A stretch of DNA of 64,000 bases from Geobacteraceae bacterium (GTDB lineage Bacteria > Desulfobacterota > Desulfuromonadia > Geobacterales > Pseudopelobacteraceae): the NCBI GenBank assembly GCA_025355965.1, contig JANXYR010000014.1, forward strand, positions 1 through 64,000. Direction: 5' to 3'. A program made the position numbers and the translations under genes. Positions 1-64,000 of the stretch are shown here, in pieces. Within the stretch, counting starts at the first letter, position 1; every line of letters begins with the position of its first letter. The notes under the pieces were generated by a model. It saw nothing but the letters and a program-made list of their open reading frames with translations. It searched no databases and had not been told where the DNA came from.

Positions 1-31
1 CGATTGCTTTTTCCGTGAATTGTTTGCCCAT
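1..31 (-). CDS. Start of a leftward gene, perhaps an integrase (partial)
   Basis: An ATG at 31 on the minus strand opens MGKQFTEKAI before the window ends. A purine-rich AGAGAG lies 5 nt upstream. N-termini of this form (K-x-LTEKAI) are common in P4-type tyrosine integrases, which would fit a second element abutting the tRNA remnant at 243-294. Only ten residues are visible, so the identification is a guess from context. Confidence 0.35.
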   Translation of the reverse strand, partial: MGKQFTEKAI

Positions 32-46
32 TTTGCTCTCTTTTTG

Positions 47-109
47 TGTTTCCGTTTTGTTTCCGTTTGCTCTTTTAAAAGTCTCATGTTTCCGTTTTGT
101 TTCCGTTTG
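47..109. repeat. Two 23-bp direct repeats
   Basis: A 23-bp T-rich unit built on TTTCCGTTTTGTTTCCGTTT occurs at 47-69 and again at 87-109, exactly 40 bp apart. Each unit itself contains the TTTCCG word twice. The copies lie just upstream of the partial leftward gene and near the tRNA remnant, so they may be arm-type integrase sites or operator sequence. No function is proven. Confidence 0.6.
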
Positions 110-242
110 GAAGTTGGCAAGCGGAGAGGCAAATTGAAACAGTTGGAAATACAAAATAGGCTAAAAACATAGTTAAGTCAAGGTGATAAGGTGAGGTAGT
201 GATGGAGTGAGAAACAGGATGAAAACCTCTGAAACGTCGATG

Positions 243-294
243 TGTCAGCTTCCCAAGCTGAAGGTCGCGGGTTCGAATCCCGTTTCCCGCTCCA
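243..294 (+). pseudogene. 3' part of tRNA-Gly(CCC), attachment-site remnant
   Basis: The sequence holds an anticodon arm TCAGC-TTCCCAA-GCTGA (anticodon CCC, glycine), a T-arm around GGTTCGAATCC, the 3' acceptor strand TTCCCGC, a discriminator T and an encoded CCA ending at 294. No matching 5' acceptor strand (GCGGGAA) and no D-arm are found at the right distance upstream, so this is a tRNA 3' fragment and not a working gene. Such fragments are made when an element integrates at the 3' end of a tRNA gene. The integrase stop codon starts at the next base. Confidence 0.8.
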
Positions 295-296
295 TT
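272..296 (+). repeat. att direct repeat, left copy
   Basis: A 25-bp stretch beginning TTCGAATCCCGTTTCCCGCT covers the T-loop to CCA end of the tRNA-Gly remnant. It recurs at 7055-7079 with one mismatch (C to T). The two copies bracket the integrase, excisionase, rep and cargo genes, as expected for attL/attR of a tRNA-targeting element. Confidence 0.8.
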
Positions 297-1611
297 AAAA
301 ACTTAATGATGTTGATTGGTTAGAAAGATCAACGCGGCGACTGTGCCCGGTACTGTATCTAAACGGTAGCGGGTTTTCTCGTTTTCGGGGTGTGATAAAG
401 TCTTCTCCGAAGTAGTTGTAAATCGCCTCGGCATCCTCTTCAAGACCTTCCACGTAGTTCCCGTATACCTCATACACCATTTGCTTTGATGCATGTCCCA
501 TGAGCTTTACCAGACGAAGCGGATTGATCCCGATTGTTAATGCCCACGCTGCAAAACTGTGCCGTGCAATGTAGGAGGTCATCGGATTGATGTTTGCCTG
601 TCCAACCGCTTTTTTCCAGACTTTGGCAAAATCGGTGCTGTGCAGTCTAGTGCCCCTGCTGTTGGTTACCAGATATTGACTGGTTGTCCGTTGTGTCAGA
701 ATATCCAGCTGTTTTCTGATGGCGTCAGTGATGTAGATATCTCTTTTTCTGAAGGCAGTCTTCATGCTGCTCTTTTCGTTCTTGAGCACATAGGAAGAAG
801 TCAGTTTCAGATATTCACCCTGTATGCTGTCTTTTGTCAGGGCAGACATTTCAGAAACAATCATGCCGGTCATGATCATCAATTCTGCTATGGGGCGGTA
901 ATGCTCTTCAAGGTTGTCAAGGAACTGCATCCATTCTTCGAATCTGAGTGCTAAGCGTTCTTTCTTCTCAGTCTTCGGCAGTTTTTTGTGTATTCCGTCA
1001 AACGGGCTTTTGATTACCCACCGGTGATGATCACAGGCATCATTCCAGATGGCGCGGAATGGAATCAAGATATTGACCTTGCGTGACCTTGATACCGGTT
1101 TACCTTTGTTGGTTCCGGTTTTCCATTTCAGCGATTCGGTGAATCTGAATAACTCCTGGCCGGTGATCTGGTGAAAGGTCATGTTTCGGAAGTAGGGCAG
1201 GATTCGTTTGATTGATTCCTGATAGTCCCGGTGTTTGGTTGGAGAACCGAAAGTAGGAAAGACGGTCTTCATCCATTCTTTGACATACTCCCCGAAAAGT
1301 ACATGATGCGGTTCCGGTCGGTATTCTCTACCCTCAAGGCTGGTGAAGAAAGCTTTTTCCTTTTTCGGTGCTCCTGGGAACGCTTCAGCAAATTTGAAGG
1401 TTGCTGTTTCGATCCTCTCCATGATCCGATTCAAGAAGTCACGTACTTTGATTTCATTGGCGGGAGTATCATCAAGTTCGGTGGAACGAATGATCCGGTG
1501 GCCGAAGTAGTAGAAATCTACATAGAGTTTCTTTGAATCCTTGCGCCGTTTGACGCTGCCGAGTTCTTTTGCTGGTGTTTCAAGAGCCAGCGTCCCTTTC
1601 TTGCATTTCAT
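295..1611 (-). CDS. Tyrosine site-specific recombinase (integrase)
   Basis: This 438-residue phage-type integrase should recombine the tRNA-Gly att site that its stop codon touches. An N-terminal arm-binding region and a SAM-like core-binding domain (about 100-200) precede the catalytic domain (about 215-395). Visible catalytic residues are Arg350-His351 (box II, ARHSF), His373 in MGHAS and the nucleophile Tyr383. The box I arginine, normally in TG-[LM]-R, is absent: the sequence reads MTGMIVSEMSAL, with Ile251 at that place. Either the family uses a different residue or the enzyme is weakened. The next gene upstream is the excisionase-like protein, about 270 bp away. Confidence 0.9.
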   Translation of the reverse strand: MKCKKGTLALETPAKELGSVKRRKDSKKLYVDFYYFGHRIIRSTELDDTPANEIKVRDFLNRIMERIETATFKFAEAFPGAPKKEKAFFTSLEGREYRPEPHHVLFGEYVKEWMKTVFPTFGSPTKHRDYQESIKRILPYFRNMTFHQITGQELFRFTESLKWKTGTNKGKPVSRSRKVNILIPFRAIWNDACDHHRWVIKSPFDGIHKKLPKTEKKERLALRFEEWMQFLDNLEEHYRPIAELMIMTGMIVSEMSALTKDSIQGEYLKLTSSYVLKNEKSSMKTAFRKRDIYITDAIRKQLDILTQRTTSQYLVTNSRGTRLHSTDFAKVWKKAVGQANINPMTSYIARHSFAAWALTIGINPLRLVKLMGHASKQMVYEVYGNYVEGLEEDAEAIYNYFGEDFITPRKRENPLPFRYSTGHSRRVDLSNQSTSLSF

Positions 1612-1884
1612 TTATGTCCTCGTTTTCCGCTACCCTCCCTTCGGTGTGTCTCAAGTTCATGGAAAGCATAGCGGCATTGATGGTTATAATCAAGTTTTCT
1701 GACTATTGCAGCGACGCATGGTTGTGATTAGGACGCGCAATGAGCGGCATTGGTATTTCCGCATAATCCACGCGTTGCGGATTCATTAGCTATTGCACCG
1801 GCACTCGGTAAAGCCAAGGCGGTTGTTTGTGGCGTGAAAGCAAAACCAACACGCCACCGGCAGTGAGGCCTTCGGCCTGATCTT
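1612..1884. other. Intergenic region with inverted repeats
   Basis: No gene is seen in these 273 bases. They hold an 8-bp perfect inverted repeat GTGGCGTG/CACGCCAC with a 13-nt loop (about 1829-1857), a short AATCC/GGATT hairpin near 1770, and a GAGGCC-TTC-GGCCT mini-hairpin next to the excisionase stop. In mobilizable elements such structures between int/xis and rep can be terminators or origins. Nothing here decides between these. Confidence 0.4.
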
Positions 1885-2175
1885 TCATGCCGTTACAACC
1901 CCATAATCAAGATTTACCGCTGCTTCTGATGATGGCGATACTTTTCTTGATGAAGTTGGTCGTTTCTTGACTGGCTGCTTTGTACGTTGCGGCGGTTTGC
2001 AGAAAAGTATTTCTTCCAGCCAGCGAAAGCGAAGGATGCGACCAAAACGGATATAGTGAACGCCTTCTTGAAGTTCGCCGGTTTTTATCAGGTGGAAGAT
2101 TGTTGTCCGTGATGCATTGAGCAGCAAGGCGAACTGATCCACGGTTAGGAGTTTGAAATCAGAATGGTAGGACAT
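1885..2175 (-). CDS. Excisionase-like helix-turn-helix protein
   Basis: This 96-residue protein has an HTH_17/MerR-like DNA-binding domain in residues 5-60: LTVDQFALLLNASRTTIFHL forms the helix-turn-helix and HYIRFGRILRFRW the wing. The tail (about 62-90) is basic and rich in Lys, Pro and Ser. Proteins of this size beside a tyrosine integrase usually direct excision or repress int. The start overlaps the end of the upstream gene by 17 bp, so the minus-strand set is probably one operon. Assignment to xis rests on domain type and position. Confidence 0.75.
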   Translation of the reverse strand: MSYHSDFKLLTVDQFALLLNASRTTIFHLIKTGELQEGVHYIRFGRILRFRWLEEILFCKPPQRTKQPVKKRPTSSRKVSPSSEAAVNLDYGVVTA

Positions 2176-2404
2176 ATTGATTGTACCTCCACTCTTCTAC
2201 TGCTTTTCGAGCGAGTTGCTCGATTTCTTCGCGTGACATGCTGCCCTTCCGTTTTAAGTTGGCTTTGCTTTGCAAGTAGATTTCTTTTTCCATAGCAGAC
2301 GTGTAGTAAGTTTTTCTGACCGAAGTTTTCTTACATGTCATGTCTCTTTCGACTGGTGGCGTGGCTTTAAATGGTGTTTGCGTGGAAACTGTATTGTTAT
2401 CCAT
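2159..2404 (-). CDS. Small unknown protein between rep and xis
   Basis: The protein has about 81 residues. The reading frame is open well upstream, but the likely ATG at 2404 overlaps the rep stop codon by 8 bp, typical of translational coupling. An alternative ATG lies at 2416. The product is basic, with a predicted helix containing SREEIEQLARKAVEEW near the C-terminus and no recognised domain. It may be an auxiliary of rep or xis; this is position-based inference only. Confidence 0.6.
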   Translation of the reverse strand: MDNNTVSTQTPFKATPPVERDMTCKKTSVRKTYYTSAMEKEIYLQSKANLKRKGSMSREEIEQLARKAVEEWRYNQYVLPF

Positions 2405-3644
2405 GGCTGTCACCATGCTGATCAAGGAGAATATGGGCATATGCAGCGGCAACCTCTGGCGACTTTTTACCGTCAAATTCAATAATGGCAGATCGTTCTT
2501 TGAATTCCTCTTTTTCCTGATTGTAGTTATCACTATTTTTTTGAGCCGAAAGAAATAGCATCTGTTCATGTTTCATGCTCATCCGCTCGGCACCATCCTT
2601 GACGAGTTCATGCAGATAATCGTTAAAGGTGGCGACACCCAAGTGCTCCTTAATCATGGCGAATGTTGGTGCATATTGACGCCTGACATAGTCCATCGCT
2701 TCTTCAACGGTCTTTGTCTCTTTGGCAATGGTGAGTTTGAGTTTTTCAGTTGATTGCAGCCAATCAGACCACCACTCCTGAACTGTACAGCGGCTGGTGT
2801 TGCTGTCATCAATGTTAATGACGGAGAGATATTGATTGATGATACCGACAAAGACCTGACCAATTGGTATGCCTGATGAAAGGAACTGAACAGCCTTGTG
2901 TGCCCGTTGTTCTTTCAGCTCAATTTCTGCACGGTTCCATGGGAGCGGCGTTTCCATTTGTGCCGCTTTGTCGTAAAAGCGCATATAGACGCGAGAAGAA
3001 CGTTTCCCGAAATAGATAGTATGACCATTATCGGATTGTGAGACGTTTCGTGACAGATCATAGTTTTTGTTCTCACTGGCTTTTCTGAAGCGAGACTTGA
3101 CTTCACGACAGATGATGGCTGTTTTCAGTTTTTCGAGGTCAAGCAGACCGTCAACATTGTCATGAGCCAGATCAAGGCGGGTAAATTTGCCTTTTTCGGC
3201 AAGGACAGCAGAAAATAGATCATGCCAAGGGTTTTCTTCAAACTGGTTTTCATATTGTCGGCATCCTTGGCCGGTCATGGAAACGTGGCAACCCATGTTT
3301 TCTTGGCCATCGAAATAAATACCGATATTGCCAAAACGCAAAGATTTACGATATCCGTGCATGCCACGCTCAAGTTCGGTAAACAAGGCCGGTTTCAAAC
3401 GGATTATATTCACTATTTCATGAGGCGAAGTGATTTTGAAGGTGAAGGCAGCCCAGTCAATCAGAAATCTGTTAACAAGGGGAATTGTAATTAGTGCCCC
3501 CCTATTAGTTAAGGGGGGCGGGGTGGGAAGGTCTGGCTCAGAATAGTTGCCGTACCTGCCGGCAGAGCCGGCAAGCACGGTTTCTACTGTGGAGCCGCTT
3601 GAATCACATCGGCACGGTACATCTGGGTTAGCATGGGTATCCAT
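2397..3644 (-). CDS. Replication initiation factor / relaxase (Rep_trans type)
   Basis: This 415-residue protein has the hallmarks of the Rep_trans family (RCR initiators and Tn916 Orf20-type relaxases): FLIDWAAFTFK near residue 55, the GKFTRLDLAHDNVDG motif, and YMRFYDKAAQ further on, likely near the catalytic region. It would nick the element's origin for replication or mobilization. The start is ATG at 3644 with AAGGAG about 10 nt upstream. The first 50 residues are low-complexity, and their DNA carries two strong hairpins (about 3497-3518 and 3560-3576), so a later non-ATG start is possible. The gene heads the rep-unknown-xis group. Confidence 0.8.
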   Translation of the reverse strand: MDTHANPDVPCRCDSSGSTVETVLAGSAGRYGNYSEPDLPTPPPLTNRGALITIPLVNRFLIDWAAFTFKITSPHEIVNIIRLKPALFTELERGMHGYRKSLRFGNIGIYFDGQENMGCHVSMTGQGCRQYENQFEENPWHDLFSAVLAEKGKFTRLDLAHDNVDGLLDLEKLKTAIICREVKSRFRKASENKNYDLSRNVSQSDNGHTIYFGKRSSRVYMRFYDKAAQMETPLPWNRAEIELKEQRAHKAVQFLSSGIPIGQVFVGIINQYLSVINIDDSNTSRCTVQEWWSDWLQSTEKLKLTIAKETKTVEEAMDYVRRQYAPTFAMIKEHLGVATFNDYLHELVKDGAERMSMKHEQMLFLSAQKNSDNYNQEKEEFKERSAIIEFDGKKSPEVAAAYAHILLDQHGDSHG

Positions 3645-3723
3645 CTTGATAACACTCCTTTTTGGTTTTTGGATAGTGAGGCCAGTTGCCTCTCTTCCTT
3701 TTGGATATGCTGTGTAGCCTTTG

Positions 3724-4044
3724 TTAATCTGGCGACTCCGGCAGTTCGGAAATTATGTATAAATACTTGTCATGGTACAATAACGTCTTCTTGTTGTAGG
3801 ATGTCGCACAGACAGTGCCATATCTCCATACTCGCGCATCTAACGCTTTTCTGCTCACATCATTGGCTCCACTGAAGCCACCTGGTGAAAGGACGGAATA
3901 GCCTCTTTGGATTATTTCAGTACTAGCTATGCAGTAATCTTCTAATGTTTCACAAACCAGAACGTTCTCCTTCGGGCCACCAAGTTCAGCTTTTACCGTA
4001 CCGTTTTTGATCAATTCTCTGAAAACGCCTTTAATGTTATCCAT
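3724..4044 (-). CDS. Unknown 106-residue protein
   Basis: The gene has ATG at 4044 with GGAG six bases upstream. The protein is soluble, with no signal peptide or membrane segment, and holds a Gly/Ser-rich centre (LSPGGFSGANDVS) and two cysteines. No family is recognised. It lies 80 bp upstream of rep on the same strand, directly behind a pair of 15-bp operators, so it is probably the first and tightly controlled gene of the minus-strand group. Confidence 0.6.
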   Translation of the reverse strand: MDNIKGVFRELIKNGTVKAELGGPKENVLVCETLEDYCIASTEIIQRGYSVLSPGGFSGANDVSRKALDARVWRYGTVCATSYNKKTLLYHDKYLYIISELPESPD

Positions 4045-4071
4045 TGTCTTCTCCGGTTTCTCAGTCAGTAT

Positions 4072-4109
4072 GTAGATACAGTCTACACATTAAAGTAGAT
4101 ACTGTCTAC
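4072..4109. promoter_or_regulatory. Tandem palindromic operators
   Basis: Two 15-bp sites, GTAGATACAGTCTAC (4072-4086) and GTAGATACTGTCTAC (4095-4109), differ by one central base and sit 23 bp apart. Each is an inverted repeat GTAGA-N5-TCTAC. They lie 28-65 bp upstream of the minus-strand gene starting at 4044, where a repressor dimer pair would cover its promoter. No repressor gene other than the xis-like protein is seen in the element. Confidence 0.75.
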
Positions 4110-4355
4110 CTTTATTTTTTACAATGTGAAAAAAATAGTAAATGATAGTGAGTGGGCCGTTTTTCCGCTGGTGGTTTGGATGGGGGGTGATTTATGGGGG
4201 AGAACAAAATGAAAGGCTTTTTTATTAAAATTCTATATGTTATACAGAACCGTCAACTGCTAAGCCCTCGCGTTGCCCCCGTGTTACTGAAACGGGGGAA
4301 GATTCGGCCAAGCCATAGATTCTGAAATCGAAAAACAACTTTATATAGGGATGAA
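4110..4355. other. Non-coding left flank of the cargo array
   Basis: No gene is seen. A hairpin CCCCCGT/ACGGGGG (4276-4282 and 4292-4298, 9-nt loop) could end transcription or be a further decayed cassette boundary. The rest is AT-rich sequence between the divergent operator region and the first attC-like site. Confidence 0.4.
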
Positions 4356-4409
4356 ATCCAACCAACGGATTGACCAGCCCTTCGCTTGGTCATCCTTTAG
4401 GCGTTGGAC
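4356..4409 (+). other. attC-like recombination hairpin A
   Basis: The 54-bp site starts with ATCCAAC (fits RYYYAAC) and ends with GTTGGAC (fits GTTRRRY), which pair with each other. Inside, GGATTGACCA pairs with TGGTCATCC leaving one unpaired T, as in the extrahelical bases of integron attC sites. The sequence before the right core, CTTTAGGCGTTGGAC, resembles many attC right ends. It directly precedes the LRAT-like gene. No integron integrase is present. A plain hairpin with chance core matches is the alternative. Confidence 0.5.
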
Positions 4410-4488
4410 AAAGACAGTAAAGGAAGAATAAAGCTGGCTGAGTCGGTGGATATGAAACAGACAGAATCAAACTGATAGGAGGTCTGTG

Positions 4489-5331
4489 ATGGATAATCTC
4501 AAAAGAGGCAACGTATTATCAGTTGACAGAAAACATAGCAAAGCGATTGGGTATCAGCATTTTGGCGTATATGCCGGCAATAAAAAGGTTATCCACTTTA
4601 CTTCACTGAATAGCGACGTCAGCAGTGACAACCGCATAATTAAAACTGATTTTGAGCATTTTTTACGAGGCAAAACATACTTCCACGTCATGGGCTTCCC
4701 TGACCAATATGGCGCTGTTATTGGGTCAAGAATGGCCGGTATTTCAGAAAATGACAATATTTTTTCGATGGCGCTAGATATTATCGCTGACGCAAAAAAC
4801 TTCGTACGCACAACCACCTATCACTGTTACACGCCAAAAGAGTGTTACGAGAGAGCCTTGGCTTGCATAAACAATACAGATTATTCCCTGTCCTCAAATA
4901 ATTGCGAACATTTTGCCATATGGTGCAAGACAGGTGTCAGTATGTCCACCCAGATAGATGAACTGCTTAACACGGGAAGCGGCGGCATCAGAATCCTCCG
5001 ATCTGTTGATCTATTGGCAAAATCGAACCACTCCATAAACAGGAATTTTGTTGAGGTATACGAAGTAGGATACATCAAAACGTCCTTGGTTTCAGAAAGT
5101 GCTTGTTTTGGTCTTGGCTATAGATTGCCACCAGAAATGGAACTTATTCATCACCCGAAAGTTAAGTGGGCGTTTTATGTAGATAAATCTCAAATGCCAG
5201 AGAACGGCGTCCATAGGCTCAACTATAGTGGCTCCGAATTACGAGATATTGATGGCAACAAGCATCGGGCTAAAGCTGGGCACACTGCGGTTAAAAGACT
5301 AGTATGCATAGAGAAAAAATCTCAATGGTAG
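4489..5331 (+). CDS. LRAT-domain (NlpC/P60-like) acyltransferase or peptidase homologue
   Basis: This 280-residue cargo protein has the LRAT-type papain-like fold motifs: the catalytic His in YQHFGVYAG (about residue 24) and the catalytic Cys in SNNCEHFAIW (about residue 139). LRAT-like enzymes move acyl groups or cleave amide and ester bonds in lipids. The C-terminal 120 residues match nothing I recognise. ATG at 4489 is preferred over GTG 4486 because AGGAGG at 4477-4482 is then six bases away. It lies between attC-like hairpins A and B. In this setting a defence or lipid-modifying role is possible, but that is inference. Confidence 0.8.
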   Translation: MDNLKRGNVLSVDRKHSKAIGYQHFGVYAGNKKVIHFTSLNSDVSSDNRIIKTDFEHFLRGKTYFHVMGFPDQYGAVIGSRMAGISENDNIFSMALDIIADAKNFVRTTTYHCYTPKECYERALACINNTDYSLSSNNCEHFAIWCKTGVSMSTQIDELLNTGSGGIRILRSVDLLAKSNHSINRNFVEVYEVGYIKTSLVSESACFGLGYRLPPEMELIHHPKVKWAFYVDKSQMPENGVHRLNYSGSELRDIDGNKHRAKAGHTAVKRLVCIEKKSQW

Positions 5332-5401
5332 ACAGCTATTGATTCGAGGGCAAAAAGTGGAACCTCCGAGGGTCAGTCCTAAGCATTTGACAAACCAGTA
5401 A

Positions 5402-5466
5402 ACCAACGGCAGCACCGGTCAGCGGGGAAAAGCCCTCGCTGGCCGGTCAGATTTGTAGCGATGGTC
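5402..5466 (+). other. attC-like hairpin B (degenerate)
   Basis: A strong stem ACCGGTCAGCGGGG / CCCTCGCTGGCCGGT with one mismatch and a bulge follows the LRAT-like gene. The left flank AAACCAACGG and right flank TAGCGATGGTC align with ACCAACGG and TAGGCGTTGGAC of hairpin A, but the right core has lost the GTT. It reads as a decayed sister of site A, or as a terminator-like structure without a T-tract. Confidence 0.4.
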
Positions 5467-5499
5467 GCATATAAAATCACCACGAAAAGGATAAATCAC

Positions 5500-5775
5500 A
5501 TGAGTATTATCAAGTGGAACAAATGCTACAGTCTTAAAGGAAGTGGAAAGTTTTTCAAGATTCTGGTTTCTGAACATGAAACAAGCCAATTCTTCGGGAC
5601 TGTCATTCACTATGAAGAAATTAACCAAGGTATGAATACAAAGCTAGACATAAAAGGCAAACAATTTTTGAATTTTTCAGAAGAAGAACTAATGTCAGAA
5701 ATCAATAAGTGGGTCACTGAAAATCTCCATGGCGATTTCATCATGACACTTGAAGAACAAAACAATTTCAAATAA
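5500..5775 (+). CDS. Small cargo protein, unknown
   Basis: The start is ATG at 5500 with AAAAGGA eight bases upstream; the frame is open back to 5461 but has no ribosome site there. The 91-residue product has no signal peptide and no membrane segment. It mixes beta-prone stretches (FFKILVSEHE, FFGTVIHYEE) with a charged C-terminal helix. No family is recognised. It lies alone between hairpins B and C, as a single-gene cassette would. Confidence 0.6.
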   Translation: MSIIKWNKCYSLKGSGKFFKILVSEHETSQFFGTVIHYEEINQGMNTKLDIKGKQFLNFSEEELMSEINKWVTENLHGDFIMTLEEQNNFK

Positions 5776-5785
5776 ATAATGAATG

Positions 5786-5848
5786 ATTCCAACCAGAAAG
5801 TTAGACTCGCCAAAAAACCGGCGGGTCAACTTCATGCCCGTTGGGAAT
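5786..5848 (+). other. attC-like hairpin C
   Basis: ATTCCAAC at the left pairs with GTTGGGAAT at the right, giving cores close to RYYYAAC/GTTRRRY. Inside, GAAAGTTAGACTCGCC pairs with GGCGGGTCAACTTC with two unpaired A bases on the same strand, the pattern of attC extrahelical bases. It lies directly between two cargo genes; the next gene's start codon follows 11 bp later. Confidence 0.5.
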
Positions 5849-5858
5849 AGGAAATAAT

Positions 5859-6782
5859 ATGCGACCTGATGAATGGTGGAGAAATTTTGGGCTTGGCCTT
5901 GAGGTGGACGTCGCCGGTGCTTTTATCTACAACGGGATCAAGCTTCTTGATGACACTGAGAGCTTCAATCATGCGACTGATGTGTTTGAAATTCTTTACA
6001 ACCTATCGGTTGGAATTGAGCGACTGGCGAAAGTAGCGATTGTACTGGTCGAATACTATAACGACATTAAAATCGAAGAACTTGAAGAAAGCCTAATAAC
6101 GCACAACACTCAGGAACTTATTGAACGCTTAAATAAGCATAAAAAGCTAGGACTATCAGATATTAATAGAGAATTTATTGCACTGCTTTCAAAGTTTTAT
6201 AAATCTTATCGCTACGCCAGGTATTCATTTGGGTCAGTCCCAAACATAGAAGAAGAGAAAGTACAATTCCTTAAATTCATCAGTAGGCACCTAAAGCTAG
6301 GCCTAAACACAGGTGATGCATATGCTTTATTCCTCAATACTAACCAGATTAAGAGGTTTGTCGGAAAGGTCGTTAAGAAGATTACCCAATCAATTTTTCA
6401 TGTAATCAGTGAGCAGTCGACTCGTTTAAATATATATACTGATGAACTTAGAGGAGAGTCTAAAGCTCTCAAAATTTTCTATGGTGATAAGCTTGATTTC
6501 ATAGATGAAACGACAAAAAAGAAAGAAATAATCCTCTTTCTGATGGATCCAAAATCCAGTGGTCGCCATATAGATCTGCTGAGATCGTTTGGCTCTCTTG
6601 AGCTAGACCCCGCTATGACACCAGATTACATCAAGGCATTACTCAACGATACTCAACTACCTTTTGTAGAAGGAGAAATCGATGAGCTATACACAGAGGT
6701 TAAAAATGTCCGCGAACGTCTGGAGTTTCTAGAGGTCATCGATAACGATTATCTTTCATACGACCCGGAAGAGGATTCATAA
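5859..6782 (+). CDS. HEPN-like cargo protein
   Basis: This 307-residue soluble protein starts at ATG 5859 with TAGGA upstream. The stretch LYNLSVGIERLAKVAIVL, followed some 25 residues later by THNTQELIERL, matches the helical 'G-x-E-[KR]-xxK ... xH-[DN]-L' layout of HEPN domains common in toxins and defence proteins. The canonical RxxxxH RNase motif is not obvious, so nuclease activity cannot be claimed. The C-terminus is acidic with a short coiled-coil segment (VKNVRERLEFLEVI). It lies between hairpins C and D. Defence or toxin function is inference from fold resemblance and location. Confidence 0.6.
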   Translation: MRPDEWWRNFGLGLEVDVAGAFIYNGIKLLDDTESFNHATDVFEILYNLSVGIERLAKVAIVLVEYYNDIKIEELEESLITHNTQELIERLNKHKKLGLSDINREFIALLSKFYKSYRYARYSFGSVPNIEEEKVQFLKFISRHLKLGLNTGDAYALFLNTNQIKRFVGKVVKKITQSIFHVISEQSTRLNIYTDELRGESKALKIFYGDKLDFIDETTKKKEIILFLMDPKSSGRHIDLLRSFGSLELDPAMTPDYIKALLNDTQLPFVEGEIDELYTEVKNVRERLEFLEVIDNDYLSYDPEEDS

Positions 6783-6790
6783 CATAATCT

Positions 6791-6841
6791 ACCCAACCAA
6801 GCGCAGCAGCGGTGAACCCGCTGTGCTCTCACCAGTTACAA
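6791..6841 (+). other. attC-like hairpin D (partial)
   Basis: ACCCAACCAA opens the site (fits RYYYAAC). AGCGCAGCAGCGG pairs with CCCGCTGTGCT with one unpaired A. The expected right core GTTGGGT is missing; the nearest match is GTTACAA. It follows the HEPN-like gene at the 3' edge of the array and appears eroded. Confidence 0.35.
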
Positions 6842-7054
6842 TGACAACTGCTCTTGCCAGTGCCCTGCTTTGTCCGTTTCTTGGAGCCAACAGGGACACG
6901 AAAAGGCGTTCCCAAGCCGTTCCTATTGCAAATGAATTGCCATAAATCTGTTTGAACGTAAATGAACTTTTGACACACCAAAGAGAATAGTAACTGTTTA
7001 TATTATTTGATGTTTTTGCATTACCATTTGTAACCAATTGATATTGCTAGGCTT

Positions 7055-7079
7055 TTCGAATCTCGTTTCCCGCTCCATT
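7055..7079 (+). repeat. att direct repeat, right copy
   Basis: This second copy of the tRNA-Gly 3' end (TTCGAATCTCGTTTCCCGCT and onward to CCATT) matches 272-296 at 24 of 25 bases. It marks the right end of the element. No tRNA sequence precedes it, so it is the attachment-site half without a tRNA body. Confidence 0.8.
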
Positions 7080-7115
7080 TAAGAACATAGAATCATTCAT
7101 GATTCATGGCGAAAT

Positions 7116-7178
7116 GCCCCGACTATCACAAAAACTATCACAAAAATGGTTTTTAGTGGTAGCTCGGGGCTTCGTTTT
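7116..7178 (+). terminator. Hairpin just right of the att site
   Basis: GCCCCGA (7116-7122) pairs with TCGGGGC (7164-7170), with inner partial pairing CTATCAC/GTGGTAG, and is followed by TTCGTTTT. The place, about 40 bp after a tRNA 3' end, fits the original terminator of the tRNA-Gly transcript. The remaining sequence to 7516 shows no gene. A TGACTTGTCA palindrome lies near 7338. Confidence 0.5.
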
Positions 7179-7516
7179 GTGAACGGTTGCAGCGGAATTG
7201 AAGGTGGATATGGCCGTCTAGTCCGTCCTAATGTGACGTGAAGCTAATTTTATCTGTAACAAATTTAAATTTTGTGATACGGGAAGCAGGTGTTTTCAAA
7301 CACAGAATAACTGGTTCAAATATTGAGATATAATAAAATGACTTGTCATGACCCCGCTTACATTTACTGTCATGGAAACCCGAAACTTGGCTTTGCTGTG
7401 ACTGTCTTTTTGATTTCTGCAAATAGGACTGGATATTATAGGAAACCATTATGATATCCATTGTCCCCCCGGTGAAAATTCAAAACAATTGCACAAGAGA
7501 GATCTTTTAGACTTTG

Positions 7517-8869
7517 ATGAGATCGCCCCTACTCCGCTCTTTGCTGCTTATGTGCTTTGCGCTTTCCATCCTCCTACCGACCTACAGTTCTTTATTCATA
7601 ATGCCCAAGCTTGTCGACCAGTTGATGAGTAACGTTGAAAATGATGCCCTGCGTACAGCGCGACATCTGTCTGAACAATTGCTAAATAAATCGGAACGTA
7701 TAAGCAGGGAGTCAATTACGGATAATTTCATTTCTGAACTGTCCAAATCAATCACAGATTTTGAAATCGCTGACATCAAGATATTTAGCGCCAACGGAGA
7801 AGTTATATATTCTACAAAACGGCTGGATATTGGTAAATTGAACAAAAATGCATATTTCTGGGAAAAGGTGGCTAAGGGGATGACCTACTCTAAATTTGTG
7901 CCAAAAAAGGGGAAATCAGCCGAAGGAGTCACACTTACCCGTGATGTTGCCGAGGTCTATATACCGCTCATGACCGGCAATTCATTCCAGGGTGCGTTTG
8001 AAATATACTATGACGTAACGGATAGTAAACAGTCACTCAACCAACTATTGTTCAGGTCTTCCGTTTTGTTCTATTTCATCGCTTTTATAGTACTATCGTT
8101 CTCTGTAATTGCGCTGTGGAAGGCAAGCAGTGCAATTATTCTGCGTAACCGGGCTGAAATCGAACTTCAGGAATTTAATCACTCACTGGAAAGACGTATT
8201 GTTGAACAGACCCATGAAATCATCGTTACCCAGAGGATTTCCATAGAGGCTTTGGCAGGTCTGGCAGAATACTACGACTCAAATACCGGGGAGCATCTAG
8301 TGCGCATCAGGCACTATACGATGCTCCTCTTGGAAAAACTTATAAATAATTCCGCCTACACCGTCTACCTTTCAGAAAGGCCGGGCTATCTGGCGGATTT
8401 GCAGCTTGCCTCGTTGCTTCATGATATTGGAAAGACGGCAATCTCAAAGGATATTCTTACAAAACCGTCAAAACTGACTCCGGAAGAGTTTGAGCATGTC
8501 AAGCTCCACACCGTTATTGCCGGAGACGTACTTTTCAAGGCGAACAAATTGTTTATCGAAAGTTTTGGAAAGGATAGCTATCTGGCGCTGGCCCGCGATA
8601 TTGCGACGCACCATCACGAGAGGTGGGACGGCAGGGGATACCCACATGGTCTCAGTGGTGAGAAAATCCCGTTATCCGCAAGAATCATTGCGCTCGTCGA
8701 TGTCTATGATGCCCTAAGAAGCAAGCGCCCCTACAAAAAGGCGTGGTGCCACGAAGATGCTGTCGCTGAAATTATCCGGGAGCGGGGTAAGCAATTTGAC
8801 CCCGGCATTGTTGATTTGTTTATGGAGCTCTCCGAGGAATTCGAGAAGGCTTCCAGCTCTAGGGCGTAA
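7517..8869 (+). CDS. Membrane sensor with HD-GYP c-di-GMP phosphodiesterase
   Basis: This 450-residue protein has TM1 (about 6-28), an extracytoplasmic sensor region (about 29-175), TM2 (about 176-200), a short coiled coil, and an HD-GYP domain (about 240-440). HDIGK (His302-Asp303) and [15 protein letters not shown] carry the metal ligands and GYP signature, so the enzyme should cleave cyclic di-GMP. ATG 7517 is preferred over TTG 7514; the ribosome site is weak. It stands alone downstream of the integrative element. It may tune attachment in response to a periplasmic signal. The signal is unknown. Confidence 0.9.
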
Positions 8870-8902
8870 GCAAAAAGGATGCTTGCAACGGAATTCAGGT
8901 CA

Positions 8903-9547
8903 TCACTTGAATGCGTACCTTACTCCCAGCAGTACGTTGTGATTGCTGAAGTTAGTTTTAATCTGGTCAACCTTTATATCCCAGGCATCGAAGTAACGAT
9001 ATGAAACGTCCAGAATGGTATCTTTGGTAATCTTAAAGCCGCTTCCTATGCTCATTTGATAAGCAAAAGCAGTATCAGTGCCACTATTCCATACTTTTAT
9101 TGAGTTAACTGACCCCTCAGGCATGTTCACATTTGCAACGCCGACCCCAATGCCTATATACGGTGAAATTGGTCTATCATCCATGACATCAATGTTATGG
9201 TACCAGTCGTAATAAAGGTTACTCATTGCCCCAATAGCCCAGGCACTTGAGCCAACACTAGTCGCGCTGGTTAAGTAGGTAAATTTATCAGTCGTGCAGT
9301 TTTTGTAAAACACCTCTTCTTCTACCCGTAAACCTATTTCAAACTGATGGCCAATGCTGGCGCTAACGGCTGTGCCAATTTTTTTATAGTTTAATTCCGC
9401 AGAATCTCCATTTCGATCAGTCAGTGAACTGGCAGTCTGCTGTGACAGTCCTGCAGAAACACCGACATAGTTACTAGATGGACCTGCGTATGCAAATGAT
9501 GCGACAAAAATGACCATGAGGGATGTGACAATAGCTGATCTGAACAT
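8903..9547 (-). CDS. Small outer-membrane beta-barrel protein
   Basis: The protein has 214 residues with a signal peptide ending in SFAYA. The mature part alternates aromatic and small residues, ends in VRYAFK with a terminal aromatic preceding a basic residue, and has the layout of the OmpA-like/opacity eight-strand barrel family (e.g. SPYIGIGVGVANVNM). It would sit in the outer membrane; the function is unknown. It lies 48 bp downstream of the cyclophilin lipoprotein gene on the same strand, so the two may share a transcript. Confidence 0.75.
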   Translation of the reverse strand: MFRSAIVTSLMVIFVASFAYAGPSSNYVGVSAGLSQQTASSLTDRNGDSAELNYKKIGTAVSASIGHQFEIGLRVEEEVFYKNCTTDKFTYLTSATSVGSSAWAIGAMSNLYYDWYHNIDVMDDRPISPYIGIGVGVANVNMPEGSVNSIKVWNSGTDTAFAYQMSIGSGFKITKDTILDVSYRYFDAWDIKVDQIKTNFSNHNVLLGVRYAFK

Positions 9548-9595
9548 CTCAATCCTCTTAAACTTAAGTTATTGGCCAGTCTCACACGATATTGA

Positions 9596-10474
9596 TTATG
9601 GGAGCGCGGATACAGAGTTTATAACAATAGGGGTTATCGGGACACCGGTCATACTGTCTACTCCAGTTGTTACAGCAGCGATCATATCTACTATTTCCAT
9701 TCCTTCTACAACATTTCCAAATACAGCATATCCATAACCCGCTGAGGTGGAGTTGGTATAATCAAGAAAAGCGTTATCAACAACATTTATGAAAAACTGC
9801 GATGTCGCTGAATCAACAACTTGTGTTCGAGCCATTGAGACGGTACCACGAAGATTTTTTAAACCATTTGCAGCTTCGTTTTTGATGGGTGCGTTCGTCA
9901 CTTTTTGCACAAGGTCACTGGTAAAGCCACCACCCTGAATCATAAAACCTGGGACAACGCGGTGAAAGATCGTGTTACTGTAAAATCCACTATTGACGTA
10001 ATCCAAGAAGTTTTGCGTAGTAATTGGTGATTTTTGTCCATTCAATTCAATTGTTATTGTGCCCATGCTGGTTACCATCGAAACTACCTTAACCGCTTCT
10101 ATAACCGCATTAGCGACGGCACTGTTTGTCTTCCCGTCATTAACTATCAGACTAAAAGCATAAGTACCTGCTAAATCAGGTATGAATGACGGCTTAGCAA
10201 CGGTTGAGTTCAGCAGGGTGGCACTGCTTCCCGTTGGCTTTGAAGTTAACGCCCAACTATATCCCAGCTGATCACCATTTACATCTCTGCTAGCACTGCC
10301 ATCAAGGGTTACAACGGTATCGGTAACGACACTATTATAAATACCAGCATTTGCAACCGGAGCAGTATTAAATGTGCCTGTGCTTTCACCTCCACTAGTG
10401 CCACATCCTGCCGCGACACCAAATACTACGGCAATTAATAATCCCAGAACACCATGAACCATAGACTTTTTCAT
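9596..10474 (-). CDS. Lipoprotein with PKD/REJ-like and cyclophilin PPIase domains
   Basis: The 292-residue product starts at ATG 10474 (GGAG upstream). Its lipobox GVAAGC anchors it to a membrane. An Ig-like PKD/REJ domain (about 30-125) precedes a cyclophilin-type peptidyl-prolyl isomerase domain (about 130-285) with [15 protein letters not shown] and a downstream SQFFI motif, both typical of the active site. It would help proline isomerization of exported proteins. Two PpiC-type foldases occur in the window too, and nearby cytochromes are likely clients. This is context-based inference. Confidence 0.85.
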
Positions 10475-10672
10475 TATATTCTCCAATACTACTTCTTGTT
10501 ATGTGCGGCCAATCCGATAATGATTGGTTCTCCCATCTATACCATTAGTTGTTGTCAAGATATTCTTCAACTAGTGAGGTGTCGGAGGTAATCGGTTTGT
10601 TTTGGTTGTTTAAAAAACGATTGTTAATCGAAGTGATGTAGACTGAGAAAAGTGGACAACTCGATTATGATA

Positions 10673-10710
10673 AATCAGCAACCCCGCTGCTTGCGGCGGG
10701 GTTGCTGATT
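10673..10710. terminator. Strong inverted repeat
   Basis: AATCAGCAACCCCG (10673-10686) pairs perfectly with CGGGGTTGCTGATT (10697-10710) around a 10-nt loop. It lies 105 bp past the stop of the leftward PpiC lipoprotein gene and before the cyclophilin gene. Neither side has a clear T-tract, so it could terminate weakly or protect mRNA ends. Confidence 0.55.
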
Positions 10711-10814
10711 CGCTACTGGAAGATGTTTATCGCTTTGTGGCCAATTTACCCGATAATTTTAAGCCATAATTCCATGAGAATGAACTCCCCACAGCAAGCA
10801 GGTATCTCCGACTA

Positions 10815-11834
10815 TTATGGTGTCAACAGTATGTCTATTTTAGCATTTTTGCGAGCTTCAACTAAATAGGCGGCAATAGCATCATTTGTCTTTTTAGCTT
10901 TGAGATAATCCTCAATATTTTTAGTTGCTGCGGCCAGTGGTGTCGTCTCAGCTTTTGTCCGATCCATCAGCTTGATTATGTGGAAACCATATTGTGTTTC
11001 TACCACACCGCTCAATCCTCCAATTTCAAGAGCAAAAGCTGCCTTCTCGAATTGTGGGACCATTTTCCCCTTGGTGAAATAGCCCAGATCACCGCCCTGT
11101 TTACTGCTGGGGCAAGTGGAGTTTTCCTTTGCCAACGTCACAAAGTCTGCTCCGTCAACCAATTCCTTGTGCAGTTTTTCGGCTTTCTCACGAGCCTTAT
11201 TCTTCTCTTCAACCCCCGCTTTGCCATCAACGCCTACCAATATATGGCTCGCCTTAAACTGCTCGGGCTTAAGAAAGTTGGTAGGATTTTTATCGTAAAA
11301 TGTTTTAATCTCTTCTTCGCTGACCGTAATTTTTGAAGAGATGTTCGTAGTGACAAAATTGGAAATAACTAGATCGCGACGGATACTGTCACGTAAAATA
11401 TTCTCATCAATTCCAAAATCCTGGAGTTTTTTGGCATAATCTTTCTCATCAGTAAACCCGGCTCTATTTTTTTCCAATTTATCTGCCACCTGTTTGTCGA
11501 GGTCCTTGACATCAAGCTTCTGGCCAGCCTGGAAAAGCAGCTCCAATCCAATTAACTGGCCAAGTACCTGTTTTTCGAATTCTTTATTAAGACCGGGAGG
11601 GGCTACCCCGCCTGGTTGTGCTGCCAAAAATAATTTTTGAGCTCGCTTGAGTTCACCAAGAGTAATTTCCGTGCCATTCACTCTGGCAACCACATTCTTC
11701 ATTTCGGGTGAAGTAAATTCAGAAGATCGTACTGATGGCGTGACATTCGACGTTCCAACCGAACATGCTGAAACTGACAGCGCAAGCATCGATATTACGA
11801 TCACAGGTTTCAGCAACAGATTTGAATAATTCAT
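10815..11834 (-). CDS. PpiC-type peptidyl-prolyl isomerase lipoprotein
   Basis: The 339-residue product starts at ATG 11834; AGGAGG lies 10 bases upstream (TTG 11840 is closer but a weaker codon). The lipobox LALSVSAC marks a lipoprotein. A SurA-N-like helical chaperone region (about 55-180) precedes a parvulin domain (about 190-285) with KASHILVG, GGDLGYFTKGKMVPQFEKAA and GFHIIKLMDR. It should fold exported proteins in the periplasm. It precedes a multiheme/porin gene set transcribed the other way and is the second of three exported isomerases in the window. Confidence 0.88.
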   Translation of the reverse strand: MNYSNLLLKPVIVISMLALSVSACSVGTSNVTPSVRSSEFTSPEMKNVVARVNGTEITLGELKRAQKLFLAAQPGGVAPPGLNKEFEKQVLGQLIGLELLFQAGQKLDVKDLDKQVADKLEKNRAGFTDEKDYAKKLQDFGIDENILRDSIRRDLVISNFVTTNISSKITVSEEEIKTFYDKNPTNFLKPEQFKASHILVGVDGKAGVEEKNKAREKAEKLHKELVDGADFVTLAKENSTCPSSKQGGDLGYFTKGKMVPQFEKAAFALEIGGLSGVVETQYGFHIIKLMDRTKAETTPLAAATKNIEDYLKAKKTNDAIAAYLVEARKNAKIDILLTP

Positions 11835-12214
11835 TAGCAAGTTTCCTCCTGAATATTGTAGTGATTATAAGGCTTTGATAACTTTTTATTGTGCCTGTTT
11901 TATTCTTAATTCTGTATATCAGAGTTTATCATTATTTAGTATATTTTTTTAAATCTCTCTGGGTCTTATAGGCGATGGCGCACATGTAGACGGTCAGCAG
12001 GTCAAAAATTCCTCGACTGGTTCTCTGCTCTCCTTGAAATTTTTTCATATTCTCTGGAATTGCGTTGACACTACCCCCGCACCGCGTGTATTTGTCAAAT
12101 TCTCAAAAAAATAAATTCCCCTGCCATTCAATCAGGCATTCGGACTGCTTTCAGGTTTCTCTGTTGTCGGAACATTTGTATGTCTCTTAAGATTATTGCG
12201 ATCGGAGGATAAGA
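11835..12214. other. Divergent intergenic region
   Basis: This 380-bp region separates the leftward PpiC gene from the rightward cytochrome gene. TTGACA at 12065 and TTGTCAA near 12092 form an inverted repeat that may be a regulator site. The -10 match after TTGACA is weak, so no promoter is called. The cytochrome gene has GGAGGA five bases before its ATG. Confidence 0.4.
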
Positions 12215-14101
12215 ATGAATTTACGGCATCCAGCTGGATATTTTGTAGCAGTACTTGCGCTTGCAGCACTAGCCGGGTGCGGCGGAGGGGTTTCAGGTTC
12301 GTCAACCTCAAATCCTGTGGCAGCAGCAAGCGGCTGTATAACATCGTCTTGCCATGGCACAAAGGCTTCTACGGTCACTGGCCGGGCAATTGCCGAAGAA
12401 TGGAAGGCCTCAAGCCATTATTTGCTCAACATGGCCGGGTGTACGACCTGTCATGGCCATGCCCACACGAATTCTTGCAGTTCCTGTCATGGTGGGTCCG
12501 TGCTGCAAAATACAGCAATGAATATGCAGGACGCGGCAGCAACCTGTAAGCTGTGCCATCTGGGCACGAATGTTGTCGGTGCCCTGGATAGCAATCACCA
12601 GCCTGAACTTAATTCAAACTATGGTGGAACAACCGCAACCATACCGAGTGCACTTCAGGGGTACAACAACAGTTCAAACCCTCCGACAGCAGCCGACACC
12701 ACCGCTGGATGGGTGGTAATGCGTGGCACCCCGTACGAGAGCCAATGTATTTGGTGCCATAACCCGCACGATACCCATATCCTCCCGCAGCATACACAGT
12801 GGGCCAGTTCGGGCCATGGCAAAACCAACAGTAGCTATTTGAGGAGTGATCAAAAGTTTCGTGGCTCACCTGGCGATTTCAGGACTGAGGTTGTTGGTGA
12901 AAACTGCGTGCGGTGCCATACTACCACCGGTTTTGTAAATCTGGTTACCTCCGGGATGAAGAATGTTTCTCCATGGGGTAAAGGTGCAGATGGTAAGCCG
13001 ATCAGCATGACAAAACAGACCTTGTACTGCAATGTCTGTCACGACAACGGCAGCGGCAAGGCCTATGGTTTCAACCTGCGGAGCATCCCTGCCCAAGGGG
13101 CTACCGGGGGGGTCCGAATATTTTACCCGTATTCTTCATCTGTAGCGGCGAATACAACCGAGAATGCAGCTGAGATATTCATCCCCGCTCGCATTACCGG
13201 TGCAAACAGTTACCTGGATTTCCCGAATGTAGGTGTTTCTGATCGCTGTATCCTCTGTCATGCCGGCAGGGCGAACGATCAACTGATCAAACTTGTCGGT
13301 TCAATTGTTAACTTGAGAAGACACGGTCGGGTGGGTACCCACGATACCGGGGCGGGCACAATGTTTAAAAAGCTTGGATTCGAATATTATTCGACCCACC
13401 ATTATGATCAGCCGTCCGGTCTGCCCTATAAACATGATCAATTAGGGATGGATAACGGCAAGGGTCCCTGTGTGACATGCCATATGTCAAGCTCTGAACA
13501 ACACTCGTTTCAGGCAGTTTCGAAAGATGTTACTAGAACTACTATTACTTCTATTAACACCATGCTCTGCTCAACCTGCCACAGTACTGCTGGTATTGGT
13601 AATGTAAACTCCAATTTTAAAGGCACCGTTGCGACACTTAATACTCAAAAAACCGGTTACACTGCAGCATTAAAAGCACTGAATGCCTGGCTGGCCGTGA
13701 AGTCCATTGGCAACACTACCAATTGGCTTAGGTCAGCAACATACGCTCCCGCTCTCACTACTGCAGGATTCGATCAAACCGCATGCATACCTGCCGCCGC
13801 TGGCGGAACTACTTACTCTGATTATGTTCTGGGTATCAGAAACATGGGCGCGTCAATGAATTTCAGTTACCTTAACAATGATCCTGGCGGTTTTATACAT
13901 AATGATCTCTATGCTAAAAGGATTATTTATGATTCGATCGATTGGCTGGATGACTGTAAATTGAACGGCTCAGTTGGTTCTGCAATAGATTTTACCAATA
14001 ATGCTTTGTTTATTGCTGCATCTGCTAATTTGCTTGCAGCTGACATAACAAATGCAAAGCTTTATCTGAACGCGACTAACGGCCGTCCGGGCGGTTTATA
14101 A
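12215..14101 (+). CDS. Multiheme c-type cytochrome lipoprotein (9 CXXCH + 1 CX4CH)
   Basis: The 628-residue protein has a lipobox LAALAGC, so it is likely lipid-anchored. There are nine CXXCH sites (CTTCH, CSSCH, CKLCH, CIWCH, CVRCH, CNVCH, CILCH, CVTCH, CSTCH) plus one CX4CH (CITSSCH) near the N-terminus, giving up to ten hemes. The last 180 residues have no heme. The next gene, overlapping or 45 bp on, encodes a beta-barrel with one heme and the third a small monoheme protein. That trio resembles porin-cytochrome conduits such as Ext and Omb-Oma-Omc of Geobacter. The exact family is not assigned. Confidence 0.88.
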   Translation: MNLRHPAGYFVAVLALAALAGCGGGVSGSSTSNPVAAASGCITSSCHGTKASTVTGRAIAEEWKASSHYLLNMAGCTTCHGHAHTNSCSSCHGGSVLQNTAMNMQDAAATCKLCHLGTNVVGALDSNHQPELNSNYGGTTATIPSALQGYNNSSNPPTAADTTAGWVVMRGTPYESQCIWCHNPHDTHILPQHTQWASSGHGKTNSSYLRSDQKFRGSPGDFRTEVVGENCVRCHTTTGFVNLVTSGMKNVSPWGKGADGKPISMTKQTLYCNVCHDNGSGKAYGFNLRSIPAQGATGGVRIFYPYSSSVAANTTENAAEIFIPARITGANSYLDFPNVGVSDRCILCHAGRANDQLIKLVGSIVNLRRHGRVGTHDTGAGTMFKKLGFEYYSTHHYDQPSGLPYKHDQLGMDNGKGPCVTCHMSSSEQHSFQAVSKDVTRTTITSINTMLCSTCHSTAGIGNVNSNFKGTVATLNTQKTGYTAALKALNAWLAVKSIGNTTNWLRSATYAPALTTAGFDQTACIPAAAGGTTYSDYVLGIRNMGASMNFSYLNNDPGGFIHNDLYAKRIIYDSIDWLDDCKLNGSVGSAIDFTNNALFIAASANLLAADITNAKLYLNATNGRPGGL

Positions 14102-14145
14102 TGCAAATTATCTATACCCCTCAATGTAATTACGGGAGGAAAATG

Positions 14146-15561
14146 ATGCAAAAATATAAAAAATTACTGTTCTTCATACTGCCGGCTCTGTCCCTGCCGA
14201 TTGTCTTTGTAAACCAGGCCAGTGCGATTCCACCGTTCAGCCGTGAACACAACACGGAATGTACGGCCTGCCACACAATCTACCCGGAACTGAATGAATA
14301 TGGCGAGGCCTTTCTCAAGAACGGTTATGTCTGGACTAAAATTCTTCGGGCTCCAAAAGGGACGGCAGCAGTAAAGCCAGCCGTGCAGAAACCGGAGTCC
14401 AAGGGTGAGGATGACCCTGCTCTCCTGGAACATATGACAGAAAATTCGTTCTCTGAGGAGGCAGAGAATGATGCTCCGGTTTATGCTCCCAAGAGGAAGA
14501 AAAATGAACCAATTTGGATTTCGGGTTTACCGGAGAGATTGCCCTTGTCACTTTCAGCCACTCTGAATATGGCATATAACAAAGATGCTGCCGACAAAAA
14601 CAAACTTGATTTTTCAACTAGGGCTCTTTCACTTCTTTCCGGAGGTGTTTTCAAGGATAAGGTTAGCTTCTGGGTCAAATATAACCTGTATACAGAAGGA
14701 GTCTTTGATCCGGCTGTTAGCAATACACCACTAAATACTGTCGCTGGGAGCGGTCCAAATGCTGCTCCTGACATTGAAGAAGTTGCTTTCACGTACCGCA
14801 AGGCGTTTGATACACCTGTCAATATTAAGGTCGGCAGATTTCGGCCAAAACTGTCACTCTGGAAAAAGAGCAACAAGACCTCCGTGTCCGACTTTGCAAC
14901 CAATACCTTTCAGGTTGGTAGTTCAAAATTCACACTTGATGCACCTGAGGACGCAATTGAAGCAAATGCGGTTATTGGCAACCGTCTGTTTGTCGCTGCA
15001 GGTATTGTTGACAGAAATGGGCAGGAGCAAAAAGAGGGATATGGACATATCTCTTATAAAGTTGGCGGTACCGATCTGTTAGGCAAAGAGCCTGAAGTAG
15101 ATCTTGATAATGAACATTTCACAGATTATCTCGCCATCACACTGGCAGCGTATGGCTATTTCGGCAAAAACTCCGGAGATTCATCGGTTGAACGTAATAA
15201 GTTTTTTCGCCTTGGTGGTGACCTGGATGTACTATACAAGAGCTTTAGATGCCGTCTTGCCGGTGTCGTTGGCAAAGATGATAACCCCAACTTTGGCTCT
15301 AAGCTGAAAACCAATTCATACGTGTTAGCTGCTCAGGCTGAATATATGTTGACACTCAATCTTATTGGCTTGGTTCGCTACGAGTATCAAGATATCGGTT
15401 ACACTGGTGTCGCTGTTCACCGTATAATTCCGGCAATCACCTATGCACCGATTGAAAACACAAAAATCACCATGGAGTATCAATATCAGAGATCTGATAA
15501 TGAAATTACTGCCGTTATGACTGATCAAAAACTGCTGCTTGGACTTAGGTTCAGTTTTTAA
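14146..15561 (+). CDS. Monoheme outer-membrane beta-barrel (porin-cytochrome)
   Basis: The start is ATG 14146 (or 14143), with GGGAGGA at 14134-14140. A signal peptide ends at NQASA. The mature protein of about 440 residues begins with a single heme motif CTACHTIYPELNEYGEAF, followed by an acidic Pro/Lys linker. The rest is rich in amphipathic strands and ends in LLGLRFSF with a C-terminal phenylalanine, the signal for barrel insertion. A heme at the mouth of a barrel fits electron transfer across the outer membrane with the neighbouring cytochromes. The assignment is by architecture. Confidence 0.8.
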   Translation: MQKYKKLLFFILPALSLPIVFVNQASAIPPFSREHNTECTACHTIYPELNEYGEAFLKNGYVWTKILRAPKGTAAVKPAVQKPESKGEDDPALLEHMTENSFSEEAENDAPVYAPKRKKNEPIWISGLPERLPLSLSATLNMAYNKDAADKNKLDFSTRALSLLSGGVFKDKVSFWVKYNLYTEGVFDPAVSNTPLNTVAGSGPNAAPDIEEVAFTYRKAFDTPVNIKVGRFRPKLSLWKKSNKTSVSDFATNTFQVGSSKFTLDAPEDAIEANAVIGNRLFVAAGIVDRNGQEQKEGYGHISYKVGGTDLLGKEPEVDLDNEHFTDYLAITLAAYGYFGKNSGDSSVERNKFFRLGGDLDVLYKSFRCRLAGVVGKDDNPNFGSKLKTNSYVLAAQAEYMLTLNLIGLVRYEYQDIGYTGVAVHRIIPAITYAPIENTKITMEYQYQRSDNEITAVMTDQKLLLGLRFSF

Positions 15562-15580
15562 ATCGATAATAGGATTCTAT

Positions 15581-15940
15581 ATGAGATTGTTATTATTTCT
15601 GATGATGGTATGTCTGAGTGCGACTGCTGCCGATGCCAAGGTCAAGGTGCTTGGCAAGGGAGAGCGAATGAGATTTGATACTGCCGGTTTTCCAGCCAAC
15701 ATGAAGCCTGGATATGATGTCATGAATACGAAATGCAAGGCGTGCCATTCACTTGAACGGGTGGTGCTTGCTATAACCTCCGGCATTGCCCCGGTTACCG
15801 GACAGCCGTTTGACAAGATGGCAACAAAGTCTTATGGCATTAAAATGCTCCGTAAGCCAAATTCAAACATGAATCGTGATGATATAAAAGCTATTATCGG
15901 TTTTATGAACTTCTTACTTGATGAAGCTGTAAAACAGTAA
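15581..15940 (+). CDS. Small periplasmic monoheme cytochrome c
   Basis: The 119-residue product has a signal peptide ending in AADAK and one CKACH heme site (residue about 50). A C-terminal helix MNRDDIKAIIGFMNFLLDE matches class I monoheme cytochromes, where it packs on the heme. A Met suitable as distal ligand lies in KMATKSYGIKML. It is the third gene of the multiheme lipoprotein/porin set, 19 bp after the barrel gene, and may carry electrons to it. Confidence 0.8.
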   Translation: MRLLLFLMMVCLSATAADAKVKVLGKGERMRFDTAGFPANMKPGYDVMNTKCKACHSLERVVLAITSGIAPVTGQPFDKMATKSYGIKMLRKPNSNMNRDDIKAIIGFMNFLLDEAVKQ

Positions 15941-15965
15941 CCCGTAGTTATTCTTCGTGCAAAAC

Positions 15966-16003
15966 AAAAAGGCCTTATCGTTAGATGAGGTCTTTTTGTT
16001 TTT
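15966..16003 (+). terminator. Rho-independent terminator
   Basis: AAAAAGGCCTTATC pairs with GATGAGGTCTTTTT around a GTTA loop and is followed by GTTTTT. It lies 26 bp after the monoheme cytochrome stop and ends that operon. In the other direction it could also serve the convergent OmcS-like gene ending at 16073. Confidence 0.8.
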
Positions 16004-16072
16004 ACACTATTTGACCCAGTAACGTCGCTGAATGGTAACCCACTCACGTCTTTAACTTGATCGAAGTAAGCA

Positions 16073-17302
16073 TCAGTCCTTTGTATGGCACTTGTTACAG
16101 AGGCCGCGCTGGGCAGCTGCATAGCGGTTTACCGGTCTATCATACAGGGCCCATTTGGTTTCAGCAGATGTTCTTCCTTGGGCATACTCGGGGGGGGAGC
16201 CATTGTCGGTGCCAGGATACTTGCCGTTAAACACTATGAAATCAGTATCCATATTCCAGCGGGCCATACTGTTCCACCCTGATGCATGAGCCCTGTGGCA
16301 GGTAAGGCACATGACGTTTGAACCTTGTTCTGGTCCCTTGGTGTAACTGCCGTTATTCTGGGCATGCTGAGTGAGAAGAGCAAAATTATCGGTTCCCTCC
16401 TCAAAGGGGATCAGTGATGTGTATGCGGTATCCGCCCATCCATTTATATTTCCGGACTTCACATATGCGTTGTAGTTTGAGATAGTCTCCCGCCCGCAAT
16501 TAGCACATTTACCGGATGGGTGTATACGTCCTACACAACCGGAAACATGGCAGTTTGCGCACCATTCCGACATTCCTGCTCCATAAGCTACCCGCGTGTC
16601 AGTCATACCTTCTGCCCTGTTATAGTCGCGTGGTGAACTGACAACAGGAGGATCGGCAGTAAAAACCATACCCGGCACAGAACTCGTTTTATACCCTTTA
16701 CCGCCGAGCATTCGGTATGCACCTCCAGCAGTGGTGCCTTTTGATATTTTTCCATGCGGGTCATGGCAACTGATACAGGACAATTCATTGCTGGGATAGC
16801 GTCCATTAGAAGATGTTCTCATGGTGTTGCTAGGCACATACCCGAAATCGATAGCGACAATATTGTGGCCGTGCCGTTCACCTGGGCTGGACCCGGATTC
16901 TTTGGACGATTTCCAGGAGTAACTTTTCTTCAGCCAACCAAAATCACCGCCAGGAGTCAATTGTGAGGGGGGGAGGCCCGATCGTAGATCCATCGTATTG
17001 GTCGAGACATAATGGCCCACTGGATTACGTGTACCTTGTGGCGCCTCATGACAGAGGAGACAGGTAGAACTTGCGTCTGTACCTTTTAATGCGGGACCTT
17101 TTCCCACATGACACTCGCTACACTCCCTTGTACTGCCTGTATGAAATTTCTTAATGCCGGTAGCGCCCGTAGCATTTTTACCCTTGTGGCACTCAGTGCA
17201 TTCGGTACCAATCTTCCCAAAAGCTTCCACCAAAGAGCTATGAAAAAAAATGACAGGGAATTGCAACAATAATACCCAGATTATCCAATAACTGACCACC
17301 AT
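16073..17302 (-). CDS. OmcS-family multiheme cytochrome (7 CXXCH), divergent
   Basis: The 409-residue protein shares the OmcS C-terminus (RGLCNKCHTKD) and the internal HDPHGK, YNRAEGMTDTRVAYGAGMSEWCANCH and CLTCHRAHASGW blocks. Hemes are CTECH, CSECH, CLLCH, CISCH, CANCH, CLTCH and CNKCH, one more than OmcS. A further CANCG (GKCANCGRE) has lost its histidine. The N-terminus has an extra CXXCH pair in place of the HSGGVAECEGCH start of OmcS. The start is ATG 17302 with GAGG seven bases upstream and a hydrophobic leader. It may be a filament-forming or filament-docking cytochrome. Filament formation is not shown. Confidence 0.85.
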   Translation of the reverse strand: MVVSYWIIWVLLLQFPVIFFHSSLVEAFGKIGTECTECHKGKNATGATGIKKFHTGSTRECSECHVGKGPALKGTDASSTCLLCHEAPQGTRNPVGHYVSTNTMDLRSGLPPSQLTPGGDFGWLKKSYSWKSSKESGSSPGERHGHNIVAIDFGYVPSNTMRTSSNGRYPSNELSCISCHDPHGKISKGTTAGGAYRMLGGKGYKTSSVPGMVFTADPPVVSSPRDYNRAEGMTDTRVAYGAGMSEWCANCHVSGCVGRIHPSGKCANCGRETISNYNAYVKSGNINGWADTAYTSLIPFEEGTDNFALLTQHAQNNGSYTKGPEQGSNVMCLTCHRAHASGWNSMARWNMDTDFIVFNGKYPGTDNGSPPEYAQGRTSAETKWALYDRPVNRYAAAQRGLCNKCHTKD

Positions 17303-17372
17303 ACAGGATCCTCAAAATGATTTAGGTTTTCTGTAGCCGACAAAATAAATCAATAATTAAATATCATAGCTC

Positions 17373-17401
17373 TTGACTGTTTTCCAGATAATCGTAATAG
17401 T
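17373..17401 (+). promoter_or_regulatory. Candidate sigma-70 promoter
   Basis: TTGACT (17373-17378) and AATAGT (17396-17401) are 17 bp apart, 36 bp upstream of the HAMP-protein start at 17437. The -10 box is a modest match. Confidence 0.4.
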
Positions 17402-17436
17402 ATCATAAAATATCTTTTGCAAGGGATACTGAAATC

Positions 17437-18021
17437 ATGAGCCGCGCTATCGGATTAACAACACAAAAAAATTACCGATTTCTTCTCTATGCGTACTCTT
17501 TAGTGATTGTTTTACTTGGCGCTTCATTCGCCGGGCTGGGAGTGATATGGTCGCTGCCGGGCAACCTTGGCGAAGGATATCACAACGTCCAAGCGATGCT
17601 ACGGGGAATTCAGCAGATGCTCTTCTTTAGAATCACCCTGTTCTATTCGATAGCGATCCTCATCATCGTAGTTGCGATGGTAGTGCTGCACCTTTTGTAT
17701 TCTCACCGGATCGCTGGACCGGCCTACCGTATCGGACAGGAAGCAGCCAGAATAGCCCGGGGAAATCTGGCAGGAATCATAAAATTTCGTAAACATGATA
17801 ATCTGATGGACATGGCGGAATCCATGAATGATGTTGCGTCACAGTACCGTGAACATATCGGGGCTGTTCTGGAGCATCTTGCCTTTATTGAGGAACAGTC
17901 ACAAAAGATGAGTGTCCTTGTTCAGGAGGAGAGCGATGAAGCAACACTCAAACAGGCTGCAGAAGAAATAACCGGGAAAAGCAATGCCATTGCCGACTGC
18001 CTTGCTGAGATAAGGACCTGA
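17437..18021 (+). CDS. Two-TM HAMP-domain membrane protein, no output domain
   Basis: The 194-residue protein has TM1 (about 14-36), a short periplasmic loop, TM2 (about 64-90) and a HAMP domain that opens with HRIAGPAYRIGQEAARIARGNL. A coiled-coil tail follows (residues 125-190). It has neither a kinase nor an MCP signalling domain. It is followed by a second protein of the same layout, then the response regulator and two kinases. It may be a signal relay or co-sensor for that system. The start has AAGGGA upstream. Confidence 0.75.
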   Translation: MSRAIGLTTQKNYRFLLYAYSLVIVLLGASFAGLGVIWSLPGNLGEGYHNVQAMLRGIQQMLFFRITLFYSIAILIIVVAMVVLHLLYSHRIAGPAYRIGQEAARIARGNLAGIIKFRKHDNLMDMAESMNDVASQYREHIGAVLEHLAFIEEQSQKMSVLVQEESDEATLKQAAEEITGKSNAIADCLAEIRT

Positions 18022-18099
18022 ACAGAGAGGATTCTTTGTTGATAACCTTACAGTGTGCATTAAGTATAGTGATCGCAAGATCTGAGCGGAGACAACAAA

Positions 18100-18675
18100 A
18101 TGTTTTTTAGAAAAATCTACTTTATCAATAAAAGATTCCAGACACGCTTCATACTGAAATTCGTATTGGCTGTAATGTGCTGGGCAGTTGCAACCGTCTG
18201 GGTGTATTCCTCTCTGGTGGAGAAAAAGCTGGATGCCCTCCGCTATTCATCGCATGTCGACATAAAAACAACAGGTGACCTGCTCCTGCCGATCACACTT
18301 GGAACTCATCTGATTTCATTTCTGCTATTTGCCGCCCTTCTTGCTTACACCATGCGCTCTGTTATGAAGAAGCTCTCTCCGCCGCTCTATTCTATCAAAA
18401 AGGATCTAGCACGTATCGCCTCCGGCGATCTTACCAGCGAAGTAAGCCTCTGCAAAGGTGAAGAATTCCAGGAATTGACTAGTGAACTGGAACTGATGAG
18501 ACGAGGCCTCAGGGAGAACTTTGTGTTGATTAAAGATCGGCAGCTGGCACTTTCTTCTGCCATGTCCCATATCGACAATGCGATGAGTGAGGGGAGGCTT
18601 TCCATGACTCATGTTGAGACGCTTCAATCCGAGACTGCCCGATTGAAGGAATCTGTCCACCTGTTCCAATGTTGA
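18100..18675 (+). CDS. Second HAMP-type membrane protein without output domain
   Basis: This 191-residue protein has TM1 (about 19-41), a short loop, TM2 (about 61-84), then a HAMP-like segment LSPPLYSIKKDLARIASGDL and a helical tail. It resembles its upstream neighbour in layout but not in detailed sequence. The gene is 78 bp after that neighbour and 93 bp before the response regulator, so all may be co-regulated. No enzymatic domain is seen. Confidence 0.7.
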   Translation: MFFRKIYFINKRFQTRFILKFVLAVMCWAVATVWVYSSLVEKKLDALRYSSHVDIKTTGDLLLPITLGTHLISFLLFAALLAYTMRSVMKKLSPPLYSIKKDLARIASGDLTSEVSLCKGEEFQELTSELELMRRGLRENFVLIKDRQLALSSAMSHIDNAMSEGRLSMTHVETLQSETARLKESVHLFQC

Positions 18676-18768
18676 TAAGATTGCTTAACCAGCCTGTCAT
18701 TTTTCACCTTAACAGTCGCTTGAGAAATACTACTTTTCCTGACCAATAAACTAGGGTACAATCCGATC

Positions 18769-19440
18769 ATGCGAATTTTGATCATAGAGGATGAAGTTAA
18801 AGCGGCCGAGTACCTGCGCAAAGGATTTTCGGAAACCGGGTTTGTCTCAGACGTTGCCAATAATGGTGAAGACGGACTGCATCTGGCATTGACCGGCGAT
18901 TACGACCTTATCATTCTTGACGTGGGACTTCCTGAGCGATCAGGGTGGTCCGTAATCTCGGAACTGCGCCGTAAAGAAAAAGAGATACCGGTACTCTTTC
19001 TGACGGCCAGGGATGCTGTGGAAGACCGGATCAAGGGCCTGGAGCTAGGAGCCGACGACTATCTTGTCAAACCGTTCGTTTTTTCTGAACTTGTTGCCCG
19101 GGTGAGGACAATTCTACGCCGCGGACCTTTAAAGCAGCCGGATGTTTTTACGGTAGGTGATCTTGTTATCGATCTGGTGCGGCACAGGGCTATGCGTGCC
19201 AACCAGCGTCTTGACCTCACTCCGAAAGAATTCTCGCTGCTTTCGCTTCTCGCGCGGAGGACCGGAGAGGTTGTCTCGCGTACACTTATAGCCGAACAGG
19301 TCTGGGACATGAACTTCGATAGTGACACCAATGTAGTAGACGTTGCTGTGCGCAGACTAAGGGCAAAGGTTGACGACCCGCATGAAGCCAAACTTATACA
19401 TACATTAAGGGGGGTAGGCTATGTCCTCGAAGAGCGCTGA
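18769..19440 (+). CDS. OmpR-family response regulator (CusR/IrlR-like)
   Basis: The 223-residue regulator has an N-terminal receiver domain with acidic pocket IIEDE, phosphoacceptor Asp in [14 protein letters not shown] (residue 51), T in FLTARD and Lys in DDYLVKPF. The C-terminal winged helix (about 125-221) includes [20 protein letters not shown] and [11 protein letters not shown]. This subgroup often answers to metals or periplasmic stress with a CusS-like kinase. The kinase gene overlaps its stop by 20 bp. GTAA-based direct repeats upstream of the omcS-like gene and the second kinase gene are its likely targets. That is inference from site geometry. Confidence 0.92.
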
Positions 19441-20890
19441 ACAGGCGCCTCATTCAGAGCCTCGTCGCCGGTGGTCGATCACCCAACGTCTTGTTGTCAC
19501 CTACACCCTTTCCGCAGTTGCCATGCTTGCTATTACCGCAATCTTTCTTAACTGGACTCTCCATAGCTCCCTCCACAAAGCAGAACAGGACTATATCGAC
19601 GACCGTATACGCGTATACCGAGGCATTATCGAACACAGCCCTGAGTTTCTATTCTTTATCATGCAAGATATTGAATGGCAGGGATCATTCGTAAAATATC
19701 CCCAATATTATGCAAGACTCTTGAATGATCAGTGCCACATCATGATCGAAACAGCACACATGAATAAACTGATTCCAGTCGAGAGCTTTCCGGATGCATG
19801 CGTAACCAAAGAAACTTTAAAAGGACATCCGAAATCGGAGAAAAATTTCGTTTACCGGGGTGAAAACGGCAGGTCATACCTTTTAGAAACGTACTGGACC
19901 AAAACGGTACAGCCATCACAAAACATAGCTATCCAGATAGCGATCGATATAACATCACAGGAAAACATCATTCAGACTAACAACCGGCAGATGATCGGGA
20001 TTATTTTGGCCGGAATATTGTTTGCGGTTCTTTTCAGCGTTGTTGTTGCTCGCCGGGTTCTCCGTCCGCTCAGTGAATTGGCGGATACCGCCAAGCAGAT
20101 AAGCATGGACAAGATCAGCATGCGGGCCACCGATCCTGAGAGTTGGCCGGTGGAACTGCAGACCCTTGCAATCGCCTTCAACGAAATGTTGGGCCGCCTG
20201 GAGAATTCGTTCATCTGTCTATTTCACAGTGCAGCCAACCTGGCTCATGCTTTGCGGACGCCCATCAACATTCTTATGGGTGAAGCTGAAGTTGCTCTCT
20301 CCCAGGAGAGAAGCCCGGATGAATATCGCAAGGTTCTTGAATCAAGTATGGAAGAACATATGCGTCTTTCACGCCTTATCGAGGCGGTCTTTTTTCTGTC
20401 GAGGGCGGAAAATCCGTCTGCTGCGATCGAACGTACAATGTTCGACCCATTAGAAGAGGTTGAGAAGGTTTTTAGCTTTTATGAGGCTCTGGCCGCGGAT
20501 AAGAAGGCTGAACTTACCTGCCATGGCAATGGATTGGTGAGCGGTGACCGGATTTTTGTTCGCAGAGTCATAAGCAATCTGGTTTCAAATGCGCTCTATT
20601 ATTCCGCTCATGGCGTAAAGATAGACATCACCGTCAGGAAGTTGGAAGATAATTCCATCGAATTAATCGTAAGTGACACTGGATTCGGTATCGACGAAAA
20701 AAGCCTGAGCCGTATTTTTGAACGATTTTTCCGCGAAGAGACCAGCAATGTCTGCAATCCCGAGGGATCCGGGCTGGGGCTTTCTATCGTCAAATGCATC
20801 ATGGATCTTCACAAAGGCACAGTTACCATACAGAGCGTTCTCGGCAAGGGCACAACCATATCCTGCGTTTTCCCACCAGGTCCTGACTGA
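19421..20890 (+). CDS. CusS-like sensor histidine kinase with altered H-box
   Basis: The 489-residue membrane kinase has TM1 (about 25-48), a periplasmic sensor (about 49-188), TM2 (about 190-211), HAMP, HisKA and HATPase (N-box [13 protein letters not shown]-box [19 protein letters not shown]). The phosphoacceptor box is [11 protein letters not shown]: His276 is present, but the next residue is Ala277 instead of the Glu/Asp needed for catalysis in most HisKA kinases. The downstream paralogue keeps HELRTP. It overlaps the regulator gene by 20 bp. Kinase activity may be reduced, so it may act mainly as a sensor partner or phosphate acceptor. Confidence 0.88.
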
Positions 20891-20934
20891 CTGGACATGC
20901 ATTGCCTGGCATTACAGTTACACGTGCCGGCATA

Positions 20935-20949
20935 GTAACAAGTTAGTAA
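20935..20949 (+). promoter_or_regulatory. GTAA direct-repeat site upstream of the second kinase
   Basis: GTAA at 20935 and GTAA at 20946 are exactly 11 bp apart, the same period as in the omcS-like upstream array. This suggests binding by the adjacent OmpR-family regulator, 58 bp before the kinase start at 21007. Two half-sites alone are weak evidence. Confidence 0.35.
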
Positions 20950-21006
20950 TGAACACTATGAACTGGCATCTCTAATGGAATGCGAATAACAGGAAGGGTT
21001 CAATTC

Positions 21007-22479
21007 ATGTCATCAGAAGACAGCGAATATTTCGACCAGTGTGGCGTTGTTAAAACATGTCGATTATCACTCACAATGCGGCTGGTGCTTGCCTACGCAC
21101 TTTCCGCCATTACCCTGCTCCTCTTCACAAGCGTCTTCCTCCACTCAACCGTCAATAATGTTATGGAAAAAGCCGAAAAAAATTATATTGACGACAGGTA
21201 TCACGTATTCAGAGCCGTTATTGAAACACAGCCGGACTTTGCCGACGTCATCAAGCAAGTTATAGAATGGGAAGGCGTCTACGCCACATTCCCTGAATAC
21301 TACGCCCGCATTCAAAGCAGGAATTCCGGCATCCTTGTCGAAACCCTGAGCATGGATGAATTAATACCAACTGATAAGTTTCCTACCACATTTAAATCTG
21401 CAATTAAGGAAGACCCTGAAAATTATATTTTATTTAAGGGTAAGAATGGCCGGTCATATCTTCTGAAGTCTTTCTGGGCTGATACGTTAGCCCCTTCTCA
21501 ACGCATTGAAATCCTGATAGCAAAGGATGTCACCGCAGAAACAGATCTTATTGAGAAGAAACACCAGATTATTATCTCAATACTCATCGTCTTAATATTA
21601 TTTGCTGTTCTCTGCAGTTTCGTAGTCGCACGAAAGGTCCTTATGCCGCTCGGTGAATTGGCTAAGGTTGCCAACTTAATAACCCTCGACAAGATCGGCT
21701 TAAGGATTAAAAATCCAACATGTTGGCCTATAGAACTGCGGTCCTCGGCAATAGCATTTAACAGCATGCTGGATAGGCTTAAAGATTCATTTAAACAAAT
21801 TTCCGAGTACACAGCCAATCTTGCGCATGAATTGCGAACACCTGTCAACAACCTTATGGGTGAAACGGAGATTGTTCTTTCCAGGGAGAGAACGCCGGAA
21901 GAATACCGTATGGTACTTGAATCCGGGCACGAAGAGCATATGCGTCTCATGCGCATGATAGATGCGCTCCTTTTTATGGCACGTGGGGAGAATCCTGCAA
22001 ATCATATCGAGAATTCATTATTTGATCCCATGGATGAAATTACAAAGGTATGTTGCTTTAATGAGGCTTTGGCTGAGGAAAAACAGGCCCAAATCAGCTC
22101 AAAAGGAGAGGGTCTCATATACGGAGACCCGACTCTTTTCCGCAGAGTCATGAGCAATCTGGTAACAAACGCGCTTTATTATTCGTATCCAGGGGTAAAA
22201 ATAGTTATTTCAGTAATAAAGAGCAAGGACCACTACGTTGATGTAGTGGTTAGTGATACCGGCTATGGTATTTCGGAGGAGGACTTGAACCATGTTTTCG
22301 ATAGGTTTTACCGTGTCATGAGCAGTCGTTCCAGTTATCCCCAAGGTTCCGGCCTGGGGCTTTCGATCGTCAAATTCATCATGCAGTTGCACAAAGGAGA
22401 GGTCACAATACAGAGCAGACTCGGTCAGGGTACCACGGTAACCTTGCACTTTCCCGCTCCCCCCACCGGAGTCGTTTAA
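21007..22479 (+). CDS. CusS-like sensor histidine kinase, paralogue
   Basis: The 490-residue kinase starts at ATG 21007 with GGAAGG nine bases upstream (ATG 20980 also in frame but without a site). The architecture equals its upstream neighbour: TM1, a periplasmic domain of similar length, TM2, HAMP, HisKA with intact LAHELRTPVNNL (His274-Glu275), HATPase with NLVTNALYY and [12 protein letters not shown]. It is not preceded by its own regulator and probably phosphorylates the OmpR-type protein at 18769. The two kinases look like a tandem duplication, with this one keeping catalysis. Confidence 0.9.
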   Translation: MSSEDSEYFDQCGVVKTCRLSLTMRLVLAYALSAITLLLFTSVFLHSTVNNVMEKAEKNYIDDRYHVFRAVIETQPDFADVIKQVIEWEGVYATFPEYYARIQSRNSGILVETLSMDELIPTDKFPTTFKSAIKEDPENYILFKGKNGRSYLLKSFWADTLAPSQRIEILIAKDVTAETDLIEKKHQIIISILIVLILFAVLCSFVVARKVLMPLGELAKVANLITLDKIGLRIKNPTCWPIELRSSAIAFNSMLDRLKDSFKQISEYTANLAHELRTPVNNLMGETEIVLSRERTPEEYRMVLESGHEEHMRLMRMIDALLFMARGENPANHIENSLFDPMDEITKVCCFNEALAEEKQAQISSKGEGLIYGDPTLFRRVMSNLVTNALYYSYPGVKIVISVIKSKDHYVDVVVSDTGYGISEEDLNHVFDRFYRVMSSRSSYPQGSGLGLSIVKFIMQLHKGEVTIQSRLGQGTTVTLHFPAPPTGVV

Positions 22480-22530
22480 TAGTACGTCCTAATCCGCCAC
22501 CTTTGTAAATAGTGCTGTTTTTTAAACCCG

Positions 22531-22557
22531 ATCCCCCTTTTAAAAAGGGGGATTTTT
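22531..22557. terminator. Rho-independent terminator
   Basis: ATCCCCCTTT and its complement AAAGGGGGAT form a GC-rich stem with a tiny loop at 22531-22553, followed by five T bases. It ends the two-component operon and separates it from the omcS-like gene. Confidence 0.85.
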
Positions 22558-22630
22558 AGTATTAACTTTGTAACCTGCTAAACAGAACCTACCCTGCATA
22601 TCCCAAACGATCAATCCCGTACCTTACCAA

Positions 22631-22768
22631 AATGTAATTTTGCAGTAACCCTCAGGTAATGATCAAAAGCGTATTTTGATTTTAACGAATGGTTCTCTAC
22701 CAATACTGTAATGAACCTGACAGAAATGTAATGTTGCCGTAACGCTCATGTAAGAATCAAAAATGTAA
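22631..22768 (+). promoter_or_regulatory. Regulator array upstream of the OmcS-like gene
   Basis: Two 38-bp direct repeats (22631-22668 and 22725-22762) match at 32 of 38 positions, with starts 94 bp apart. Each has three GTAA words 11 bp apart (22634, 22645, 22656; 22728, 22739, 22750). Extra GTAA words lie at 22708 and 22765. Direct half-sites at one helical turn are the classic target of OmpR-family regulators, and one is encoded 3.2 kb upstream. The array ends 140 bp before the OmcS-like start. Confidence 0.7.
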
Positions 22769-22907
22769 GGTAGCCACAAGGATCACAAAAACAGAGTGGG
22801 AGGTCCTACATCAAAATTCAAACTCAAATTGAAACGATGTCACATTAACCTTGGAGTAACCAACATCAAATCCTCTGTAAAGAGGAAACAACAAAAGGAG
22901 AAAGAAA

Positions 22908-24218
22908 ATGAGAAAGAGTACTAGTGTAGTTCTCGCAGCAGTATCCGCGCTTCTGATCAGCGCACCGGCATTTGCGTTCCACTCCGGCGGCGTCGCCGAG
23001 TGCGAAGGTTGTCACACGATGCATAACTCGGAATCTGGCGCAGCAGTTGCCACCGGCCTCCCCCAGTACCAAGCCGGCCCGTATCTCCTCAAGGCTAATG
23101 ACGCGTCCGGCGCCTGCCTGAACTGCCACAACTCTCCTGACACTGCAGCTTCAAGCTACCACATCTCTACCGACGCTTCCAAGCTCGGCCCCGGTCTTGC
23201 TCCTGTTGAAGCCACTCCTGGCGGCGACTTTGCCTGGCTGAAGAAAACCTACGCCTTCATGACCCGTGGCGCTGCTGCCACTGAAGACGGCGACCGTCAC
23301 GGCCACAACATCATTGCTTCCGATTACGGCTACACCGCTGACAAGACCTTTACCACCGCTCCTGGTGGTACTTATCCTGCGGCTAACCTGGCCTGTTCAA
23401 GTTGTCACGATCCACACGGCAAATACCGTCGTTTTGCTGACGGCACCCAGGCCACTACCGGTCTGCCGATCTTTAACTCAGGTTCTTACAACAACAGCGC
23501 CAGTCCTATCGCAGGCGTAGCCGCAGTTGGTGTTTACCGTATCCTGGGCGGCGTTGGTTATCAGCCAAAATCCCTCACCGGTTCTTATGCTTTTACCAGC
23601 AACTCTCCTGATGCCGTTGCTCCTTCAACATACAACCGCCTTGAGACTACCGGCCAGACCCACGTCGCTTACGGTCAGGGTATGTCTGAGTACTGTGCCA
23701 ACTGCCACACCAAGATGCTCGACAACAGCTTCACCTCCGGCATGAAGGGCCTTGTTCACCCGGCCGGCAACAACGCCAAGCTGACAGCTCCAATCATCGC
23801 AAACTACAACAGCTATGTAACGTCCGGCATCATGACCAACAGCGACATGACCAAAGCATACAGCTCACTGGTTCCTTTCGAGCTCGGCACCGGCGACTAC
23901 ACCAAATTGAAGCCGCTTGCTATCAATACCGATACAGTTGACCAGTCAGCAAGCACCACCAGTAACGTATCCTGCCTCTCCTGCCACCGAGCTCACGCTT
24001 CAGGCTTTGAGAGCATGACACGCTACAACCTGGTCAACGAGTTCATGACTATCGCAGACGCTACCGGTGCAGCTACATATGACGCCAGTACAACAGAAGG
24101 CAAGATCAACCACGGCAAGAACGTTGCCGAGCAGACCGCAGCATATTACGGTCGCGCTGCAACCGCCTTCGGTCCAAATGCTCGTGACCTTTGCAACAAG
24201 TGCCACGCTAAAGACTAG
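22908..24218 (+). CDS. omcS: OmcS-like hexaheme nanowire cytochrome
   Basis: The 436-residue protein follows the OmcS sequence from end to end. It has a signal peptide to PAFA, then FHSGGVAECEGCHTMHNS, CLNCH, CSSCHDPHGKYRRF, YRILGGVGYQPKSL, GMSEYCANCH, CLSCHRAHASGF, and the C-terminus DLCNKCHAKD. The six CXXCH motifs match the six hemes of OmcS, which polymerizes into extracellular conducting filaments. The gene has its own upstream regulatory array and a strong hairpin after its stop, and AAGGAG lies eight bases before ATG. It is probably the best expressed of the OmcS relatives here; filament formation is inferred from homology. Confidence 0.95.
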   Translation: MRKSTSVVLAAVSALLISAPAFAFHSGGVAECEGCHTMHNSESGAAVATGLPQYQAGPYLLKANDASGACLNCHNSPDTAASSYHISTDASKLGPGLAPVEATPGGDFAWLKKTYAFMTRGAAATEDGDRHGHNIIASDYGYTADKTFTTAPGGTYPAANLACSSCHDPHGKYRRFADGTQATTGLPIFNSGSYNNSASPIAGVAAVGVYRILGGVGYQPKSLTGSYAFTSNSPDAVAPSTYNRLETTGQTHVAYGQGMSEYCANCHTKMLDNSFTSGMKGLVHPAGNNAKLTAPIIANYNSYVTSGIMTNSDMTKAYSSLVPFELGTGDYTKLKPLAINTDTVDQSASTTSNVSCLSCHRAHASGFESMTRYNLVNEFMTIADATGAATYDASTTEGKINHGKNVAEQTAAYYGRAATAFGPNARDLCNKCHAKD

Positions 24219-24257
24219 TCAATTGATTGATATTGCAGTAAATGCATAATGCAGGTA

Positions 24258-24281
24258 TGGCCGGGGAGAGATCCCCGGCCA
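24258..24281 (+). terminator. Hairpin after the OmcS-like gene
   Basis: TGGCCGGGG pairs perfectly with CCCCGGCCA around AGAGAT. There is no T-tract, so it is more likely to slow or limit readthrough, or to protect the 3' end of an abundant transcript, than to terminate fully. Confidence 0.6.
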
Positions 24282-24406
24282 TTGGCGTATCTATTTGAAA
24301 ATATCCAAAAAAATATTTGTCGAGGCCCAGTCATTATCCCGCATTCAACCCACAACCGAGACATCACCACGGAGCGCGTGGAAAATAATTTAAGGAGTAG
24401 ACTTGC

Positions 24407-25336
24407 ATGACCCGATACCTCCTGAATTTGGCTGGCCGTAACGTTCTTGTTTTGAGCGCTGCGGCGCTTCTGTTTGTATCCGCCTGCGGTGAACTTTCCC
24501 AGACTCCACAGGTGTTATCAGAAAAGAACTCAACCGTGGCAAAGGAAGCAAATTCAGCTTATCTGCCAAAACGCGGAAAAGTCCGACTTGCTGCTCCCCC
24601 ATCCGTAGCGGTGTTCGGTATGATTTATATCGACACGGCAAACAACCGCGAATTCATATTCGACGGCGCACAATGGGTGCCACATGACCGTTCCGTCGAT
24701 ACATTTTACTCTGCCAAGTCCACAAGAAAGAGCAGCGCTTTGGTACAAAACGAGGTCTGCGCGGATGGTGATCCATCCTGCACCCCCACAGGAGCACACG
24801 GCGGACCTGCAACGTTGCCGTCCGGTCATTTTGCCTATGATTGCAAGGTCTGTCACAAGGTCGGAGGACGACTGAGTTTTGACAGGTTAGGTCCAGCCTA
24901 CTCAGTGGGTAAACCTGCTCCGGCATTTGATGCAACGACCAAGACCTGCTCCAATATTGCCTGCCATGGTGTACCATCAGGGACATTCAGTTACTACTTC
25001 CCGGGGGGCGACGGTGAACCTGTTCTCAATACGGTTAATTATGGAGGCTCCACGACAATCACTACGCCCTCATGGTACTCTACCGGAAGCGCTGCCTGCG
25101 CCGCCTGCCATGGCAATCCTCCAATAAACGGCACTAACGGATCCAATGTCTGGCACAGTGGTTATCATGGCAATGGAGGCCCTACCTCTCCCCAAAATCA
25201 ATGCCAGTTCTGCCATCCCGATGCAAGCAGCCCGAGTAATGATGTTGGTGATACAATTACCAATCCTTCGCTGCACGCAAATGGTTCTGTCAATGTGCAG
25301 GCAATATTTAAATCTTCATGTTTTGGGTGTCATTGA
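24407..25336 (+). CDS. Multiheme lipoprotein (4 CXXCH + 1 CX4CH)
   Basis: The 309-residue protein has a lipobox VSAC and an unusual heme-free first 140 residues. The second half has CKVCH, CSNIACH (CX4CH), CAACH, CQFCH and CFGCH. The CX4CH-plus-CXXCH pairing is the Geobacter 'C4xC-C2xCH' domain type. The protein ends right after the last histidine, at two consecutive stop codons. It lies downstream of the OmcS-like gene and upstream of a second OmcS relative. It could anchor or feed the filament; this is inference. Confidence 0.82.
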   Translation: MTRYLLNLAGRNVLVLSAAALLFVSACGELSQTPQVLSEKNSTVAKEANSAYLPKRGKVRLAAPPSVAVFGMIYIDTANNREFIFDGAQWVPHDRSVDTFYSAKSTRKSSALVQNEVCADGDPSCTPTGAHGGPATLPSGHFAYDCKVCHKVGGRLSFDRLGPAYSVGKPAPAFDATTKTCSNIACHGVPSGTFSYYFPGGDGEPVLNTVNYGGSTTITTPSWYSTGSAACAACHGNPPINGTNGSNVWHSGYHGNGGPTSPQNQCQFCHPDASSPSNDVGDTITNPSLHANGSVNVQAIFKSSCFGCH

Positions 25337-25392
25337 TGAGTTTTTATGGTCATCCTTTTGTGTTTTGATGCTTATCAAGAATATTTTATTTG

Positions 25393-25421
25393 TTGACATG
25401 TTTGGTCAAGATGAATAGACT
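25393..25421 (+). promoter_or_regulatory. Candidate sigma-70 promoter
   Basis: TTGACA (25393-25398) and TAGACT (25416-25421) are 17 bp apart, ahead of the second OmcS-like gene at 25539. Two GTAA words 12 bp apart follow at 25451 and 25463. Confidence 0.45.
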
Positions 25422-25538
25422 TTTAAACATGGTATGGTAGAATAAAAACGGTAAAATGGCTTGTAATTGATCGTAGCGGTATTTATAAGTGGCGAAGCAG
25501 GAACAAACGCCAGATTAACGGGACACAACAGGTTATAA

Positions 25539-26864
25539 ATGCGCCTTACATGCCATAAATTGGTTGTCATGATTCTTTTGACCTTAGTTGTCTTTACGGT
25601 TATCTCCGGAAAAGCTAAGGCTTTTCATCAAGGCGGCGCTGGCGAATGTGAAGGGTGTCACACCATGCATAATTCATACGAAGGAATGCCGGTTACACCC
25701 ACCAACCCAGTTGGAACAGCGGGCGTGTTTTTGCTGAAGGGAAGTGATGCGAGTTCGGTCTGTCTTAGCTGCCACCAGAAGAGTGGCGATACCAGCCCTG
25801 CTTCATTCCATGTCAGCACGGCAGATACGGACATGCCGCTGGGGTCGCCGCCGCGCCAGTTGACCCCCGGCGGTGATTTTGGTTGGCTGAAAAAAGCCTA
25901 TACCTGGATTCCGGCCTTGGGAACTTTGCCGCTAACCAGCTCGGGTGACAGTCACGGTCACAACATAGTTGCGCAGGATTACGGTTATTTTGCCGACTCA
26001 TATAAAACTACCTCTCCAGGGGGATTTTATCCGTCAGCGAGCATGGGATGCACGAGTTGTCACGATCCACATGGTAAATACCGTCGTTTAGCAGATGGCA
26101 GTATAGCCGCAGGTGGCACATCTATCAAAGGTTCCGGTTCTTTAGCGAGTGGGCCTGACCCCGACACGCAACAATCAGTGGGCGTCTACCGTCTTCTTGG
26201 TGGCGTCGGATATAATCCCAAGTCATTGGGTGGCGGTTTTGCCTTCAGCTATAATCCTCCGGCTGCCGTGGCTCCTGATACCTACAACCGCTCCGAATCT
26301 TTGACACAGACCAGAGTAGCCTATGGGTCGGGCATGTCCGACTGGTGCCGCAACTGTCACGCCAACATACATACAGACGCATTGCCGACGCCGCTCAAAC
26401 ATCCTGCTGGCAGTCCGAATGGCAGTCTTGGTGCGAGAATCATAAACTATTACGATCAATATATAAAAGACGGCAATTTGACAGGTATGGAAGCCAATGC
26501 ATGGCTTTCTCTTGTACCGTTTGAGGCAGGTACATCCAATTACGCCACGCTCAAATCGCTTGTGGCCGCAACCCCGACCAAGGGACCATCCGCTACTGAC
26601 GGGACTCCCACAGTTATGTGTCTGACCTGTCACCGGGCACACGCTTCCGGTTGGGACGGCAGCATGCGTTGGAACAATAGAACCATTAATATTGTCCTGA
26701 ACGGCCTGTATACTGGAGGCCAGGCTGGCCAAGCATTCCAGCCAAACGCCCAGGGAAGAACCGAACAGGAGGCGCTACGGTCTTACTATGATTTTCCGAC
26801 AGCGACTTTTGCCAATCCTCAGAGGACCTTGTGCTACAAGTGCCATCTGAATGGCTCCGAGTAA
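25539..26864 (+). CDS. OmcS-family hexaheme cytochrome, second copy
   Basis: The 441-residue protein has a signal peptide to KAKA followed by FHQGGAGECEGCHTMHNSYEG. Six CXXCH motifs follow in OmcS order (CEGCH, CLSCH, CTSCH, CRNCH, CLTCH, CYKCH). Internal blocks such as YRLLGGVGYNPKSLGG and MCLTCHRAHASGW are shared with the copy at 22908. The C-terminus departs from the KCHAKD ending (YKCHLNGSE). It heads a set with a YVTN propeller lipoprotein, a large barrel and CsgG-like lipoproteins, like the OmcS/OmcT neighbourhood in Geobacter. Confidence 0.93.
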   Translation: MRLTCHKLVVMILLTLVVFTVISGKAKAFHQGGAGECEGCHTMHNSYEGMPVTPTNPVGTAGVFLLKGSDASSVCLSCHQKSGDTSPASFHVSTADTDMPLGSPPRQLTPGGDFGWLKKAYTWIPALGTLPLTSSGDSHGHNIVAQDYGYFADSYKTTSPGGFYPSASMGCTSCHDPHGKYRRLADGSIAAGGTSIKGSGSLASGPDPDTQQSVGVYRLLGGVGYNPKSLGGGFAFSYNPPAAVAPDTYNRSESLTQTRVAYGSGMSDWCRNCHANIHTDALPTPLKHPAGSPNGSLGARIINYYDQYIKDGNLTGMEANAWLSLVPFEAGTSNYATLKSLVAATPTKGPSATDGTPTVMCLTCHRAHASGWDGSMRWNNRTINIVLNGLYTGGQAGQAFQPNAQGRTEQEALRSYYDFPTATFANPQRTLCYKCHLNGSE

Positions 26865-26939
26865 TGTCATGAAAATGAGCCGGAATGCACATAGAGCAGC
26901 TAATTTTTGGCAAGGCTGGTTCAATTGCGGGAGAATCCC

Positions 26940-28340
26940 ATGCTGATACGATTAATATTATTTGCCGCTATCTGCCTGGTTTGCGGATGCATGCAAACCC
27001 GGCAGACCGTCAAACCTTCACTTGTCAGCGAAGGCGAACTGTTTCTTTACATCGAACCGCTCCCTCAGGATACCGCTCGGTTACAGTTTACTATAGAATC
27101 AGTCTCTGCGGTGCGCGAGGACGGCATGGAAGTGCCATTGAAGCCGAAATTCGTAGAGCTTTCCCTTGCCGAGGTTCAGCGTCAACGACTTTTTGCCGGG
27201 GGTATTCTGCAGCCGGGACGCTACAAGGGTATCGCCATCAAGCTTAAAAACGCCTTGTTGACTGGGGAAGAGGGCAAGGGGCGGTTGCTTGTGCCGGAGC
27301 AGTCGTATGAAAACAGCGCCCTCTTTTCCGTGGCTGATGGTAAGGCGACTGTAGTGACCATGGGATTAAATTACCGCAAGGCAATGGCGGACGAAATTAC
27401 CTTTAGCCCTGTATTCACTGCAACGGTTCCACCGGCACCTTTGCCGGAACTAACCGGTTATATGACCAATCACGCGGACAACACAATCACTGTATTTGAC
27501 AAACGCTCGGCCAGGATCGGAGCAATGATTGAAACAGGTAAAGGCCCGTCCGGCATCGTTCTCGATCAGGTCCGAATGCTGGTCTATGTGGCCATGACTG
27601 GTGAAGACACGGTTGGCGTAATCGATGTCAGGGATAACAGCTTTATAGATCGGATCAGGCTGACCCCCGGTGATGCGCCGCGTTTCCTGGCGATTACCCC
27701 GGATGCGAAGCTGGCGGTTTCAGCGAATAGCCGCTCCAATACGGCAAGTATCATCGACCTGCAGTCACGGGTTGAAGTTGCCAGGCTTCCGGTAGGAATC
27801 GGGGCGGAATTTGTCCTTATGGACAGGGGTGGCAAACGGGCTTATGTTTTCAACCGTCTTTCGAACAGTATAACTGTGATTGATCTGGCAACCCGAATTG
27901 TTGCCGGCACGTTGCAAACCGAATCAGGCCCGCTTTATGGTCAGTTCAGCCGCAAAGGGGACCGGCTGTTTGTCTATCACGAAATGTCGCCGAATATTCT
28001 GGTTATTACGCTGGACGGTCAGGCCATGACAAGGAGAATCAATGCCGCTACCGGCATCAGGGCTCTCAAGATCAATGCGACTACCGACCAGATTTATGTC
28101 GGCAACAGTTTCGGCGGTGTTATCGATATCTACGATCCATTCACGCTTATGGCAGTAGATTTTCTCAACGCCGACGGCGGAGTCGGCTACATGACTATTG
28201 ATGGCGATGAAAACAACTTGCTGGTCATTCACCCCCGCAACAGATTGCTGCGTTTTGTTAATCTGATCGGCAAAAAAGAGCGCGGCTTGCTGGATACCGG
28301 TGCGGAGCCCTATGATGTTGTTATCTTCGGAGAGCGGTAA
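26940..28340 (+). CDS. YVTN beta-propeller lipoprotein
   Basis: The start at ATG 26940 has GGGAG six bases upstream. The 466-residue protein has lipobox LVCGC and an N-terminal domain to about residue 165. A YncE-like propeller follows with repeats such as GYMTNHADNTITVFDKRSAR, VYVAMTGEDTVGVIDVRDN and AYVFNRLSNSITVIDLATR. These propellers are usually protein-binding scaffolds. Its place after an OmcS-like gene and before an outer-membrane barrel suggests a role in cytochrome export or assembly. No catalytic residues are identified. Confidence 0.85.
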   Translation: MLIRLILFAAICLVCGCMQTRQTVKPSLVSEGELFLYIEPLPQDTARLQFTIESVSAVREDGMEVPLKPKFVELSLAEVQRQRLFAGGILQPGRYKGIAIKLKNALLTGEEGKGRLLVPEQSYENSALFSVADGKATVVTMGLNYRKAMADEITFSPVFTATVPPAPLPELTGYMTNHADNTITVFDKRSARIGAMIETGKGPSGIVLDQVRMLVYVAMTGEDTVGVIDVRDNSFIDRIRLTPGDAPRFLAITPDAKLAVSANSRSNTASIIDLQSRVEVARLPVGIGAEFVLMDRGGKRAYVFNRLSNSITVIDLATRIVAGTLQTESGPLYGQFSRKGDRLFVYHEMSPNILVITLDGQAMTRRINAATGIRALKINATTDQIYVGNSFGGVIDIYDPFTLMAVDFLNADGGVGYMTIDGDENNLLVIHPRNRLLRFVNLIGKKERGLLDTGAEPYDVVIFGER

Positions 28341-28361
28341 AGGCTGCAGGAGAATTGGGCG

Positions 28362-30635
28362 GTGGTGACAGTCAGACTCATAAAACCAACGATTACCGCA
28401 GCCGTTATCTGTCTGTCGCTGAACTGTGCAACAATTGCCGCCGCCGATGGAATTGGTGGATATGCTGAGTATAATTACAGCCTTCTGGATTCGAAATTGA
28501 ACGATACTAACGGCACGACAAAAACTAAAAGTTCATCCCTTAATCAGCGGTATAGCCTTGCCCTGGATAAAAGCCTCTTTCCAACCCTCAGGCTTTCCGC
28601 TACGGGGAATTTCGAGACAAGCAGTGCCGATAACGACGTCGACAGTGTGAGAACAACATCAGCTTCCTCGCGGATCAATACCAATGCTGATCTTTCTTAC
28701 ACCAACGGTGTATTCAACGGGGGGACCGGCTTCAGCAAACGACAGGAAACCGCTAAATCCAACGGGGTTTCAACACCCGCTTTGCTTTCAGATACCTACA
28801 ATGTTCGTTTCGGCTGGAAGCCTGATGATTTCCCCTCGCTGGATATCATATACACCAGGTTCAACAACTATGATGAGAATCATAGCGCTATTGACACTGT
28901 TGCCTCGACTGCAACCATCAGCTCCCGTTACAAACCTAATGAGACTCTGGATATGAATTATTCGGCCAACTATACCGCTTTGAACAACAAATTGAACGGA
29001 TCTGAGTCGCAAAGCCTGGGCCAGAGCCTGCGCACCTCATACAGCGATATCTTCTTCAAGGATCGAGTTTCTCTTAGCAGCAGCTATACTATCGCACTAC
29101 AAAACACAACTAGCAACAACAGCACTCCTATCCCTAAATCAATTGATCAGCTTTACTTTGCACCTACTGCAATTAGCGCCGACTCGCTCACAACGCCACC
29201 TCTGGGAGGCCCTCTTAATCTGAATTCAGTGCCAACCGTCAACGGCACTGTCATAAGCGATGCATCTCTGACCCAGGTACGCAACAACGTAGGGTTAAAA
29301 TTAAACTTTTCAGCTGTAAGCATCATCAGGTTACCGGTTGTGATCAGCGTCATCGCCGGTCATACGATAAGTACCACTGATTACACCAACGTCACTAATG
29401 CTTTTGGTTTGGACAACGTTGCAACTTCAAAGATCAAGGTTTATCAAAGCCAGAGTTCGGATGGAGCAAATTGGCAGCCGCTTCCTGTAACGTCTATTAC
29501 TTTCGGAACAATGACGAACCCCACAACTGGCGCTCTCACTGATGGTTTTGAAATCACACCGGTGACGGCCATCCCATCCACCACCCTGATCAAGGTAGAG
29601 ATAGAAACGGTGCAGAACGCAATGATCAATTTTTCTATTCAGAAAATTTCCCTCTCTGTCCCTGAAGCCTACTTCCAGGACACAACCATATCCAGTCTGA
29701 AGCCGGGCCAATCAAGAACCTCGTCACAGATATCGGGACTTTTTGGCATGAATCTCAAAACCAGGCTTTTAACTACTCCGGCGCTCTTTTATGATATCGG
29801 ATTTAATCTCGATCATACCAAGAGCGACGTGCAAGCCTTTACCTATCGATACACCGTTGTCAACGGACTGAACCTCAATCACCGTTTAAACCAGACTTTG
29901 AGCACCAGCGCCAGGGTTGCCCGTGAAGATACGGTTTCTCCAACAGTAGGAGCATCTTCGTCCAACAGCGCCAGCATATCGTTTTCCTCACAGACTTTAC
30001 CGACGCTCTCCCAGTCTGCCACTTACGGTTTCAGGGAGGAAAACAGCGCGGGAAATTCCAGAACTTCACACTCTATGAATCTTTCCAACTCAGCGGAACT
30101 ATACCGAGGTATCTATCTGAGCCTCGGTGGTGGTGGAAGTATGGTTACTAATTCTACCGGCTTGAATCAGAAAAGCTTGACCGTGACCAGTGGCTTGAAC
30201 CTGACTCCGCACAAGACAGTCAGTATCAATTTGAGCGCCAGTGATTCAGAAAACTGGGCCTCTGGTGCCGGAAAACCGGAAACTTCCTCTGCCACACGGA
30301 CTGGGGATTTGACCGCGACCTACAATCCATTTCCGGCAATCTATCTGTTCGGTTCGTACGTAATCAACGCCCAGACAAATCGAAAAACCCAGACCGCCCA
30401 GAGTATTGGCGGATCATGGTCGCCTTTTAGAGGCGGTGCTCTTTTGTTGAATACATCTTACCGCGAAAATATTGACAACAGCGGCAACAAGGACAGCTCC
30501 TTCGTCCAGAGCCTGAGGTGGAACATCCGTGCCGGATGGTATCTGGATGTTTCCTATCTGACGTCGAAGAATTCGGTAACATCACAGAAAACTGATACTC
30601 AGGTTTTCAATGCCGCACTAAGGCTGAGTATTTAA
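28362..30635 (+). CDS. Large outer-membrane beta-barrel protein
   Basis: The 757-residue protein starts at GTG 28362 with CAGGAG nine bases upstream and has a signal peptide ending near ATIAAADG. The mature part is nearly all short amphipathic strands rich in Ser, Thr, Asn and Leu with a C-terminal NAALRLSI, typical of a many-stranded barrel. A central region (about 270-430) is more varied, with a discoidin-like stretch near IKVYQSQSSDGANWQPLP. It probably makes an outer-membrane pore or export channel serving the neighbouring OmcS-like cytochrome and lipoproteins. That role is inferred from context. Confidence 0.78.
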   Translation: MVTVRLIKPTITAAVICLSLNCATIAAADGIGGYAEYNYSLLDSKLNDTNGTTKTKSSSLNQRYSLALDKSLFPTLRLSATGNFETSSADNDVDSVRTTSASSRINTNADLSYTNGVFNGGTGFSKRQETAKSNGVSTPALLSDTYNVRFGWKPDDFPSLDIIYTRFNNYDENHSAIDTVASTATISSRYKPNETLDMNYSANYTALNNKLNGSESQSLGQSLRTSYSDIFFKDRVSLSSSYTIALQNTTSNNSTPIPKSIDQLYFAPTAISADSLTTPPLGGPLNLNSVPTVNGTVISDASLTQVRNNVGLKLNFSAVSIIRLPVVISVIAGHTISTTDYTNVTNAFGLDNVATSKIKVYQSQSSDGANWQPLPVTSITFGTMTNPTTGALTDGFEITPVTAIPSTTLIKVEIETVQNAMINFSIQKISLSVPEAYFQDTTISSLKPGQSRTSSQISGLFGMNLKTRLLTTPALFYDIGFNLDHTKSDVQAFTYRYTVVNGLNLNHRLNQTLSTSARVAREDTVSPTVGASSSNSASISFSSQTLPTLSQSATYGFREENSAGNSRTSHSMNLSNSAELYRGIYLSLGGGGSMVTNSTGLNQKSLTVTSGLNLTPHKTVSINLSASDSENWASGAGKPETSSATRTGDLTATYNPFPAIYLFGSYVINAQTNRKTQTAQSIGGSWSPFRGGALLLNTSYRENIDNSGNKDSSFVQSLRWNIRAGWYLDVSYLTSKNSVTSQKTDTQVFNAALRLSI

Positions 30636-30679
30636 GTGGTGAGAGTGCAAAAGAATTGATCCATGAAGGAGAAACAATA

Positions 30680-31276
30680 ATGGCTATAACAGTACCACAC
30701 GTTTCTTTCAGACACTTGTTTGTTGTTATTTTTATTGTGATTTACCTTGGGTTGCTAGGGGGGTGCGCTGGAACAGGCGACGTGTTTCGGGATACAACCA
30801 TGGATTTCGGTTCGATAAAGACGGTGGCAGTTTTGCCTTTCGCCAATCTATCCAGAGACCAGTTGGCCGGGGAGCGGGTACGTGACTCTTTCAATACAAT
30901 GCTTCTGGCATCGGGGGCTGTGTATGCCGTTCCGATCGGTGAGGTGGCAAGAGGTATTGCCGCTGCAGGCATGGCAAATCCGACCACTCCGTCAGCTGAC
31001 GAAGTTACTAAAATGGCCAAAAGCATCAAGGTGGACGCAGTCATTTCCGGAGTTATCAGGGAGTATGGAGATGTACGTTCCGGTACATCCAGCGCCGATG
31101 TGATTTCGCTTAGTCTGCAAATGATGGAAGGGCAGACCGGAAGGATTGTCTGGTCAGCCGGGACGACCCAAGGGGGCATAGGCCTGGTGGACCGCCTGTT
31201 TGGAGGCGGAGGCAGACCACTTAATGATATTACGGAGAAGGCAGTCAATGCTCTCATCAACAAGCTTTTTGAATAG
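30680..31276 (+). CDS. CsgG/GNA1162-like lipoprotein
   Basis: The 198-residue product starts at ATG 30680 with AAGGAGA upstream, and has lipobox GLLGGC. The motif IKTVAVLPFANLSRD, with a later EVTKMAKSIKVDAVISGVI, is the alpha/beta core of CsgG-like and DUF799 lipoproteins. These proteins form or assist outer-membrane secretion complexes. The next gene starts inside its 3' end (29 bp overlap), encoding a second CsgG-like protein. Confidence 0.78.
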   Translation: MAITVPHVSFRHLFVVIFIVIYLGLLGGCAGTGDVFRDTTMDFGSIKTVAVLPFANLSRDQLAGERVRDSFNTMLLASGAVYAVPIGEVARGIAAAGMANPTTPSADEVTKMAKSIKVDAVISGVIREYGDVRSGTSSADVISLSLQMMEGQTGRIVWSAGTTQGGIGLVDRLFGGGGRPLNDITEKAVNALINKLFE

Positions 31277-32537
31277 CCTTCTTTCGGGCCTCATAGTCTA
31301 CGGGCTGTTTTGCTGCGCCGCTGTGGCTGAAAGTGCTCTACCGGGAGATGAAAGACGTATTGTCGTTTTTCCGATAGAAAACCTGAGCGGTGCGCCCGCT
31401 CCGCTCAAAGAGCTTGATGCTGAGCTTGCCGTCTTGTTGAAGAGGACGGGGGTACGCATAGTCGATACCGCTACGATTGAAAGTTTTATTAACAAACATC
31501 AAGTTCGCTATCTAGGAGGCATTGATGAACATATTGCAGGGCAGTTGAACGCTGAAACAGGCGCCGAATCGGTGCTGATTACATCATTGGAGTTGTATAA
31601 TGATGTTGATCCACCGAAGTTTTCGCTCATATCGCGGCTTGTTTCATTGAACGACATTCCGGAAATTGTCTGGATGAAGAGCGTAGGGATTGCCGGCGAT
31701 GACGCCCCCGGCATCCTCGGGCTGGGAATGATCAATGACATAAAAGAGCTAAGAGGGAAGGGGCTTGAATCAATTGCAAAATCGCTTGTGCACTACTCCA
31801 AAAACGCGCCAACACTGAAAAAACGGCTTATCACCAGGGAAAGGGAAGAGTATTCCTTCCGCCTTGATGGTCTTAGCAAAGAAATCAGATCAGAAAAAGA
31901 GAGGCTTGCTTCTGAATCAAAGTCTAATAGCGATCTGATTATTGAGGAAAGACTATCTGCAACCGAGGATAAGTTGAACATTATGAACGATAAAGATAGT
32001 CTCTTCATATCGCGCTACGATCCTGTAGGCTGGTACAGCTCAAGTGGAATACTTGCGAACCAGGATCGCACCATTGCCATCATACCGTTCTTTAACCGAA
32101 GTACGAGGAAACATGCCGCAGAACTTCAGGTGCTCCATTTGGCAATGCAGCTTGTAGAGAAGCGCGTTTTCCGGGTTCTTGAACTTGGAGTTATTCGTGA
32201 TAGAATGCTTAACATGCACGTTATCATGAGCAGTGGCGTTTCACTCCCCATTGTTGACCTTATATCCATTTCTCTTGGGTCAGACCTGCTGTTGAATGGA
32301 GTGGTTTTCGATTATCTGGATACAGTCGGTTACGGATCGAATCCGAAAGTAGATTTTTCGATGCAGATTTTCAACCGTGAAGATAAAAAAATTCTGTGGA
32401 GTTCCCACAGCAACAATCAAGGTGATGACGGAGTTTATTTTTTCGACTCTGGCCGTATCACCACAGCCGCCGCCCTTACCGACAAAATGTGCCGCGCCTT
32501 CGTACAAAGGCTGGTAGAGAATGCCGGCAGAAACTAA
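31248..32537 (+). CDS. CsgG-like exported protein, tandem domains
   Basis: The 429-residue product starts at ATG 31248 with GGAG nine bases upstream, overlapping the previous gene. After a signal peptide there is a CsgG-like domain (RRIVVFPIENLSGAPAPLKE; residues about 35-170), then a long charged coiled coil (about 185-245). A second CsgG-like domain follows (DRTIAIIPFFNRSTRKHAAE onward). It has no lipobox cysteine at the signal cleavage site. It could oligomerize with the preceding lipoprotein; a channel role is inference from family. Confidence 0.72.
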   Translation: MLSSTSFLNSLLSGLIVYGLFCCAAVAESALPGDERRIVVFPIENLSGAPAPLKELDAELAVLLKRTGVRIVDTATIESFINKHQVRYLGGIDEHIAGQLNAETGAESVLITSLELYNDVDPPKFSLISRLVSLNDIPEIVWMKSVGIAGDDAPGILGLGMINDIKELRGKGLESIAKSLVHYSKNAPTLKKRLITREREEYSFRLDGLSKEIRSEKERLASESKSNSDLIIEERLSATEDKLNIMNDKDSLFISRYDPVGWYSSSGILANQDRTIAIIPFFNRSTRKHAAELQVLHLAMQLVEKRVFRVLELGVIRDRMLNMHVIMSSGVSLPIVDLISISLGSDLLLNGVVFDYLDTVGYGSNPKVDFSMQIFNREDKKILWSSHSNNQGDDGVYFFDSGRITTAAALTDKMCRAFVQRLVENAGRN

Positions 32538-32574
32538 AATTGATTCATCACAACTACCGAGAAAGAGGGTTATC

Positions 32575-34350
32575 ATGAAATTGAGAATGCTAGTCACACT
32601 TACTTTTGCTGCCATTATCAGCACCGTCGCCGTTGCAATGGGGGCAACGGAACCCCTGCCAACTCCGACCGGGCAAACTACTGCTGTTGTACCTGATCCT
32701 CAAGATCCTTCAAAACCGGTTCAAGTGGCGAAAGGTTCCAAAGCAGATGAAGTAACCATACGCATGAACGCGCCGATCTTTTCGCCACTTTTCGCCAAGG
32801 TGCCGCTGGCAATAGTAAACGACGAGGCGATCACCATTGAAGATTTGAAAAAATCAGTGGGCACGATTCATGAGGGGATGGCCGAAGGGAAAACGGCACC
32901 GAGGACAAATTTTCCGGTTCTTTTAAAGCGGCTTGTCAACTCCCTTCTGATCATACAGGAAGCGCGCGTCATGGAACTGGACAAACAGGAAGAGATTAAA
33001 TCTTCCATAGAGGATTTCTCTAACAAGCATCTTCGTGAGTTGCTTCTGAAGGAACAGGTAAAAGATGTCAAGGCTGATGCAAAAGAAGTGGAAAAAATCT
33101 ATCAGGAGCGCACCGCTGAATGGCGGCTGAAATCGTTGATAGTCGATAAACTTGAAGATGCACAAAAAATTGAGGCCGCTCTTAAAGCCGGTAAAAAATT
33201 CGATGACCTGTATGATAAGAGCATAAAGGACGGCGTTGCCAAGGAGGGAGGGAAGTCGGACATATTCCTGACGCGTGATGTCATTGCTCCACCTATGATG
33301 GCTGTACTAACAAAGATGAAGATTAGCGAAATCAGCAAGGTAACACCTCTGGAAAAAGGCTATTTATTTTATCGTTTGGAAGAAAAACGCTTAAAAGTTA
33401 ATGAGGCCGTAAAGGAACAGGTACGGCAGGAGCTGGACGCCAAGGCGCGCATTGCTGCACTGGAGGCTTTTCAGGAATCGCTCATCAAAAAGTATGTGAC
33501 AAAAAAGAAACTGTTTGACAAGTTCGATTTCGAGAATAAGAAGGTCAAGTTTGAAACCTTCCTCAAGGACAAGCGCGTATTAGCAGACGTTAAAGGAGAG
33601 AAGACGATTACTGTGTCCGACATGGCAGAGGCAATTGCCCAAAAGTTTTACCACGGTGTGGAACGTGCCGCAGAGGGTAAAAAAATCAACAAGGAAAAAA
33701 AGGCTATTCTGAACGAACTTCTGGGCAATATTGTCTTCAACAAGGAGGCCAAGGTTAGAAAGATCAACGAATCGGACGAATACCGCAACAAGGTGCGTTC
33801 CTATTCCAACTCACTTTTGTTCGGTACCTTTGTCACCAAGGTGATCCGGTCGGAAATCACAGTGTCAAAGGATGAACTTAAGGCTTACCACAAGTTACAC
33901 GCCGGAGATTATTCCAGCATTGAGACCTACAAACTGGACGCCATCGCCTTCGATTCTCCGCAGAAAGCAGAAGAAGCGGTCGAAAAGCTGCGCAAAGGAG
34001 CGGAATTCAAGTGGTACAAGGCCAATGCTGATGGCAGGGTAAGTATCGGCAAGGCATATGAAAATATCTTCACCGGTGATACTATCGCAAAACCAAACCT
34101 GCCGGAACCGCTTCAACAAGCCCTTGCCGGCTCAGTCAGTGGCGATTTCAGGGTATTTATCGATGGCGGTCACGGTTACGTCATCTCTGTTGTTGAGCTT
34201 GCTCCCGGAAGGATCTTGAATTATGAGGAAGTGGAAGATGCCATCAAGGAGGCAGTGTTCTACGAAAAACTCAATAAAGGCGTGGAAACTTGGGGAGACA
34301 AGCTCAAGAGCACTTCAGACGTCAAAATCTACGCTGATTTCGGACAATAG
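32575..34350 (+). CDS. SurA/PpiC-like foldase of 591 residues
   Basis: The start is ATG 32575 with GAGGG upstream. A signal peptide precedes a SurA-N-like helical chaperone domain (about 90-200) and a PpiC parvulin domain (about 175-290; WRLKSLIVDKLEDAQKI, GKKFDDL, KISEISKVTPLEKGYLFYRL). Then comes a second SurA-like helical region and a second parvulin-like domain (about 440-560; AIAFDSPQKAEEAVEKL). Highly charged Lys/Glu helices join them. It sits immediately before a 26-heme and a 16-heme cytochrome, likely clients for folding or heme delivery. Client identity is inferred. Confidence 0.8.
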   Translation: MKLRMLVTLTFAAIISTVAVAMGATEPLPTPTGQTTAVVPDPQDPSKPVQVAKGSKADEVTIRMNAPIFSPLFAKVPLAIVNDEAITIEDLKKSVGTIHEGMAEGKTAPRTNFPVLLKRLVNSLLIIQEARVMELDKQEEIKSSIEDFSNKHLRELLLKEQVKDVKADAKEVEKIYQERTAEWRLKSLIVDKLEDAQKIEAALKAGKKFDDLYDKSIKDGVAKEGGKSDIFLTRDVIAPPMMAVLTKMKISEISKVTPLEKGYLFYRLEEKRLKVNEAVKEQVRQELDAKARIAALEAFQESLIKKYVTKKKLFDKFDFENKKVKFETFLKDKRVLADVKGEKTITVSDMAEAIAQKFYHGVERAAEGKKINKEKKAILNELLGNIVFNKEAKVRKINESDEYRNKVRSYSNSLLFGTFVTKVIRSEITVSKDELKAYHKLHAGDYSSIETYKLDAIAFDSPQKAEEAVEKLRKGAEFKWYKANADGRVSIGKAYENIFTGDTIAKPNLPEPLQQALAGSVSGDFRVFIDGGHGYVISVVELAPGRILNYEEVEDAIKEAVFYEKLNKGVETWGDKLKSTSDVKIYADFGQ

Positions 34351-34358
34351 GAGACGCC

Positions 34359-36335
34359 ATGATCATGTCGAAAAATAAGCAAATCTGGGCTGTGACGGTA
34401 ATCATGCTTCTTCTGTGTATGGGCTTTCTGCCGTGGGTTGTCACTGACAGTTATTGTGCAACCAAAAAATTCGTTTCCAAGGAATGCACCGACTGTCACA
34501 CTAAATTTGTGGACAAGTATTTCTCCATGAAATACCTGCACACAGACGTTAAAGAGAAAAAATGCGAAAATTGTCATGTCCGTCATGGCAGGATTCCGAA
34601 ACTTCTGCTCAAGAAAGAAGGAAACCAGATCTGCCTCGACTGCCATTCCAAGGACAAAATCGGTCTTTCCAAGCCCTATGTCCATACACCGGTCAAGTCA
34701 GGTAAATGCAGCCAGTGTCATAACTCCCACGGTTCACAGTTCAAGGGGTTGCAGCTGCACGAAGGTAAAGCGGCCTGCTATGAATGCCACAAGAAGGAAC
34801 TATTTGAGAAAAAGGTTGTGCATCAGGCTCTTCTCAAGGATGGCTGTAAGGCTTGCCACAGTGCGCACAGTTCGAATGAGAAATACCTCCTGACCAAGCC
34901 TGAACCGGCCCTTTGTCTGGAATGTCACGACAAGGGCGGCAGCGCGTTTAAAAAGGCTCATGCCAACTATCCGGTGGAAGGGAAAAGCTGTTCATCATGT
35001 CATAATCCGCACACATCTGACCAGCCCAAGCTGCTTCGAAACAGTCTGCACGGTCCTGTGGCGGCGCTTAAATGTTCTATGTGCCATGAAGCCCCGAATG
35101 CACAGCAACCCTTTGCTGTCACCAGGAAGGGCGCGGCCCTCTGCCTTGAATGTCACGACATGAAGACCCTGAAAGGCGTAGCAACCAATGAACACGCCCC
35201 ATTCAAGGAAGGTAATTGCCTCGGCTGTCATAATCCTCATGCATCAGAGTCCGTAAAACTGCTCATCAGGGAAGACAACAAGCTCTGTTTTGGATGCCAC
35301 AAGGAAAAAGAGATGCTGGTTGCGTTCAAGCATGCACCGATGAGTGCCGGCAAAGGATGTATCTCGTGTCACAAACCACATGCCTCCATGTTCAAGGGGC
35401 TTATAGACAAAAAGGGGAGCGATTTATGCTCCGAATGCCATGCGAAGACCATGGATGCTCTTAAAAACAAGACTGTACATGATCCGTTCAAGGGGGGCGA
35501 ATGCACTACCTGCCACAATCCGCACGGGTCTAACTTTATTGCAATGACCAAAGATCGGGGTGACAAGCTCTGTTATTCATGCCATTCCGATTCAGAAGCG
35601 AAATTTATGAAGTCATCCACACATAAACCGGTACTAAACGGTGATTGTGTCTCCTGTCACCATGGCCACAGCTCCACGGAAAAGAAGCTGCTGAAAGCCG
35701 CCGCCCCGCAACTCTGCGCTAAATGTCATAACGACATGATGAAAATTGAGTCAGGCGGCTCAAACCATGAGCCATTTAAAAGCGGACAATGTCTGACCTG
35801 CCATGATTCCCATGGCAGCTCCGTAGCCGGCATGCTTAACAAACCACAGGGCCAGCTGTGCGGATCCTGCCATGAACCATACAAGGGTCTTAAAGAGTCA
35901 ATGTCGAAGCATGTTCCGTTCATCGAGGGGAGCTGTTCTAAATGCCACAACCCACACAAGTCCAAACTGAAAACCCTGATGCCGGCCCAAGGCAACGATC
36001 TCTGCTTCAACTGTCACAAGGATATCAAAGAGAAGCTTGCCAAGGAAAAACCTCATAACCCGGCGAAGCAGGATTGTCTCAATTGCCACAAACCGCATTT
36101 TGCCAAGGATAAAAAACTGCTGCCGACTCCGGTGACCAACGTATGTGCACAGTGCCACGATTCATCCAAGGCACCATTCGAAAAGGCTCATCTTTCAATT
36201 CAGGTTTCTGTCATGACCTGCATGAATTGTCATGATCCACATGCCTCAAAGGATCCGAAGTTTTTCAAGAGCTCGGTCCATGCACCCTTTGCGGCCCGCA
36301 CGTGCGAAGAGTGTCATATTGTCGCCAAACCGTGA
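34359..36335 (+). CDS. 26-heme c-type cytochrome
   Basis: The 658-residue exported protein contains 26 CXXCH motifs, from CTDCH near residue 43 to CEECH near the C-terminus, spaced about every 20-25 residues. They come as the doubled pattern CXXCH...CXXCHxPH of the Geobacter multiheme repeat (e.g. CLGCHNPHASES, CISCHKPHASMF). Motif pairs and linkers are similar, so the protein probably grew by internal repeat. It begins 9 bp after the foldase stop. Such proteins act as long periplasmic or outer-surface electron wires. The start is ATG 34359; the leader is hydrophobic to about residue 33. Confidence 0.9.
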   Translation: MIMSKNKQIWAVTVIMLLLCMGFLPWVVTDSYCATKKFVSKECTDCHTKFVDKYFSMKYLHTDVKEKKCENCHVRHGRIPKLLLKKEGNQICLDCHSKDKIGLSKPYVHTPVKSGKCSQCHNSHGSQFKGLQLHEGKAACYECHKKELFEKKVVHQALLKDGCKACHSAHSSNEKYLLTKPEPALCLECHDKGGSAFKKAHANYPVEGKSCSSCHNPHTSDQPKLLRNSLHGPVAALKCSMCHEAPNAQQPFAVTRKGAALCLECHDMKTLKGVATNEHAPFKEGNCLGCHNPHASESVKLLIREDNKLCFGCHKEKEMLVAFKHAPMSAGKGCISCHKPHASMFKGLIDKKGSDLCSECHAKTMDALKNKTVHDPFKGGECTTCHNPHGSNFIAMTKDRGDKLCYSCHSDSEAKFMKSSTHKPVLNGDCVSCHHGHSSTEKKLLKAAAPQLCAKCHNDMMKIESGGSNHEPFKSGQCLTCHDSHGSSVAGMLNKPQGQLCGSCHEPYKGLKESMSKHVPFIEGSCSKCHNPHKSKLKTLMPAQGNDLCFNCHKDIKEKLAKEKPHNPAKQDCLNCHKPHFAKDKKLLPTPVTNVCAQCHDSSKAPFEKAHLSIQVSVMTCMNCHDPHASKDPKFFKSSVHAPFAARTCEECHIVAKP

Positions 36336-36441
36336 TTTAATGCAGGAGAGTCTTGCAGACGCGTTTAGCATGAAAACATGCCGCTCCTACGTCAGACCGA
36401 ATTGATATATCAAGTTACTGAAGTGATAAGGAGATAGATAC

Positions 36442-37716
36442 ATGAGAAAACGGAGTTTCTCGTTACTGTTGGCAGGGATTATAATAGTCGCTTGGGCGCA
36501 GTGCCTGTTCGCTGCCACCGACCAGCAGTTCAAGCTCAAGCCTGGTGCGCGCGGTAATATGTGCATGAAATGCCATAACTCCTTTCAGGAAAAAATGGCG
36601 CGGAAGTTTGTGCATACCCCGCTGAAGAAAAATGATTGTACTGGGTGCCACAATGCACACACATCAAATCATGGCAAGATGCTGTCCTCTGATTCGAAGT
36701 CAGTCTGTTCTGTCTGCCACCCGCCGATGGTTTCAGCAAAGGCGAAAAGTGTTCACAAGGTTGTGGCAGATGGTAACTGCATGAAGTGCCACGATCCGCA
36801 TGCCGCTGCAAACAAGGATAATCTGGTCATGGCTGGGAAGCAACTCTGCTTCTCCTGTCACAAGGAACTTGGGGAAAAACTGGCCAAGGTTAAGGTGCGC
36901 CACTCTCCGGTTGAAAAGGATTGTCTTATCTGCCACCAGCCACATTCCTCGGATACCGGGCTATTTCTGCTCAAAGATAATATTACGCAGCTTTGCTTAA
37001 GTTGTCACAAGGTTGACAAGCCAATTTTCATAAAAAAACACATGGGGTATCCGGTTGCCGGGTCCCGCTGCACCGGCTGTCACGATCCGCACGGGTCCGA
37101 CGCCTCGGGACTGCTCCTTAAAAACGTCCATTCACCTGTTTCCAAACGCATGTGCAACCAGTGCCACGAGGAAACTACTTCACCAACTCCGCTTAAGACA
37201 AAGAAAGAGGGGATGACGCTTTGTCGCGGTTGCCACAACGATATGTTCAACAAAACATTTGAAAAGAACCGGATGCATTGGCCGGTTGTAGCAAAGGAAG
37301 GGTGTCTTGGCTGTCACAACCCCCATGCCTCGATGGACAAAGGCTTGTTGCGCGAACCTGTGGCAAAGTTATGCGGCAGATGCCACGTCGACACCATGAA
37401 GCGCCAGGCTAAAAACGTCTCGAAACATGAGCCGATAGTTGATGGTCGTTGTACGGAATGCCACGACCCCCACTCATCCAATAACTTGTTCCTGACCAAA
37501 AAATCGGCCGATTTTGATCTCTGCACGACATGCCACGACTGGAGTCAGCATTCGACCCACCCGATCGGCGAAAAGACCCGTGACCCGCGCAACAAGAACT
37601 TGTCAGTAGGTTGCGGAAGCTGCCACCGAGCCCACGGGACCGAGTTCAAGAAGTTGCTTTATTATCCTACAACCACAGAGATGTGTATCCAGTGCCATGA
37701 ACAGTTAAAGAGGTGA
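36442..37716 (+). CDS. 16-heme c-type cytochrome
   Basis: The 424-residue exported protein has 16 CXXCH motifs, first CMKCH after a signal peptide ending near LFAA, last CIQCH five residues from the C-terminus. It is of the same doubled-CXXCH type as the 26-heme neighbour (e.g. CTGCHNAHTSNH, CLGCHNPHASMD). Distal histidines are regularly placed (FVHTPLKK, KHMGYPV). It is 106 bp after the 26-heme gene and runs directly into an NHL protein gene (3-bp gap), which then runs into an OmcS-like gene. A joint role in extracellular electron transfer is inferred. Confidence 0.9.
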   Translation: MRKRSFSLLLAGIIIVAWAQCLFAATDQQFKLKPGARGNMCMKCHNSFQEKMARKFVHTPLKKNDCTGCHNAHTSNHGKMLSSDSKSVCSVCHPPMVSAKAKSVHKVVADGNCMKCHDPHAAANKDNLVMAGKQLCFSCHKELGEKLAKVKVRHSPVEKDCLICHQPHSSDTGLFLLKDNITQLCLSCHKVDKPIFIKKHMGYPVAGSRCTGCHDPHGSDASGLLLKNVHSPVSKRMCNQCHEETTSPTPLKTKKEGMTLCRGCHNDMFNKTFEKNRMHWPVVAKEGCLGCHNPHASMDKGLLREPVAKLCGRCHVDTMKRQAKNVSKHEPIVDGRCTECHDPHSSNNLFLTKKSADFDLCTTCHDWSQHSTHPIGEKTRDPRNKNLSVGCGSCHRAHGTEFKKLLYYPTTTEMCIQCHEQLKR

Positions 37717-37719
37717 TAA

Positions 37720-38619
37720 ATGACAAGAACCATAAAAACGCTCATCTGTATTCTGCCTATCATCTGCGCTCTCCCCGCTTACAGCGCTGATGTCGCAAAA
37801 TTCAAGCCGCTGACGGAACTCTATCTTGATGCAAACAAGATACCGTTAAAAAATCCCGAGGGTGTCGCCTGCAGCAAAACTGCGGTACTGGTAGCAGATA
37901 CCGGTAATGGGCGATTAGTCAGTTATGCCAGGAACGACAATGAATTGAAAAACGGTGTAGAGATAAAGCTGGAGCAGGTTCCCTATCCAATCAGGCTAAA
38001 GGCCACAGTCCAGGGCAAGGTGCTTGCTCTGGACGGCAAGAGCCGCAAAATTGCGATCCTGGCGGCCGACGGGAGTTTTGTCAGTTATCTGGACTATAAG
38101 AACGTCCCGCTACCCATCGATATTGCCCCTCGCAGTATGACCGTGGACGCTCGGGACAACATATATGTAGTCGATACTCTGGGTGCGAGATTGATTGTTA
38201 TGGATCAGACCGGCACATTTCTGCGCCAGATTCCGTTTCCGAAAGAAACCGGGTTCATCTCCGATGTGGCTGTTGATCAGCGAGGGGTGGTTTATATTTT
38301 GGACAGCTTGATGGGGCAGGTGTACAAGTCCGCGCCTGACAGCAAGCTGTTTCAGCAGTTTTCATCGAAACTGCAGGCACCTCTCTACTTTGCTGTTTCC
38401 TTAGAAGTTGATCCTCAGGGAAGGTTATACCTGCTGGACCAGAACGATAGTGCTGTAATTCTGCTCGGTCCTGACGGTTCGTTCCAGGGGCGTTATCTCT
38501 CCTATGGCTGGAGGGCCGGACAAATCAACTACCCGAGTCAGGCGTGTCTCACCGAAAACGGTATTATGATCATCGCTGACCGCAACAACAGCCGTATCCA
38601 ATTGTTCAAGGTTCAGTAA
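37720..38619 (+). CDS. NHL-repeat exported propeller
   Basis: The 299-residue protein has a signal peptide ending in AYSA and a propeller fold of NHL/YVTN-like blades such as LKNPEGVACSKTAVLVADTG, SMTVDARDNIYVVDTLGARL and EVDPQGRLYLLDQNDSAV. NHL proteins commonly flank omcS and related genes in Geobacter and may help filament assembly or docking. It is packed between the 16-heme and an OmcS-like gene with 3- and 23-bp gaps, so it is one operon with them. No enzymatic site is visible. Confidence 0.85.
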   Translation: MTRTIKTLICILPIICALPAYSADVAKFKPLTELYLDANKIPLKNPEGVACSKTAVLVADTGNGRLVSYARNDNELKNGVEIKLEQVPYPIRLKATVQGKVLALDGKSRKIAILAADGSFVSYLDYKNVPLPIDIAPRSMTVDARDNIYVVDTLGARLIVMDQTGTFLRQIPFPKETGFISDVAVDQRGVVYILDSLMGQVYKSAPDSKLFQQFSSKLQAPLYFAVSLEVDPQGRLYLLDQNDSAVILLGPDGSFQGRYLSYGWRAGQINYPSQACLTENGIMIIADRNNSRIQLFKVQ

Positions 38620-38642
38620 CCTTCAAAGGGATATGAGAGAAT

Positions 38643-39962
38643 ATGATCAAAACCCTCACCGTAATCTTCGTTCTGTTGCTATTTGTGTCGGCTGTATCAT
38701 GCTTCGGGGCCGAGCAGTTCCCGAACGGTTTCCATAACGGTGGCATCGCGCCGTGTGAAGGTTGCCATTCCAAAACACCTAAAGTGGCTGAGTCGGGATC
38801 GGCCCTTACATTGGCTAAAGACAGTCAATCCTCCGATGCAGGCCGGGGTATGTTCAACGGTCAGGATCCTGGTTCAACCTGTCTTGTCTGCCATACCGCG
38901 CCAAAAGGGCAGAAACAGCCGTCAGGATATTTTGTAGCTACCAGTAACGACGACCTTGCTGCTGGCCTGCCGCCCGGTCAGATGACGCCTGGCGGAGATT
39001 TCGGCTGGCTCAGGAAGAGTTATATCTGGGCAACCCAAGAAGCCGGTAAGTTGAAAGACGGGCAAAGCCAAGGGGAACACCACGGGCACAACGTAATTGC
39101 TTCACAGTTTGGTTATAACCCTGATTACAGCAATGCAAAGGCTCCGGGCGGCATATTTCCGTCCGACAAGTTAACCTGTACCAGTTGTCACGATCCGCAC
39201 GGCAACTATCGCAGACTCGCTGATGGTTCCTACAGCACAAGCAATGCAATTCCGGTAATTGCCTCCGGTTCTTATAAAAGCAGCCCCTTGCCCGATGCTA
39301 CTCATGCTATTGGTTCTTACAGATTGCTGGCCGGCAAGGGATACTCACCAGCGTCATCAGGTCGTTCCGTAATATTTACTTCCGACCCTCCGACAGCGGT
39401 CGCACCGGACAAATATAACAGGGCTGAAACAAGGCAAGGCAATACCCGGGTAGCTTACGGCAGCGATATGTCTGAATGGTGTCAAAACTGTCATGAACCG
39501 CACAAACACGCAACCGGCAATGCTGCTAAAATCACATCGGGAATTGTCAAACAATACAACTCCTATATTGCCTCTGGGGATATAAACGGTTCAAGATCGT
39601 CTTCATACTCTTCACTGGTACCTTTTGAGGTTGGAACAAAGGATTACGCGGAGCTGAAGAGACTCGCCGGCAACGGCGGCGAAGGTGGTGACATGAGCGG
39701 ACCGTTATCCGGTGAAAATGTCATGTGTCTCACTTGTCACCGGGCTCATGCCGGAGGATGGGACTCAATCACCAGATGGAACACCAAGGCTGAGTTGATT
39801 GTATACGATGGCAAATATCCGGGCATAGACTCTGGGGCTCCAACGTTTATCGCCCAGGGTCGGACTTCTGCCGAGACAAGAAAGGCTTATTATGACCGCC
39901 CTGCCGATTCATTTGCGGTGTTTCAACGGGGATTGTGCAGCAAGTGTCATGCAAAGGATTGA
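38643..39962 (+). CDS. OmcS-family hexaheme cytochrome, third copy
   Basis: The 439-residue protein has a signal peptide to CFGA, then FHNGGIAPCEGCHSKTPK and six CXXCH motifs (CEGCH, CLVCH, CTSCH, CQNCH, CLTCH, CSKCH). The C-terminus is FQRGLCSKCHAKD, as in OmcS. SCHDPHGNYRRLADG, YRLLAGKGYSPASSGR and MCLTCHRAHAGGWDS are family signatures. It follows an NHL gene by 23 bp and precedes a small lipoprotein and a Sel1 gene. The sequence is divergent from the copies at 22908 and 25539, so the paralogues probably do not replace one another. Confidence 0.93.
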   Translation: MIKTLTVIFVLLLFVSAVSCFGAEQFPNGFHNGGIAPCEGCHSKTPKVAESGSALTLAKDSQSSDAGRGMFNGQDPGSTCLVCHTAPKGQKQPSGYFVATSNDDLAAGLPPGQMTPGGDFGWLRKSYIWATQEAGKLKDGQSQGEHHGHNVIASQFGYNPDYSNAKAPGGIFPSDKLTCTSCHDPHGNYRRLADGSYSTSNAIPVIASGSYKSSPLPDATHAIGSYRLLAGKGYSPASSGRSVIFTSDPPTAVAPDKYNRAETRQGNTRVAYGSDMSEWCQNCHEPHKHATGNAAKITSGIVKQYNSYIASGDINGSRSSSYSSLVPFEVGTKDYAELKRLAGNGGEGGDMSGPLSGENVMCLTCHRAHAGGWDSITRWNTKAELIVYDGKYPGIDSGAPTFIAQGRTSAETRKAYYDRPADSFAVFQRGLCSKCHAKD

Positions 39963-40007
39963 AATTAACAATTTAACCAATCAACAGCAAGGAAAGGAAT
40001 CCCCCAT

Positions 40008-40370
40008 ATGTCAAAAACATCAGTTAAAAAACCGTTGTTCTTTTTGAAGTCGGCTTTTATAATTTTGTCCGTCTTGCTGCTTGCCCTTGGCTGCAGAAAA
40101 ACAGACCAGGAAATTGTTGGAGTCTGGGTCAATGTCAAACAACCTGAAATACTGGAGTTCAAAGCAGGTGGCACTGGCGTCTTCACGTATCCAAAAAGTC
40201 AAAATCCTCCGCTCGCCTTTTCTTGGAATCACACGGCAACAAACAAATTCGTTCTTGATGTCAACTTCATGGGAACCAAGAAAAATCTTACTGCAACTGT
40301 AAACGGCAAGAATATGGAGATCGAAAGCGCTTTGGGTAAAGAATTGTACCAAAGATACAAAAGCCAATGA
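40008..40370 (+). CDS. Small unknown lipoprotein
   Basis: The 120-residue protein has a hydrophobic leader with lipobox LLALGC. The mature part has a lipocalin-like or DUF-type small beta pattern, EIVGVWVNVKQPEILEFKAG and KNLTATVNGKNMEIE, resembling 'WxxxxxxxxLeF' stress lipoproteins. It lies 45 bp after an OmcS-like gene and overlaps the next Sel1 gene region by 4 bp of open frame. Its function is unknown. Confidence 0.7.
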   Translation: MSKTSVKKPLFFLKSAFIILSVLLLALGCRKTDQEIVGVWVNVKQPEILEFKAGGTGVFTYPKSQNPPLAFSWNHTATNKFVLDVNFMGTKKNLTATVNGKNMEIESALGKELYQRYKSQ

Positions 40371-40384
40371 CGAGGGGTCAAAAG

Positions 40385-40795
40385 ATGAAACAATTATTTT
40401 TTGCAATTTTATTTTGCTTCTGTTATCTGGGTTCTTTATGCAATTCGGTACAGGCCTCCTATTTCGATGGCATGGAGGCGTACCGGCTAAATGATTACCA
40501 AACAGCGATGCGTGAGTTCAAGGCGGTGGAAGACGATGCCAAGGCACTCTACATGGTTGGCATTATGTACGAAAAAGGTGAGGGTGTTTCGACCAACTTT
40601 ACCGAAGCGGCGGACTGGTTCCGTAAGGCCGCTGACAAGGGTTACTCTTCAGCACAGTACCGACTGGGCCGCCTCTATGAACGAGGCCTTGGTGTCGAGC
40701 AGAATCTGGATGAGGCTCTTGCCTGGTACAAGAAATCCTCCCGGAACGGTAATATTGACGCCAAGCAGGCTTTGAAGAGAATGGAAGCTAAATAA
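40385..40795 (+). CDS. Sel1-repeat exported protein
   Basis: The 136-residue product starts at ATG 40385 with GAGGGG upstream. A signal peptide ends at VQASY. Sel1/TPR-like repeats follow: ALYMVGIMYEKGEGVSTNFTEAADWFRKAA and SAQYRLGRLYERGLGVEQNLDEALAWYKKSA-type helices. Sel1 repeats bind protein partners. The convergent gene at 40861-41463 encodes another Sel1 protein with a similar first block, so the two look like diverged duplicates around a shared 3' region. Confidence 0.85.
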   Translation: MKQLFFAILFCFCYLGSLCNSVQASYFDGMEAYRLNDYQTAMREFKAVEDDAKALYMVGIMYEKGEGVSTNFTEAADWFRKAADKGYSSAQYRLGRLYERGLGVEQNLDEALAWYKKSSRNGNIDAKQALKRMEAK

Positions 40796-40860
40796 TACAC
40801 ATGACATAACTTGTCATAAGCGGGACAACTACGGGAAAATGTATTCAAACGGTAGGAATA

Positions 40861-41463
40861 CTACTTCGGATGACCCTGTGGTAACTCACCGGGCTCCACT
40901 CTCTTGCTTTTAGTTGATTTGGATGTTGATTTGGACATGGCGGCCTTTGGAACCTCTTCACCCATAACATTAAGGAGCTTTCCGGCGCCTTTGTGTCCTT
41001 GGACGGCAGCCTTCTTCAGCCAGACCACCGCTTCGTTGTGGTTTTTTTCTACACCTTCACCATTAGTGTACATGAGACCAATATTGAACTGGGCCTGCGC
41101 ATGCCCCAGCATTGCAGCCTTTAGATACCATTTTGCTGCTACCTCCCTGTTTTGCTGGACATCTACACCTTTGTCATAGGATGTGCCCAAGATAAAGCAT
41201 GCGTTCGCATGTCCTAGTTCAGCGGCCTTTTTGAATAACTCCAAACCCTGAAGGTGGTCAGCTTTTACCCCCTCGCCTTTGAAGTACATGACGCCGAGGT
41301 TGTAGTTCGAGTCTTTGCCACCATCAGCCTTGAACTCCTTAAGGGCTCGCACATAGTCTTTATACCTGTACGCCTTCAGGCCGGCGTTGTAGTTGGCAAT
41401 TGCTGAAGCAGCTGTCAAAACAGCGATGCTAAACGCGATTGTAATAGTAATAAATAGTCTCAT
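40861..41463 (-). CDS. Sel1-repeat exported protein, longer paralogue
   Basis: The 200-residue product starts at ATG 41463 with GGAGGA four bases upstream. The signal peptide ends near ASAIA. Four Sel1-like repeats run from DGGKDSNYNLGVMYFKGEGV to HKGAGKLLNV, followed by a Ser/Lys tail. Its mature start (NYNAGLKAYRYKDYVRALKEF) mirrors the neighbour's SYFDGMEAYRLNDYQTAMREF, supporting duplication. The two genes converge with a 65-bp gap holding an ATGACA/TGTCAT inverted repeat near 40803. Confidence 0.85.
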   Translation of the reverse strand: MRLFITITIAFSIAVLTAASAIANYNAGLKAYRYKDYVRALKEFKADGGKDSNYNLGVMYFKGEGVKADHLQGLELFKKAAELGHANACFILGTSYDKGVDVQQNREVAAKWYLKAAMLGHAQAQFNIGLMYTNGEGVEKNHNEAVVWLKKAAVQGHKGAGKLLNVMGEEVPKAAMSKSTSKSTKSKRVEPGELPQGHPK

Positions 41464-41628
41464 GATCTCCTCCGGAGCCAAATTTTTTATAAAACCATGC
41501 AATGCTGTTGATTCTAACAGAATAAATGCTTCTTGTCATTCGGCATTTCTTGACTAAATCGGTTTACAAGAAAACATGAAAGGTTTATTATCGTCAGGTA
41601 GATTGATACGGAGGTTGAAAGTTACGTC

Positions 41629-42558
41629 GTGAAAACTATAATACTCTTTACAGTTTTTATTCTGGTTATGGCCGCAATAACGGTATCCGCAGGTGACTAC
41701 ACTGCCAGCTTTCTCTATACGCTGTCCGATTTCTCCGGCACCAAACCGTTCAGTTCCGCCAGAATAAGTCAGGATTTGCCCAAAAACGAGATTTACGCGA
41801 TGATCGGAGAGGCTGTTTCGATATTCAATTCCAGCGGTATGGAGATCTACCGCTTTGACTACGATTCTAACATCGGCATCGTATCCGATGTTGCGGTTTT
41901 AGGTAACGGCCAACTTGCCATACTGGCAAGCAAGGGTCCTCTGACACAGCTTGTACGATGCAATTTCCGGGCTGAACCAATAGGTAACATAGATATTAAA
42001 GGGTTTCCGACAGACTACGCAGGTTTTTCTCCGAACAGGGTTTATTCTAGCGATGGCAAGTTGTACTTGGTAAGTTTTTCCGCTATGCGGGTGATGATTA
42101 CCGATGAGAGTGGTTTGTTTATCAAGGGAATAGATCTGGCAAAAGAACTTGGCATGAGCGAAAAGGAACGTGAAGAATCTGGACTCGGTGGTTTTGCAAT
42201 TGATCGGGAGGGCGGTTTCGTTTTTTCCGTTCCGGCCACAGCCAAAGTATATCTGTTTTCATCTGAAGGGAAAACGCGGGTATTCGGAAGGCGGGGCAGT
42301 GCCCCGGGCCGATTCGGCGTTGCAACTGGTGTTGCTGTGGACAAGAATGGCAATATTCTGGTAGCGGACAAGTTGCGCTGTGTGGTTATGGTTTTTGAAC
42401 GCACCAAATTTGCAATGCTCAAGGAATTTGGCAACCGGGGTTTCAAGCCCGGTAACCTGATCGGACCAGATGATATCCTGGTAGACAGCCAAAACAAGGC
42501 CTACGTTAGCTCTCTTCGTAGCCGCGGCATCAGCGTATATCAGCTTTCGAACAACTGA
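41629..42558 (+). CDS. NHL-repeat exported propeller
   Basis: The 309-residue product starts at GTG 41629 with GGAGG about 9 bases upstream. After a signal peptide (to TVSA) the fold is an NHL-type propeller: IYAMIGEAVSIFNSSGMEIY, VATGVAVDKNGNILVADKLR, GPDDILVDSQNKAYVSSLRS. It converges on the c7-type cytochrome gene with a 57-bp gap. It is distinct from the protein at 37720. NHL proteins recur near nanowire cytochromes, so a structural or docking role is likely but inferred. Confidence 0.82.
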   Translation: MKTIILFTVFILVMAAITVSAGDYTASFLYTLSDFSGTKPFSSARISQDLPKNEIYAMIGEAVSIFNSSGMEIYRFDYDSNIGIVSDVAVLGNGQLAILASKGPLTQLVRCNFRAEPIGNIDIKGFPTDYAGFSPNRVYSSDGKLYLVSFSAMRVMITDESGLFIKGIDLAKELGMSEKEREESGLGGFAIDREGGFVFSVPATAKVYLFSSEGKTRVFGRRGSAPGRFGVATGVAVDKNGNILVADKLRCVVMVFERTKFAMLKEFGNRGFKPGNLIGPDDILVDSQNKAYVSSLRSRGISVYQLSNN

Positions 42559-42615
42559 TCTGGATGGGCTAAATCGGTCACAGTAGCTTCCCTGTGCTTT
42601 TCTCTTGATAGCACC

Positions 42616-43404
42616 TTATTTCACCGGTTTCACATGGCATCTCGAACAGTCCTGTAGTGGAAATGCCACATTAATATGGCATACGCCGCAGTATTCACCG
42701 CCATAGATCTGCATCATATTGTATTTTGTGGTCCCCCTGCTTACACCAAGAAAAATATCCGGATGGCACAACTCACAGCCATTCCACTTGGAGTGTTTCT
42801 TGTGAGAAAACAGAATATCACCCATCCATGGTGTCTTTGAATTCAGGGTGAAATCTTTCTGGGCAGGCATTGCCTTTTTTATTATAGAACTGCCTTGGAC
42901 ATAGTCTTTAGGGTTAATCAATCCATTTTTTTCGGCCTTTTCCCAGTCGATGCCATTTCCAAGACTGGCTTTGGGCAATTTTTCGGTAAATTTTGTAAAG
43001 TCATATTTTCTTTGAACAACCTTTCCTAAAGAGTGGCATCTGTCACAGCGAGGCATTTCATCCGGGTTAGGCGGAATTGAGCATGCTTTAAAAATGGAAC
43101 CTTCGTAGGTCATCATTTTCCCGTTATGACAGGCACCGCAGTAAAACCCCCTCATGTTGTCGGCCGCCTTAATACGGGTTCCACCCTTCTCCATGAGAAA
43201 CCCTATGTCAACATGGCAAACTCTGCAGGTGAATTGTGCACGGTGCAGCCAATGGTCAAAAACAACCTTTGCCATCCCCGCCTGTGGAGAATAATTGTCA
43301 ATAACTACTCGACCATAACTATCGTAAGATTGAATTGCAATTGACTTTGATAATGGCGCACCAACCAACAAAGAAATGAGCAATATCAAGAACCATTTTT
43401 TCAT
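42616..43404 (-). CDS. c7-type hexaheme cytochrome (two triheme domains)
   Basis: The 262-residue exported protein contains six CXXCH sites in two triheme domains: CRVCH, CGACH, CDRCH (about 60-125) and CELCH, CGVCH, CSRCH (about 205-255). VFDHWLHRAQFTCRVCHVDI and FSHKKHSKWNGCELCHPDI are parallel openings, each with a distal histidine ahead. This is the layout of Geobacter nanowire-type triheme repeats and periplasmic c7 proteins. A signal peptide precedes. It would shuttle electrons in the periplasm. Confidence 0.85.
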   Translation of the reverse strand: MKKWFLILLISLLVGAPLSKSIAIQSYDSYGRVVIDNYSPQAGMAKVVFDHWLHRAQFTCRVCHVDIGFLMEKGGTRIKAADNMRGFYCGACHNGKMMTYEGSIFKACSIPPNPDEMPRCDRCHSLGKVVQRKYDFTKFTEKLPKASLGNGIDWEKAEKNGLINPKDYVQGSSIIKKAMPAQKDFTLNSKTPWMGDILFSHKKHSKWNGCELCHPDIFLGVSRGTTKYNMMQIYGGEYCGVCHINVAFPLQDCSRCHVKPVK

Positions 43405-43744
43405 AAAATTATTATCCTCTTGCTTGCATATTCAAAGTTATCTATTACAGGAGCAGACGAAACATCAACGAAATTACAGTAATAAATGCTCCTTTATTGC
43501 CATAAAAACAAGTTCTTAAACAGCACATCCTGGCAATTCGTTCAAGCTAGGATTATTCGGAAACCATCGTCGTTGCAAGGATGCTGAGTTTTCCCGGCAA
43601 ATAATAAAACATCTATTGTTATATATTGATTTATTGATTTGAATATTTATTTCATGGTGGTATAGTTGCCCCCTAAACTGTCTTACCGAGGGCTGAACAA
43701 AACTGCTTTAACCAAAGAAGCTCAGTTCGCAACAAGGAGATAGT
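43405..43744. other. AT-rich divergent intergenic region
   Basis: This 340-bp region between the leftward cytochrome gene and the rightward Usp gene holds no plausible gene. It is strongly AT-rich from about 43600 to 43660, with repeated TTGATTTATTGATTTG-like words, suggesting promoters in both directions. No exact boxes are called. AAGGAG at 43734-43739 serves the Usp gene. Confidence 0.4.
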
Positions 43745-44560
43745 ATGGCGCTCAAAAACATCCTCATTCATCTGGATAATTCCCCCGGTTGCCCGGCCAG
43801 GATTGATTTGGCGATCAACCTTGCACGCACACACGGTGCAAATCTCAAAGGCCTTTACGTCATTGCCCACGAATATTACGCTCCCCGGCATGTCAGCATT
43901 ATGGAGTCCGGCGCCAAGGCGACGGAGACGCTTTTTATTGAAAAAACCACTTCGGCAGGGATTATGTCTGAGTGTCTCTACGTTGACTGGTCCGTAGTTG
44001 GAGTCAGTGTAACGGATATCATCACTTCCTACGCCTACTACACGGATCTGATAATTGTCGGCCAGTATGACAAAAATGCCCCCAATAATACTACCCCTGC
44101 CGATTTTGTAGAACGGCTGGGACTTGCTTCAGGACGTCCGCTGTTGGTAATTCCTTGCTCTGGAACCTTTGCAACTCTGGGAGAGAGGGTTGTCGTAGCA
44201 TGGAAAGCCGGGAGAGAGTCGGTTCGGGCTGTCAACGATGCTTTGCCGATCCTGAAAAAAGCTAAGAAATTATGTATCGTTTCTGTTGGGTCATTCGGTC
44301 ACCATGACCGAGCGGCCGAAGAGTCCGTTTATCAGCTCTGTGCCCACTTGGCTCACCATCAGGTCGCTGCCGAACATGAGCAGATACTCGCCACCGGGCT
44401 TCCAATTGCCGAGCTGCTCCTTAATAATGCCCGTAACCAGAAAATGGACCTCCTTGTCATGGGTGGGTACGCACAGACACGCCGCGGTGCTTATGTGCTC
44501 GGTCCGGTTGCCACTTACCTGCTGACCCACATGACCCTCCCGATCCTGCTTTCCCACTGA
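43745..44560 (+). CDS. Universal stress protein, tandem Usp domains
   Basis: The 271-residue cytoplasmic protein has two UspA folds: residues 1-140 (ILIHLDNSPGCPARIDLAIN, DLIIVGQYD) and 145-271 (ERVVVAWKAGRESVRAVNDA, DLLVMGGYAQTRRGAYVLGPVATYLL). The second keeps the G-x2-G-x(9)-G-like phosphate motif, degenerate here. Tandem Usp proteins respond to starvation or oxidative stress. The start is ATG with AAGGAG upstream. No operon partners: the next gene is 102 bp away. Confidence 0.88.
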   Translation: MALKNILIHLDNSPGCPARIDLAINLARTHGANLKGLYVIAHEYYAPRHVSIMESGAKATETLFIEKTTSAGIMSECLYVDWSVVGVSVTDIITSYAYYTDLIIVGQYDKNAPNNTTPADFVERLGLASGRPLLVIPCSGTFATLGERVVVAWKAGRESVRAVNDALPILKKAKKLCIVSVGSFGHHDRAAEESVYQLCAHLAHHQVAAEHEQILATGLPIAELLLNNARNQKMDLLVMGGYAQTRRGAYVLGPVATYLLTHMTLPILLSH

Positions 44561-44662
44561 CTTATTTTACATTCGGTATGAGGCGTGTGTTTAATTGTAC
44601 TTTAATCAATATATTTGCTGTGATATTTAATCAATCAGTAATTCTTTTTTAAGGAGAAGACG

Positions 44663-46171
44663 TTGAGTCCATTTAAAGAGCTATTGTCAGATAAAATCCG
44701 TTTGCCATCACCACCATTGATTGCCATGAAGATTCTTGAAACGGTACGCAAGGACAACTTTACCTTCGAAGACCTTACCGGTGTCATAGAATTAGACCCC
44801 GCCTTGGTAGCAAGGGTGCTGAAGACTGCGAATTCACCCTATTACAACCTATCCAGCAAAGTAACAAGCATTGAAAGGTCTTTGGCTGTTCTCGGAACAC
44901 ATGCGATCAAGAATATCGCCCTCTCATTTGTTATTTGTTCTGAATTTATGTGTGGCCGTTATAAAACCTTTGACGCCACGATATTCTGGCGACACGCCCT
45001 ATCATCAGCAGTTGCCGCAGAATTGACCGCTACACTGGTTGGTGTTGCAAACAATGATATCTTCATCACGGCTCTGCTTCAAGATATTGGGATAATGGTA
45101 ATGCATTGTTCCCGGCCACAAGATTACCAGCAGGTGTTTGATCATAGAAAAGAAAGTCAACAGTCGTTATTGGAAATTGAAAGAATGGTCTTTAAGTGTG
45201 ATCATCAAGAGGTAGGGGCTAAACTCCTCAAAAGTTGGCATCTTCCGAAAGAGATATTTGAACCTATACAACATCACCATCGGGATCGTGTCGTTCCCGA
45301 AAAATATCGAATTCCGGCATCTATATTGTTTATCGCAAATGACCTGTCTTCCTTCTACAGCGGGTCCCAGGATGTTGAAAAAATCAGGCGGGTCAAACAG
45401 GTTCTAGATACTGAGTTTGGCATCCAAGGAAGTACGGTGGACGCTTTGATTGAATCCGTTGCAATTAAAACCCTCGAACTATTCTCGATATTTGAGATTG
45501 ATTCCGGCAATATGAGGCCGTTCTCTCAGATATTGCAGGAAGCAAACGAAGAACTCAGCAAGTTGAATGACTCATATGATCTTCAGATCATTGAGCTTAA
45601 ACAGGCTAAGGAGAGGTTGGAGAAACAGTCCAAGGAACTTAATGATGCAAATTCAAAACTTCGTGAACTTGCATCACGCGATGGACTGACAGGGGTTTTT
45701 AATTATCGTCTGTTCCAAGAAACTATGGATCTTGAAATAGCCAGATCCAAAAGGTATGGTCGAGAGTTTTCGTTGCTCGCGTTTGATGTCGATAACCTTA
45801 AAAGGATCAATGATGAGTATGGTCACCCAGTTGGAGACCTTGTACTCGTCAAAATTTGTTTGGCTGCGGGTAAGATCATACGGGTATCAGATACCTTTGT
45901 CCGATGTGGGGGAGATGAGTTCTCCATAATAATGCCGGAAACAAATAATGATAGGGCCATGATTGTCGCCGAACATTTGAGACAGTGCGTGGAAGAGTTG
46001 GAAATTCAGGTTGAAAATGAGATCCTGAAGGTGAAAATAAGTATAGGATTGACCAGTTATGATCCCTCTGATAAAACCATGGATAAGAAGCAGATAATAA
46101 ATATGTCAGATAAGGCTTTATTAGAGGCAAAGAGAAGTGGCAAAAACCTGATTAAATCACTAAGTGCCTAA
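44663..46171 (+). CDS. HDOD plus GGDEF signalling protein
   Basis: The 502-residue protein starts at TTG 44663 with AAGGAGA upstream. Residues about 10-215 form an HDOD domain (LPSPPLIAMKILETVRKDNF, VLGTHAIKNIALSF). A coiled coil (about 295-335) leads to a GGDEF domain (about 340-500) with intact RCGGDEFSII, so diguanylate cyclase activity is expected. The HDOD domain lacks the HD catalytic pair and serves as a regulatory fold. It probably makes cyclic di-GMP in answer to an unknown signal, opposing the HD-GYP protein at 7517. Confidence 0.9.
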   Translation: MSPFKELLSDKIRLPSPPLIAMKILETVRKDNFTFEDLTGVIELDPALVARVLKTANSPYYNLSSKVTSIERSLAVLGTHAIKNIALSFVICSEFMCGRYKTFDATIFWRHALSSAVAAELTATLVGVANNDIFITALLQDIGIMVMHCSRPQDYQQVFDHRKESQQSLLEIERMVFKCDHQEVGAKLLKSWHLPKEIFEPIQHHHRDRVVPEKYRIPASILFIANDLSSFYSGSQDVEKIRRVKQVLDTEFGIQGSTVDALIESVAIKTLELFSIFEIDSGNMRPFSQILQEANEELSKLNDSYDLQIIELKQAKERLEKQSKELNDANSKLRELASRDGLTGVFNYRLFQETMDLEIARSKRYGREFSLLAFDVDNLKRINDEYGHPVGDLVLVKICLAAGKIIRVSDTFVRCGGDEFSIIMPETNNDRAMIVAEHLRQCVEELEIQVENEILKVKISIGLTSYDPSDKTMDKKQIINMSDKALLEAKRSGKNLIKSLSA

Positions 46172-46220
46172 TGGTATATTGGTGATGCCGCATCATAATC
46201 GTAGTGATAAGGGGGAAATT

Positions 46221-46328
46221 ATGAGTAAAGGTGAGGACAGTAAGAAAGCAGAAAAGAAAGCGCCTGCAAAAACGCCAAAGGAAAAGAAAGCGGATAAGCA
46301 GATAAAAAAAGCGGAAAAGAAAAAATAG
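46221..46328 (+). CDS. Lysine-rich 35-residue peptide
   Basis: A short frame starts at ATG 46221 with AAGGGGG seven bases upstream and ends with TAG at 46326. The product is almost half lysine with Glu and Ala (MSKGEDSKKAEKKAPAKT onward), lacks aromatic residues and resembles nucleoid- or RNA-binding tails. It lies 50 bp after the HDOD-GGDEF stop and before a strong hairpin. The ribosome site and coding bias support a real gene, but no homologue is recalled. Confidence 0.55.
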   Translation: MSKGEDSKKAEKKAPAKTPKEKKADKQIKKAEKKK

Positions 46329-46360
46329 GCTACAGGGCTAATTAAGGCCCGGCAGACAAG

Positions 46361-46388
46361 GGTGGTGAGCTTTTTAAAGCTCACCACC
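46361..46388 (+). terminator. Long perfect hairpin
   Basis: GGTGGTGAGCTTT pairs with AAAGCTCACCACC (13 bp) around TT. No downstream T-tract is present, but internal T/A runs may aid. It ends the HDOD-GGDEF and Lys-rich peptide unit. The region from 46389 to 46756 has no gene; it holds the regulatory repeat at 46564-46645. Confidence 0.65.
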
Positions 46389-46563
46389 CAACTTAAATTT
46401 CAAAACCTTCCTTCCAACCGAGTCCAAATAAGTCCGCAACCAGTGGACTCTTGAGAATCCATTCAGAAAACCAACTACTCTAACTGTTCAAATTATTCGC
46501 TACATCAATCATTTAAAAGCGGCTTTGCGAAGTCTTACTACCTCATTCATTGTTTTGATCAGC

Positions 46564-46645
46564 ATGACTATCTAAAAAGTCAATGAAATTCAGATTTATG
46601 ATTTAGATTATCGATTTGACTTATCGAAAATGCTGATATATAAGT
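46564..46645 (+). repeat. Regulatory repeat, copy 1 (upstream of merB)
   Basis: An 82-bp AT-rich sequence containing ACTATCTAAAAAGTC and ATGAAATTCAG aligns without gaps to 50951-51032 at roughly 87 percent. It begins 193 bp before the MerB-like start; the second copy begins 116 bp before the rhodanese lipoprotein start. Shared upstream sequence suggests common control, for example by one regulator acting on both transcripts. Confidence 0.7.
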
Positions 46646-46756
46646 CCGTAAAATATATAAATAAATTACTCATGTGATAATCAGTATTACAAAGAAACCG
46701 CTGTCTTCAGTATCGGTTTTATTTGCATCACGATCATATGAATATAGGACAAAGTC

Positions 46757-47413
46757 ATGAGTTTTTCTAGCTATCCTGAAGAGCGTTTACGGATTGAAAG
46801 CATAGCATCCCGCTTGAACGAGCGGGAGATTATGGTTCGAGACCGCCTCATGACTGCCCTCATTACAAAGGGGCGACCGGTTGGCCTGTCCGAGCTGGCA
46901 GCTGAGGGACTGAGCTTTCCTGATCTGTCAATTATCACTAAAAAACTGGAAAAGAAGCGGGCCATAGTTCGGGATGAAGATGAAAACATCTGTTTTGCCT
47001 ATCCTGTTTCTGCCCTGCCCACTGTGCACCGGGTTACCCTGGCCGATGGCCGCGTTTTTCATGCGATGTGCGCGGTGGATGCCATGGGAGCTGCCTTTAC
47101 CTTCCGGCAGGATGTGTGGATCGCTTCCAGCTGTAGTGAATGCCGGCAGTCGGTGGCAGTTGAAATCCGGGATAGAGGGTTGGCGTCTTTTTTCCCTTCA
47201 GAGCTCCACGTCCTCCATGTGGATCTGAACCGGAATGATAACTGGGCCGGCAACTGCTGAAACGTTATGAACTTCTTCTGTACGAAGGAGCATTACGATG
47301 ACTGGACCGGCCGAATGAAGCTTTCAACTGACGACATTTTCTGTCTTAATGCCCATGAAGCACTGTTGGTGGCGGAGATGCTTTTTGATAATCCGAACAC
47401 TGAAAAGGAGTAG
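46757..47413 (+). CDS. merB: MerB-like organomercurial lyase, probable selenoprotein
   Basis: The frame from ATG 46757 meets TGA at 47258-47260 and continues open to TAG at 47411, giving 218 residues, the usual MerB length of about 212. An N-terminal winged helix (about 10-85) is followed by the MerB core. ADGRVFHAMCAVDAMG carries Cys105-x-x-Asp108, equal to Cys96 and Asp99 of MerB. Anchoring on the shared FF, the TGA falls exactly at catalytic Cys159 (MerB SFCCHVHFF; here GNC-TGA-NVMNFF). The later HEALL matches the HEAF of MerB. A hairpin with a GU in its loop follows the TGA at bacterial SECIS distance. MerB splits C-Hg bonds; selenium would bind mercury very tightly. Confidence 0.78.
47272..47290 (+). 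promoter_or_regulatory. SECIS-like hairpin in merB
   Basis: CTTCTTC (47272-47278) pairs with GAAGGAG (47284-47290) using one G-T wobble, leaving a TGTAC loop. The loop GU begins 20 nt after the TGA, within the spacing of the Escherichia coli fdhF SECIS. No bulged U is obvious, which is a weakness. Confidence 0.6.
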
Positions 47414-47419
47414 TTACTT

Positions 47420-49915
47420 TTGCTTATGAATGCCACCACGACCACAGAATCTCAACAGGAATCCATCGCTGCAAATCTGGATATTTCACTGGCAACTGTT
47501 TCTGCCGGCTGCACCCAATGTGGCCTCTGCGTCAAAGAGTGTCGCTTTCTGCAACGCTACGGCACGCCAAAGAAAATCGCCGACAGCTTCGATCCGTCGC
47601 AGAAAGAACAGTTGGTTATGCCCTACGAGTGCAGTCTCTGCGGTCTTTGCACCGCTGTCTGCCCCGAACCTGTTGATCCTGACGCAATGTTCCTTGAAAT
47701 GCGCCGCGAGGCGGTGAGAAGAGGCAATAACCAGTTTTTCGAATACGGCGGACTGTTGGGCTACGAGCGGAAGGGGGTCTCCAGACGCTTCAGTTGGTAC
47801 GGTCTTCCGATCGGCTGCGACACAATCTTTTTCCCCGGTTGTGCCTTGCCCGGTACTCGCCCTGCACAGACTCGCACCGTCTTTGAAACTCTACAGAAGA
47901 GCATCCCTGCTTTGGGGATTGTATTTGACTGCTGCACCAAACCTTCCCATGATCTTGGCCGCCAAGAGTACTTCAACGCCATGTTCGGCGAGATGAGGGA
48001 TTATCTGGTTGACCAGGGTGTGAAAACTGTGCTGGTTGCCTGTCCCAACTGCTACAAGGTGTTCAGCGAATATGCGCCGGAGCTCTCGGTGCGGACGATC
48101 TACGAAGCCTTGCTGGAAGCCGGTGCAGGGAGCGTTGCCACTGTGACAGGTACCGTCACCATCCACGACCCCTGCGTTATCCGCAGATTTGCCCCTCCTC
48201 AGGATTCGGTCCGGGCTCTGGTGGTCGGCACCGGTCTCACAATTGAGGAGATGCCTCACAGTCGTCAGACAACTATCTGCTGCGGTGAAGGGGGGGCGGT
48301 TGCCTGCCTGGAGCCTGAATTTGCCGACGACTGGGGGAAAAAACGTAAGCGGGAGGCAGCCGGTCGTCGCACTGTCACTTACTGCGCCGGTTGCACCCAC
48401 ATGCTGGGAGCTCACACTCCCACCAGCCACGTAGTAGACCTGCTGACTGACCCGGTTGCCACTATCGCTGGCAAGGCCAGGGTTTCAAAGGCCCCCTTTA
48501 CCTACCTGAACCGTCTGAAACTGAAGAAGCATTTCATGAACACGCTGAAGACGGCTTCCAGCCGCGAGCGGAGCTTCACTGGTGGCGAAGAATCTAGTAA
48601 AGGTGGACTTCTCAAGCCACTCATCATCCTCACGTTTCTGGTGGCGGCCATCGTGGCGATTCGTATGAGCGGTGTAGGCCAGTATCTGGAACAGGAAAAA
48701 CTTCGTTCCCTCATCGCCGGTTACGGTGTCCTTGCACCGGCCATCTACATGCTTGTTTACACCGTGGCGCCTGCCCTTTTCCTGCCAGGTCTTCCTATTT
48801 CTATCGTTGGTGGCGTTCTTTTCGGTCCCTTCTGGGGGGTGATTTACACAATTGTCGGCGCCACTGCCGGCGCCTGTGTCGCTTTTCTGGTGGCCCGCTA
48901 CATGGCCCGGAACTGGGTGGCCAACAAACTTTCCAGCCCCCGCTGGCGAAAGCTTGACAAGGAAGTGGAGAAAAACGGCTGGAAGGTGGTGGCCTTCACC
49001 CGCCTCATACCGCTCTTTCCCTTCAACCTTCTGAACTATGCCTTCGGCCTCACCAGTGTGAAGTTCAGCCACTATGCCCTGGCCTCTTTCCTCTTTATGC
49101 TGCCGGCCACCATCGCCTTTATCACCTTCTCAAGCTCACTTCTGGATCTGGTGCGGGGCAAGGTTTCCTCCACCTTCCTGGTGGGATTTGTGCTGATGGT
49201 GTTGGTTTCGCTGCTGCCTATGTTCTACCGGCGCTGGTCCCGGAAGCGCGAGGAGGCAGCGGAGAAAGCTGCTCGTGGTGAGGTTGATCCACCTAAAGCC
49301 TACTGTCTTTCTTGCAGCCTGAAGCTCAAAGGGATTGTCTTGGCCGCTACCGCCCTGCTGTGTGCCTGTGGTGTGGCCTTGGTACGGCACTTTTTCTGGG
49401 CTCTGAATGCACACCTTTATACCCTGGAGTTCAACCTGCTGACCGTCCTTGGACGGCTGCGGGACGGCGATATAACGGCAACAGTTGACTATCTTCGGGC
49501 TATGAGCCCATTGCGGGGTACCTTCATCCTCTCTTTTGCCCATCTTGCCCAAGGGTTCTGGCTCCCTTTCTCCTCCAAGGTCTTCTACGGAGCCGCCACC
49601 ACTGCCTTCGGTTTTCCCGGAGCAATTTATGGCGGCGTGGCGCTGCTTGCCACAGTGCTGATTGGCTTGGCCCTCGGTAGATTTTTTTTCGGAGACATCC
49701 GCCCCATTATACGGCTGGGCCGTGGCGAGGCACCTCTTGCCCAGCCTGTAAACAGTGTTGCCTTGGTGCCGCTTCTGGCTGTCATCCCCTGGTTTCCCCT
49801 CTCGTTAGTAGCGCTAATGGTCGGTGGATTGAGAATTTCGGTGGGGAAGGCTATGGCCGGCTTTACCGTTGCCATTGTATTAAGGATTGTCTGCATCACT
49901 TTGTTTGGATTGTGA
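47420..49915 (+). CDS. Fe-S oxidoreductase (CCG domains) fused to two TVP38/TMEM64 domains
   Basis: This 831-residue fusion starts at TTG 47420 (AAGGAG nine bases before; ATG 47426 possible). Two 4Fe-4S motifs (CTQCGLCVKEC and CSLCGLCTAVCPEP) precede a GlpC/HdrB-like region with CCT (FDCCTKPSHD) and CCG (TICCGEGGAV) cysteine clusters, to about residue 370. Two TVP38/DedA-type membrane domains follow (about 400-620 and 650-830), with FLPGLPISIVGGVLFGPFWG in the first. TVP38 proteins are found with mercuric reductases, which fits the adjacent merB, 7 bp upstream. It may move electrons or export a product across the inner membrane. That is inference. Confidence 0.85.
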   Translation: MLMNATTTTESQQESIAANLDISLATVSAGCTQCGLCVKECRFLQRYGTPKKIADSFDPSQKEQLVMPYECSLCGLCTAVCPEPVDPDAMFLEMRREAVRRGNNQFFEYGGLLGYERKGVSRRFSWYGLPIGCDTIFFPGCALPGTRPAQTRTVFETLQKSIPALGIVFDCCTKPSHDLGRQEYFNAMFGEMRDYLVDQGVKTVLVACPNCYKVFSEYAPELSVRTIYEALLEAGAGSVATVTGTVTIHDPCVIRRFAPPQDSVRALVVGTGLTIEEMPHSRQTTICCGEGGAVACLEPEFADDWGKKRKREAAGRRTVTYCAGCTHMLGAHTPTSHVVDLLTDPVATIAGKARVSKAPFTYLNRLKLKKHFMNTLKTASSRERSFTGGEESSKGGLLKPLIILTFLVAAIVAIRMSGVGQYLEQEKLRSLIAGYGVLAPAIYMLVYTVAPALFLPGLPISIVGGVLFGPFWGVIYTIVGATAGACVAFLVARYMARNWVANKLSSPRWRKLDKEVEKNGWKVVAFTRLIPLFPFNLLNYAFGLTSVKFSHYALASFLFMLPATIAFITFSSSLLDLVRGKVSSTFLVGFVLMVLVSLLPMFYRRWSRKREEAAEKAARGEVDPPKAYCLSCSLKLKGIVLAATALLCACGVALVRHFFWALNAHLYTLEFNLLTVLGRLRDGDITATVDYLRAMSPLRGTFILSFAHLAQGFWLPFSSKVFYGAATTAFGFPGAIYGGVALLATVLIGLALGRFFFGDIRPIIRLGRGEAPLAQPVNSVALVPLLAVIPWFPLSLVALMVGGLRISVGKAMAGFTVAIVLRIVCITLFGL

Positions 49916-49948
49916 TGTTAATTTATAGAAAATAAAGGGGGATGTGTC

Positions 49949-50830
49949 ATGTCTGAAAACGATAAGAAAGAAGGTTGTTCCTGTTGTAGCGGCGATTCAC
50001 GGTCGGTACTTTTTCCAAACGGTCAGGAAGCCGCAGCTTCCATTGATGAAGCTCAGGGGATGAAACGGGGCGAATTCCTGCGAATTTTGGGGGCCGGTGT
50101 GGTTGGGTTGAGCTGTATTGCTGGCACCCAGGCTTTTGCCGCAGCTGAGAAAAGCAGTAAGGCGAAGATTGTCAAGGGGACCAGTGATCGGATGATCGTC
50201 GACAAAGAACTGAGGGAGTTGCGAATCTCCGCCACCATCACCAAGGACGCTTCACAGCCCTCCGTGGCCGACTGGGGTCGCCGATTTCAGGCTTTCTTCG
50301 GTGCCAAGGGGGGAAAGATGGAACCCTACTTCGTCTTCACTACCGACGTGAACCGGGCGGAGATCGACAAGGCCATCCGCGAACTGGGGATCCATTCCCG
50401 TCGTCAGATCCCTATGAGTGAGGTTGCTCAGCGGACCGGCCTGAAAGCTACAACAGTCCGAGAGGACTATCTGGACGGTGATCCCATGATTTGCACCATT
50501 CGCTTCCAGAAGGGAAAAGAGATCGTTGAGGCGGCCCTAGAGGATTTTATTGACGAGAAAATCATGGTAGACGGCAAGGAGGTATTCAAACCATATACCC
50601 CCCACTTCATCTACCACGGCACCGCCGAGGCCATCAACTTCCCCTCCGGCTGCATCGTCTGTCCGTCTGACTGCAACGGCGGCATCATCACCGACAACGT
50701 CTTGCCGCTCAAAACAACTGTCAACTATTACAAGGTTAACTGGAACAGGATGCCACAGGTGGGTTCCAAGGTCGAGGTGGTGCTCAAATCCATCTACGGG
50801 CCGTATATGATGTCGTCCACCAAAGGATAG
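49949..50830 (+). CDS. Exported protein, possibly YdjY-like, Cys-rich N-terminus
   Basis: The 293-residue protein starts at ATG 49949 with GGGGG upstream. An unusual Cys-rich stretch GCSCCSGDS comes first. A signal segment MKRGEFLRILGAGVVGLS, with Lys-Arg in place of twin Arg, suggests Tat-type or Sec export. The mature part includes IRFQKGKEIVEAALEDF and PSGCIVCPSDCNGGII, a four-cysteine pattern of a metal or redox site. YdjY-like domains are suspected but not certain. It follows the Fe-S/TVP38 gene by 33 bp and is followed by a terminator, so it closes the merB transcript. Confidence 0.65.
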   Translation: MSENDKKEGCSCCSGDSRSVLFPNGQEAAASIDEAQGMKRGEFLRILGAGVVGLSCIAGTQAFAAAEKSSKAKIVKGTSDRMIVDKELRELRISATITKDASQPSVADWGRRFQAFFGAKGGKMEPYFVFTTDVNRAEIDKAIRELGIHSRRQIPMSEVAQRTGLKATTVREDYLDGDPMICTIRFQKGKEIVEAALEDFIDEKIMVDGKEVFKPYTPHFIYHGTAEAINFPSGCIVCPSDCNGGIITDNVLPLKTTVNYYKVNWNRMPQVGSKVEVVLKSIYGPYMMSSTKG

Positions 50831-50884
50831 GTGGCTGTTTAGTCATCTGTCCCGTGGAAACACGGTTTATTGATATGTTCTGTA

Positions 50885-50917
50885 GGCTGGCCGGAAATTA
50901 TTGGCCAGCCTTTTTTT
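50885..50917 (+). terminator. Rho-independent terminator
   Basis: GGCTGGCC (50885-50892) pairs with GGCCAGCC (50903-50910) and is followed by seven T bases. It lies 54 bp after the exported protein's stop and ends the merB operon. Confidence 0.9.
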
Positions 50918-50950
50918 ACATCGATCCAACAACTATCGGCTTAGATCGAC

Positions 50951-51032
50951 ATAACTATCTAAAAAGTCGATGAAATTCAGTTTTATTATTTATATTATCT
51001 ATTTGATTTATCGTAAATAGTGATATAAAAGT
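50951..51032 (+). repeat. Regulatory repeat, copy 2 (upstream of rhodanese lipoprotein)
   Basis: This is the second copy of the 82-bp sequence at 46564-46645, aligned without gaps. Both carry CTATCTAAAAAGTC and ATTTGA-[CT]-TTATCG words. Its end is 34 bp from the ATG at 51067, so the promoter of that gene lies within or just after it. Conservation of the AT-rich repeat in two places argues for function. Confidence 0.7.
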
Positions 51033-51066
51033 TAACAGTAGGAAAAAACTCTACTGGAGGAAGAAA

Positions 51067-51570
51067 ATGAAATTATTCTATGTGCTCACGGTTACTGCCA
51101 TCATGTCTCTTGCGTTTGCCGGTTGTGCGTCAATTCCGGGAACCTCGTCCAAAGGCTTGGAAATTCCCATTGAAAAGGCAGCGTTTAAGTTTGTGTCCGA
51201 CGTAAAAGAGGGGGGATATAAAATTGTTGGCACCGATGAACTTAAGAAATGGATTGATGAGGGCAAGAAGTTGACCATTATCAGTACGCTACCTGCCAAT
51301 GAAGACAAGGAGATTGGTATTCTCCCCGGCGCAATCAACGGTGTTATGCCGAAGTCGGAAAAAGAACTTACTCAGAACGATAAGGATAATCTGCTTAAAG
51401 TGGCCGGGAACGACAAAGAGAAGGTCATCGTTGTCTATTGCGGTTTTGTTGCATGCAGAAGAAGCCACCAAGGCGCTAAAGTACTTGTTGAAAACGGCTT
51501 CCAGAACGTCTATCGCTACCCTGGTGGAACCACAGCCTGGCAGGAAGTTGGATTACCTCTTACAAAATAA
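51067..51570 (+). CDS. Rhodanese-like lipoprotein
   Basis: The 167-residue product has ATG 51067 with GGAGG eight bases upstream, and a lipobox SLAFAGC. A single rhodanese domain (about 55-165) has VVYCGFVACRRSHQGAKVLV, with Cys120 or Cys125 as the sulfur-carrying residue, and ends with YPGGTTAWQEVGLPL. It resembles the rhodanese lipoprotein that opens the Geobacter ext conduit clusters linked to selenite reduction (ExtH), but here no porin follows. It could handle sulfur or selenium in the periplasm. Confidence 0.82.
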   Translation: MKLFYVLTVTAIMSLAFAGCASIPGTSSKGLEIPIEKAAFKFVSDVKEGGYKIVGTDELKKWIDEGKKLTIISTLPANEDKEIGILPGAINGVMPKSEKELTQNDKDNLLKVAGNDKEKVIVVYCGFVACRRSHQGAKVLVENGFQNVYRYPGGTTAWQEVGLPLTK

Positions 51571-51631
51571 TCGGTACTTTAACTTATAGACGCGCTAGCC
51601 ATTGAGGTTGGCCCGTTTAATTGGTGCGATA

Positions 51632-52087
51632 ATGAGTTCCCAAAAAATACTCCTGACTCTTCTTCTCGTACCCTTTTTTCTGTTTGGGTGCATTGGTAAA
51701 CATGTTGAACGTGACAAGTTGAACGGGCAATTAAATGTCTTTGGTATTGAGCTTTTTACCGATGTTGACTATCGACAGATAAAAGGTATTCCCTCAACCG
51801 AGGAGCCTTGTCTTAGAGGCTATGAGCGCAGTTTTGATGATCTTGACATACTAATCGGCTACGGATTTGACAATAAGATACGAAAAATACACACGCGTAA
51901 TGTAAGCACCAGTCTGTTCGGAATACGACCAGGTATGACTTTTGATGAAGGCAGAGAAAAGATACTGACGGTTGGTTTTACCGAGTATCTTCCGCCTTTC
52001 ACGTACAGGGTAAATGGTTACACGCTCAAGTTTTTTGTTGGCAGCGACAATAAAATATTCGGACTAACCCTTGAGGCAATTGATTGA
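51632..52087 (+). CDS. Unknown lipoprotein
   Basis: The 151-residue product starts at ATG 51632, where the ribosome site is weak (TTG 51602 also in frame). The lipobox is FFLFGC. The mature part has a SmpA/OmlA-like flavour: LFGIRPGMTFDEGREKILTV fits the helix-strand pattern of small outer-membrane lipoproteins that assist assembly. It lies 61 bp after the rhodanese lipoprotein and may be co-transcribed. Confidence 0.6.
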   Translation: MSSQKILLTLLLVPFFLFGCIGKHVERDKLNGQLNVFGIELFTDVDYRQIKGIPSTEEPCLRGYERSFDDLDILIGYGFDNKIRKIHTRNVSTSLFGIRPGMTFDEGREKILTVGFTEYLPPFTYRVNGYTLKFFVGSDNKIFGLTLEAID

Positions 52088-52153
52088 GGTTTGTACAGGA
52101 AATGAGAGTTTTTATCGGCTGCAACATGTCGCTCATGAAGAAGGTTGCGAATC

Positions 52154-52630
52154 ATGAAAGTAATTCATCGTACAGAACGCTTTGATCGCTGTCTCCAGAA
52201 TTTACAGCAAGACGGCGGCGATGCAGCAATTGCTGCCGAGAGAGCTGAACTTTTGATTCGTGAAATTGCCCAGGGTGGTTCGTCGAGTCTTGAGCAGCGC
52301 TGGAAGACCAACAACGGTGAAGCGAGGATCGAGGGCTTCCGAAAATTCTATATTGGCCGTCGCTATCGGCTTTTATGCATCAAACAGGGCCAGCGGATTC
52401 TCCTCCTCCATGCCGGTACACACGACGATTGTGACCGTTGGCTGGATAGTAACCGGGGGGCGTCATTCGGGATGGAACAGATAACGGCAGCTATTCCGTT
52501 AGCGCGGGAATCAGCCATACCTTCTGTTGCAGTCGATGGTGTTCCGGATGTTGAAATTATAGAGGAGTACCGCGAAGAGCTCTCTCAAAGGGAATTAAGG
52601 CTCATCTTTCGGGGGCTGTGCAGCAGTTAG
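52154..52630 (+). CDS. RelE-like toxin domain protein
   Basis: The 158-residue soluble protein has a RelE/ParE-type fold: an N-terminal helix pair (residues 5-45), then RYRLLCIKQGQRILLLHAGTHDDCDRWLDSN, close to the 'yRllyi...illhagtHdd' signature of mRNA-interferase-like toxins. An extra 60-residue tail (about 95-158) follows. No antitoxin gene is seen; the upstream gene is a lipoprotein. It may be a solitary relic or a housekeeping variant. The start is ATG 52154. Confidence 0.55.
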   Translation: MKVIHRTERFDRCLQNLQQDGGDAAIAAERAELLIREIAQGGSSSLEQRWKTNNGEARIEGFRKFYIGRRYRLLCIKQGQRILLLHAGTHDDCDRWLDSNRGASFGMEQITAAIPLARESAIPSVAVDGVPDVEIIEEYREELSQRELRLIFRGLCSS

Positions 52631-52678
52631 GATGTTCATTCATCATGTCTGTTCTGTTATGAAATGCAGGAGGTGGCC

Positions 52679-53236
52679 ATGTGGCAGGAGAGAATCAAGG
52701 GAGAACTGTCGGAGGATAAGGTCAGGCTGCTGGATAAATATCGTCTGGTGCCCAAACAAATCAACAATCGCGTCTACTGGGTGCGACAGTTTGCCAACAA
52801 ACCTGATCACCCATATTTGACCCATCGGGCTATGATGAAATGTCACATCATCGAACTGGTTTTCAGCTTTTACGACCTCTGTGTTGCGAAGATGACATAT
52901 TTCAAGAAGCACCTGCATTTATACAATCCCTGCAAGATCAGCTACCGCTCCGGAATGCTGGTATCCTGTGATGTGTGGGATATGGAATTTCTGATGCAGC
53001 GAAAAACCGGCATTATCATCGACCTCCGCAATCTGGCCGCCATCAGTGACATCGCCGTTTTCCGCGAGATGTGCTCTTGGCTCGAACAGCAAGAGGAATG
53101 GTGCCAGCCATATCGGGATTCCTGGAGCAATTGGGCCGGTCTTGGGTTCAAACGTCAGAAACAAGTTCATACCAGGCGACACATCAACTATGTGCATCGA
53201 CCTAACCACGGAGGAATACAATGCGCTCATTTCTAA
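52679..53236 (+). CDS. Unknown cytoplasmic protein upstream of a rhodanese gene
   Basis: The 185-residue product starts at ATG 52679 with AGGAGG five bases upstream. It has no signal peptide, and six or more cysteines are scattered through it. The aromatic/basic central part (MTYFKKHLHLYNPCKISYRS) matches no family I recognise. Its end overlaps the start of the rhodanese gene by 16 bp, so the two are translated together. Confidence 0.5.
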   Translation: MWQERIKGELSEDKVRLLDKYRLVPKQINNRVYWVRQFANKPDHPYLTHRAMMKCHIIELVFSFYDLCVAKMTYFKKHLHLYNPCKISYRSGMLVSCDVWDMEFLMQRKTGIIIDLRNLAAISDIAVFREMCSWLEQQEEWCQPYRDSWSNWAGLGFKRQKQVHTRRHINYVHRPNHGGIQCAHF

Positions 53237-53985
53237 AACAGACCACCTTTCCTCTCTTCAGGTTGCTGCTATCTGCACTGCTGGTCCTGCTACTGGCCCA
53301 CCTTCCTGTTGTTGCAGCAGAAACCGCCTATCCATCCATCAATACCGACCAGTTGAAGACCATGATGGATGCAAAGTCCCCCCTGATACTAATTGATGCC
53401 AGGAACCCGGAAGAGTACGCCGAGGCCCACCTCCCCGGCTCCGTCAACGTGCCGGAAAAGGGGATTGAAAAGGCCGTAGCACAGCTGCCTTCGGACAAAA
53501 AAACTCTGCTGGTGCTCTATTGCAACGGCATAAAGTGTGGCAAGAGCAAGAGGGTAGCGGCCAAGCTGGAGCCCCTTGGGTACTCCAACTTCTTGATTTA
53601 CGGTGAGGGGATTCCTGTATGGGAGGAGTGTGAGCTCCCGATGGTGAAAGGGCCCGGCTATGGTAAAAAAATTGAGACTTCCAAGGTGAAGTCCGCAGAG
53701 TTGGACGCCCTCATCAAGGCTGCCAAGGGGGACTATGTGCTGGTGGATGTGCGTGACGACATGGAGTTTGCCGAAGGGCACATACCCACCGCCATCAATA
53801 TGCCGGCAGAAAAACTGGCCGCCATGTCTGATAAACTCCCCAAAGAGAAAAAGATCATCGTTTACTGCAACACAGGCAGCCGCAGCTATCTTGGCTACAA
53901 GAAGCTCATAGGCCTTTCATACCCGCATATATACCAGACCCTTTTTGCCGAGTGGAAAGATGCAGGACTGCCGGTTGAGAAGTAA
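53221..53985 (+). CDS. Periplasmic protein with two rhodanese domains
   Basis: The 254-residue product starts at ATG 53221 with GGAGGA five bases upstream. A signal peptide ends near VVAAE. The first rhodanese domain (about 40-145) has LYCNGIKCGKSKRVA and a LIDARNPEEYAEAHLPGSVN block; the second (about 155-254) has VLVDVRDDMEFAEGHIPTAI and VYCNTGSRSYLG. Both domains keep an active-site cysteine. It should transfer sulfur or selenium outside the inner membrane, in line with the seleno-enzymes on either side. Confidence 0.87.
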   Translation: MRSFLKQTTFPLFRLLLSALLVLLLAHLPVVAAETAYPSINTDQLKTMMDAKSPLILIDARNPEEYAEAHLPGSVNVPEKGIEKAVAQLPSDKKTLLVLYCNGIKCGKSKRVAAKLEPLGYSNFLIYGEGIPVWEECELPMVKGPGYGKKIETSKVKSAELDALIKAAKGDYVLVDVRDDMEFAEGHIPTAINMPAEKLAAMSDKLPKEKKIIVYCNTGSRSYLGYKKLIGLSYPHIYQTLFAEWKDAGLPVEK

Positions 53986-54006
53986 TGGTACCCGCTCTTT
54001 TTTACC

Positions 54007-54161
54007 GATTCAGGCAAGTCGACCCTTTTGCGGATTATAGCCGGGCTGGACAGGCGAATTGATGGTGTCCCGCGCCCTTGAAGCCTGTACCGATATCCTG
54101 ATGCAGAAAGAATCCTGCGGATGTTGGAAGGGAAAGTGGTGAATATGGGTATACTCTGATA
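54007..54161 (+). pseudogene. Remnant of an ABC-transporter ATPase gene
   Basis: About 60 bp at 54007-54069 match the Walker A region of the ATPase gene at 57265-58050 (GCAAGTCGACCCT and onward). The next part, 54096-54161, matches its 3' end with GAAAGAATCCTGCGGATG and the stop. The whole middle is deleted, and no reading frame remains. Similarity continues past the stop codon (GGACTGTTxGxCGGCAAA). So a segment including this gene's 3' flank was duplicated and then lost. Confidence 0.8.
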
Positions 54162-54211
54162 TAAATTATTTTGGACTGTTAGGCGGCAAAGAGCTGAAAA
54201 GGAATTACGGC

Positions 54212-54997
54212 ATGATACTACGAACCCTGCTTAACCTTCTGCGAGGCGGGCTAAATACGCCCCCTGCGGTTCCTGATGTGGTCGTTATCCAGAAAGCAAT
54301 CAGGAAACGCTATGGCCGGGTATCCCGCTGCGCTGACGGACTTTTTAAATATCCTACCGGTAGGGCCGGAGCCGAAGGGCTTGGGTATGATCCGACCCTT
54401 GTCGCTGCCGCTCCGCAGGAGATGATGGCGAGCTTCTGTGGGGTGGGGAACCCCCTCTCACTGGGCGAGATCAGCGCCGGCTCGACCGTACTCGACATCG
54501 GCTGCGGAGCTGGATTCGACCTGTTCTGTGCCGCTAGGGCAATTGGGCCGTCGGGCAAAGCCATCGGGATTGACCTGACCCCGGAGATGGTGGACAGGGC
54601 AAGGACCCACTTGGAACTGGCTGGCGTCACCAACGCGGAGATCCACAACGCCTCGGTAGAGCAGATCCCTCTCCAAAACGGAACGGCTGATCTGGTCATT
54701 TCCAACGGCGTCCTTAACCTATCCCCAATCAAGGAACAGATGTTCTCGGAAATAGCCCGGGTGTTGAAGCAGGGCGGGGTGCTCCAGTTCGCAGACATTG
54801 TCCTGAGTCAGGAGCTGGCTGCCAACCAGAAATCAGCCAGTGCGTGGTCAAACTGAATCGGTGGCGCGATCCCGGTCCGGGATCTGCTGATTTTACTGGA
54901 AAATGCCGGTTTCCGTAGCTGCAAATATCTGGGAACGACCGGTTACAGCACCTCTCCCTACACGATCGGCGCCCATTTTTATGCAATCAAGGCATAG
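54212..54997 (+). CDS. ArsM-like SAM methyltransferase, probable selenoprotein
   Basis: Translation from ATG 54212 meets TGA at 54854-54856 and continues open to TAG at 54995, for 261 residues. The SAM-binding block VLDIGCGAGFDLFCAARAIG, IDLTPEMVDRAR and ISNGVLNLSP match the arsenite methyltransferase/UbiE-like group. The TGA stands where ArsM enzymes have their conserved third cysteine (GC-[IV]-[AG]-GA; here SN-TGA-IGGA), at residue 215. The tail has LLENAGF and TSPYTIGAHF, also typical. A perfect SECIS-like hairpin follows. It probably methylates a metalloid. Other ArsM cysteines are not all kept (GVLNLSP has Gly). Confidence 0.72.
54868..54884 (+). promoter_or_regulatory. SECIS-like hairpin in the methyltransferase gene
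   Basis: GATCCCG pairs perfectly with CGGGATC with a GTC loop. The GGTC at the tip resembles the loop of the Escherichia coli fdhF element, and its GU begins 19 nt after the TGA. The same spacing as in merB makes accidental structure unlikely. Confidence 0.7.
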
Positions 54998-55017
54998 CGG
55001 CGCTATGCCGAAATGCC

Positions 55018-55141
55018 AGTCCATTGGAGCCCACCTGACGCCTCAAGGATTTTCCTGACTGCTGTTCCGGTAGGTGCCGGTTCGGATAAGGTGACTCGGA
55101 ACAGTTACGGGTCAGGATCGAAGCCTTCCTAGAAATGATCT
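55018..55141 (+). pseudogene. Short frameshifted coding remnant
   Basis: Translation gives SRIFLTAVPVGAGSDKVTRN, then in another frame VRIEAFLEMI and a stop. This looks like the C-terminus of a protein broken by a frameshift. The family is not recognised. With the nearby ATPase remnant it marks this stretch as a place of past rearrangement. Confidence 0.35.
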
Positions 55142-55266
55142 GAACCGGGCACGCCCCGATAGTACGATTTTCTACAAAAAACTGATTGACCTCGCTTAAC
55201 TCACACTATACCTTGTATCGATTTCAGACTTGAATGATCACAATCAACTTCGAGAAGGAATAGTTT

Positions 55267-56382
55267 ATGAAGCTACGTACATCACTGGCTATTGCTACAG
55301 CAGCTGCTCTGGTATTGCTTACTCTTGACCTCGGTCTGGTGGCGGCAAAGTCCAGTCAGGACGTTCCAACTCTTAAAGTTGGCTATGTTTTCACTACCCA
55401 CCATACGCCGCTGATTGCTGCCATGGCCAAGGGGGAGGCGTTTCGGGACAAGGATATCTATCTGAAGCCGATAATTCCGAAAGAGAAGTACGAGCTATAC
55501 GAAAAAGGCAAAAAGCTCGCGAATCTGGATGTCATGGTGACCAAAACCAGCGCCGAAAATTGCACCTTATTTGCTATGAACCGGCTTGATGTGGCCCTTA
55601 CCTCTATTACGGCCATCATGTCAGGCGTTGACCAGGGGATCCCGATTAAGGTTCTCTGCCCTCTTCACACTGACGGTATGGGGCTGGTTTTCCCCAAGGG
55701 GAGTGCCATCAAGGGATGGGATGGTTTTGCAGCCCACGTCAAGAAGAGCAAGCGGCCAGTGACGATTGGTTATCACGCACCGACCAGTGCGCCGAAGATA
55801 ATTCTCGAAGGAGCCCTGAACAAAGCCGGCTTCAAGGTAACGGAAAACCCGAATGATCCTACTGCCCAAGTCGTCCTGGTTGACCTGAGGTCAACGGCCA
55901 ATCTGATCCCTGCCCTGGTTAGTAAGCAGGTTGATGGTTGGGTCGGTCCCAGCCCATTTCCTGAAGTCGCCGCAGTGCAGGGTGTGGGTACTATTGTCAT
56001 GGACCTGAAGGAATTTCCCCCCAAAGGGCAATGGAACAATTTCCCCTGCTGCGTCATGGCAGCGCGTGAAGAGGTCATCACGAAGCATGGGGCGGCTGTC
56101 AAGGCACTGGTTGGCCTGATGACAGAAAGCGGTAAGTGGTGTAACGACCATAAGGAAGAAGCCAGCACCGTAACCGCCGGTTGGATCGGCATCCCTGCTG
56201 AAGCTGTTCGCCGTTCAACGATTGTCTACACCACAACCCCCTCCAAGAGCTGGTTACGTGGTGTGGATGTCTATCTGGAAACTCTGAATCGATTAAAGGA
56301 CTTCATTGACAAGCTGGAAGGGAAAACCCTGAAGGAGATCAAGTCGCTACTCTTTGATTTTCGCTATGTCACAAAAGGATAA
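55267..56382 (+). CDS. ABC transporter substrate-binding protein (NrtA/SsuA-like)
   Basis: The 371-residue protein starts at ATG 55267 with AAGGAA upstream. A signal peptide ends near LVAAK. NMT1/OpuAC-type features include KVGYVFTTHHTPLIAAMAKG and FRDKDIYLKPIIP. Members bind nitrate, sulfonates, thiamine precursors or other small anions, and the ligand is not readable here. A PCC pair (NNFPCCVMAA) is unusual. It is the first gene of a three-gene ABC set immediately after the seleno-methyltransferase, so a metalloid or organic sulfur/selenium compound is a reasonable guess. Confidence 0.87.
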   Translation: MKLRTSLAIATAAALVLLTLDLGLVAAKSSQDVPTLKVGYVFTTHHTPLIAAMAKGEAFRDKDIYLKPIIPKEKYELYEKGKKLANLDVMVTKTSAENCTLFAMNRLDVALTSITAIMSGVDQGIPIKVLCPLHTDGMGLVFPKGSAIKGWDGFAAHVKKSKRPVTIGYHAPTSAPKIILEGALNKAGFKVTENPNDPTAQVVLVDLRSTANLIPALVSKQVDGWVGPSPFPEVAAVQGVGTIVMDLKEFPPKGQWNNFPCCVMAAREEVITKHGAAVKALVGLMTESGKWCNDHKEEASTVTAGWIGIPAEAVRRSTIVYTTTPSKSWLRGVDVYLETLNRLKDFIDKLEGKTLKEIKSLLFDFRYVTKG

Positions 56383-56428
56383 CCCTGATGAAACCAGTGT
56401 CTGCTCATGATATGCGGAGCGTGAACCG

Positions 56429-57265
56429 GTGAGAAGACTGCTTCTCCGGGCCCTGCTTCCCGCCATTACCCCGCTACTGCTGCTTGCTGTCTGGCAAGTT
56501 GCAGCGGTGCGTGTTGACAACCGGATAATTTTGCCACCGATGATGGACGTGCTGCATCTCATTATCCATCCGACGGAAGACCTCCTCAGCATGGGGTCGC
56601 TGCTCAGCAATATAACAATCAGTCTCGCCCGGGTTATGGCAGGCTACCTGCTGGCTGTTGTCCTCGCGGTAACCATTGGCATCACCATGGGATATTACCG
56701 CCCTTTGTTCAGAACATTCTCCCTTTTTTTCGCGTTGTTCAGACCTATTCCCCCCCTTGCCTGGGTTCCTCTGGTGTTGGCCTGGTTCGGCGTGGCAAGT
56801 TTTGCCACCCTGGCCGGACTCGAGTATGGTCTGTGGTACATGTATCTTAACAACCTGAAGATATCCATGGTCTTCATTATTTTTATCGGCGGCTTTTATC
56901 CGGTTTTGACCAGTACCATCCAGGGGGTCCAGAGTGTCCGGACGACCCTCCTCGACTCAGCTCGCGTGCTTGGGGCAGGGGAGATGGCCATTTTTACCAA
57001 GGTGCTCCTTCCTGCAGCGGCGCCGGCAATTGTTACCGGCATGCGCATTGGTCTTGGCGTTGCCTGGATGTGCCTCGTTTCCGCCGAAATGCTCCCCGGT
57101 AGCCTTTCAGGAATAGGTTACCTGATTACCCATGCCTTTACCGTAGCTCGTACCGATGTGGTGATAGCCGGAATGATAAGCATCGGCGTGGTCGGTGCCG
57201 CTATTGATTTCATCTTTCGCTTTTTTGAGGAGCGCACTTTTTCCTGGCAAAGGCGGTCACGGTAA
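56429..57265 (+). CDS. ABC transporter permease (SsuC/TauC-like)
   Basis: The 278-residue protein starts at GTG 56429 with GGAG upstream. It has six predicted membrane segments and the permease EAA-type loop near GAGEMAIFTKVLLPAAAPAIVTGMRIGLGVAW. LFRPIPPLAWVPLVLAWFG is characteristic of nitrate/sulfonate/taurine permeases. Its stop overlaps the next gene's start by 1 bp (TAATG). Confidence 0.9.
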   Translation: MRRLLLRALLPAITPLLLLAVWQVAAVRVDNRIILPPMMDVLHLIIHPTEDLLSMGSLLSNITISLARVMAGYLLAVVLAVTIGITMGYYRPLFRTFSLFFALFRPIPPLAWVPLVLAWFGVASFATLAGLEYGLWYMYLNNLKISMVFIIFIGGFYPVLTSTIQGVQSVRTTLLDSARVLGAGEMAIFTKVLLPAAAPAIVTGMRIGLGVAWMCLVSAEMLPGSLSGIGYLITHAFTVARTDVVIAGMISIGVVGAAIDFIFRFFEERTFSWQRRSR

Positions 57266-58050
57266 TGGCAATGAAAAATGGAAGCATTCTTGAAATTGCC
57301 GGTCTTACCAAGAACTATTGTGCTGAAAACGGCTCGATCGTTCATGCCCTGCAAGGGATCGACCTGGATATTGCCGCCAATGATTTCGTGTGTGTTGTCG
57401 GACCGTCGGGATGCGGCAAGTCGACCCTGTTGCGGATCATGGCCGGGTTGGACCGGCAAACTGATGGTGTTGCACGCTATCTCGGCAAACCGATCGACCG
57501 GCCGACCCCGCAGATCGGCATGGTCTTTCAGGAATACTCCCTCCTCCCATGGCGTACGGTGATCGACAATGTTGGCCTTGGGCCTGAATTTGCCAAGGTG
57601 CCGAAACGGCAGCGGCTGCTGCTGGCGACAGAGTTCCTGCAATTGGTCGGCCTGGAAAGGTTTGCCCATGCTTATCCACACGAACTATCCGGCGGTATGA
57701 GGCAGCGGGTGGCCATTGCCCGCGCCCTGGCCAACGATCCGGATGTTCTGCTCATGGATGAGCCGTTTGGAGCCCTTGACGCCCATACTCGCATCTTGCT
57801 GCAGAAAGAGCTGCTGAGCATCTGGGAACGGCACCGCAAAACCATCGTATTTGTCACCCACAGTGTTGATGAAGCGATCTTCCTGGCGGATCGTATCTGT
57901 GTTATGTCCGGAACTTCTGGTCGGATTATGGAGATGATCGACGTGACCATGCCCCGCCCTCGGGAACGCTCCAACCCGTTTTACGGTCAACTTGCAGAAA
58001 GAATCCTGCGGATGCTGGAAGGGGAAGTGGTGAAGATGGGTGTGCTTTGA
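57265..58050 (+). CDS. ABC transporter ATPase (SsuB/TauB-like)
   Basis: The 261-residue ATPase has Walker A GPSGCGKST, Q-loop FQEYSLLPW, signature LSGGMRQR, Walker B VLLMDEPF and switch His in VTHSVDEA. The start is ATG at 57265, with ATG 57271 as an alternative. Together with the two preceding genes it makes a full importer. A deleted copy of its ends lies 3.2 kb upstream (54007-54161), showing that this locus was duplicated in part. Confidence 0.95.
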   Translation: MAMKNGSILEIAGLTKNYCAENGSIVHALQGIDLDIAANDFVCVVGPSGCGKSTLLRIMAGLDRQTDGVARYLGKPIDRPTPQIGMVFQEYSLLPWRTVIDNVGLGPEFAKVPKRQRLLLATEFLQLVGLERFAHAYPHELSGGMRQRVAIARALANDPDVLLMDEPFGALDAHTRILLQKELLSIWERHRKTIVFVTHSVDEAIFLADRICVMSGTSGRIMEMIDVTMPRPRERSNPFYGQLAERILRMLEGEVVKMGVL

Positions 58051-58123
58051 TTGAAACTAATTCGGACTGTTTGACGGCAAAATCCATGAGCCGCATAGAT
58101 GTCAATCTTGTTGTGCGCAGACT

Positions 58124-58657
58124 TCATTTCCTTTCGATAGTGCGGGCACCTCGCTTGATCCAATCAATAACTAAACCTATTGCATACAGTACTGACATGG
58201 GCATTAGCCAGGCGACAAAGCATATCATCACGCCTAGGTTCCGTTTTGCCGGTAAATCGGTGATTGCATCGCGGTAGGCCTTCTCTACACTATCGAAACC
58301 TGCATTGCCCTCTGGGCCGATCCGGTACATGGATCGGACTGATGCTATCCATGGGGCATACCCCTGTGAACGGGCAATCTTGAAAATCTTACGTGGTGAT
58401 TCACCGGCAAAAGCCATTCCATCATACCGACGAACCTCCTCAGTAACGGAAAATACCATCTTCCGTTCGATGCGCTCCAGGTTGGGCACGAGCATGTAAT
58501 AGCTTCCTGCCAGCATAAGAAAGTAAATTATTCCCGTAGCCAGCCAGAGGCGCTGCCATGGCTTGATCTGGTGCCTGGACGTTTCCGGAACAGTCCAGGT
58601 GCCGGTGGATGATTTTTCAAGGGTTACATCTATGGCAGTATTTTTCTTTGGGATCAT
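58124..58657 (-). CDS. Unknown membrane protein with two TM segments
   Basis: The 177-residue protein has TM1 near residues 34-58 and TM2 near 142-166, with a charged periplasmic-like stretch between (KMVFSVTEEVRRYDGMAFAGE). A Ser/Thr-rich N-terminus is cytoplasmic. No family is recognised. It converges on the ABC operon with 73 bp between stops. Confidence 0.6.
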   Translation of the reverse strand: MIPKKNTAIDVTLEKSSTGTWTVPETSRHQIKPWQRLWLATGIIYFLMLAGSYYMLVPNLERIERKMVFSVTEEVRRYDGMAFAGESPRKIFKIARSQGYAPWIASVRSMYRIGPEGNAGFDSVEKAYRDAITDLPAKRNLGVMICFVAWLMPMSVLYAIGLVIDWIKRGARTIERK

Positions 58658-58680
58658 GCGGACATTATAGCATTGGGTAG

Positions 58681-58950
58681 TTATGCATACACTGAAAAAC
58701 TATCTCGTAATGCCTTACTTTCAGCAGTTGTCACTGGTGCTGAAGGTTCTTTTTTTAGTGACAAGGTAGAGGAACGATCTTTCGACAGAGTCACTAAGTC
58801 ATCCGGCAGGGTGACAGTATTCCTTCGCAGTTGAGTTTTAACTGTGTTAGATGTTGTCTTCATGTTCCCGGCCGCTCTCTGCTGGGCAGGAATAACCTGA
58901 TGCTGATGACTGCTTTCGTTAACGGCTTGCATAGACGGCCATCCCCCCAC
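58681..58950 (-). CDS. Small unknown protein, possibly frameshifted at a poly-G tract
   Basis: The frame opens with GTG at 58950 (ATG 58932 also available), giving 89 or 83 residues, polar and Thr/Ser-rich, with TVTLPDDLVTLSKDRSS. A strong ribosome site sits before ATG 58976-58974, which would read MNTDSKNSGG but then hits a stop. Removing one G from the six-G run (about 58942-58947) joins the two frames. So either the tract is phase-variable, or one frame is the real one, or the genome has a one-base error. Confidence 0.5.
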   Translation of the reverse strand: MGGWPSMQAVNESSHQHQVIPAQQRAAGNMKTTSNTVKTQLRRNTVTLPDDLVTLSKDRSSTLSLKKEPSAPVTTAESKALRDSFSVYA

Positions 58951-59114
58951 TATTTTTGCTGTCTGTATTCATGGTAATGCTCCTGTTTTTTAAAGATGGA
59001 TGCGATGGCATTATCAAGAACAGGTTTAAAATCATAAAGGTTCGTTTGTCCGTAACGTTTGGCAATTTTGTCCAACACCTTACAGATCATGGCCGGATTG
59101 GTGTACCAAGGCAT
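58950..59114 (-). CDS. Small protein of 54 residues
   Basis: The start is ATG 59114 with a near-perfect AAGGAG upstream; the stop TAG at 58950-58952 abuts the next gene. The product is MPWYTNPAMICKVLDKIAKR followed by 34 more residues including FKKQEHYHEY. It has no signal peptide. It probably forms an operon with the polar small protein after it. Its function is unknown. Confidence 0.65.
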   Translation of the reverse strand: MPWYTNPAMICKVLDKIAKRYGQTNLYDFKPVLDNAIASIFKKQEHYHEYRQQK

Positions 59115-59369
59115 TATCCTCATCTCCTTCCTGTTGCTGTGTGGTGAAGCCGGTTGGATGTTTTTTTGTTGATGAGCGTATCAGATTCAATACTGATTTA
59201 GCATAAGATGTGCCAGTTTAATAAACTGCAGCTATTAAAGTATGTTATGGGTTTTTAAGCATTATATGTGTACGTTATAACCAAAGTTGTGTCGGAATTT
59301 TGGAGTGTCAGGGTAGGGGCATGACAAATTTCTGACGTGAAAAAACGGGTAACGGGGACAAATAAATAC

Positions 59370-59912
59370 ATGGCACTACCATCAACCATATACCGGGTTA
59401 ATATTCAAATATCAGATGTTGATCGGGGCGTTTACGAGTCATTGCAGGCGACTGTCGCCCGTCACCCATCGGAAACTGAAGAGCGTCTTGTTGCCAGACT
59501 GCTGGCTTATGCAATCTTCTTCGAACCGGAGCTCACCTTCACCAAGGGTATCAGCGCCGGAGATGAGCCTGATCTCTGGTTGAAAGGGCCTGATGACCGG
59601 GTGCTTCTATGGGTGGAGGTCGGATTGCCGGAGTCCGATCGCCTTGTCAAGGCGAGCAGGCACGCGGAAAGAGTAGCTGTTATTGCCTGCGGTAAGGCAT
59701 TGCCTAAATGGGAACAACAGTACCTCCAAAAACTTGAGTCAGTACCCAATTTGTCGGTAGTTTGTTTCGATCAACTCTTTGTCAATGGCCTGGTATCAAA
59801 GCTGGATCGCTCAATAAACTGGTCGGTCACCATCACAGACGGTAATTTGTATATAAATGTTGGCAATGAGACGTTCGAAACGGTTCTTCAAGAGCGGGTA
59901 GGAAGCAGATAA
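59370..59912 (+). CDS. yaeQ: YaeQ family protein
   Basis: The 180-residue protein has MALPSTIYRVNIQISDVDRG at its start, the classic YaeQ opening. The rest follows the family: HPSETEERLVARLLAYAIFF, DEPDLWLKG, VLLWVEVGLPE and SRHAERVAVIA. YaeQ has a PD-(D/E)XK-nuclease-like fold with unclear role. ATG 59370 fits the family start better than the upstream GTG 59337. It stands alone between divergent small genes and a transporter. Confidence 0.92.
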   Translation: MALPSTIYRVNIQISDVDRGVYESLQATVARHPSETEERLVARLLAYAIFFEPELTFTKGISAGDEPDLWLKGPDDRVLLWVEVGLPESDRLVKASRHAERVAVIACGKALPKWEQQYLQKLESVPNLSVVCFDQLFVNGLVSKLDRSINWSVTITDGNLYINVGNETFETVLQERVGSR

Positions 59913-59994
59913 AAACATCAAGTCACCGTCCCTACCGTCTAAGAGTCCGGCCTGCATCTGTAAGTGGGCTTTGATTGTGCATTTTCAGCCGTCT

Positions 59995-60927
59995 TCAGTT
60001 AATCCAACCAGACATGATTGCAATACCGCTCGCAACTGAAACAAGTATCCAGAGCGTTACACCTTGGGCCAGTGGTTTGATGCCGGTTCTGCCCAGTACC
60101 TCTCTTGTCAGGCCGCAGCCGATCAGAAAAAGTGTCACTACCAGGCTCTGTTTTGCGATGCTGTTCAGCGGATGCCAGAGCTGATCAAACTGCGGCAGCA
60201 TTGTTTTGATGGTAGCTGCAGCAATAAAGCCGATGATGAAGAGAGGGAATTTTACTTTTCCCTCCGATTTGGTGAACCAGGCAGCAATCAGTGCAGAGGG
60301 CATGATCCATAACGCCCTCGTCAGCTTGACAGTTGTGCCGATGGCTAAGGCAAGCCCCCCATATGCTGCTGCCGCTCCAACTACGCTGCTGGTATCGTGG
60401 ATCGCCAGAGCAGACCAGAGGCCAAACTGCCGCTGCCCCATTCCCAGAAGGTGTCCCACAGGAGGGAAGAGAAGAAGGGCAATGGAGTTGAGGGTAAAGA
60501 CGGTTGCCAGGGCAACGCCTGTTTCCTCGGTCTCTGCCTTGATCACCGGGGCCATGGCTGCAATTGCGCTGCCGCCGCAGATGGCGGTCCCGAAAGAGAT
60601 CAGGGTGGAGGTGCGCACTGGTGTCTTGAAAAACCTGCCTAACAGATAACCGGCTATCATCGTAAGGCTGATGCTGACGGCTGTATACAGGAAGGCATCT
60701 TTGCCGGTTTTAAAAAGTTCCGGCAGGTTCATGCCGAACCCCAGGCCAACAACTGAAACTTGCAGCAGTCGCCTGCTCCAGGTAGATGTGATCGCGCCCC
60801 ACGGATTGCCGATCACAATCCCGAACGTAATCCCAGCCACCAGTGCCATGGGGGCGCTGACAGCAGGCCAGCAACAGGCCAACAACAGTATCCAGAACAG
60901 CGCTTTCAAGCCATTGTCGTTTTTCAC
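59995..60927 (-). CDS. yeiH: YeiH-family (UPF0324) membrane transporter
   Basis: The 310-residue protein has about ten membrane segments and family blocks GITFGIVIGNPWGAITSTWS, GTAICGGSAIAAMAPVI, WSALAIHDTSSVVGAAAAYG and SLVVTLFLIGCGLTR. YeiH proteins are proposed to export sulfate or related anions. The gene is followed downstream by nothing on its strand and preceded 19 bp upstream by the stop of a sensor kinase gene, so the two-component pair and the transporter may be one operon. Confidence 0.9.
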   Translation of the reverse strand: MKNDNGLKALFWILLLACCWPAVSAPMALVAGITFGIVIGNPWGAITSTWSRRLLQVSVVGLGFGMNLPELFKTGKDAFLYTAVSISLTMIAGYLLGRFFKTPVRTSTLISFGTAICGGSAIAAMAPVIKAETEETGVALATVFTLNSIALLLFPPVGHLLGMGQRQFGLWSALAIHDTSSVVGAAAAYGGLALAIGTTVKLTRALWIMPSALIAAWFTKSEGKVKFPLFIIGFIAAATIKTMLPQFDQLWHPLNSIAKQSLVVTLFLIGCGLTREVLGRTGIKPLAQGVTLWILVSVASGIAIMSGWIN

Positions 60928-60946
60928 ATAAGACCCCTTTTGTTAG

Positions 60947-62935
60947 TCAGAGCGCCTGTCTTTGGGGCAATACCACTGTAAATAACGCTCCCTGTCCCGG
61001 CTCACTTTCAACTCTGATATCACCACCATGATCCTTGACGATACCGTAGGAAACGGCCAGACCCAGGCCGGTTCCTCTAGTCCTAGTGGTAAAAAATGGT
61101 GTGAACAGCTTTTCCTTAACGTCTGCAGGTATACCGGCCCCACTGTCACCTATCGAAACCAAACAACAGCTTGTCTCCGGATCAATCACGGTTGAAACTG
61201 ACAATCTCCCCCCCGTTTCCATTGCTTGCAGACCATTTATAATCAGATTGGTGAATACCTGCCGTAGTTGATCTTCGTCACCTTCAATTTCATCATTTGA
61301 AGCTTTGTACTTACGTTCAATATCGTAACTGTCCAGCTGAATCTGATGACCAACCTGTTCAAGAATGTCATGAAGAAGGTCTTCTATATGAAATGGACGG
61401 ATGATCTTTTGCTTTGTTCTGGCAAAAGTAAGCAGATTGGAGACGATTCGTTCCACTCGGCCAACCTGCCGGATGATGGTTTCTACCTCTGATTGATCAG
61501 AGTCGCCCAGGTGTGCTGACATCTCCAACAGTTCGGCGTTGCCACGAATAATCGCCAGTGGGTTGTTGATCTCGTGGGCAACACCAGATGCCAATACCCC
61601 TATTCCGGCCAGCCGCTCTGACTGTGCCAGATCCCTCTGTGTATTCAAAAGTTGAAGACTTTTCTCTTCCAGCTGTGCAGTCCTCTCCAATACTTTCTGT
61701 TCCAGAGTCCGGTTAAGCGCCTGGTTTTCCACATTCCGTTCCTGAAGTCGTTGTTTCATTGCATTGAACTCATCGGCTAGTGAAGATATCTCGTCATGGC
61801 TATCTACGCTGATATCGGGCAGATTCTCGCCGGAGGCGATTCTGCGGGCTCCTTCTTCCAGGGCCCTGATCGGGCGGGAAAGGTTAGCCCCGAGCCACGC
61901 TGAAAGAGCGACACCGATCATTGATACAAATACAAGCACCGCCGAAAAGATCACATTAACCTGTGTGCGCAACTGTAACAGTGGTTCTTCCGGAATTCCG
62001 ACATACAGTGCTCCGACAACATCACCATGCAGATCACGTAGCGGTTTATAGGCTGTAAAATAGCGGGAATCCAGCACAAAAGCTCTGCCGACCCACAAAC
62101 TGCCGTGAGAAATTGACGAGTATACTTCCTCCGACATCAACGTTCCGACCGCCGGTTTACCCTGCTCGTCCAGTACGCTTGTAGCAATGCGAACGTCATC
62201 GAGAAATATGGTGACATTGCCAGGTGCATGGCTATCCGCCTCGTCCCGTTTGAACAGTACCTGTGTAATTCGATCAACCAGGCGACTGTTGCCGTTCAAC
62301 AATACTCCGCCGTAGACGACCGCAATCACGCCGCCGTCAGGGGCCAGCACCGGTGCCGCCGAAACCTGGAATAGTCCGCGATCCTCAACTTTTTTTGTGT
62401 ACTGGCGGGCATGGGCAGTAGCTTTGACCGGAAGGCTCATTACTGGAAGCAATAAGGGGTTTTCACGCTCTGCCTGAGTTGTTGGAAGTAGCATTACGCC
62501 GCTACTGTGAGCCCCTTTGAGGGCATCGGATATCAATTTGTCACCCATGCGGGAATCACCGCTGAGCGAGGGATTGGCTGCCCGATAGCGCACTAATCCG
62601 TATCTGTCAACCACGGTCAGGAAGCTGAGTCGTTCGTTTCTAAGTATGGTTTGCAGCGTTGGAATGACTGCGTTTGAGGTTGTACCTGCCAATGCAGTGG
62701 TTAATTCCGGAGATTGGCTGGTCAGGCGGATGATGTCAGAAAGTCGGGACTGGTCGGAAAGGAAAATCTCGTGGGCTGAATTGAGATTAGATGAAACGCT
62801 CTGCAGAGCCTGACTGGAGAAGCGGGTGGTAATGATTGAGGCGCCGATAACCCAGCAGACAACAATAGCTGCCATTAGCGGCACCAGGGTAGCAACGGTC
62901 AGTTTAATACGTATCGATGTCCAGAGCCGGTTCAT
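60947..62935 (-). CDS. Sensor histidine kinase (NtrB-like with periplasmic sensor)
   Basis: The 662-residue kinase has TM1 (about 11-33), a large double-Cache-like periplasmic domain (about 35-315), TM2 (about 320-345) and HAMP (about 346-400). Then come a coiled coil, HisKA with [20 protein letters not shown] and HATPase with [10 protein letters not shown] and [18 protein letters not shown]. It overlaps the regulator gene's end by 4 bp. It should phosphorylate that sigma-54 activator. The signal is unknown, but a link with anion transport by the YeiH neighbour is plausible. Confidence 0.92.
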
Positions 62936-64000
62936 GTTAAATGGTATTCCGAAATTTTACGGTCCAGAGTTTTGCGCGAGATTCCGAGAATCTCTGCTGA
63001 ACGGCTTTTGTGGAAACCGGTCTCTTTAAGTATAGCGGTGATGTGCTGACGCTCTATTTCATCCAGAGCAATCATCTGGGCAGCGCCTGCCGAGGAGGTT
63101 GCAGCTTCCTTGCGAGCGCCAATAGGCAGCAGGCCAACCGTAATCATGCCGCTGCGAGCTAAAATTACCGCCCTCTCCATGACATTTTCCAGTTCACGTA
63201 CATTTCCCGGCCAGTCGTACTGAAGCAGTGCCTGCAGTGCATCATCATCGATACCGATTACATCCTTTTTCATGCGCCGGGTGGAGGCTTTCAGAAAATG
63301 GCGGGCCAGCGGTTCGATATCGTCGCGCCGCTCACGTAGCGGTGGCAGGTTAATGGATATCACATTCAGACGGTAGTAAAGATCTTCCCTGAAACGTCCT
63401 TCTTTGACCTCGTTCATCAGGTCTTTGTTGGTAGCGGCCACGAAGCGCACGTCCACCTTGCGAGTGCGGGTCGACCCCAGAACTATGAAGTCTTTTTCCT
63501 GAGTGACCCGCAGTAGCTTTGCTTGTACAGCCGGGCTGACATCACCAATTTCATCCAGGAACAGAGTGCCGCCGTCGGCTTCCTCAAGTAGGCCCTTCTG
63601 ATTCATGATCGCTCCGGTAAAAGCGCCGCGTACATGGCCGAACAGCTGACTCTCCAACAGGGTGTCTGATAGCACAGCACAATTAAGGGACACAAACGGC
63701 TTGGCCCGCCTTGGACTGTTACGATGCAGGGCGGCGGCGATTAACTCCTTGCCGGTGCCTGACTCGCCCATGACAAGGATATTTGCATCACTTTCGGCCA
63801 CCTGCAGAGTCAAGTCATAGACCTCCCTGAAAGCGGTGCTGCAAAAGATGATGGCATCCGAGACACCTGAGCCGCGTTGAAGTTCCTCGCGCAGTTGACG
63901 ATTTTCATGAGTAAGGCGGCAGTGATCAAGCAGGCGCTCAAGCATTCCGAGCAATTTTTCCTTTGGAAATGGCTTGGTAATGTAGTCGTAAGCACCCTGT
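62932..64000 (-). CDS. NtrC-type sigma-54 response regulator (partial)
   Basis: The gene runs off the right edge; only the end of the receiver domain (AYDYITKPFPKEKLLGMLER) is seen. The AAA+ domain has Walker A GESGTGKEL, GAFTGA, LDEIGDVSPAVQAKLLRV and LPPLRERRDDIEPLA. A Fis-type HTH (about the last 45 residues, HKSRSAEILGISRKTLDRKI) ends the protein. GAFTGA shows that it contacts sigma-54. It is the partner of the overlapping kinase. Confidence 0.95.
   Translation of the reverse strand, partial: QGAYDYITKPFPKEKLLGMLERLLDHCRLTHENRQLREELQRGSGVSDAIIFCSTAFREVYDLTLQVAESDANILVMGESGTGKELIAAALHRNSPRRAKPFVSLNCAVLSDTLLESQLFGHVRGAFTGAIMNQKGLLEEADGGTLFLDEIGDVSPAVQAKLLRVTQEKDFIVLGSTRTRKVDVRFVAATNKDLMNEVKEGRFREDLYYRLNVISINLPPLRERRDDIEPLARHFLKASTRRMKKDVIGIDDDALQALLQYDWPGNVRELENVMERAVILARSGMITVGLLPIGARKEAATSSAGAAQMIALDEIERQHITAILKETGFHKSRSAEILGISRKTLDRKISEYHLT

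What the first reader, a model, noticed from the sequence alone, without database searches (positions are those of the whole stretch)
16073..39962. Four OmcS-family cytochromes in 24 kb
Copies at 16073 (7 hemes), 22908, 25539 and 38643 (6 hemes each) share the block order and near-identical hallmark motifs but differ widely in linkers, and each has a different set of companions. The set may make distinct nanowires or mixed filaments.
Basis: partly seen in the sequence, partly recalled or inferred. Interest (0 to 1): 0.65.

Follow-up and report, generated by a model that had tools for sequence, protein, structure and literature searches.

The report
OmcS nanowire subunits lacking linker histidine
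A metal-breathing type of bacterium carries four relatives of the protein that builds electricity-conducting bacterial nanowires; two keep the amino acid thought to clip one subunit onto the next and two have lost it, so those two may end or anchor wires rather than extend them.

Summary
Confirmed: four OmcS-family genes (22908 +, 25539 +, 38643 +, 16073 -; 62, 52, 46, 45% identical to OmcS) surround an osc-type nanowire assembly block. They are not four equivalent wire subunits. OmcS has 12 heme ligands; one is given to the neighbour's heme 5 (literature; that it is His16 is recalled, and fits conservation). In 170 full-length family members (OmcS included) eleven histidines are invariant, while His16 is kept in 132 and lost in 38. 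Copies 22908 and 25539 keep it; 38643 and 16073 lost it, and 16073 has an extra N-terminal heme motif. The loss arose more than once (single origin rejected, AU p 2.4e-5, 43-row subset), is under purifying selection, and 21 of the 38 lie just beyond the block, against 0 of 57 copies at its head. It occurs in 29 of 38 genomes examined, usually once. Best reading: 22908 and 25539 can polymerise; 38643 and 16073 can accept but not donate the shared ligand, so they would be wire-end subunits, or else separate cytochromes. Function is untested. OmcS paralogs and the osc operon are known; the searches made showed no description of this ligand-loss class, but the main osc paper was not readable.

The parts
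22908..24218 (+). S1: OmcS-like hexaheme cytochrome, His16 kept (codon 39, 23022-23024); likely wire subunit
   Evidence: 61.8% identity to mature OmcS; phmmer 5.7e-153 to 6ef8; in one 12-row group with OmcS (SH-aLRT 99)
24407..25336 (+). CxxxxCH/CxxCH cytochrome (TIGR01904) between S1 and S2
   Evidence: similar gene in the same place in G207 and G216, and beside S copies in G226
25539..26864 (+). S2: OmcS-family hexaheme at the block head, position of GSU2501/oscC; His16 kept (codon 44, 25668-25670)
   Evidence: GSU2501 position from PMC12977616 section 6
26907..28340 (+). beta-propeller protein, first gene of the 8-gene block (OscD position, inferred from order)
   Evidence: Pfam YNCE/Lactonase; synteny
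28362..30635 (+). 757-aa probable outer-membrane beta barrel
   Evidence: no Pfam or NCBIfam hit; barrel nature is inferred from sequence and position; synteny
30656..31276 (+). LpoB/GNA1162-like lipoprotein
31200..32537 (+). 445-aa block protein, no Pfam family
32521..34350 (+). PpiC-type prolyl isomerase (OscH position, inferred from order)
   Evidence: Pfam Rotamase_2 6.1e-16
34359..36335 (+). 26-heme cytochrome (GSU2495/oscI position)
   Evidence: 26 CXXCH
36442..37716 (+). 16-heme cytochrome (GSU2494/oscJ position)
   Evidence: 16 CXXCH
37720..38619 (+). NHL beta-propeller, last gene of block
   Evidence: Pfam NHL
38643..39962 (+). S3: OmcS-family hexaheme without His16 (Thr45, 38775-38777), no His in the heme1-heme2 linker
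   Evidence: AF2 pLDDT 88, TM 0.85 to 6ef8
16073..17302 (-). S4: OmcS-family protein with seven CXXCH, without His16
   Evidence: AF2 pLDDT 77, TM 0.77 to 6ef8; orthologue in G216/L024 at 91%
17186..17200 (-). S4 extra N-terminal heme motif CTECH ('heme 0'), ahead of the canonical FH...CSECH heme 1 (17108-17146)
   Evidence: sequence; alignment A4 puts S4 F53/H54/C61/C64/H65 on the family's start motif and heme 1. The model is of low confidence here (residues 1-59 under pLDDT 50)
40008..40795 (+). small protein (120 aa) and repeat protein (142 aa, Sel1/TPR-like by eye), recurrent companions after the block
   Evidence: the 120-aa protein has no Pfam hit, the 142-aa one was not scanned
17437..22479 (+). 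two membrane proteins (HAMP-like by eye), response regulator and two tandem histidine kinases between S4 and S1
   Evidence: HisKA/HATPase_c shown for 20980-22479 only, the rest by eye; same set in G216

Best explanation
The locus encodes an OmcS-type nanowire system with two kinds of subunit. S1 and S2 keep all twelve heme ligands, including the one given to the neighbour (His16), so each can take part in head-to-tail polymerisation, alone or mixed (inferred). S3 and S4 keep the 11 own-chain ligands and the OmcS fold but lost exactly the donor histidine (shown by sequence). They should still be able to receive His16 from an S1/S2 subunit on heme 5, but cannot supply the ligand for the heme 5 of another subunit. 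They would therefore sit at one end of a wire, with heme 1 facing something that is not OmcS, such as the porin/26-heme conduit or a final acceptor; S4 adds one more heme motif on that same N-terminal side. Shown: the loss, its specificity, recurrence, retention under purifying selection, and frequent nearness to the assembly block. Inferred: the capping or anchoring role, the partner, and which end faces the cell.
For: Among 170 full-length members (169 ORFs plus OmcS) His 2, 13, 51, 110, 144, 147, 243, 257, 332, 335 and 404 are invariant; His16 is H in 132. Six of the eleven are CXXCH histidines, partly ensured by the six-motif cut; the other five are not. All 38 H-minus proteins have no His anywhere in the heme1-heme2 linker. 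PMC6584659 (passages): 11 of 12 ligands are own-chain, 1 (heme 505) from the neighbour. PMC7096707 (passages): heme 5's ligand comes from the adjacent monomer; [quoted passage not shown] Of columns at least 80% conserved in 70 H-plus rows, only position 16 and Leu37 fall under 15% in both H-minus clades. Repeated loss: 5 changes, at least 4 forced by supported branches (135 rows); one origin for the 25 core rows rejected, p-AU 2.4e-5 (43-row subset, quick tree). Position: block head 57 H-plus, 0 H-minus; within 8 kb past the 16-heme gene 21 H-minus, 10 H-plus. 29 of 38 genomes carry H-minus (24 once, 5 twice), 27 of the 29 with a full-length H-plus; 4 of 4 further named genomes likewise. Divergence of residues 1-62 over 323-407 is 1.45-1.51 in H-minus clades, 0.68-1.30 in six H-plus clades. 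dN/dS 0.106 (S3), 0.050 (S4).
Against: No structure of an interface, no expression or binding data. That His16 is the donor is recalled for the number and supported here only by conservation; no coordinates were seen. 17 of 38 H-minus genes, S4 among them, were not seen in the post-block place, and 10 post-block copies keep His16. The link of position and loss rests on few independent events: 4 independent pairs, 2.5 agreeing, 0 opposing, not significant. Two H-plus rows (L009, L031) fall in or beside the H-minus clades on unresolved forks. Two genomes (G189, G220) showed H-minus without a full H-plus; both are fragmented. Extra His columns in H-minus near OmcS 254-255 (53% against 4%), 60-61 (37% against 2%) and 201-202 (29% against 1%) could ligate heme 5 internally in part of them. 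The N-terminal regions of both models are of low confidence. G. sulfurreducens forms OmcS wires, and the text read names no post-block copy there.
Confidence: 0.42

Rival explanations
1. S3 and S4 are stand-alone cell-surface cytochromes (terminal reductases or docking cytochromes) that left the wire; heme 5 is five-coordinate and may bind substrate, or is ligated by another residue of the same chain.
For: Loss of the only exported ligand is what release from polymerisation predicts; extra His residues in many H-minus proteins; some H-minus genes lie with no block gene in the fetched stretch (L034, L038, L039, L140). PMC7096707 suggests that a five-coordinate terminal heme 5 could be catalytic (passages).
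Against: Relative to each clade's own mean, the heme 5/6 side stays about as constrained as in H-plus clades while residues 1-50 are relaxed; H-minus occurs with a full-length H-plus in 27 of 29 genomes; no replacement ligand common to all 38 was seen.
Confidence: 0.33
2. S3 and S4 polymerise through a different interface without a shared ligand, as OmcZ does.
For: OmcZ filaments have no intersubunit ligand (PMC9473688, passages); same fold as OmcS.
Against: The heme1-heme2 linker is shorter (median 23 against 32 residues, ranges 15-42 and 19-71) and, relative to each clade's mean, among the fastest-diverging segments of H-minus proteins.
Confidence: 0.12
3. One reading: four interchangeable OmcS copies making distinct or freely mixed nanowires.
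For: Same family and locus.
Against: Two of four lack the presumed intersubunit ligand.
Confidence: 0.08
4. S3 and S4 are decaying duplicates.
For: Donor ligand lost.
Against: dN/dS 0.106 and 0.050; 11 other ligands kept in 38 of 38 H-minus proteins; recurrent and in 29 of 38 genomes.
Confidence: 0.02

Closest known systems
OmcS of Geobacter sulfurreducens (PDB 6ef8/6nef)
   Same: Sequence family; six heme motifs and 12 ligands (S1, S2); fold and 11 of 12 ligands (S3, S4)
   Different: S3 and S4 lack the presumed donor His16; S4 has a seventh, N-terminal heme motif
OscC/GSU2501 and the osc (omcS companion) operon
   Same: S2 heads an 8-gene block that corresponds to the one reported downstream of GSU2501 (GSU2500-GSU2493; PMC12977616 section 6 read; osc names from a passage of PMC13194489)
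   Different: Further family members beyond the block (S3) and divergent upstream (S4), not mentioned for G. sulfurreducens in what I read
OmcT and OmcJ
   Same: OmcS paralogs of unknown function
OmcZ filaments
   Same: Multiheme wire without intersubunit heme ligand (passages)
   Different: Different fold (passages); S3/S4 have the OmcS fold

Membership tests
OmcS sequence family | Full-length homology to OmcS with six CXXCH in the same order | tested here: met
   all four; S1, S4 against PDB. S4 has one more motif, N-terminal
OmcS sequence family | OmcS fold | tested here: met
   Foldseek TM (query) 0.85 for S3, 0.77 for S4 to 6ef8, on predicted models; S1 and S2 not modelled
Self-polymerising OmcS-type nanowire subunit | 11 own-chain axial histidines | tested here: met
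   170 of 170 full-length members, the four copies included; 'axial' assigned from the count in PMC6584659 and conservation
Self-polymerising OmcS-type nanowire subunit | His16 donated to the neighbour's heme 5 | tested here: not met
   For S3 and S4: not met. For S1 and S2: met. The residue number is recalled; conservation supports it
Self-polymerising OmcS-type nanowire subunit | Observed filaments | not testable with these tools
   needs cryo-EM or proteomics
osc (omcS companion) cluster | OmcS-like gene followed by the 8-gene block including prolyl isomerase, 26-heme and further multiheme cytochromes | tested here: met
   compared with what PMC12977616 and PMC13194489 say of the genes, not with the G. 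sulfurreducens sequences

The most novel reading that the evidence does not exclude
Many Geobacterales and some other bacteria encode dedicated end subunits for OmcS wires: OmcS-fold cytochromes that accept but cannot donate the intersubunit heme ligand, evolved repeatedly, often beside the wire-assembly genes, and that start, stop or anchor the wire; the 7-heme form extends the heme chain toward its docking partner.
Probability: 0.4. Interest if true: 0.82.

Novelty: new variant of a known kind. Interest (0 to 1): 0.62.

Why it matters
[quoted passage not shown] A one-residue rule would separate probable wire-extending from non-extending OmcS paralogs; [quoted passage not shown] It also gives candidate genes for wire ends in named species, for example the post-block copy in Geomonas oryzae (L062), and warns that counting omcS-like genes may overstate nanowire potential.

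Tried and rejected
His63 was first taken as a second lost ligand; it is H in only 76 of 170 and so is not a family-wide ligand. A look for one replacement histidine shared by all H-minus proteins found none. A phylogeny-aware test of position against His16 loss had too few independent pairs. The AU test on 135 rows did not finish and was repeated on 43 rows: all 25 core H-minus plus 18 of the 70 core H-plus rows, chosen by me; the 3 H-minus rows outside the core were left out. Papers wanted but not held: PMC11845295, PMC6720112, PMC9357133. I did not find G. sulfurreducens itself among the loci (best identity to OmcS 72%), so OmcT, OscC and OmcJ were not compared. Rows dropped: of 184 distinct ORFs, 15 with fewer than six CXXCH were left out of the 170 (169 ORFs plus OmcS); among these 15, one has Ala at 335 and one Ile at 404, the rest H or gap at the eleven places. 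The tree used 135 of the 170 (near-identical and under-33%-identity rows left out). Sampling bias: the collecting query held S3 and S4 and ranked by S3, so 38 of 170 is no estimate of natural frequency.
Full report
Observation. I call them S1 (22908), S2 (25539), S3 (38643) and S4 (16073, minus strand). Identity to mature OmcS is 61.8, 51.7, 46.2 and 45.0%. Predicted models of S3 and S4 each match one solved chain at E <= 0.001, OmcS 6ef8.

Context. S2 heads, and S3 closes, a block of beta-propeller, probable barrel, LpoB-like lipoprotein, 445-aa protein, prolyl isomerase, 26-heme, 16-heme and NHL genes. PMC12977616 (section 6 read) describes GSU2501 followed by an eight-gene block GSU2500-GSU2493 linked to nanowire maturation and secretion, and names GSU2495 as a 26-heme protein (passage). 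The osc names come from passages of PMC13194489; the primary paper is not held. I compared descriptions, not the G. sulfurreducens sequences.

Key result. I gathered 184 distinct family ORFs from a capped genome-contig scan (80 of 100 confirmed places kept, 78 loci) and a search of 277 genomes of the class (51 with a match; at most six candidates scored per genome; stretches fetched for 38 of the 51). The query held S3 and S4, so proportions are biased toward their kind. In the 169 with six or more motifs plus OmcS (170), eleven OmcS histidines are invariant and His16 is H in 132. The six-motif cut partly ensures six of the eleven; His 2, 110, 147, 257 and 335 are not ensured by it. PMC6584659 states that 11 of the 12 ligands come from the same subunit and one, on heme 505, from a neighbour (passage). 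The number 16 for that residue is my recall. It fits the data: a CXXCHxxH spacing at heme 1 occurs in 130 of 132 H-plus proteins, and 20 of 21 remote rows have His16, whereas His 53, 63, 139 and 309 are in none of those remote rows; His247 is in 21 of 21 remote rows but in only 85 of 132 H-plus proteins. S3 and S4 belong to the 38 that lost it.

The loss is narrow. Of positions at least 80% conserved in 70 H-plus rows, His16 is absent from both main H-minus clades (18 and 7 rows) and Leu37 nearly so (6 and 14%); Tyr62 is reduced in both; the other listed ones are lost in one clade only. It is recurrent: minimum 5 changes, at least 4 forced, on 135 rows; on a 43-row subset with 3 changes, holding the 25 core H-minus rows together costs 103 log-likelihood units, p-AU 2.4e-5 (quick tree). 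Two H-plus rows, L009 and L031, sit in or beside the two clades on unresolved forks. It is not decay: dN/dS against the G216 orthologues is 0.080, 0.157, 0.106 and 0.050 for S1 to S4, with dS 0.61-1.04.

Distribution. Copies directly upstream of the block's first gene (same strand, within 3 kb) keep His16 in 57 of 57 full-length cases, one further case being a fragment. Copies within 8 kb past the 16-heme gene lack it in 21 of 31 (with another rule for copies that also head a block, gave 21 of 32). Thus 17 of 38 H-minus genes, S4 among them, were not seen there. Fisher p is 9.9e-13 (computed with 21 of 32) but ignores descent; with descent there are only 4 independent pairs, none opposing, not significant. 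H-minus genes occur in 29 of 38 genomes, once in 24 and twice in 5; 27 of 29 also have a full-length H-plus. The two exceptions are fragmented assemblies; a second search scoring all candidates gave no full H-plus there. Four more named genomes with H-minus all had H-plus. The 7-heme form was seen in this genome and in G216 only.

Mechanism. A subunit without His16 cannot supply the sixth ligand of another subunit's heme 5, but can receive it. This gives a one-sided subunit (inference). Consistent with it, residues 1-62 of H-minus proteins diverge more relative to residues 323-407 (1.45-1.51) than in six H-plus clades (0.68-1.30) (my segment borders, no significance test; the stretch includes the trait; two of the four H-minus figures are nested in a third, so two clades are independent). 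S4's seventh motif precedes the family's start motif F-H, i.e. on the side that would be exposed, but the model is of low confidence there. PMC7096707 notes that capping of the ends is unclear and that a terminal heme 5 would be five-coordinate (passages). The same facts fit a stand-alone cytochrome, the main rival; extra histidines in part of the H-minus proteins favour that rival.

Literature on novelty. Full-text searches, within open-licence PMC only (titles and abstract starts listed; passages read in several), and a word search inside PMC12977616 (no 'histidine', 'ligand' or 'H16') showed no description of this class. The main osc paper was not readable, so prior notice there cannot be excluded.

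Noticed in passing
12215-15940 +: A nine-CXXCH lipoprotein-like cytochrome, a 486-aa protein with one N-terminal CXXCH followed by a porin-like region (weak Porin_O_P, below cutoff), and a 133-aa monoheme protein form a group next to S4; same group in G216. The middle one recalls Cyc2-type fusions (recalled, not tested).
   Followed up: partly
19421-22479 +: Two similar histidine kinases in tandem behind one response regulator, between S4 and S1.
   Followed up: no
42616-43404 -: Six-CXXCH protein matching TIGR04257 nanowire_3heme in two stretches.
   Followed up: no
L058 and L063: The homologue of the 26-heme block cytochrome has 42 CXXCH in these remote clusters.
   Followed up: no
L043, L045, L067, L070, L080, L083: OmcS-type genes with much of the assembly block in records titled Acidobacteria, Fibrobacteria, Krumholzibacteriia and Zixiibacteriota.
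   Followed up: partly
L058, L066, L069, L071: Remote OmcS-family ORFs with seven CXXCH that keep His16; a seventh motif occurs outside the S4 type too.
   Followed up: no
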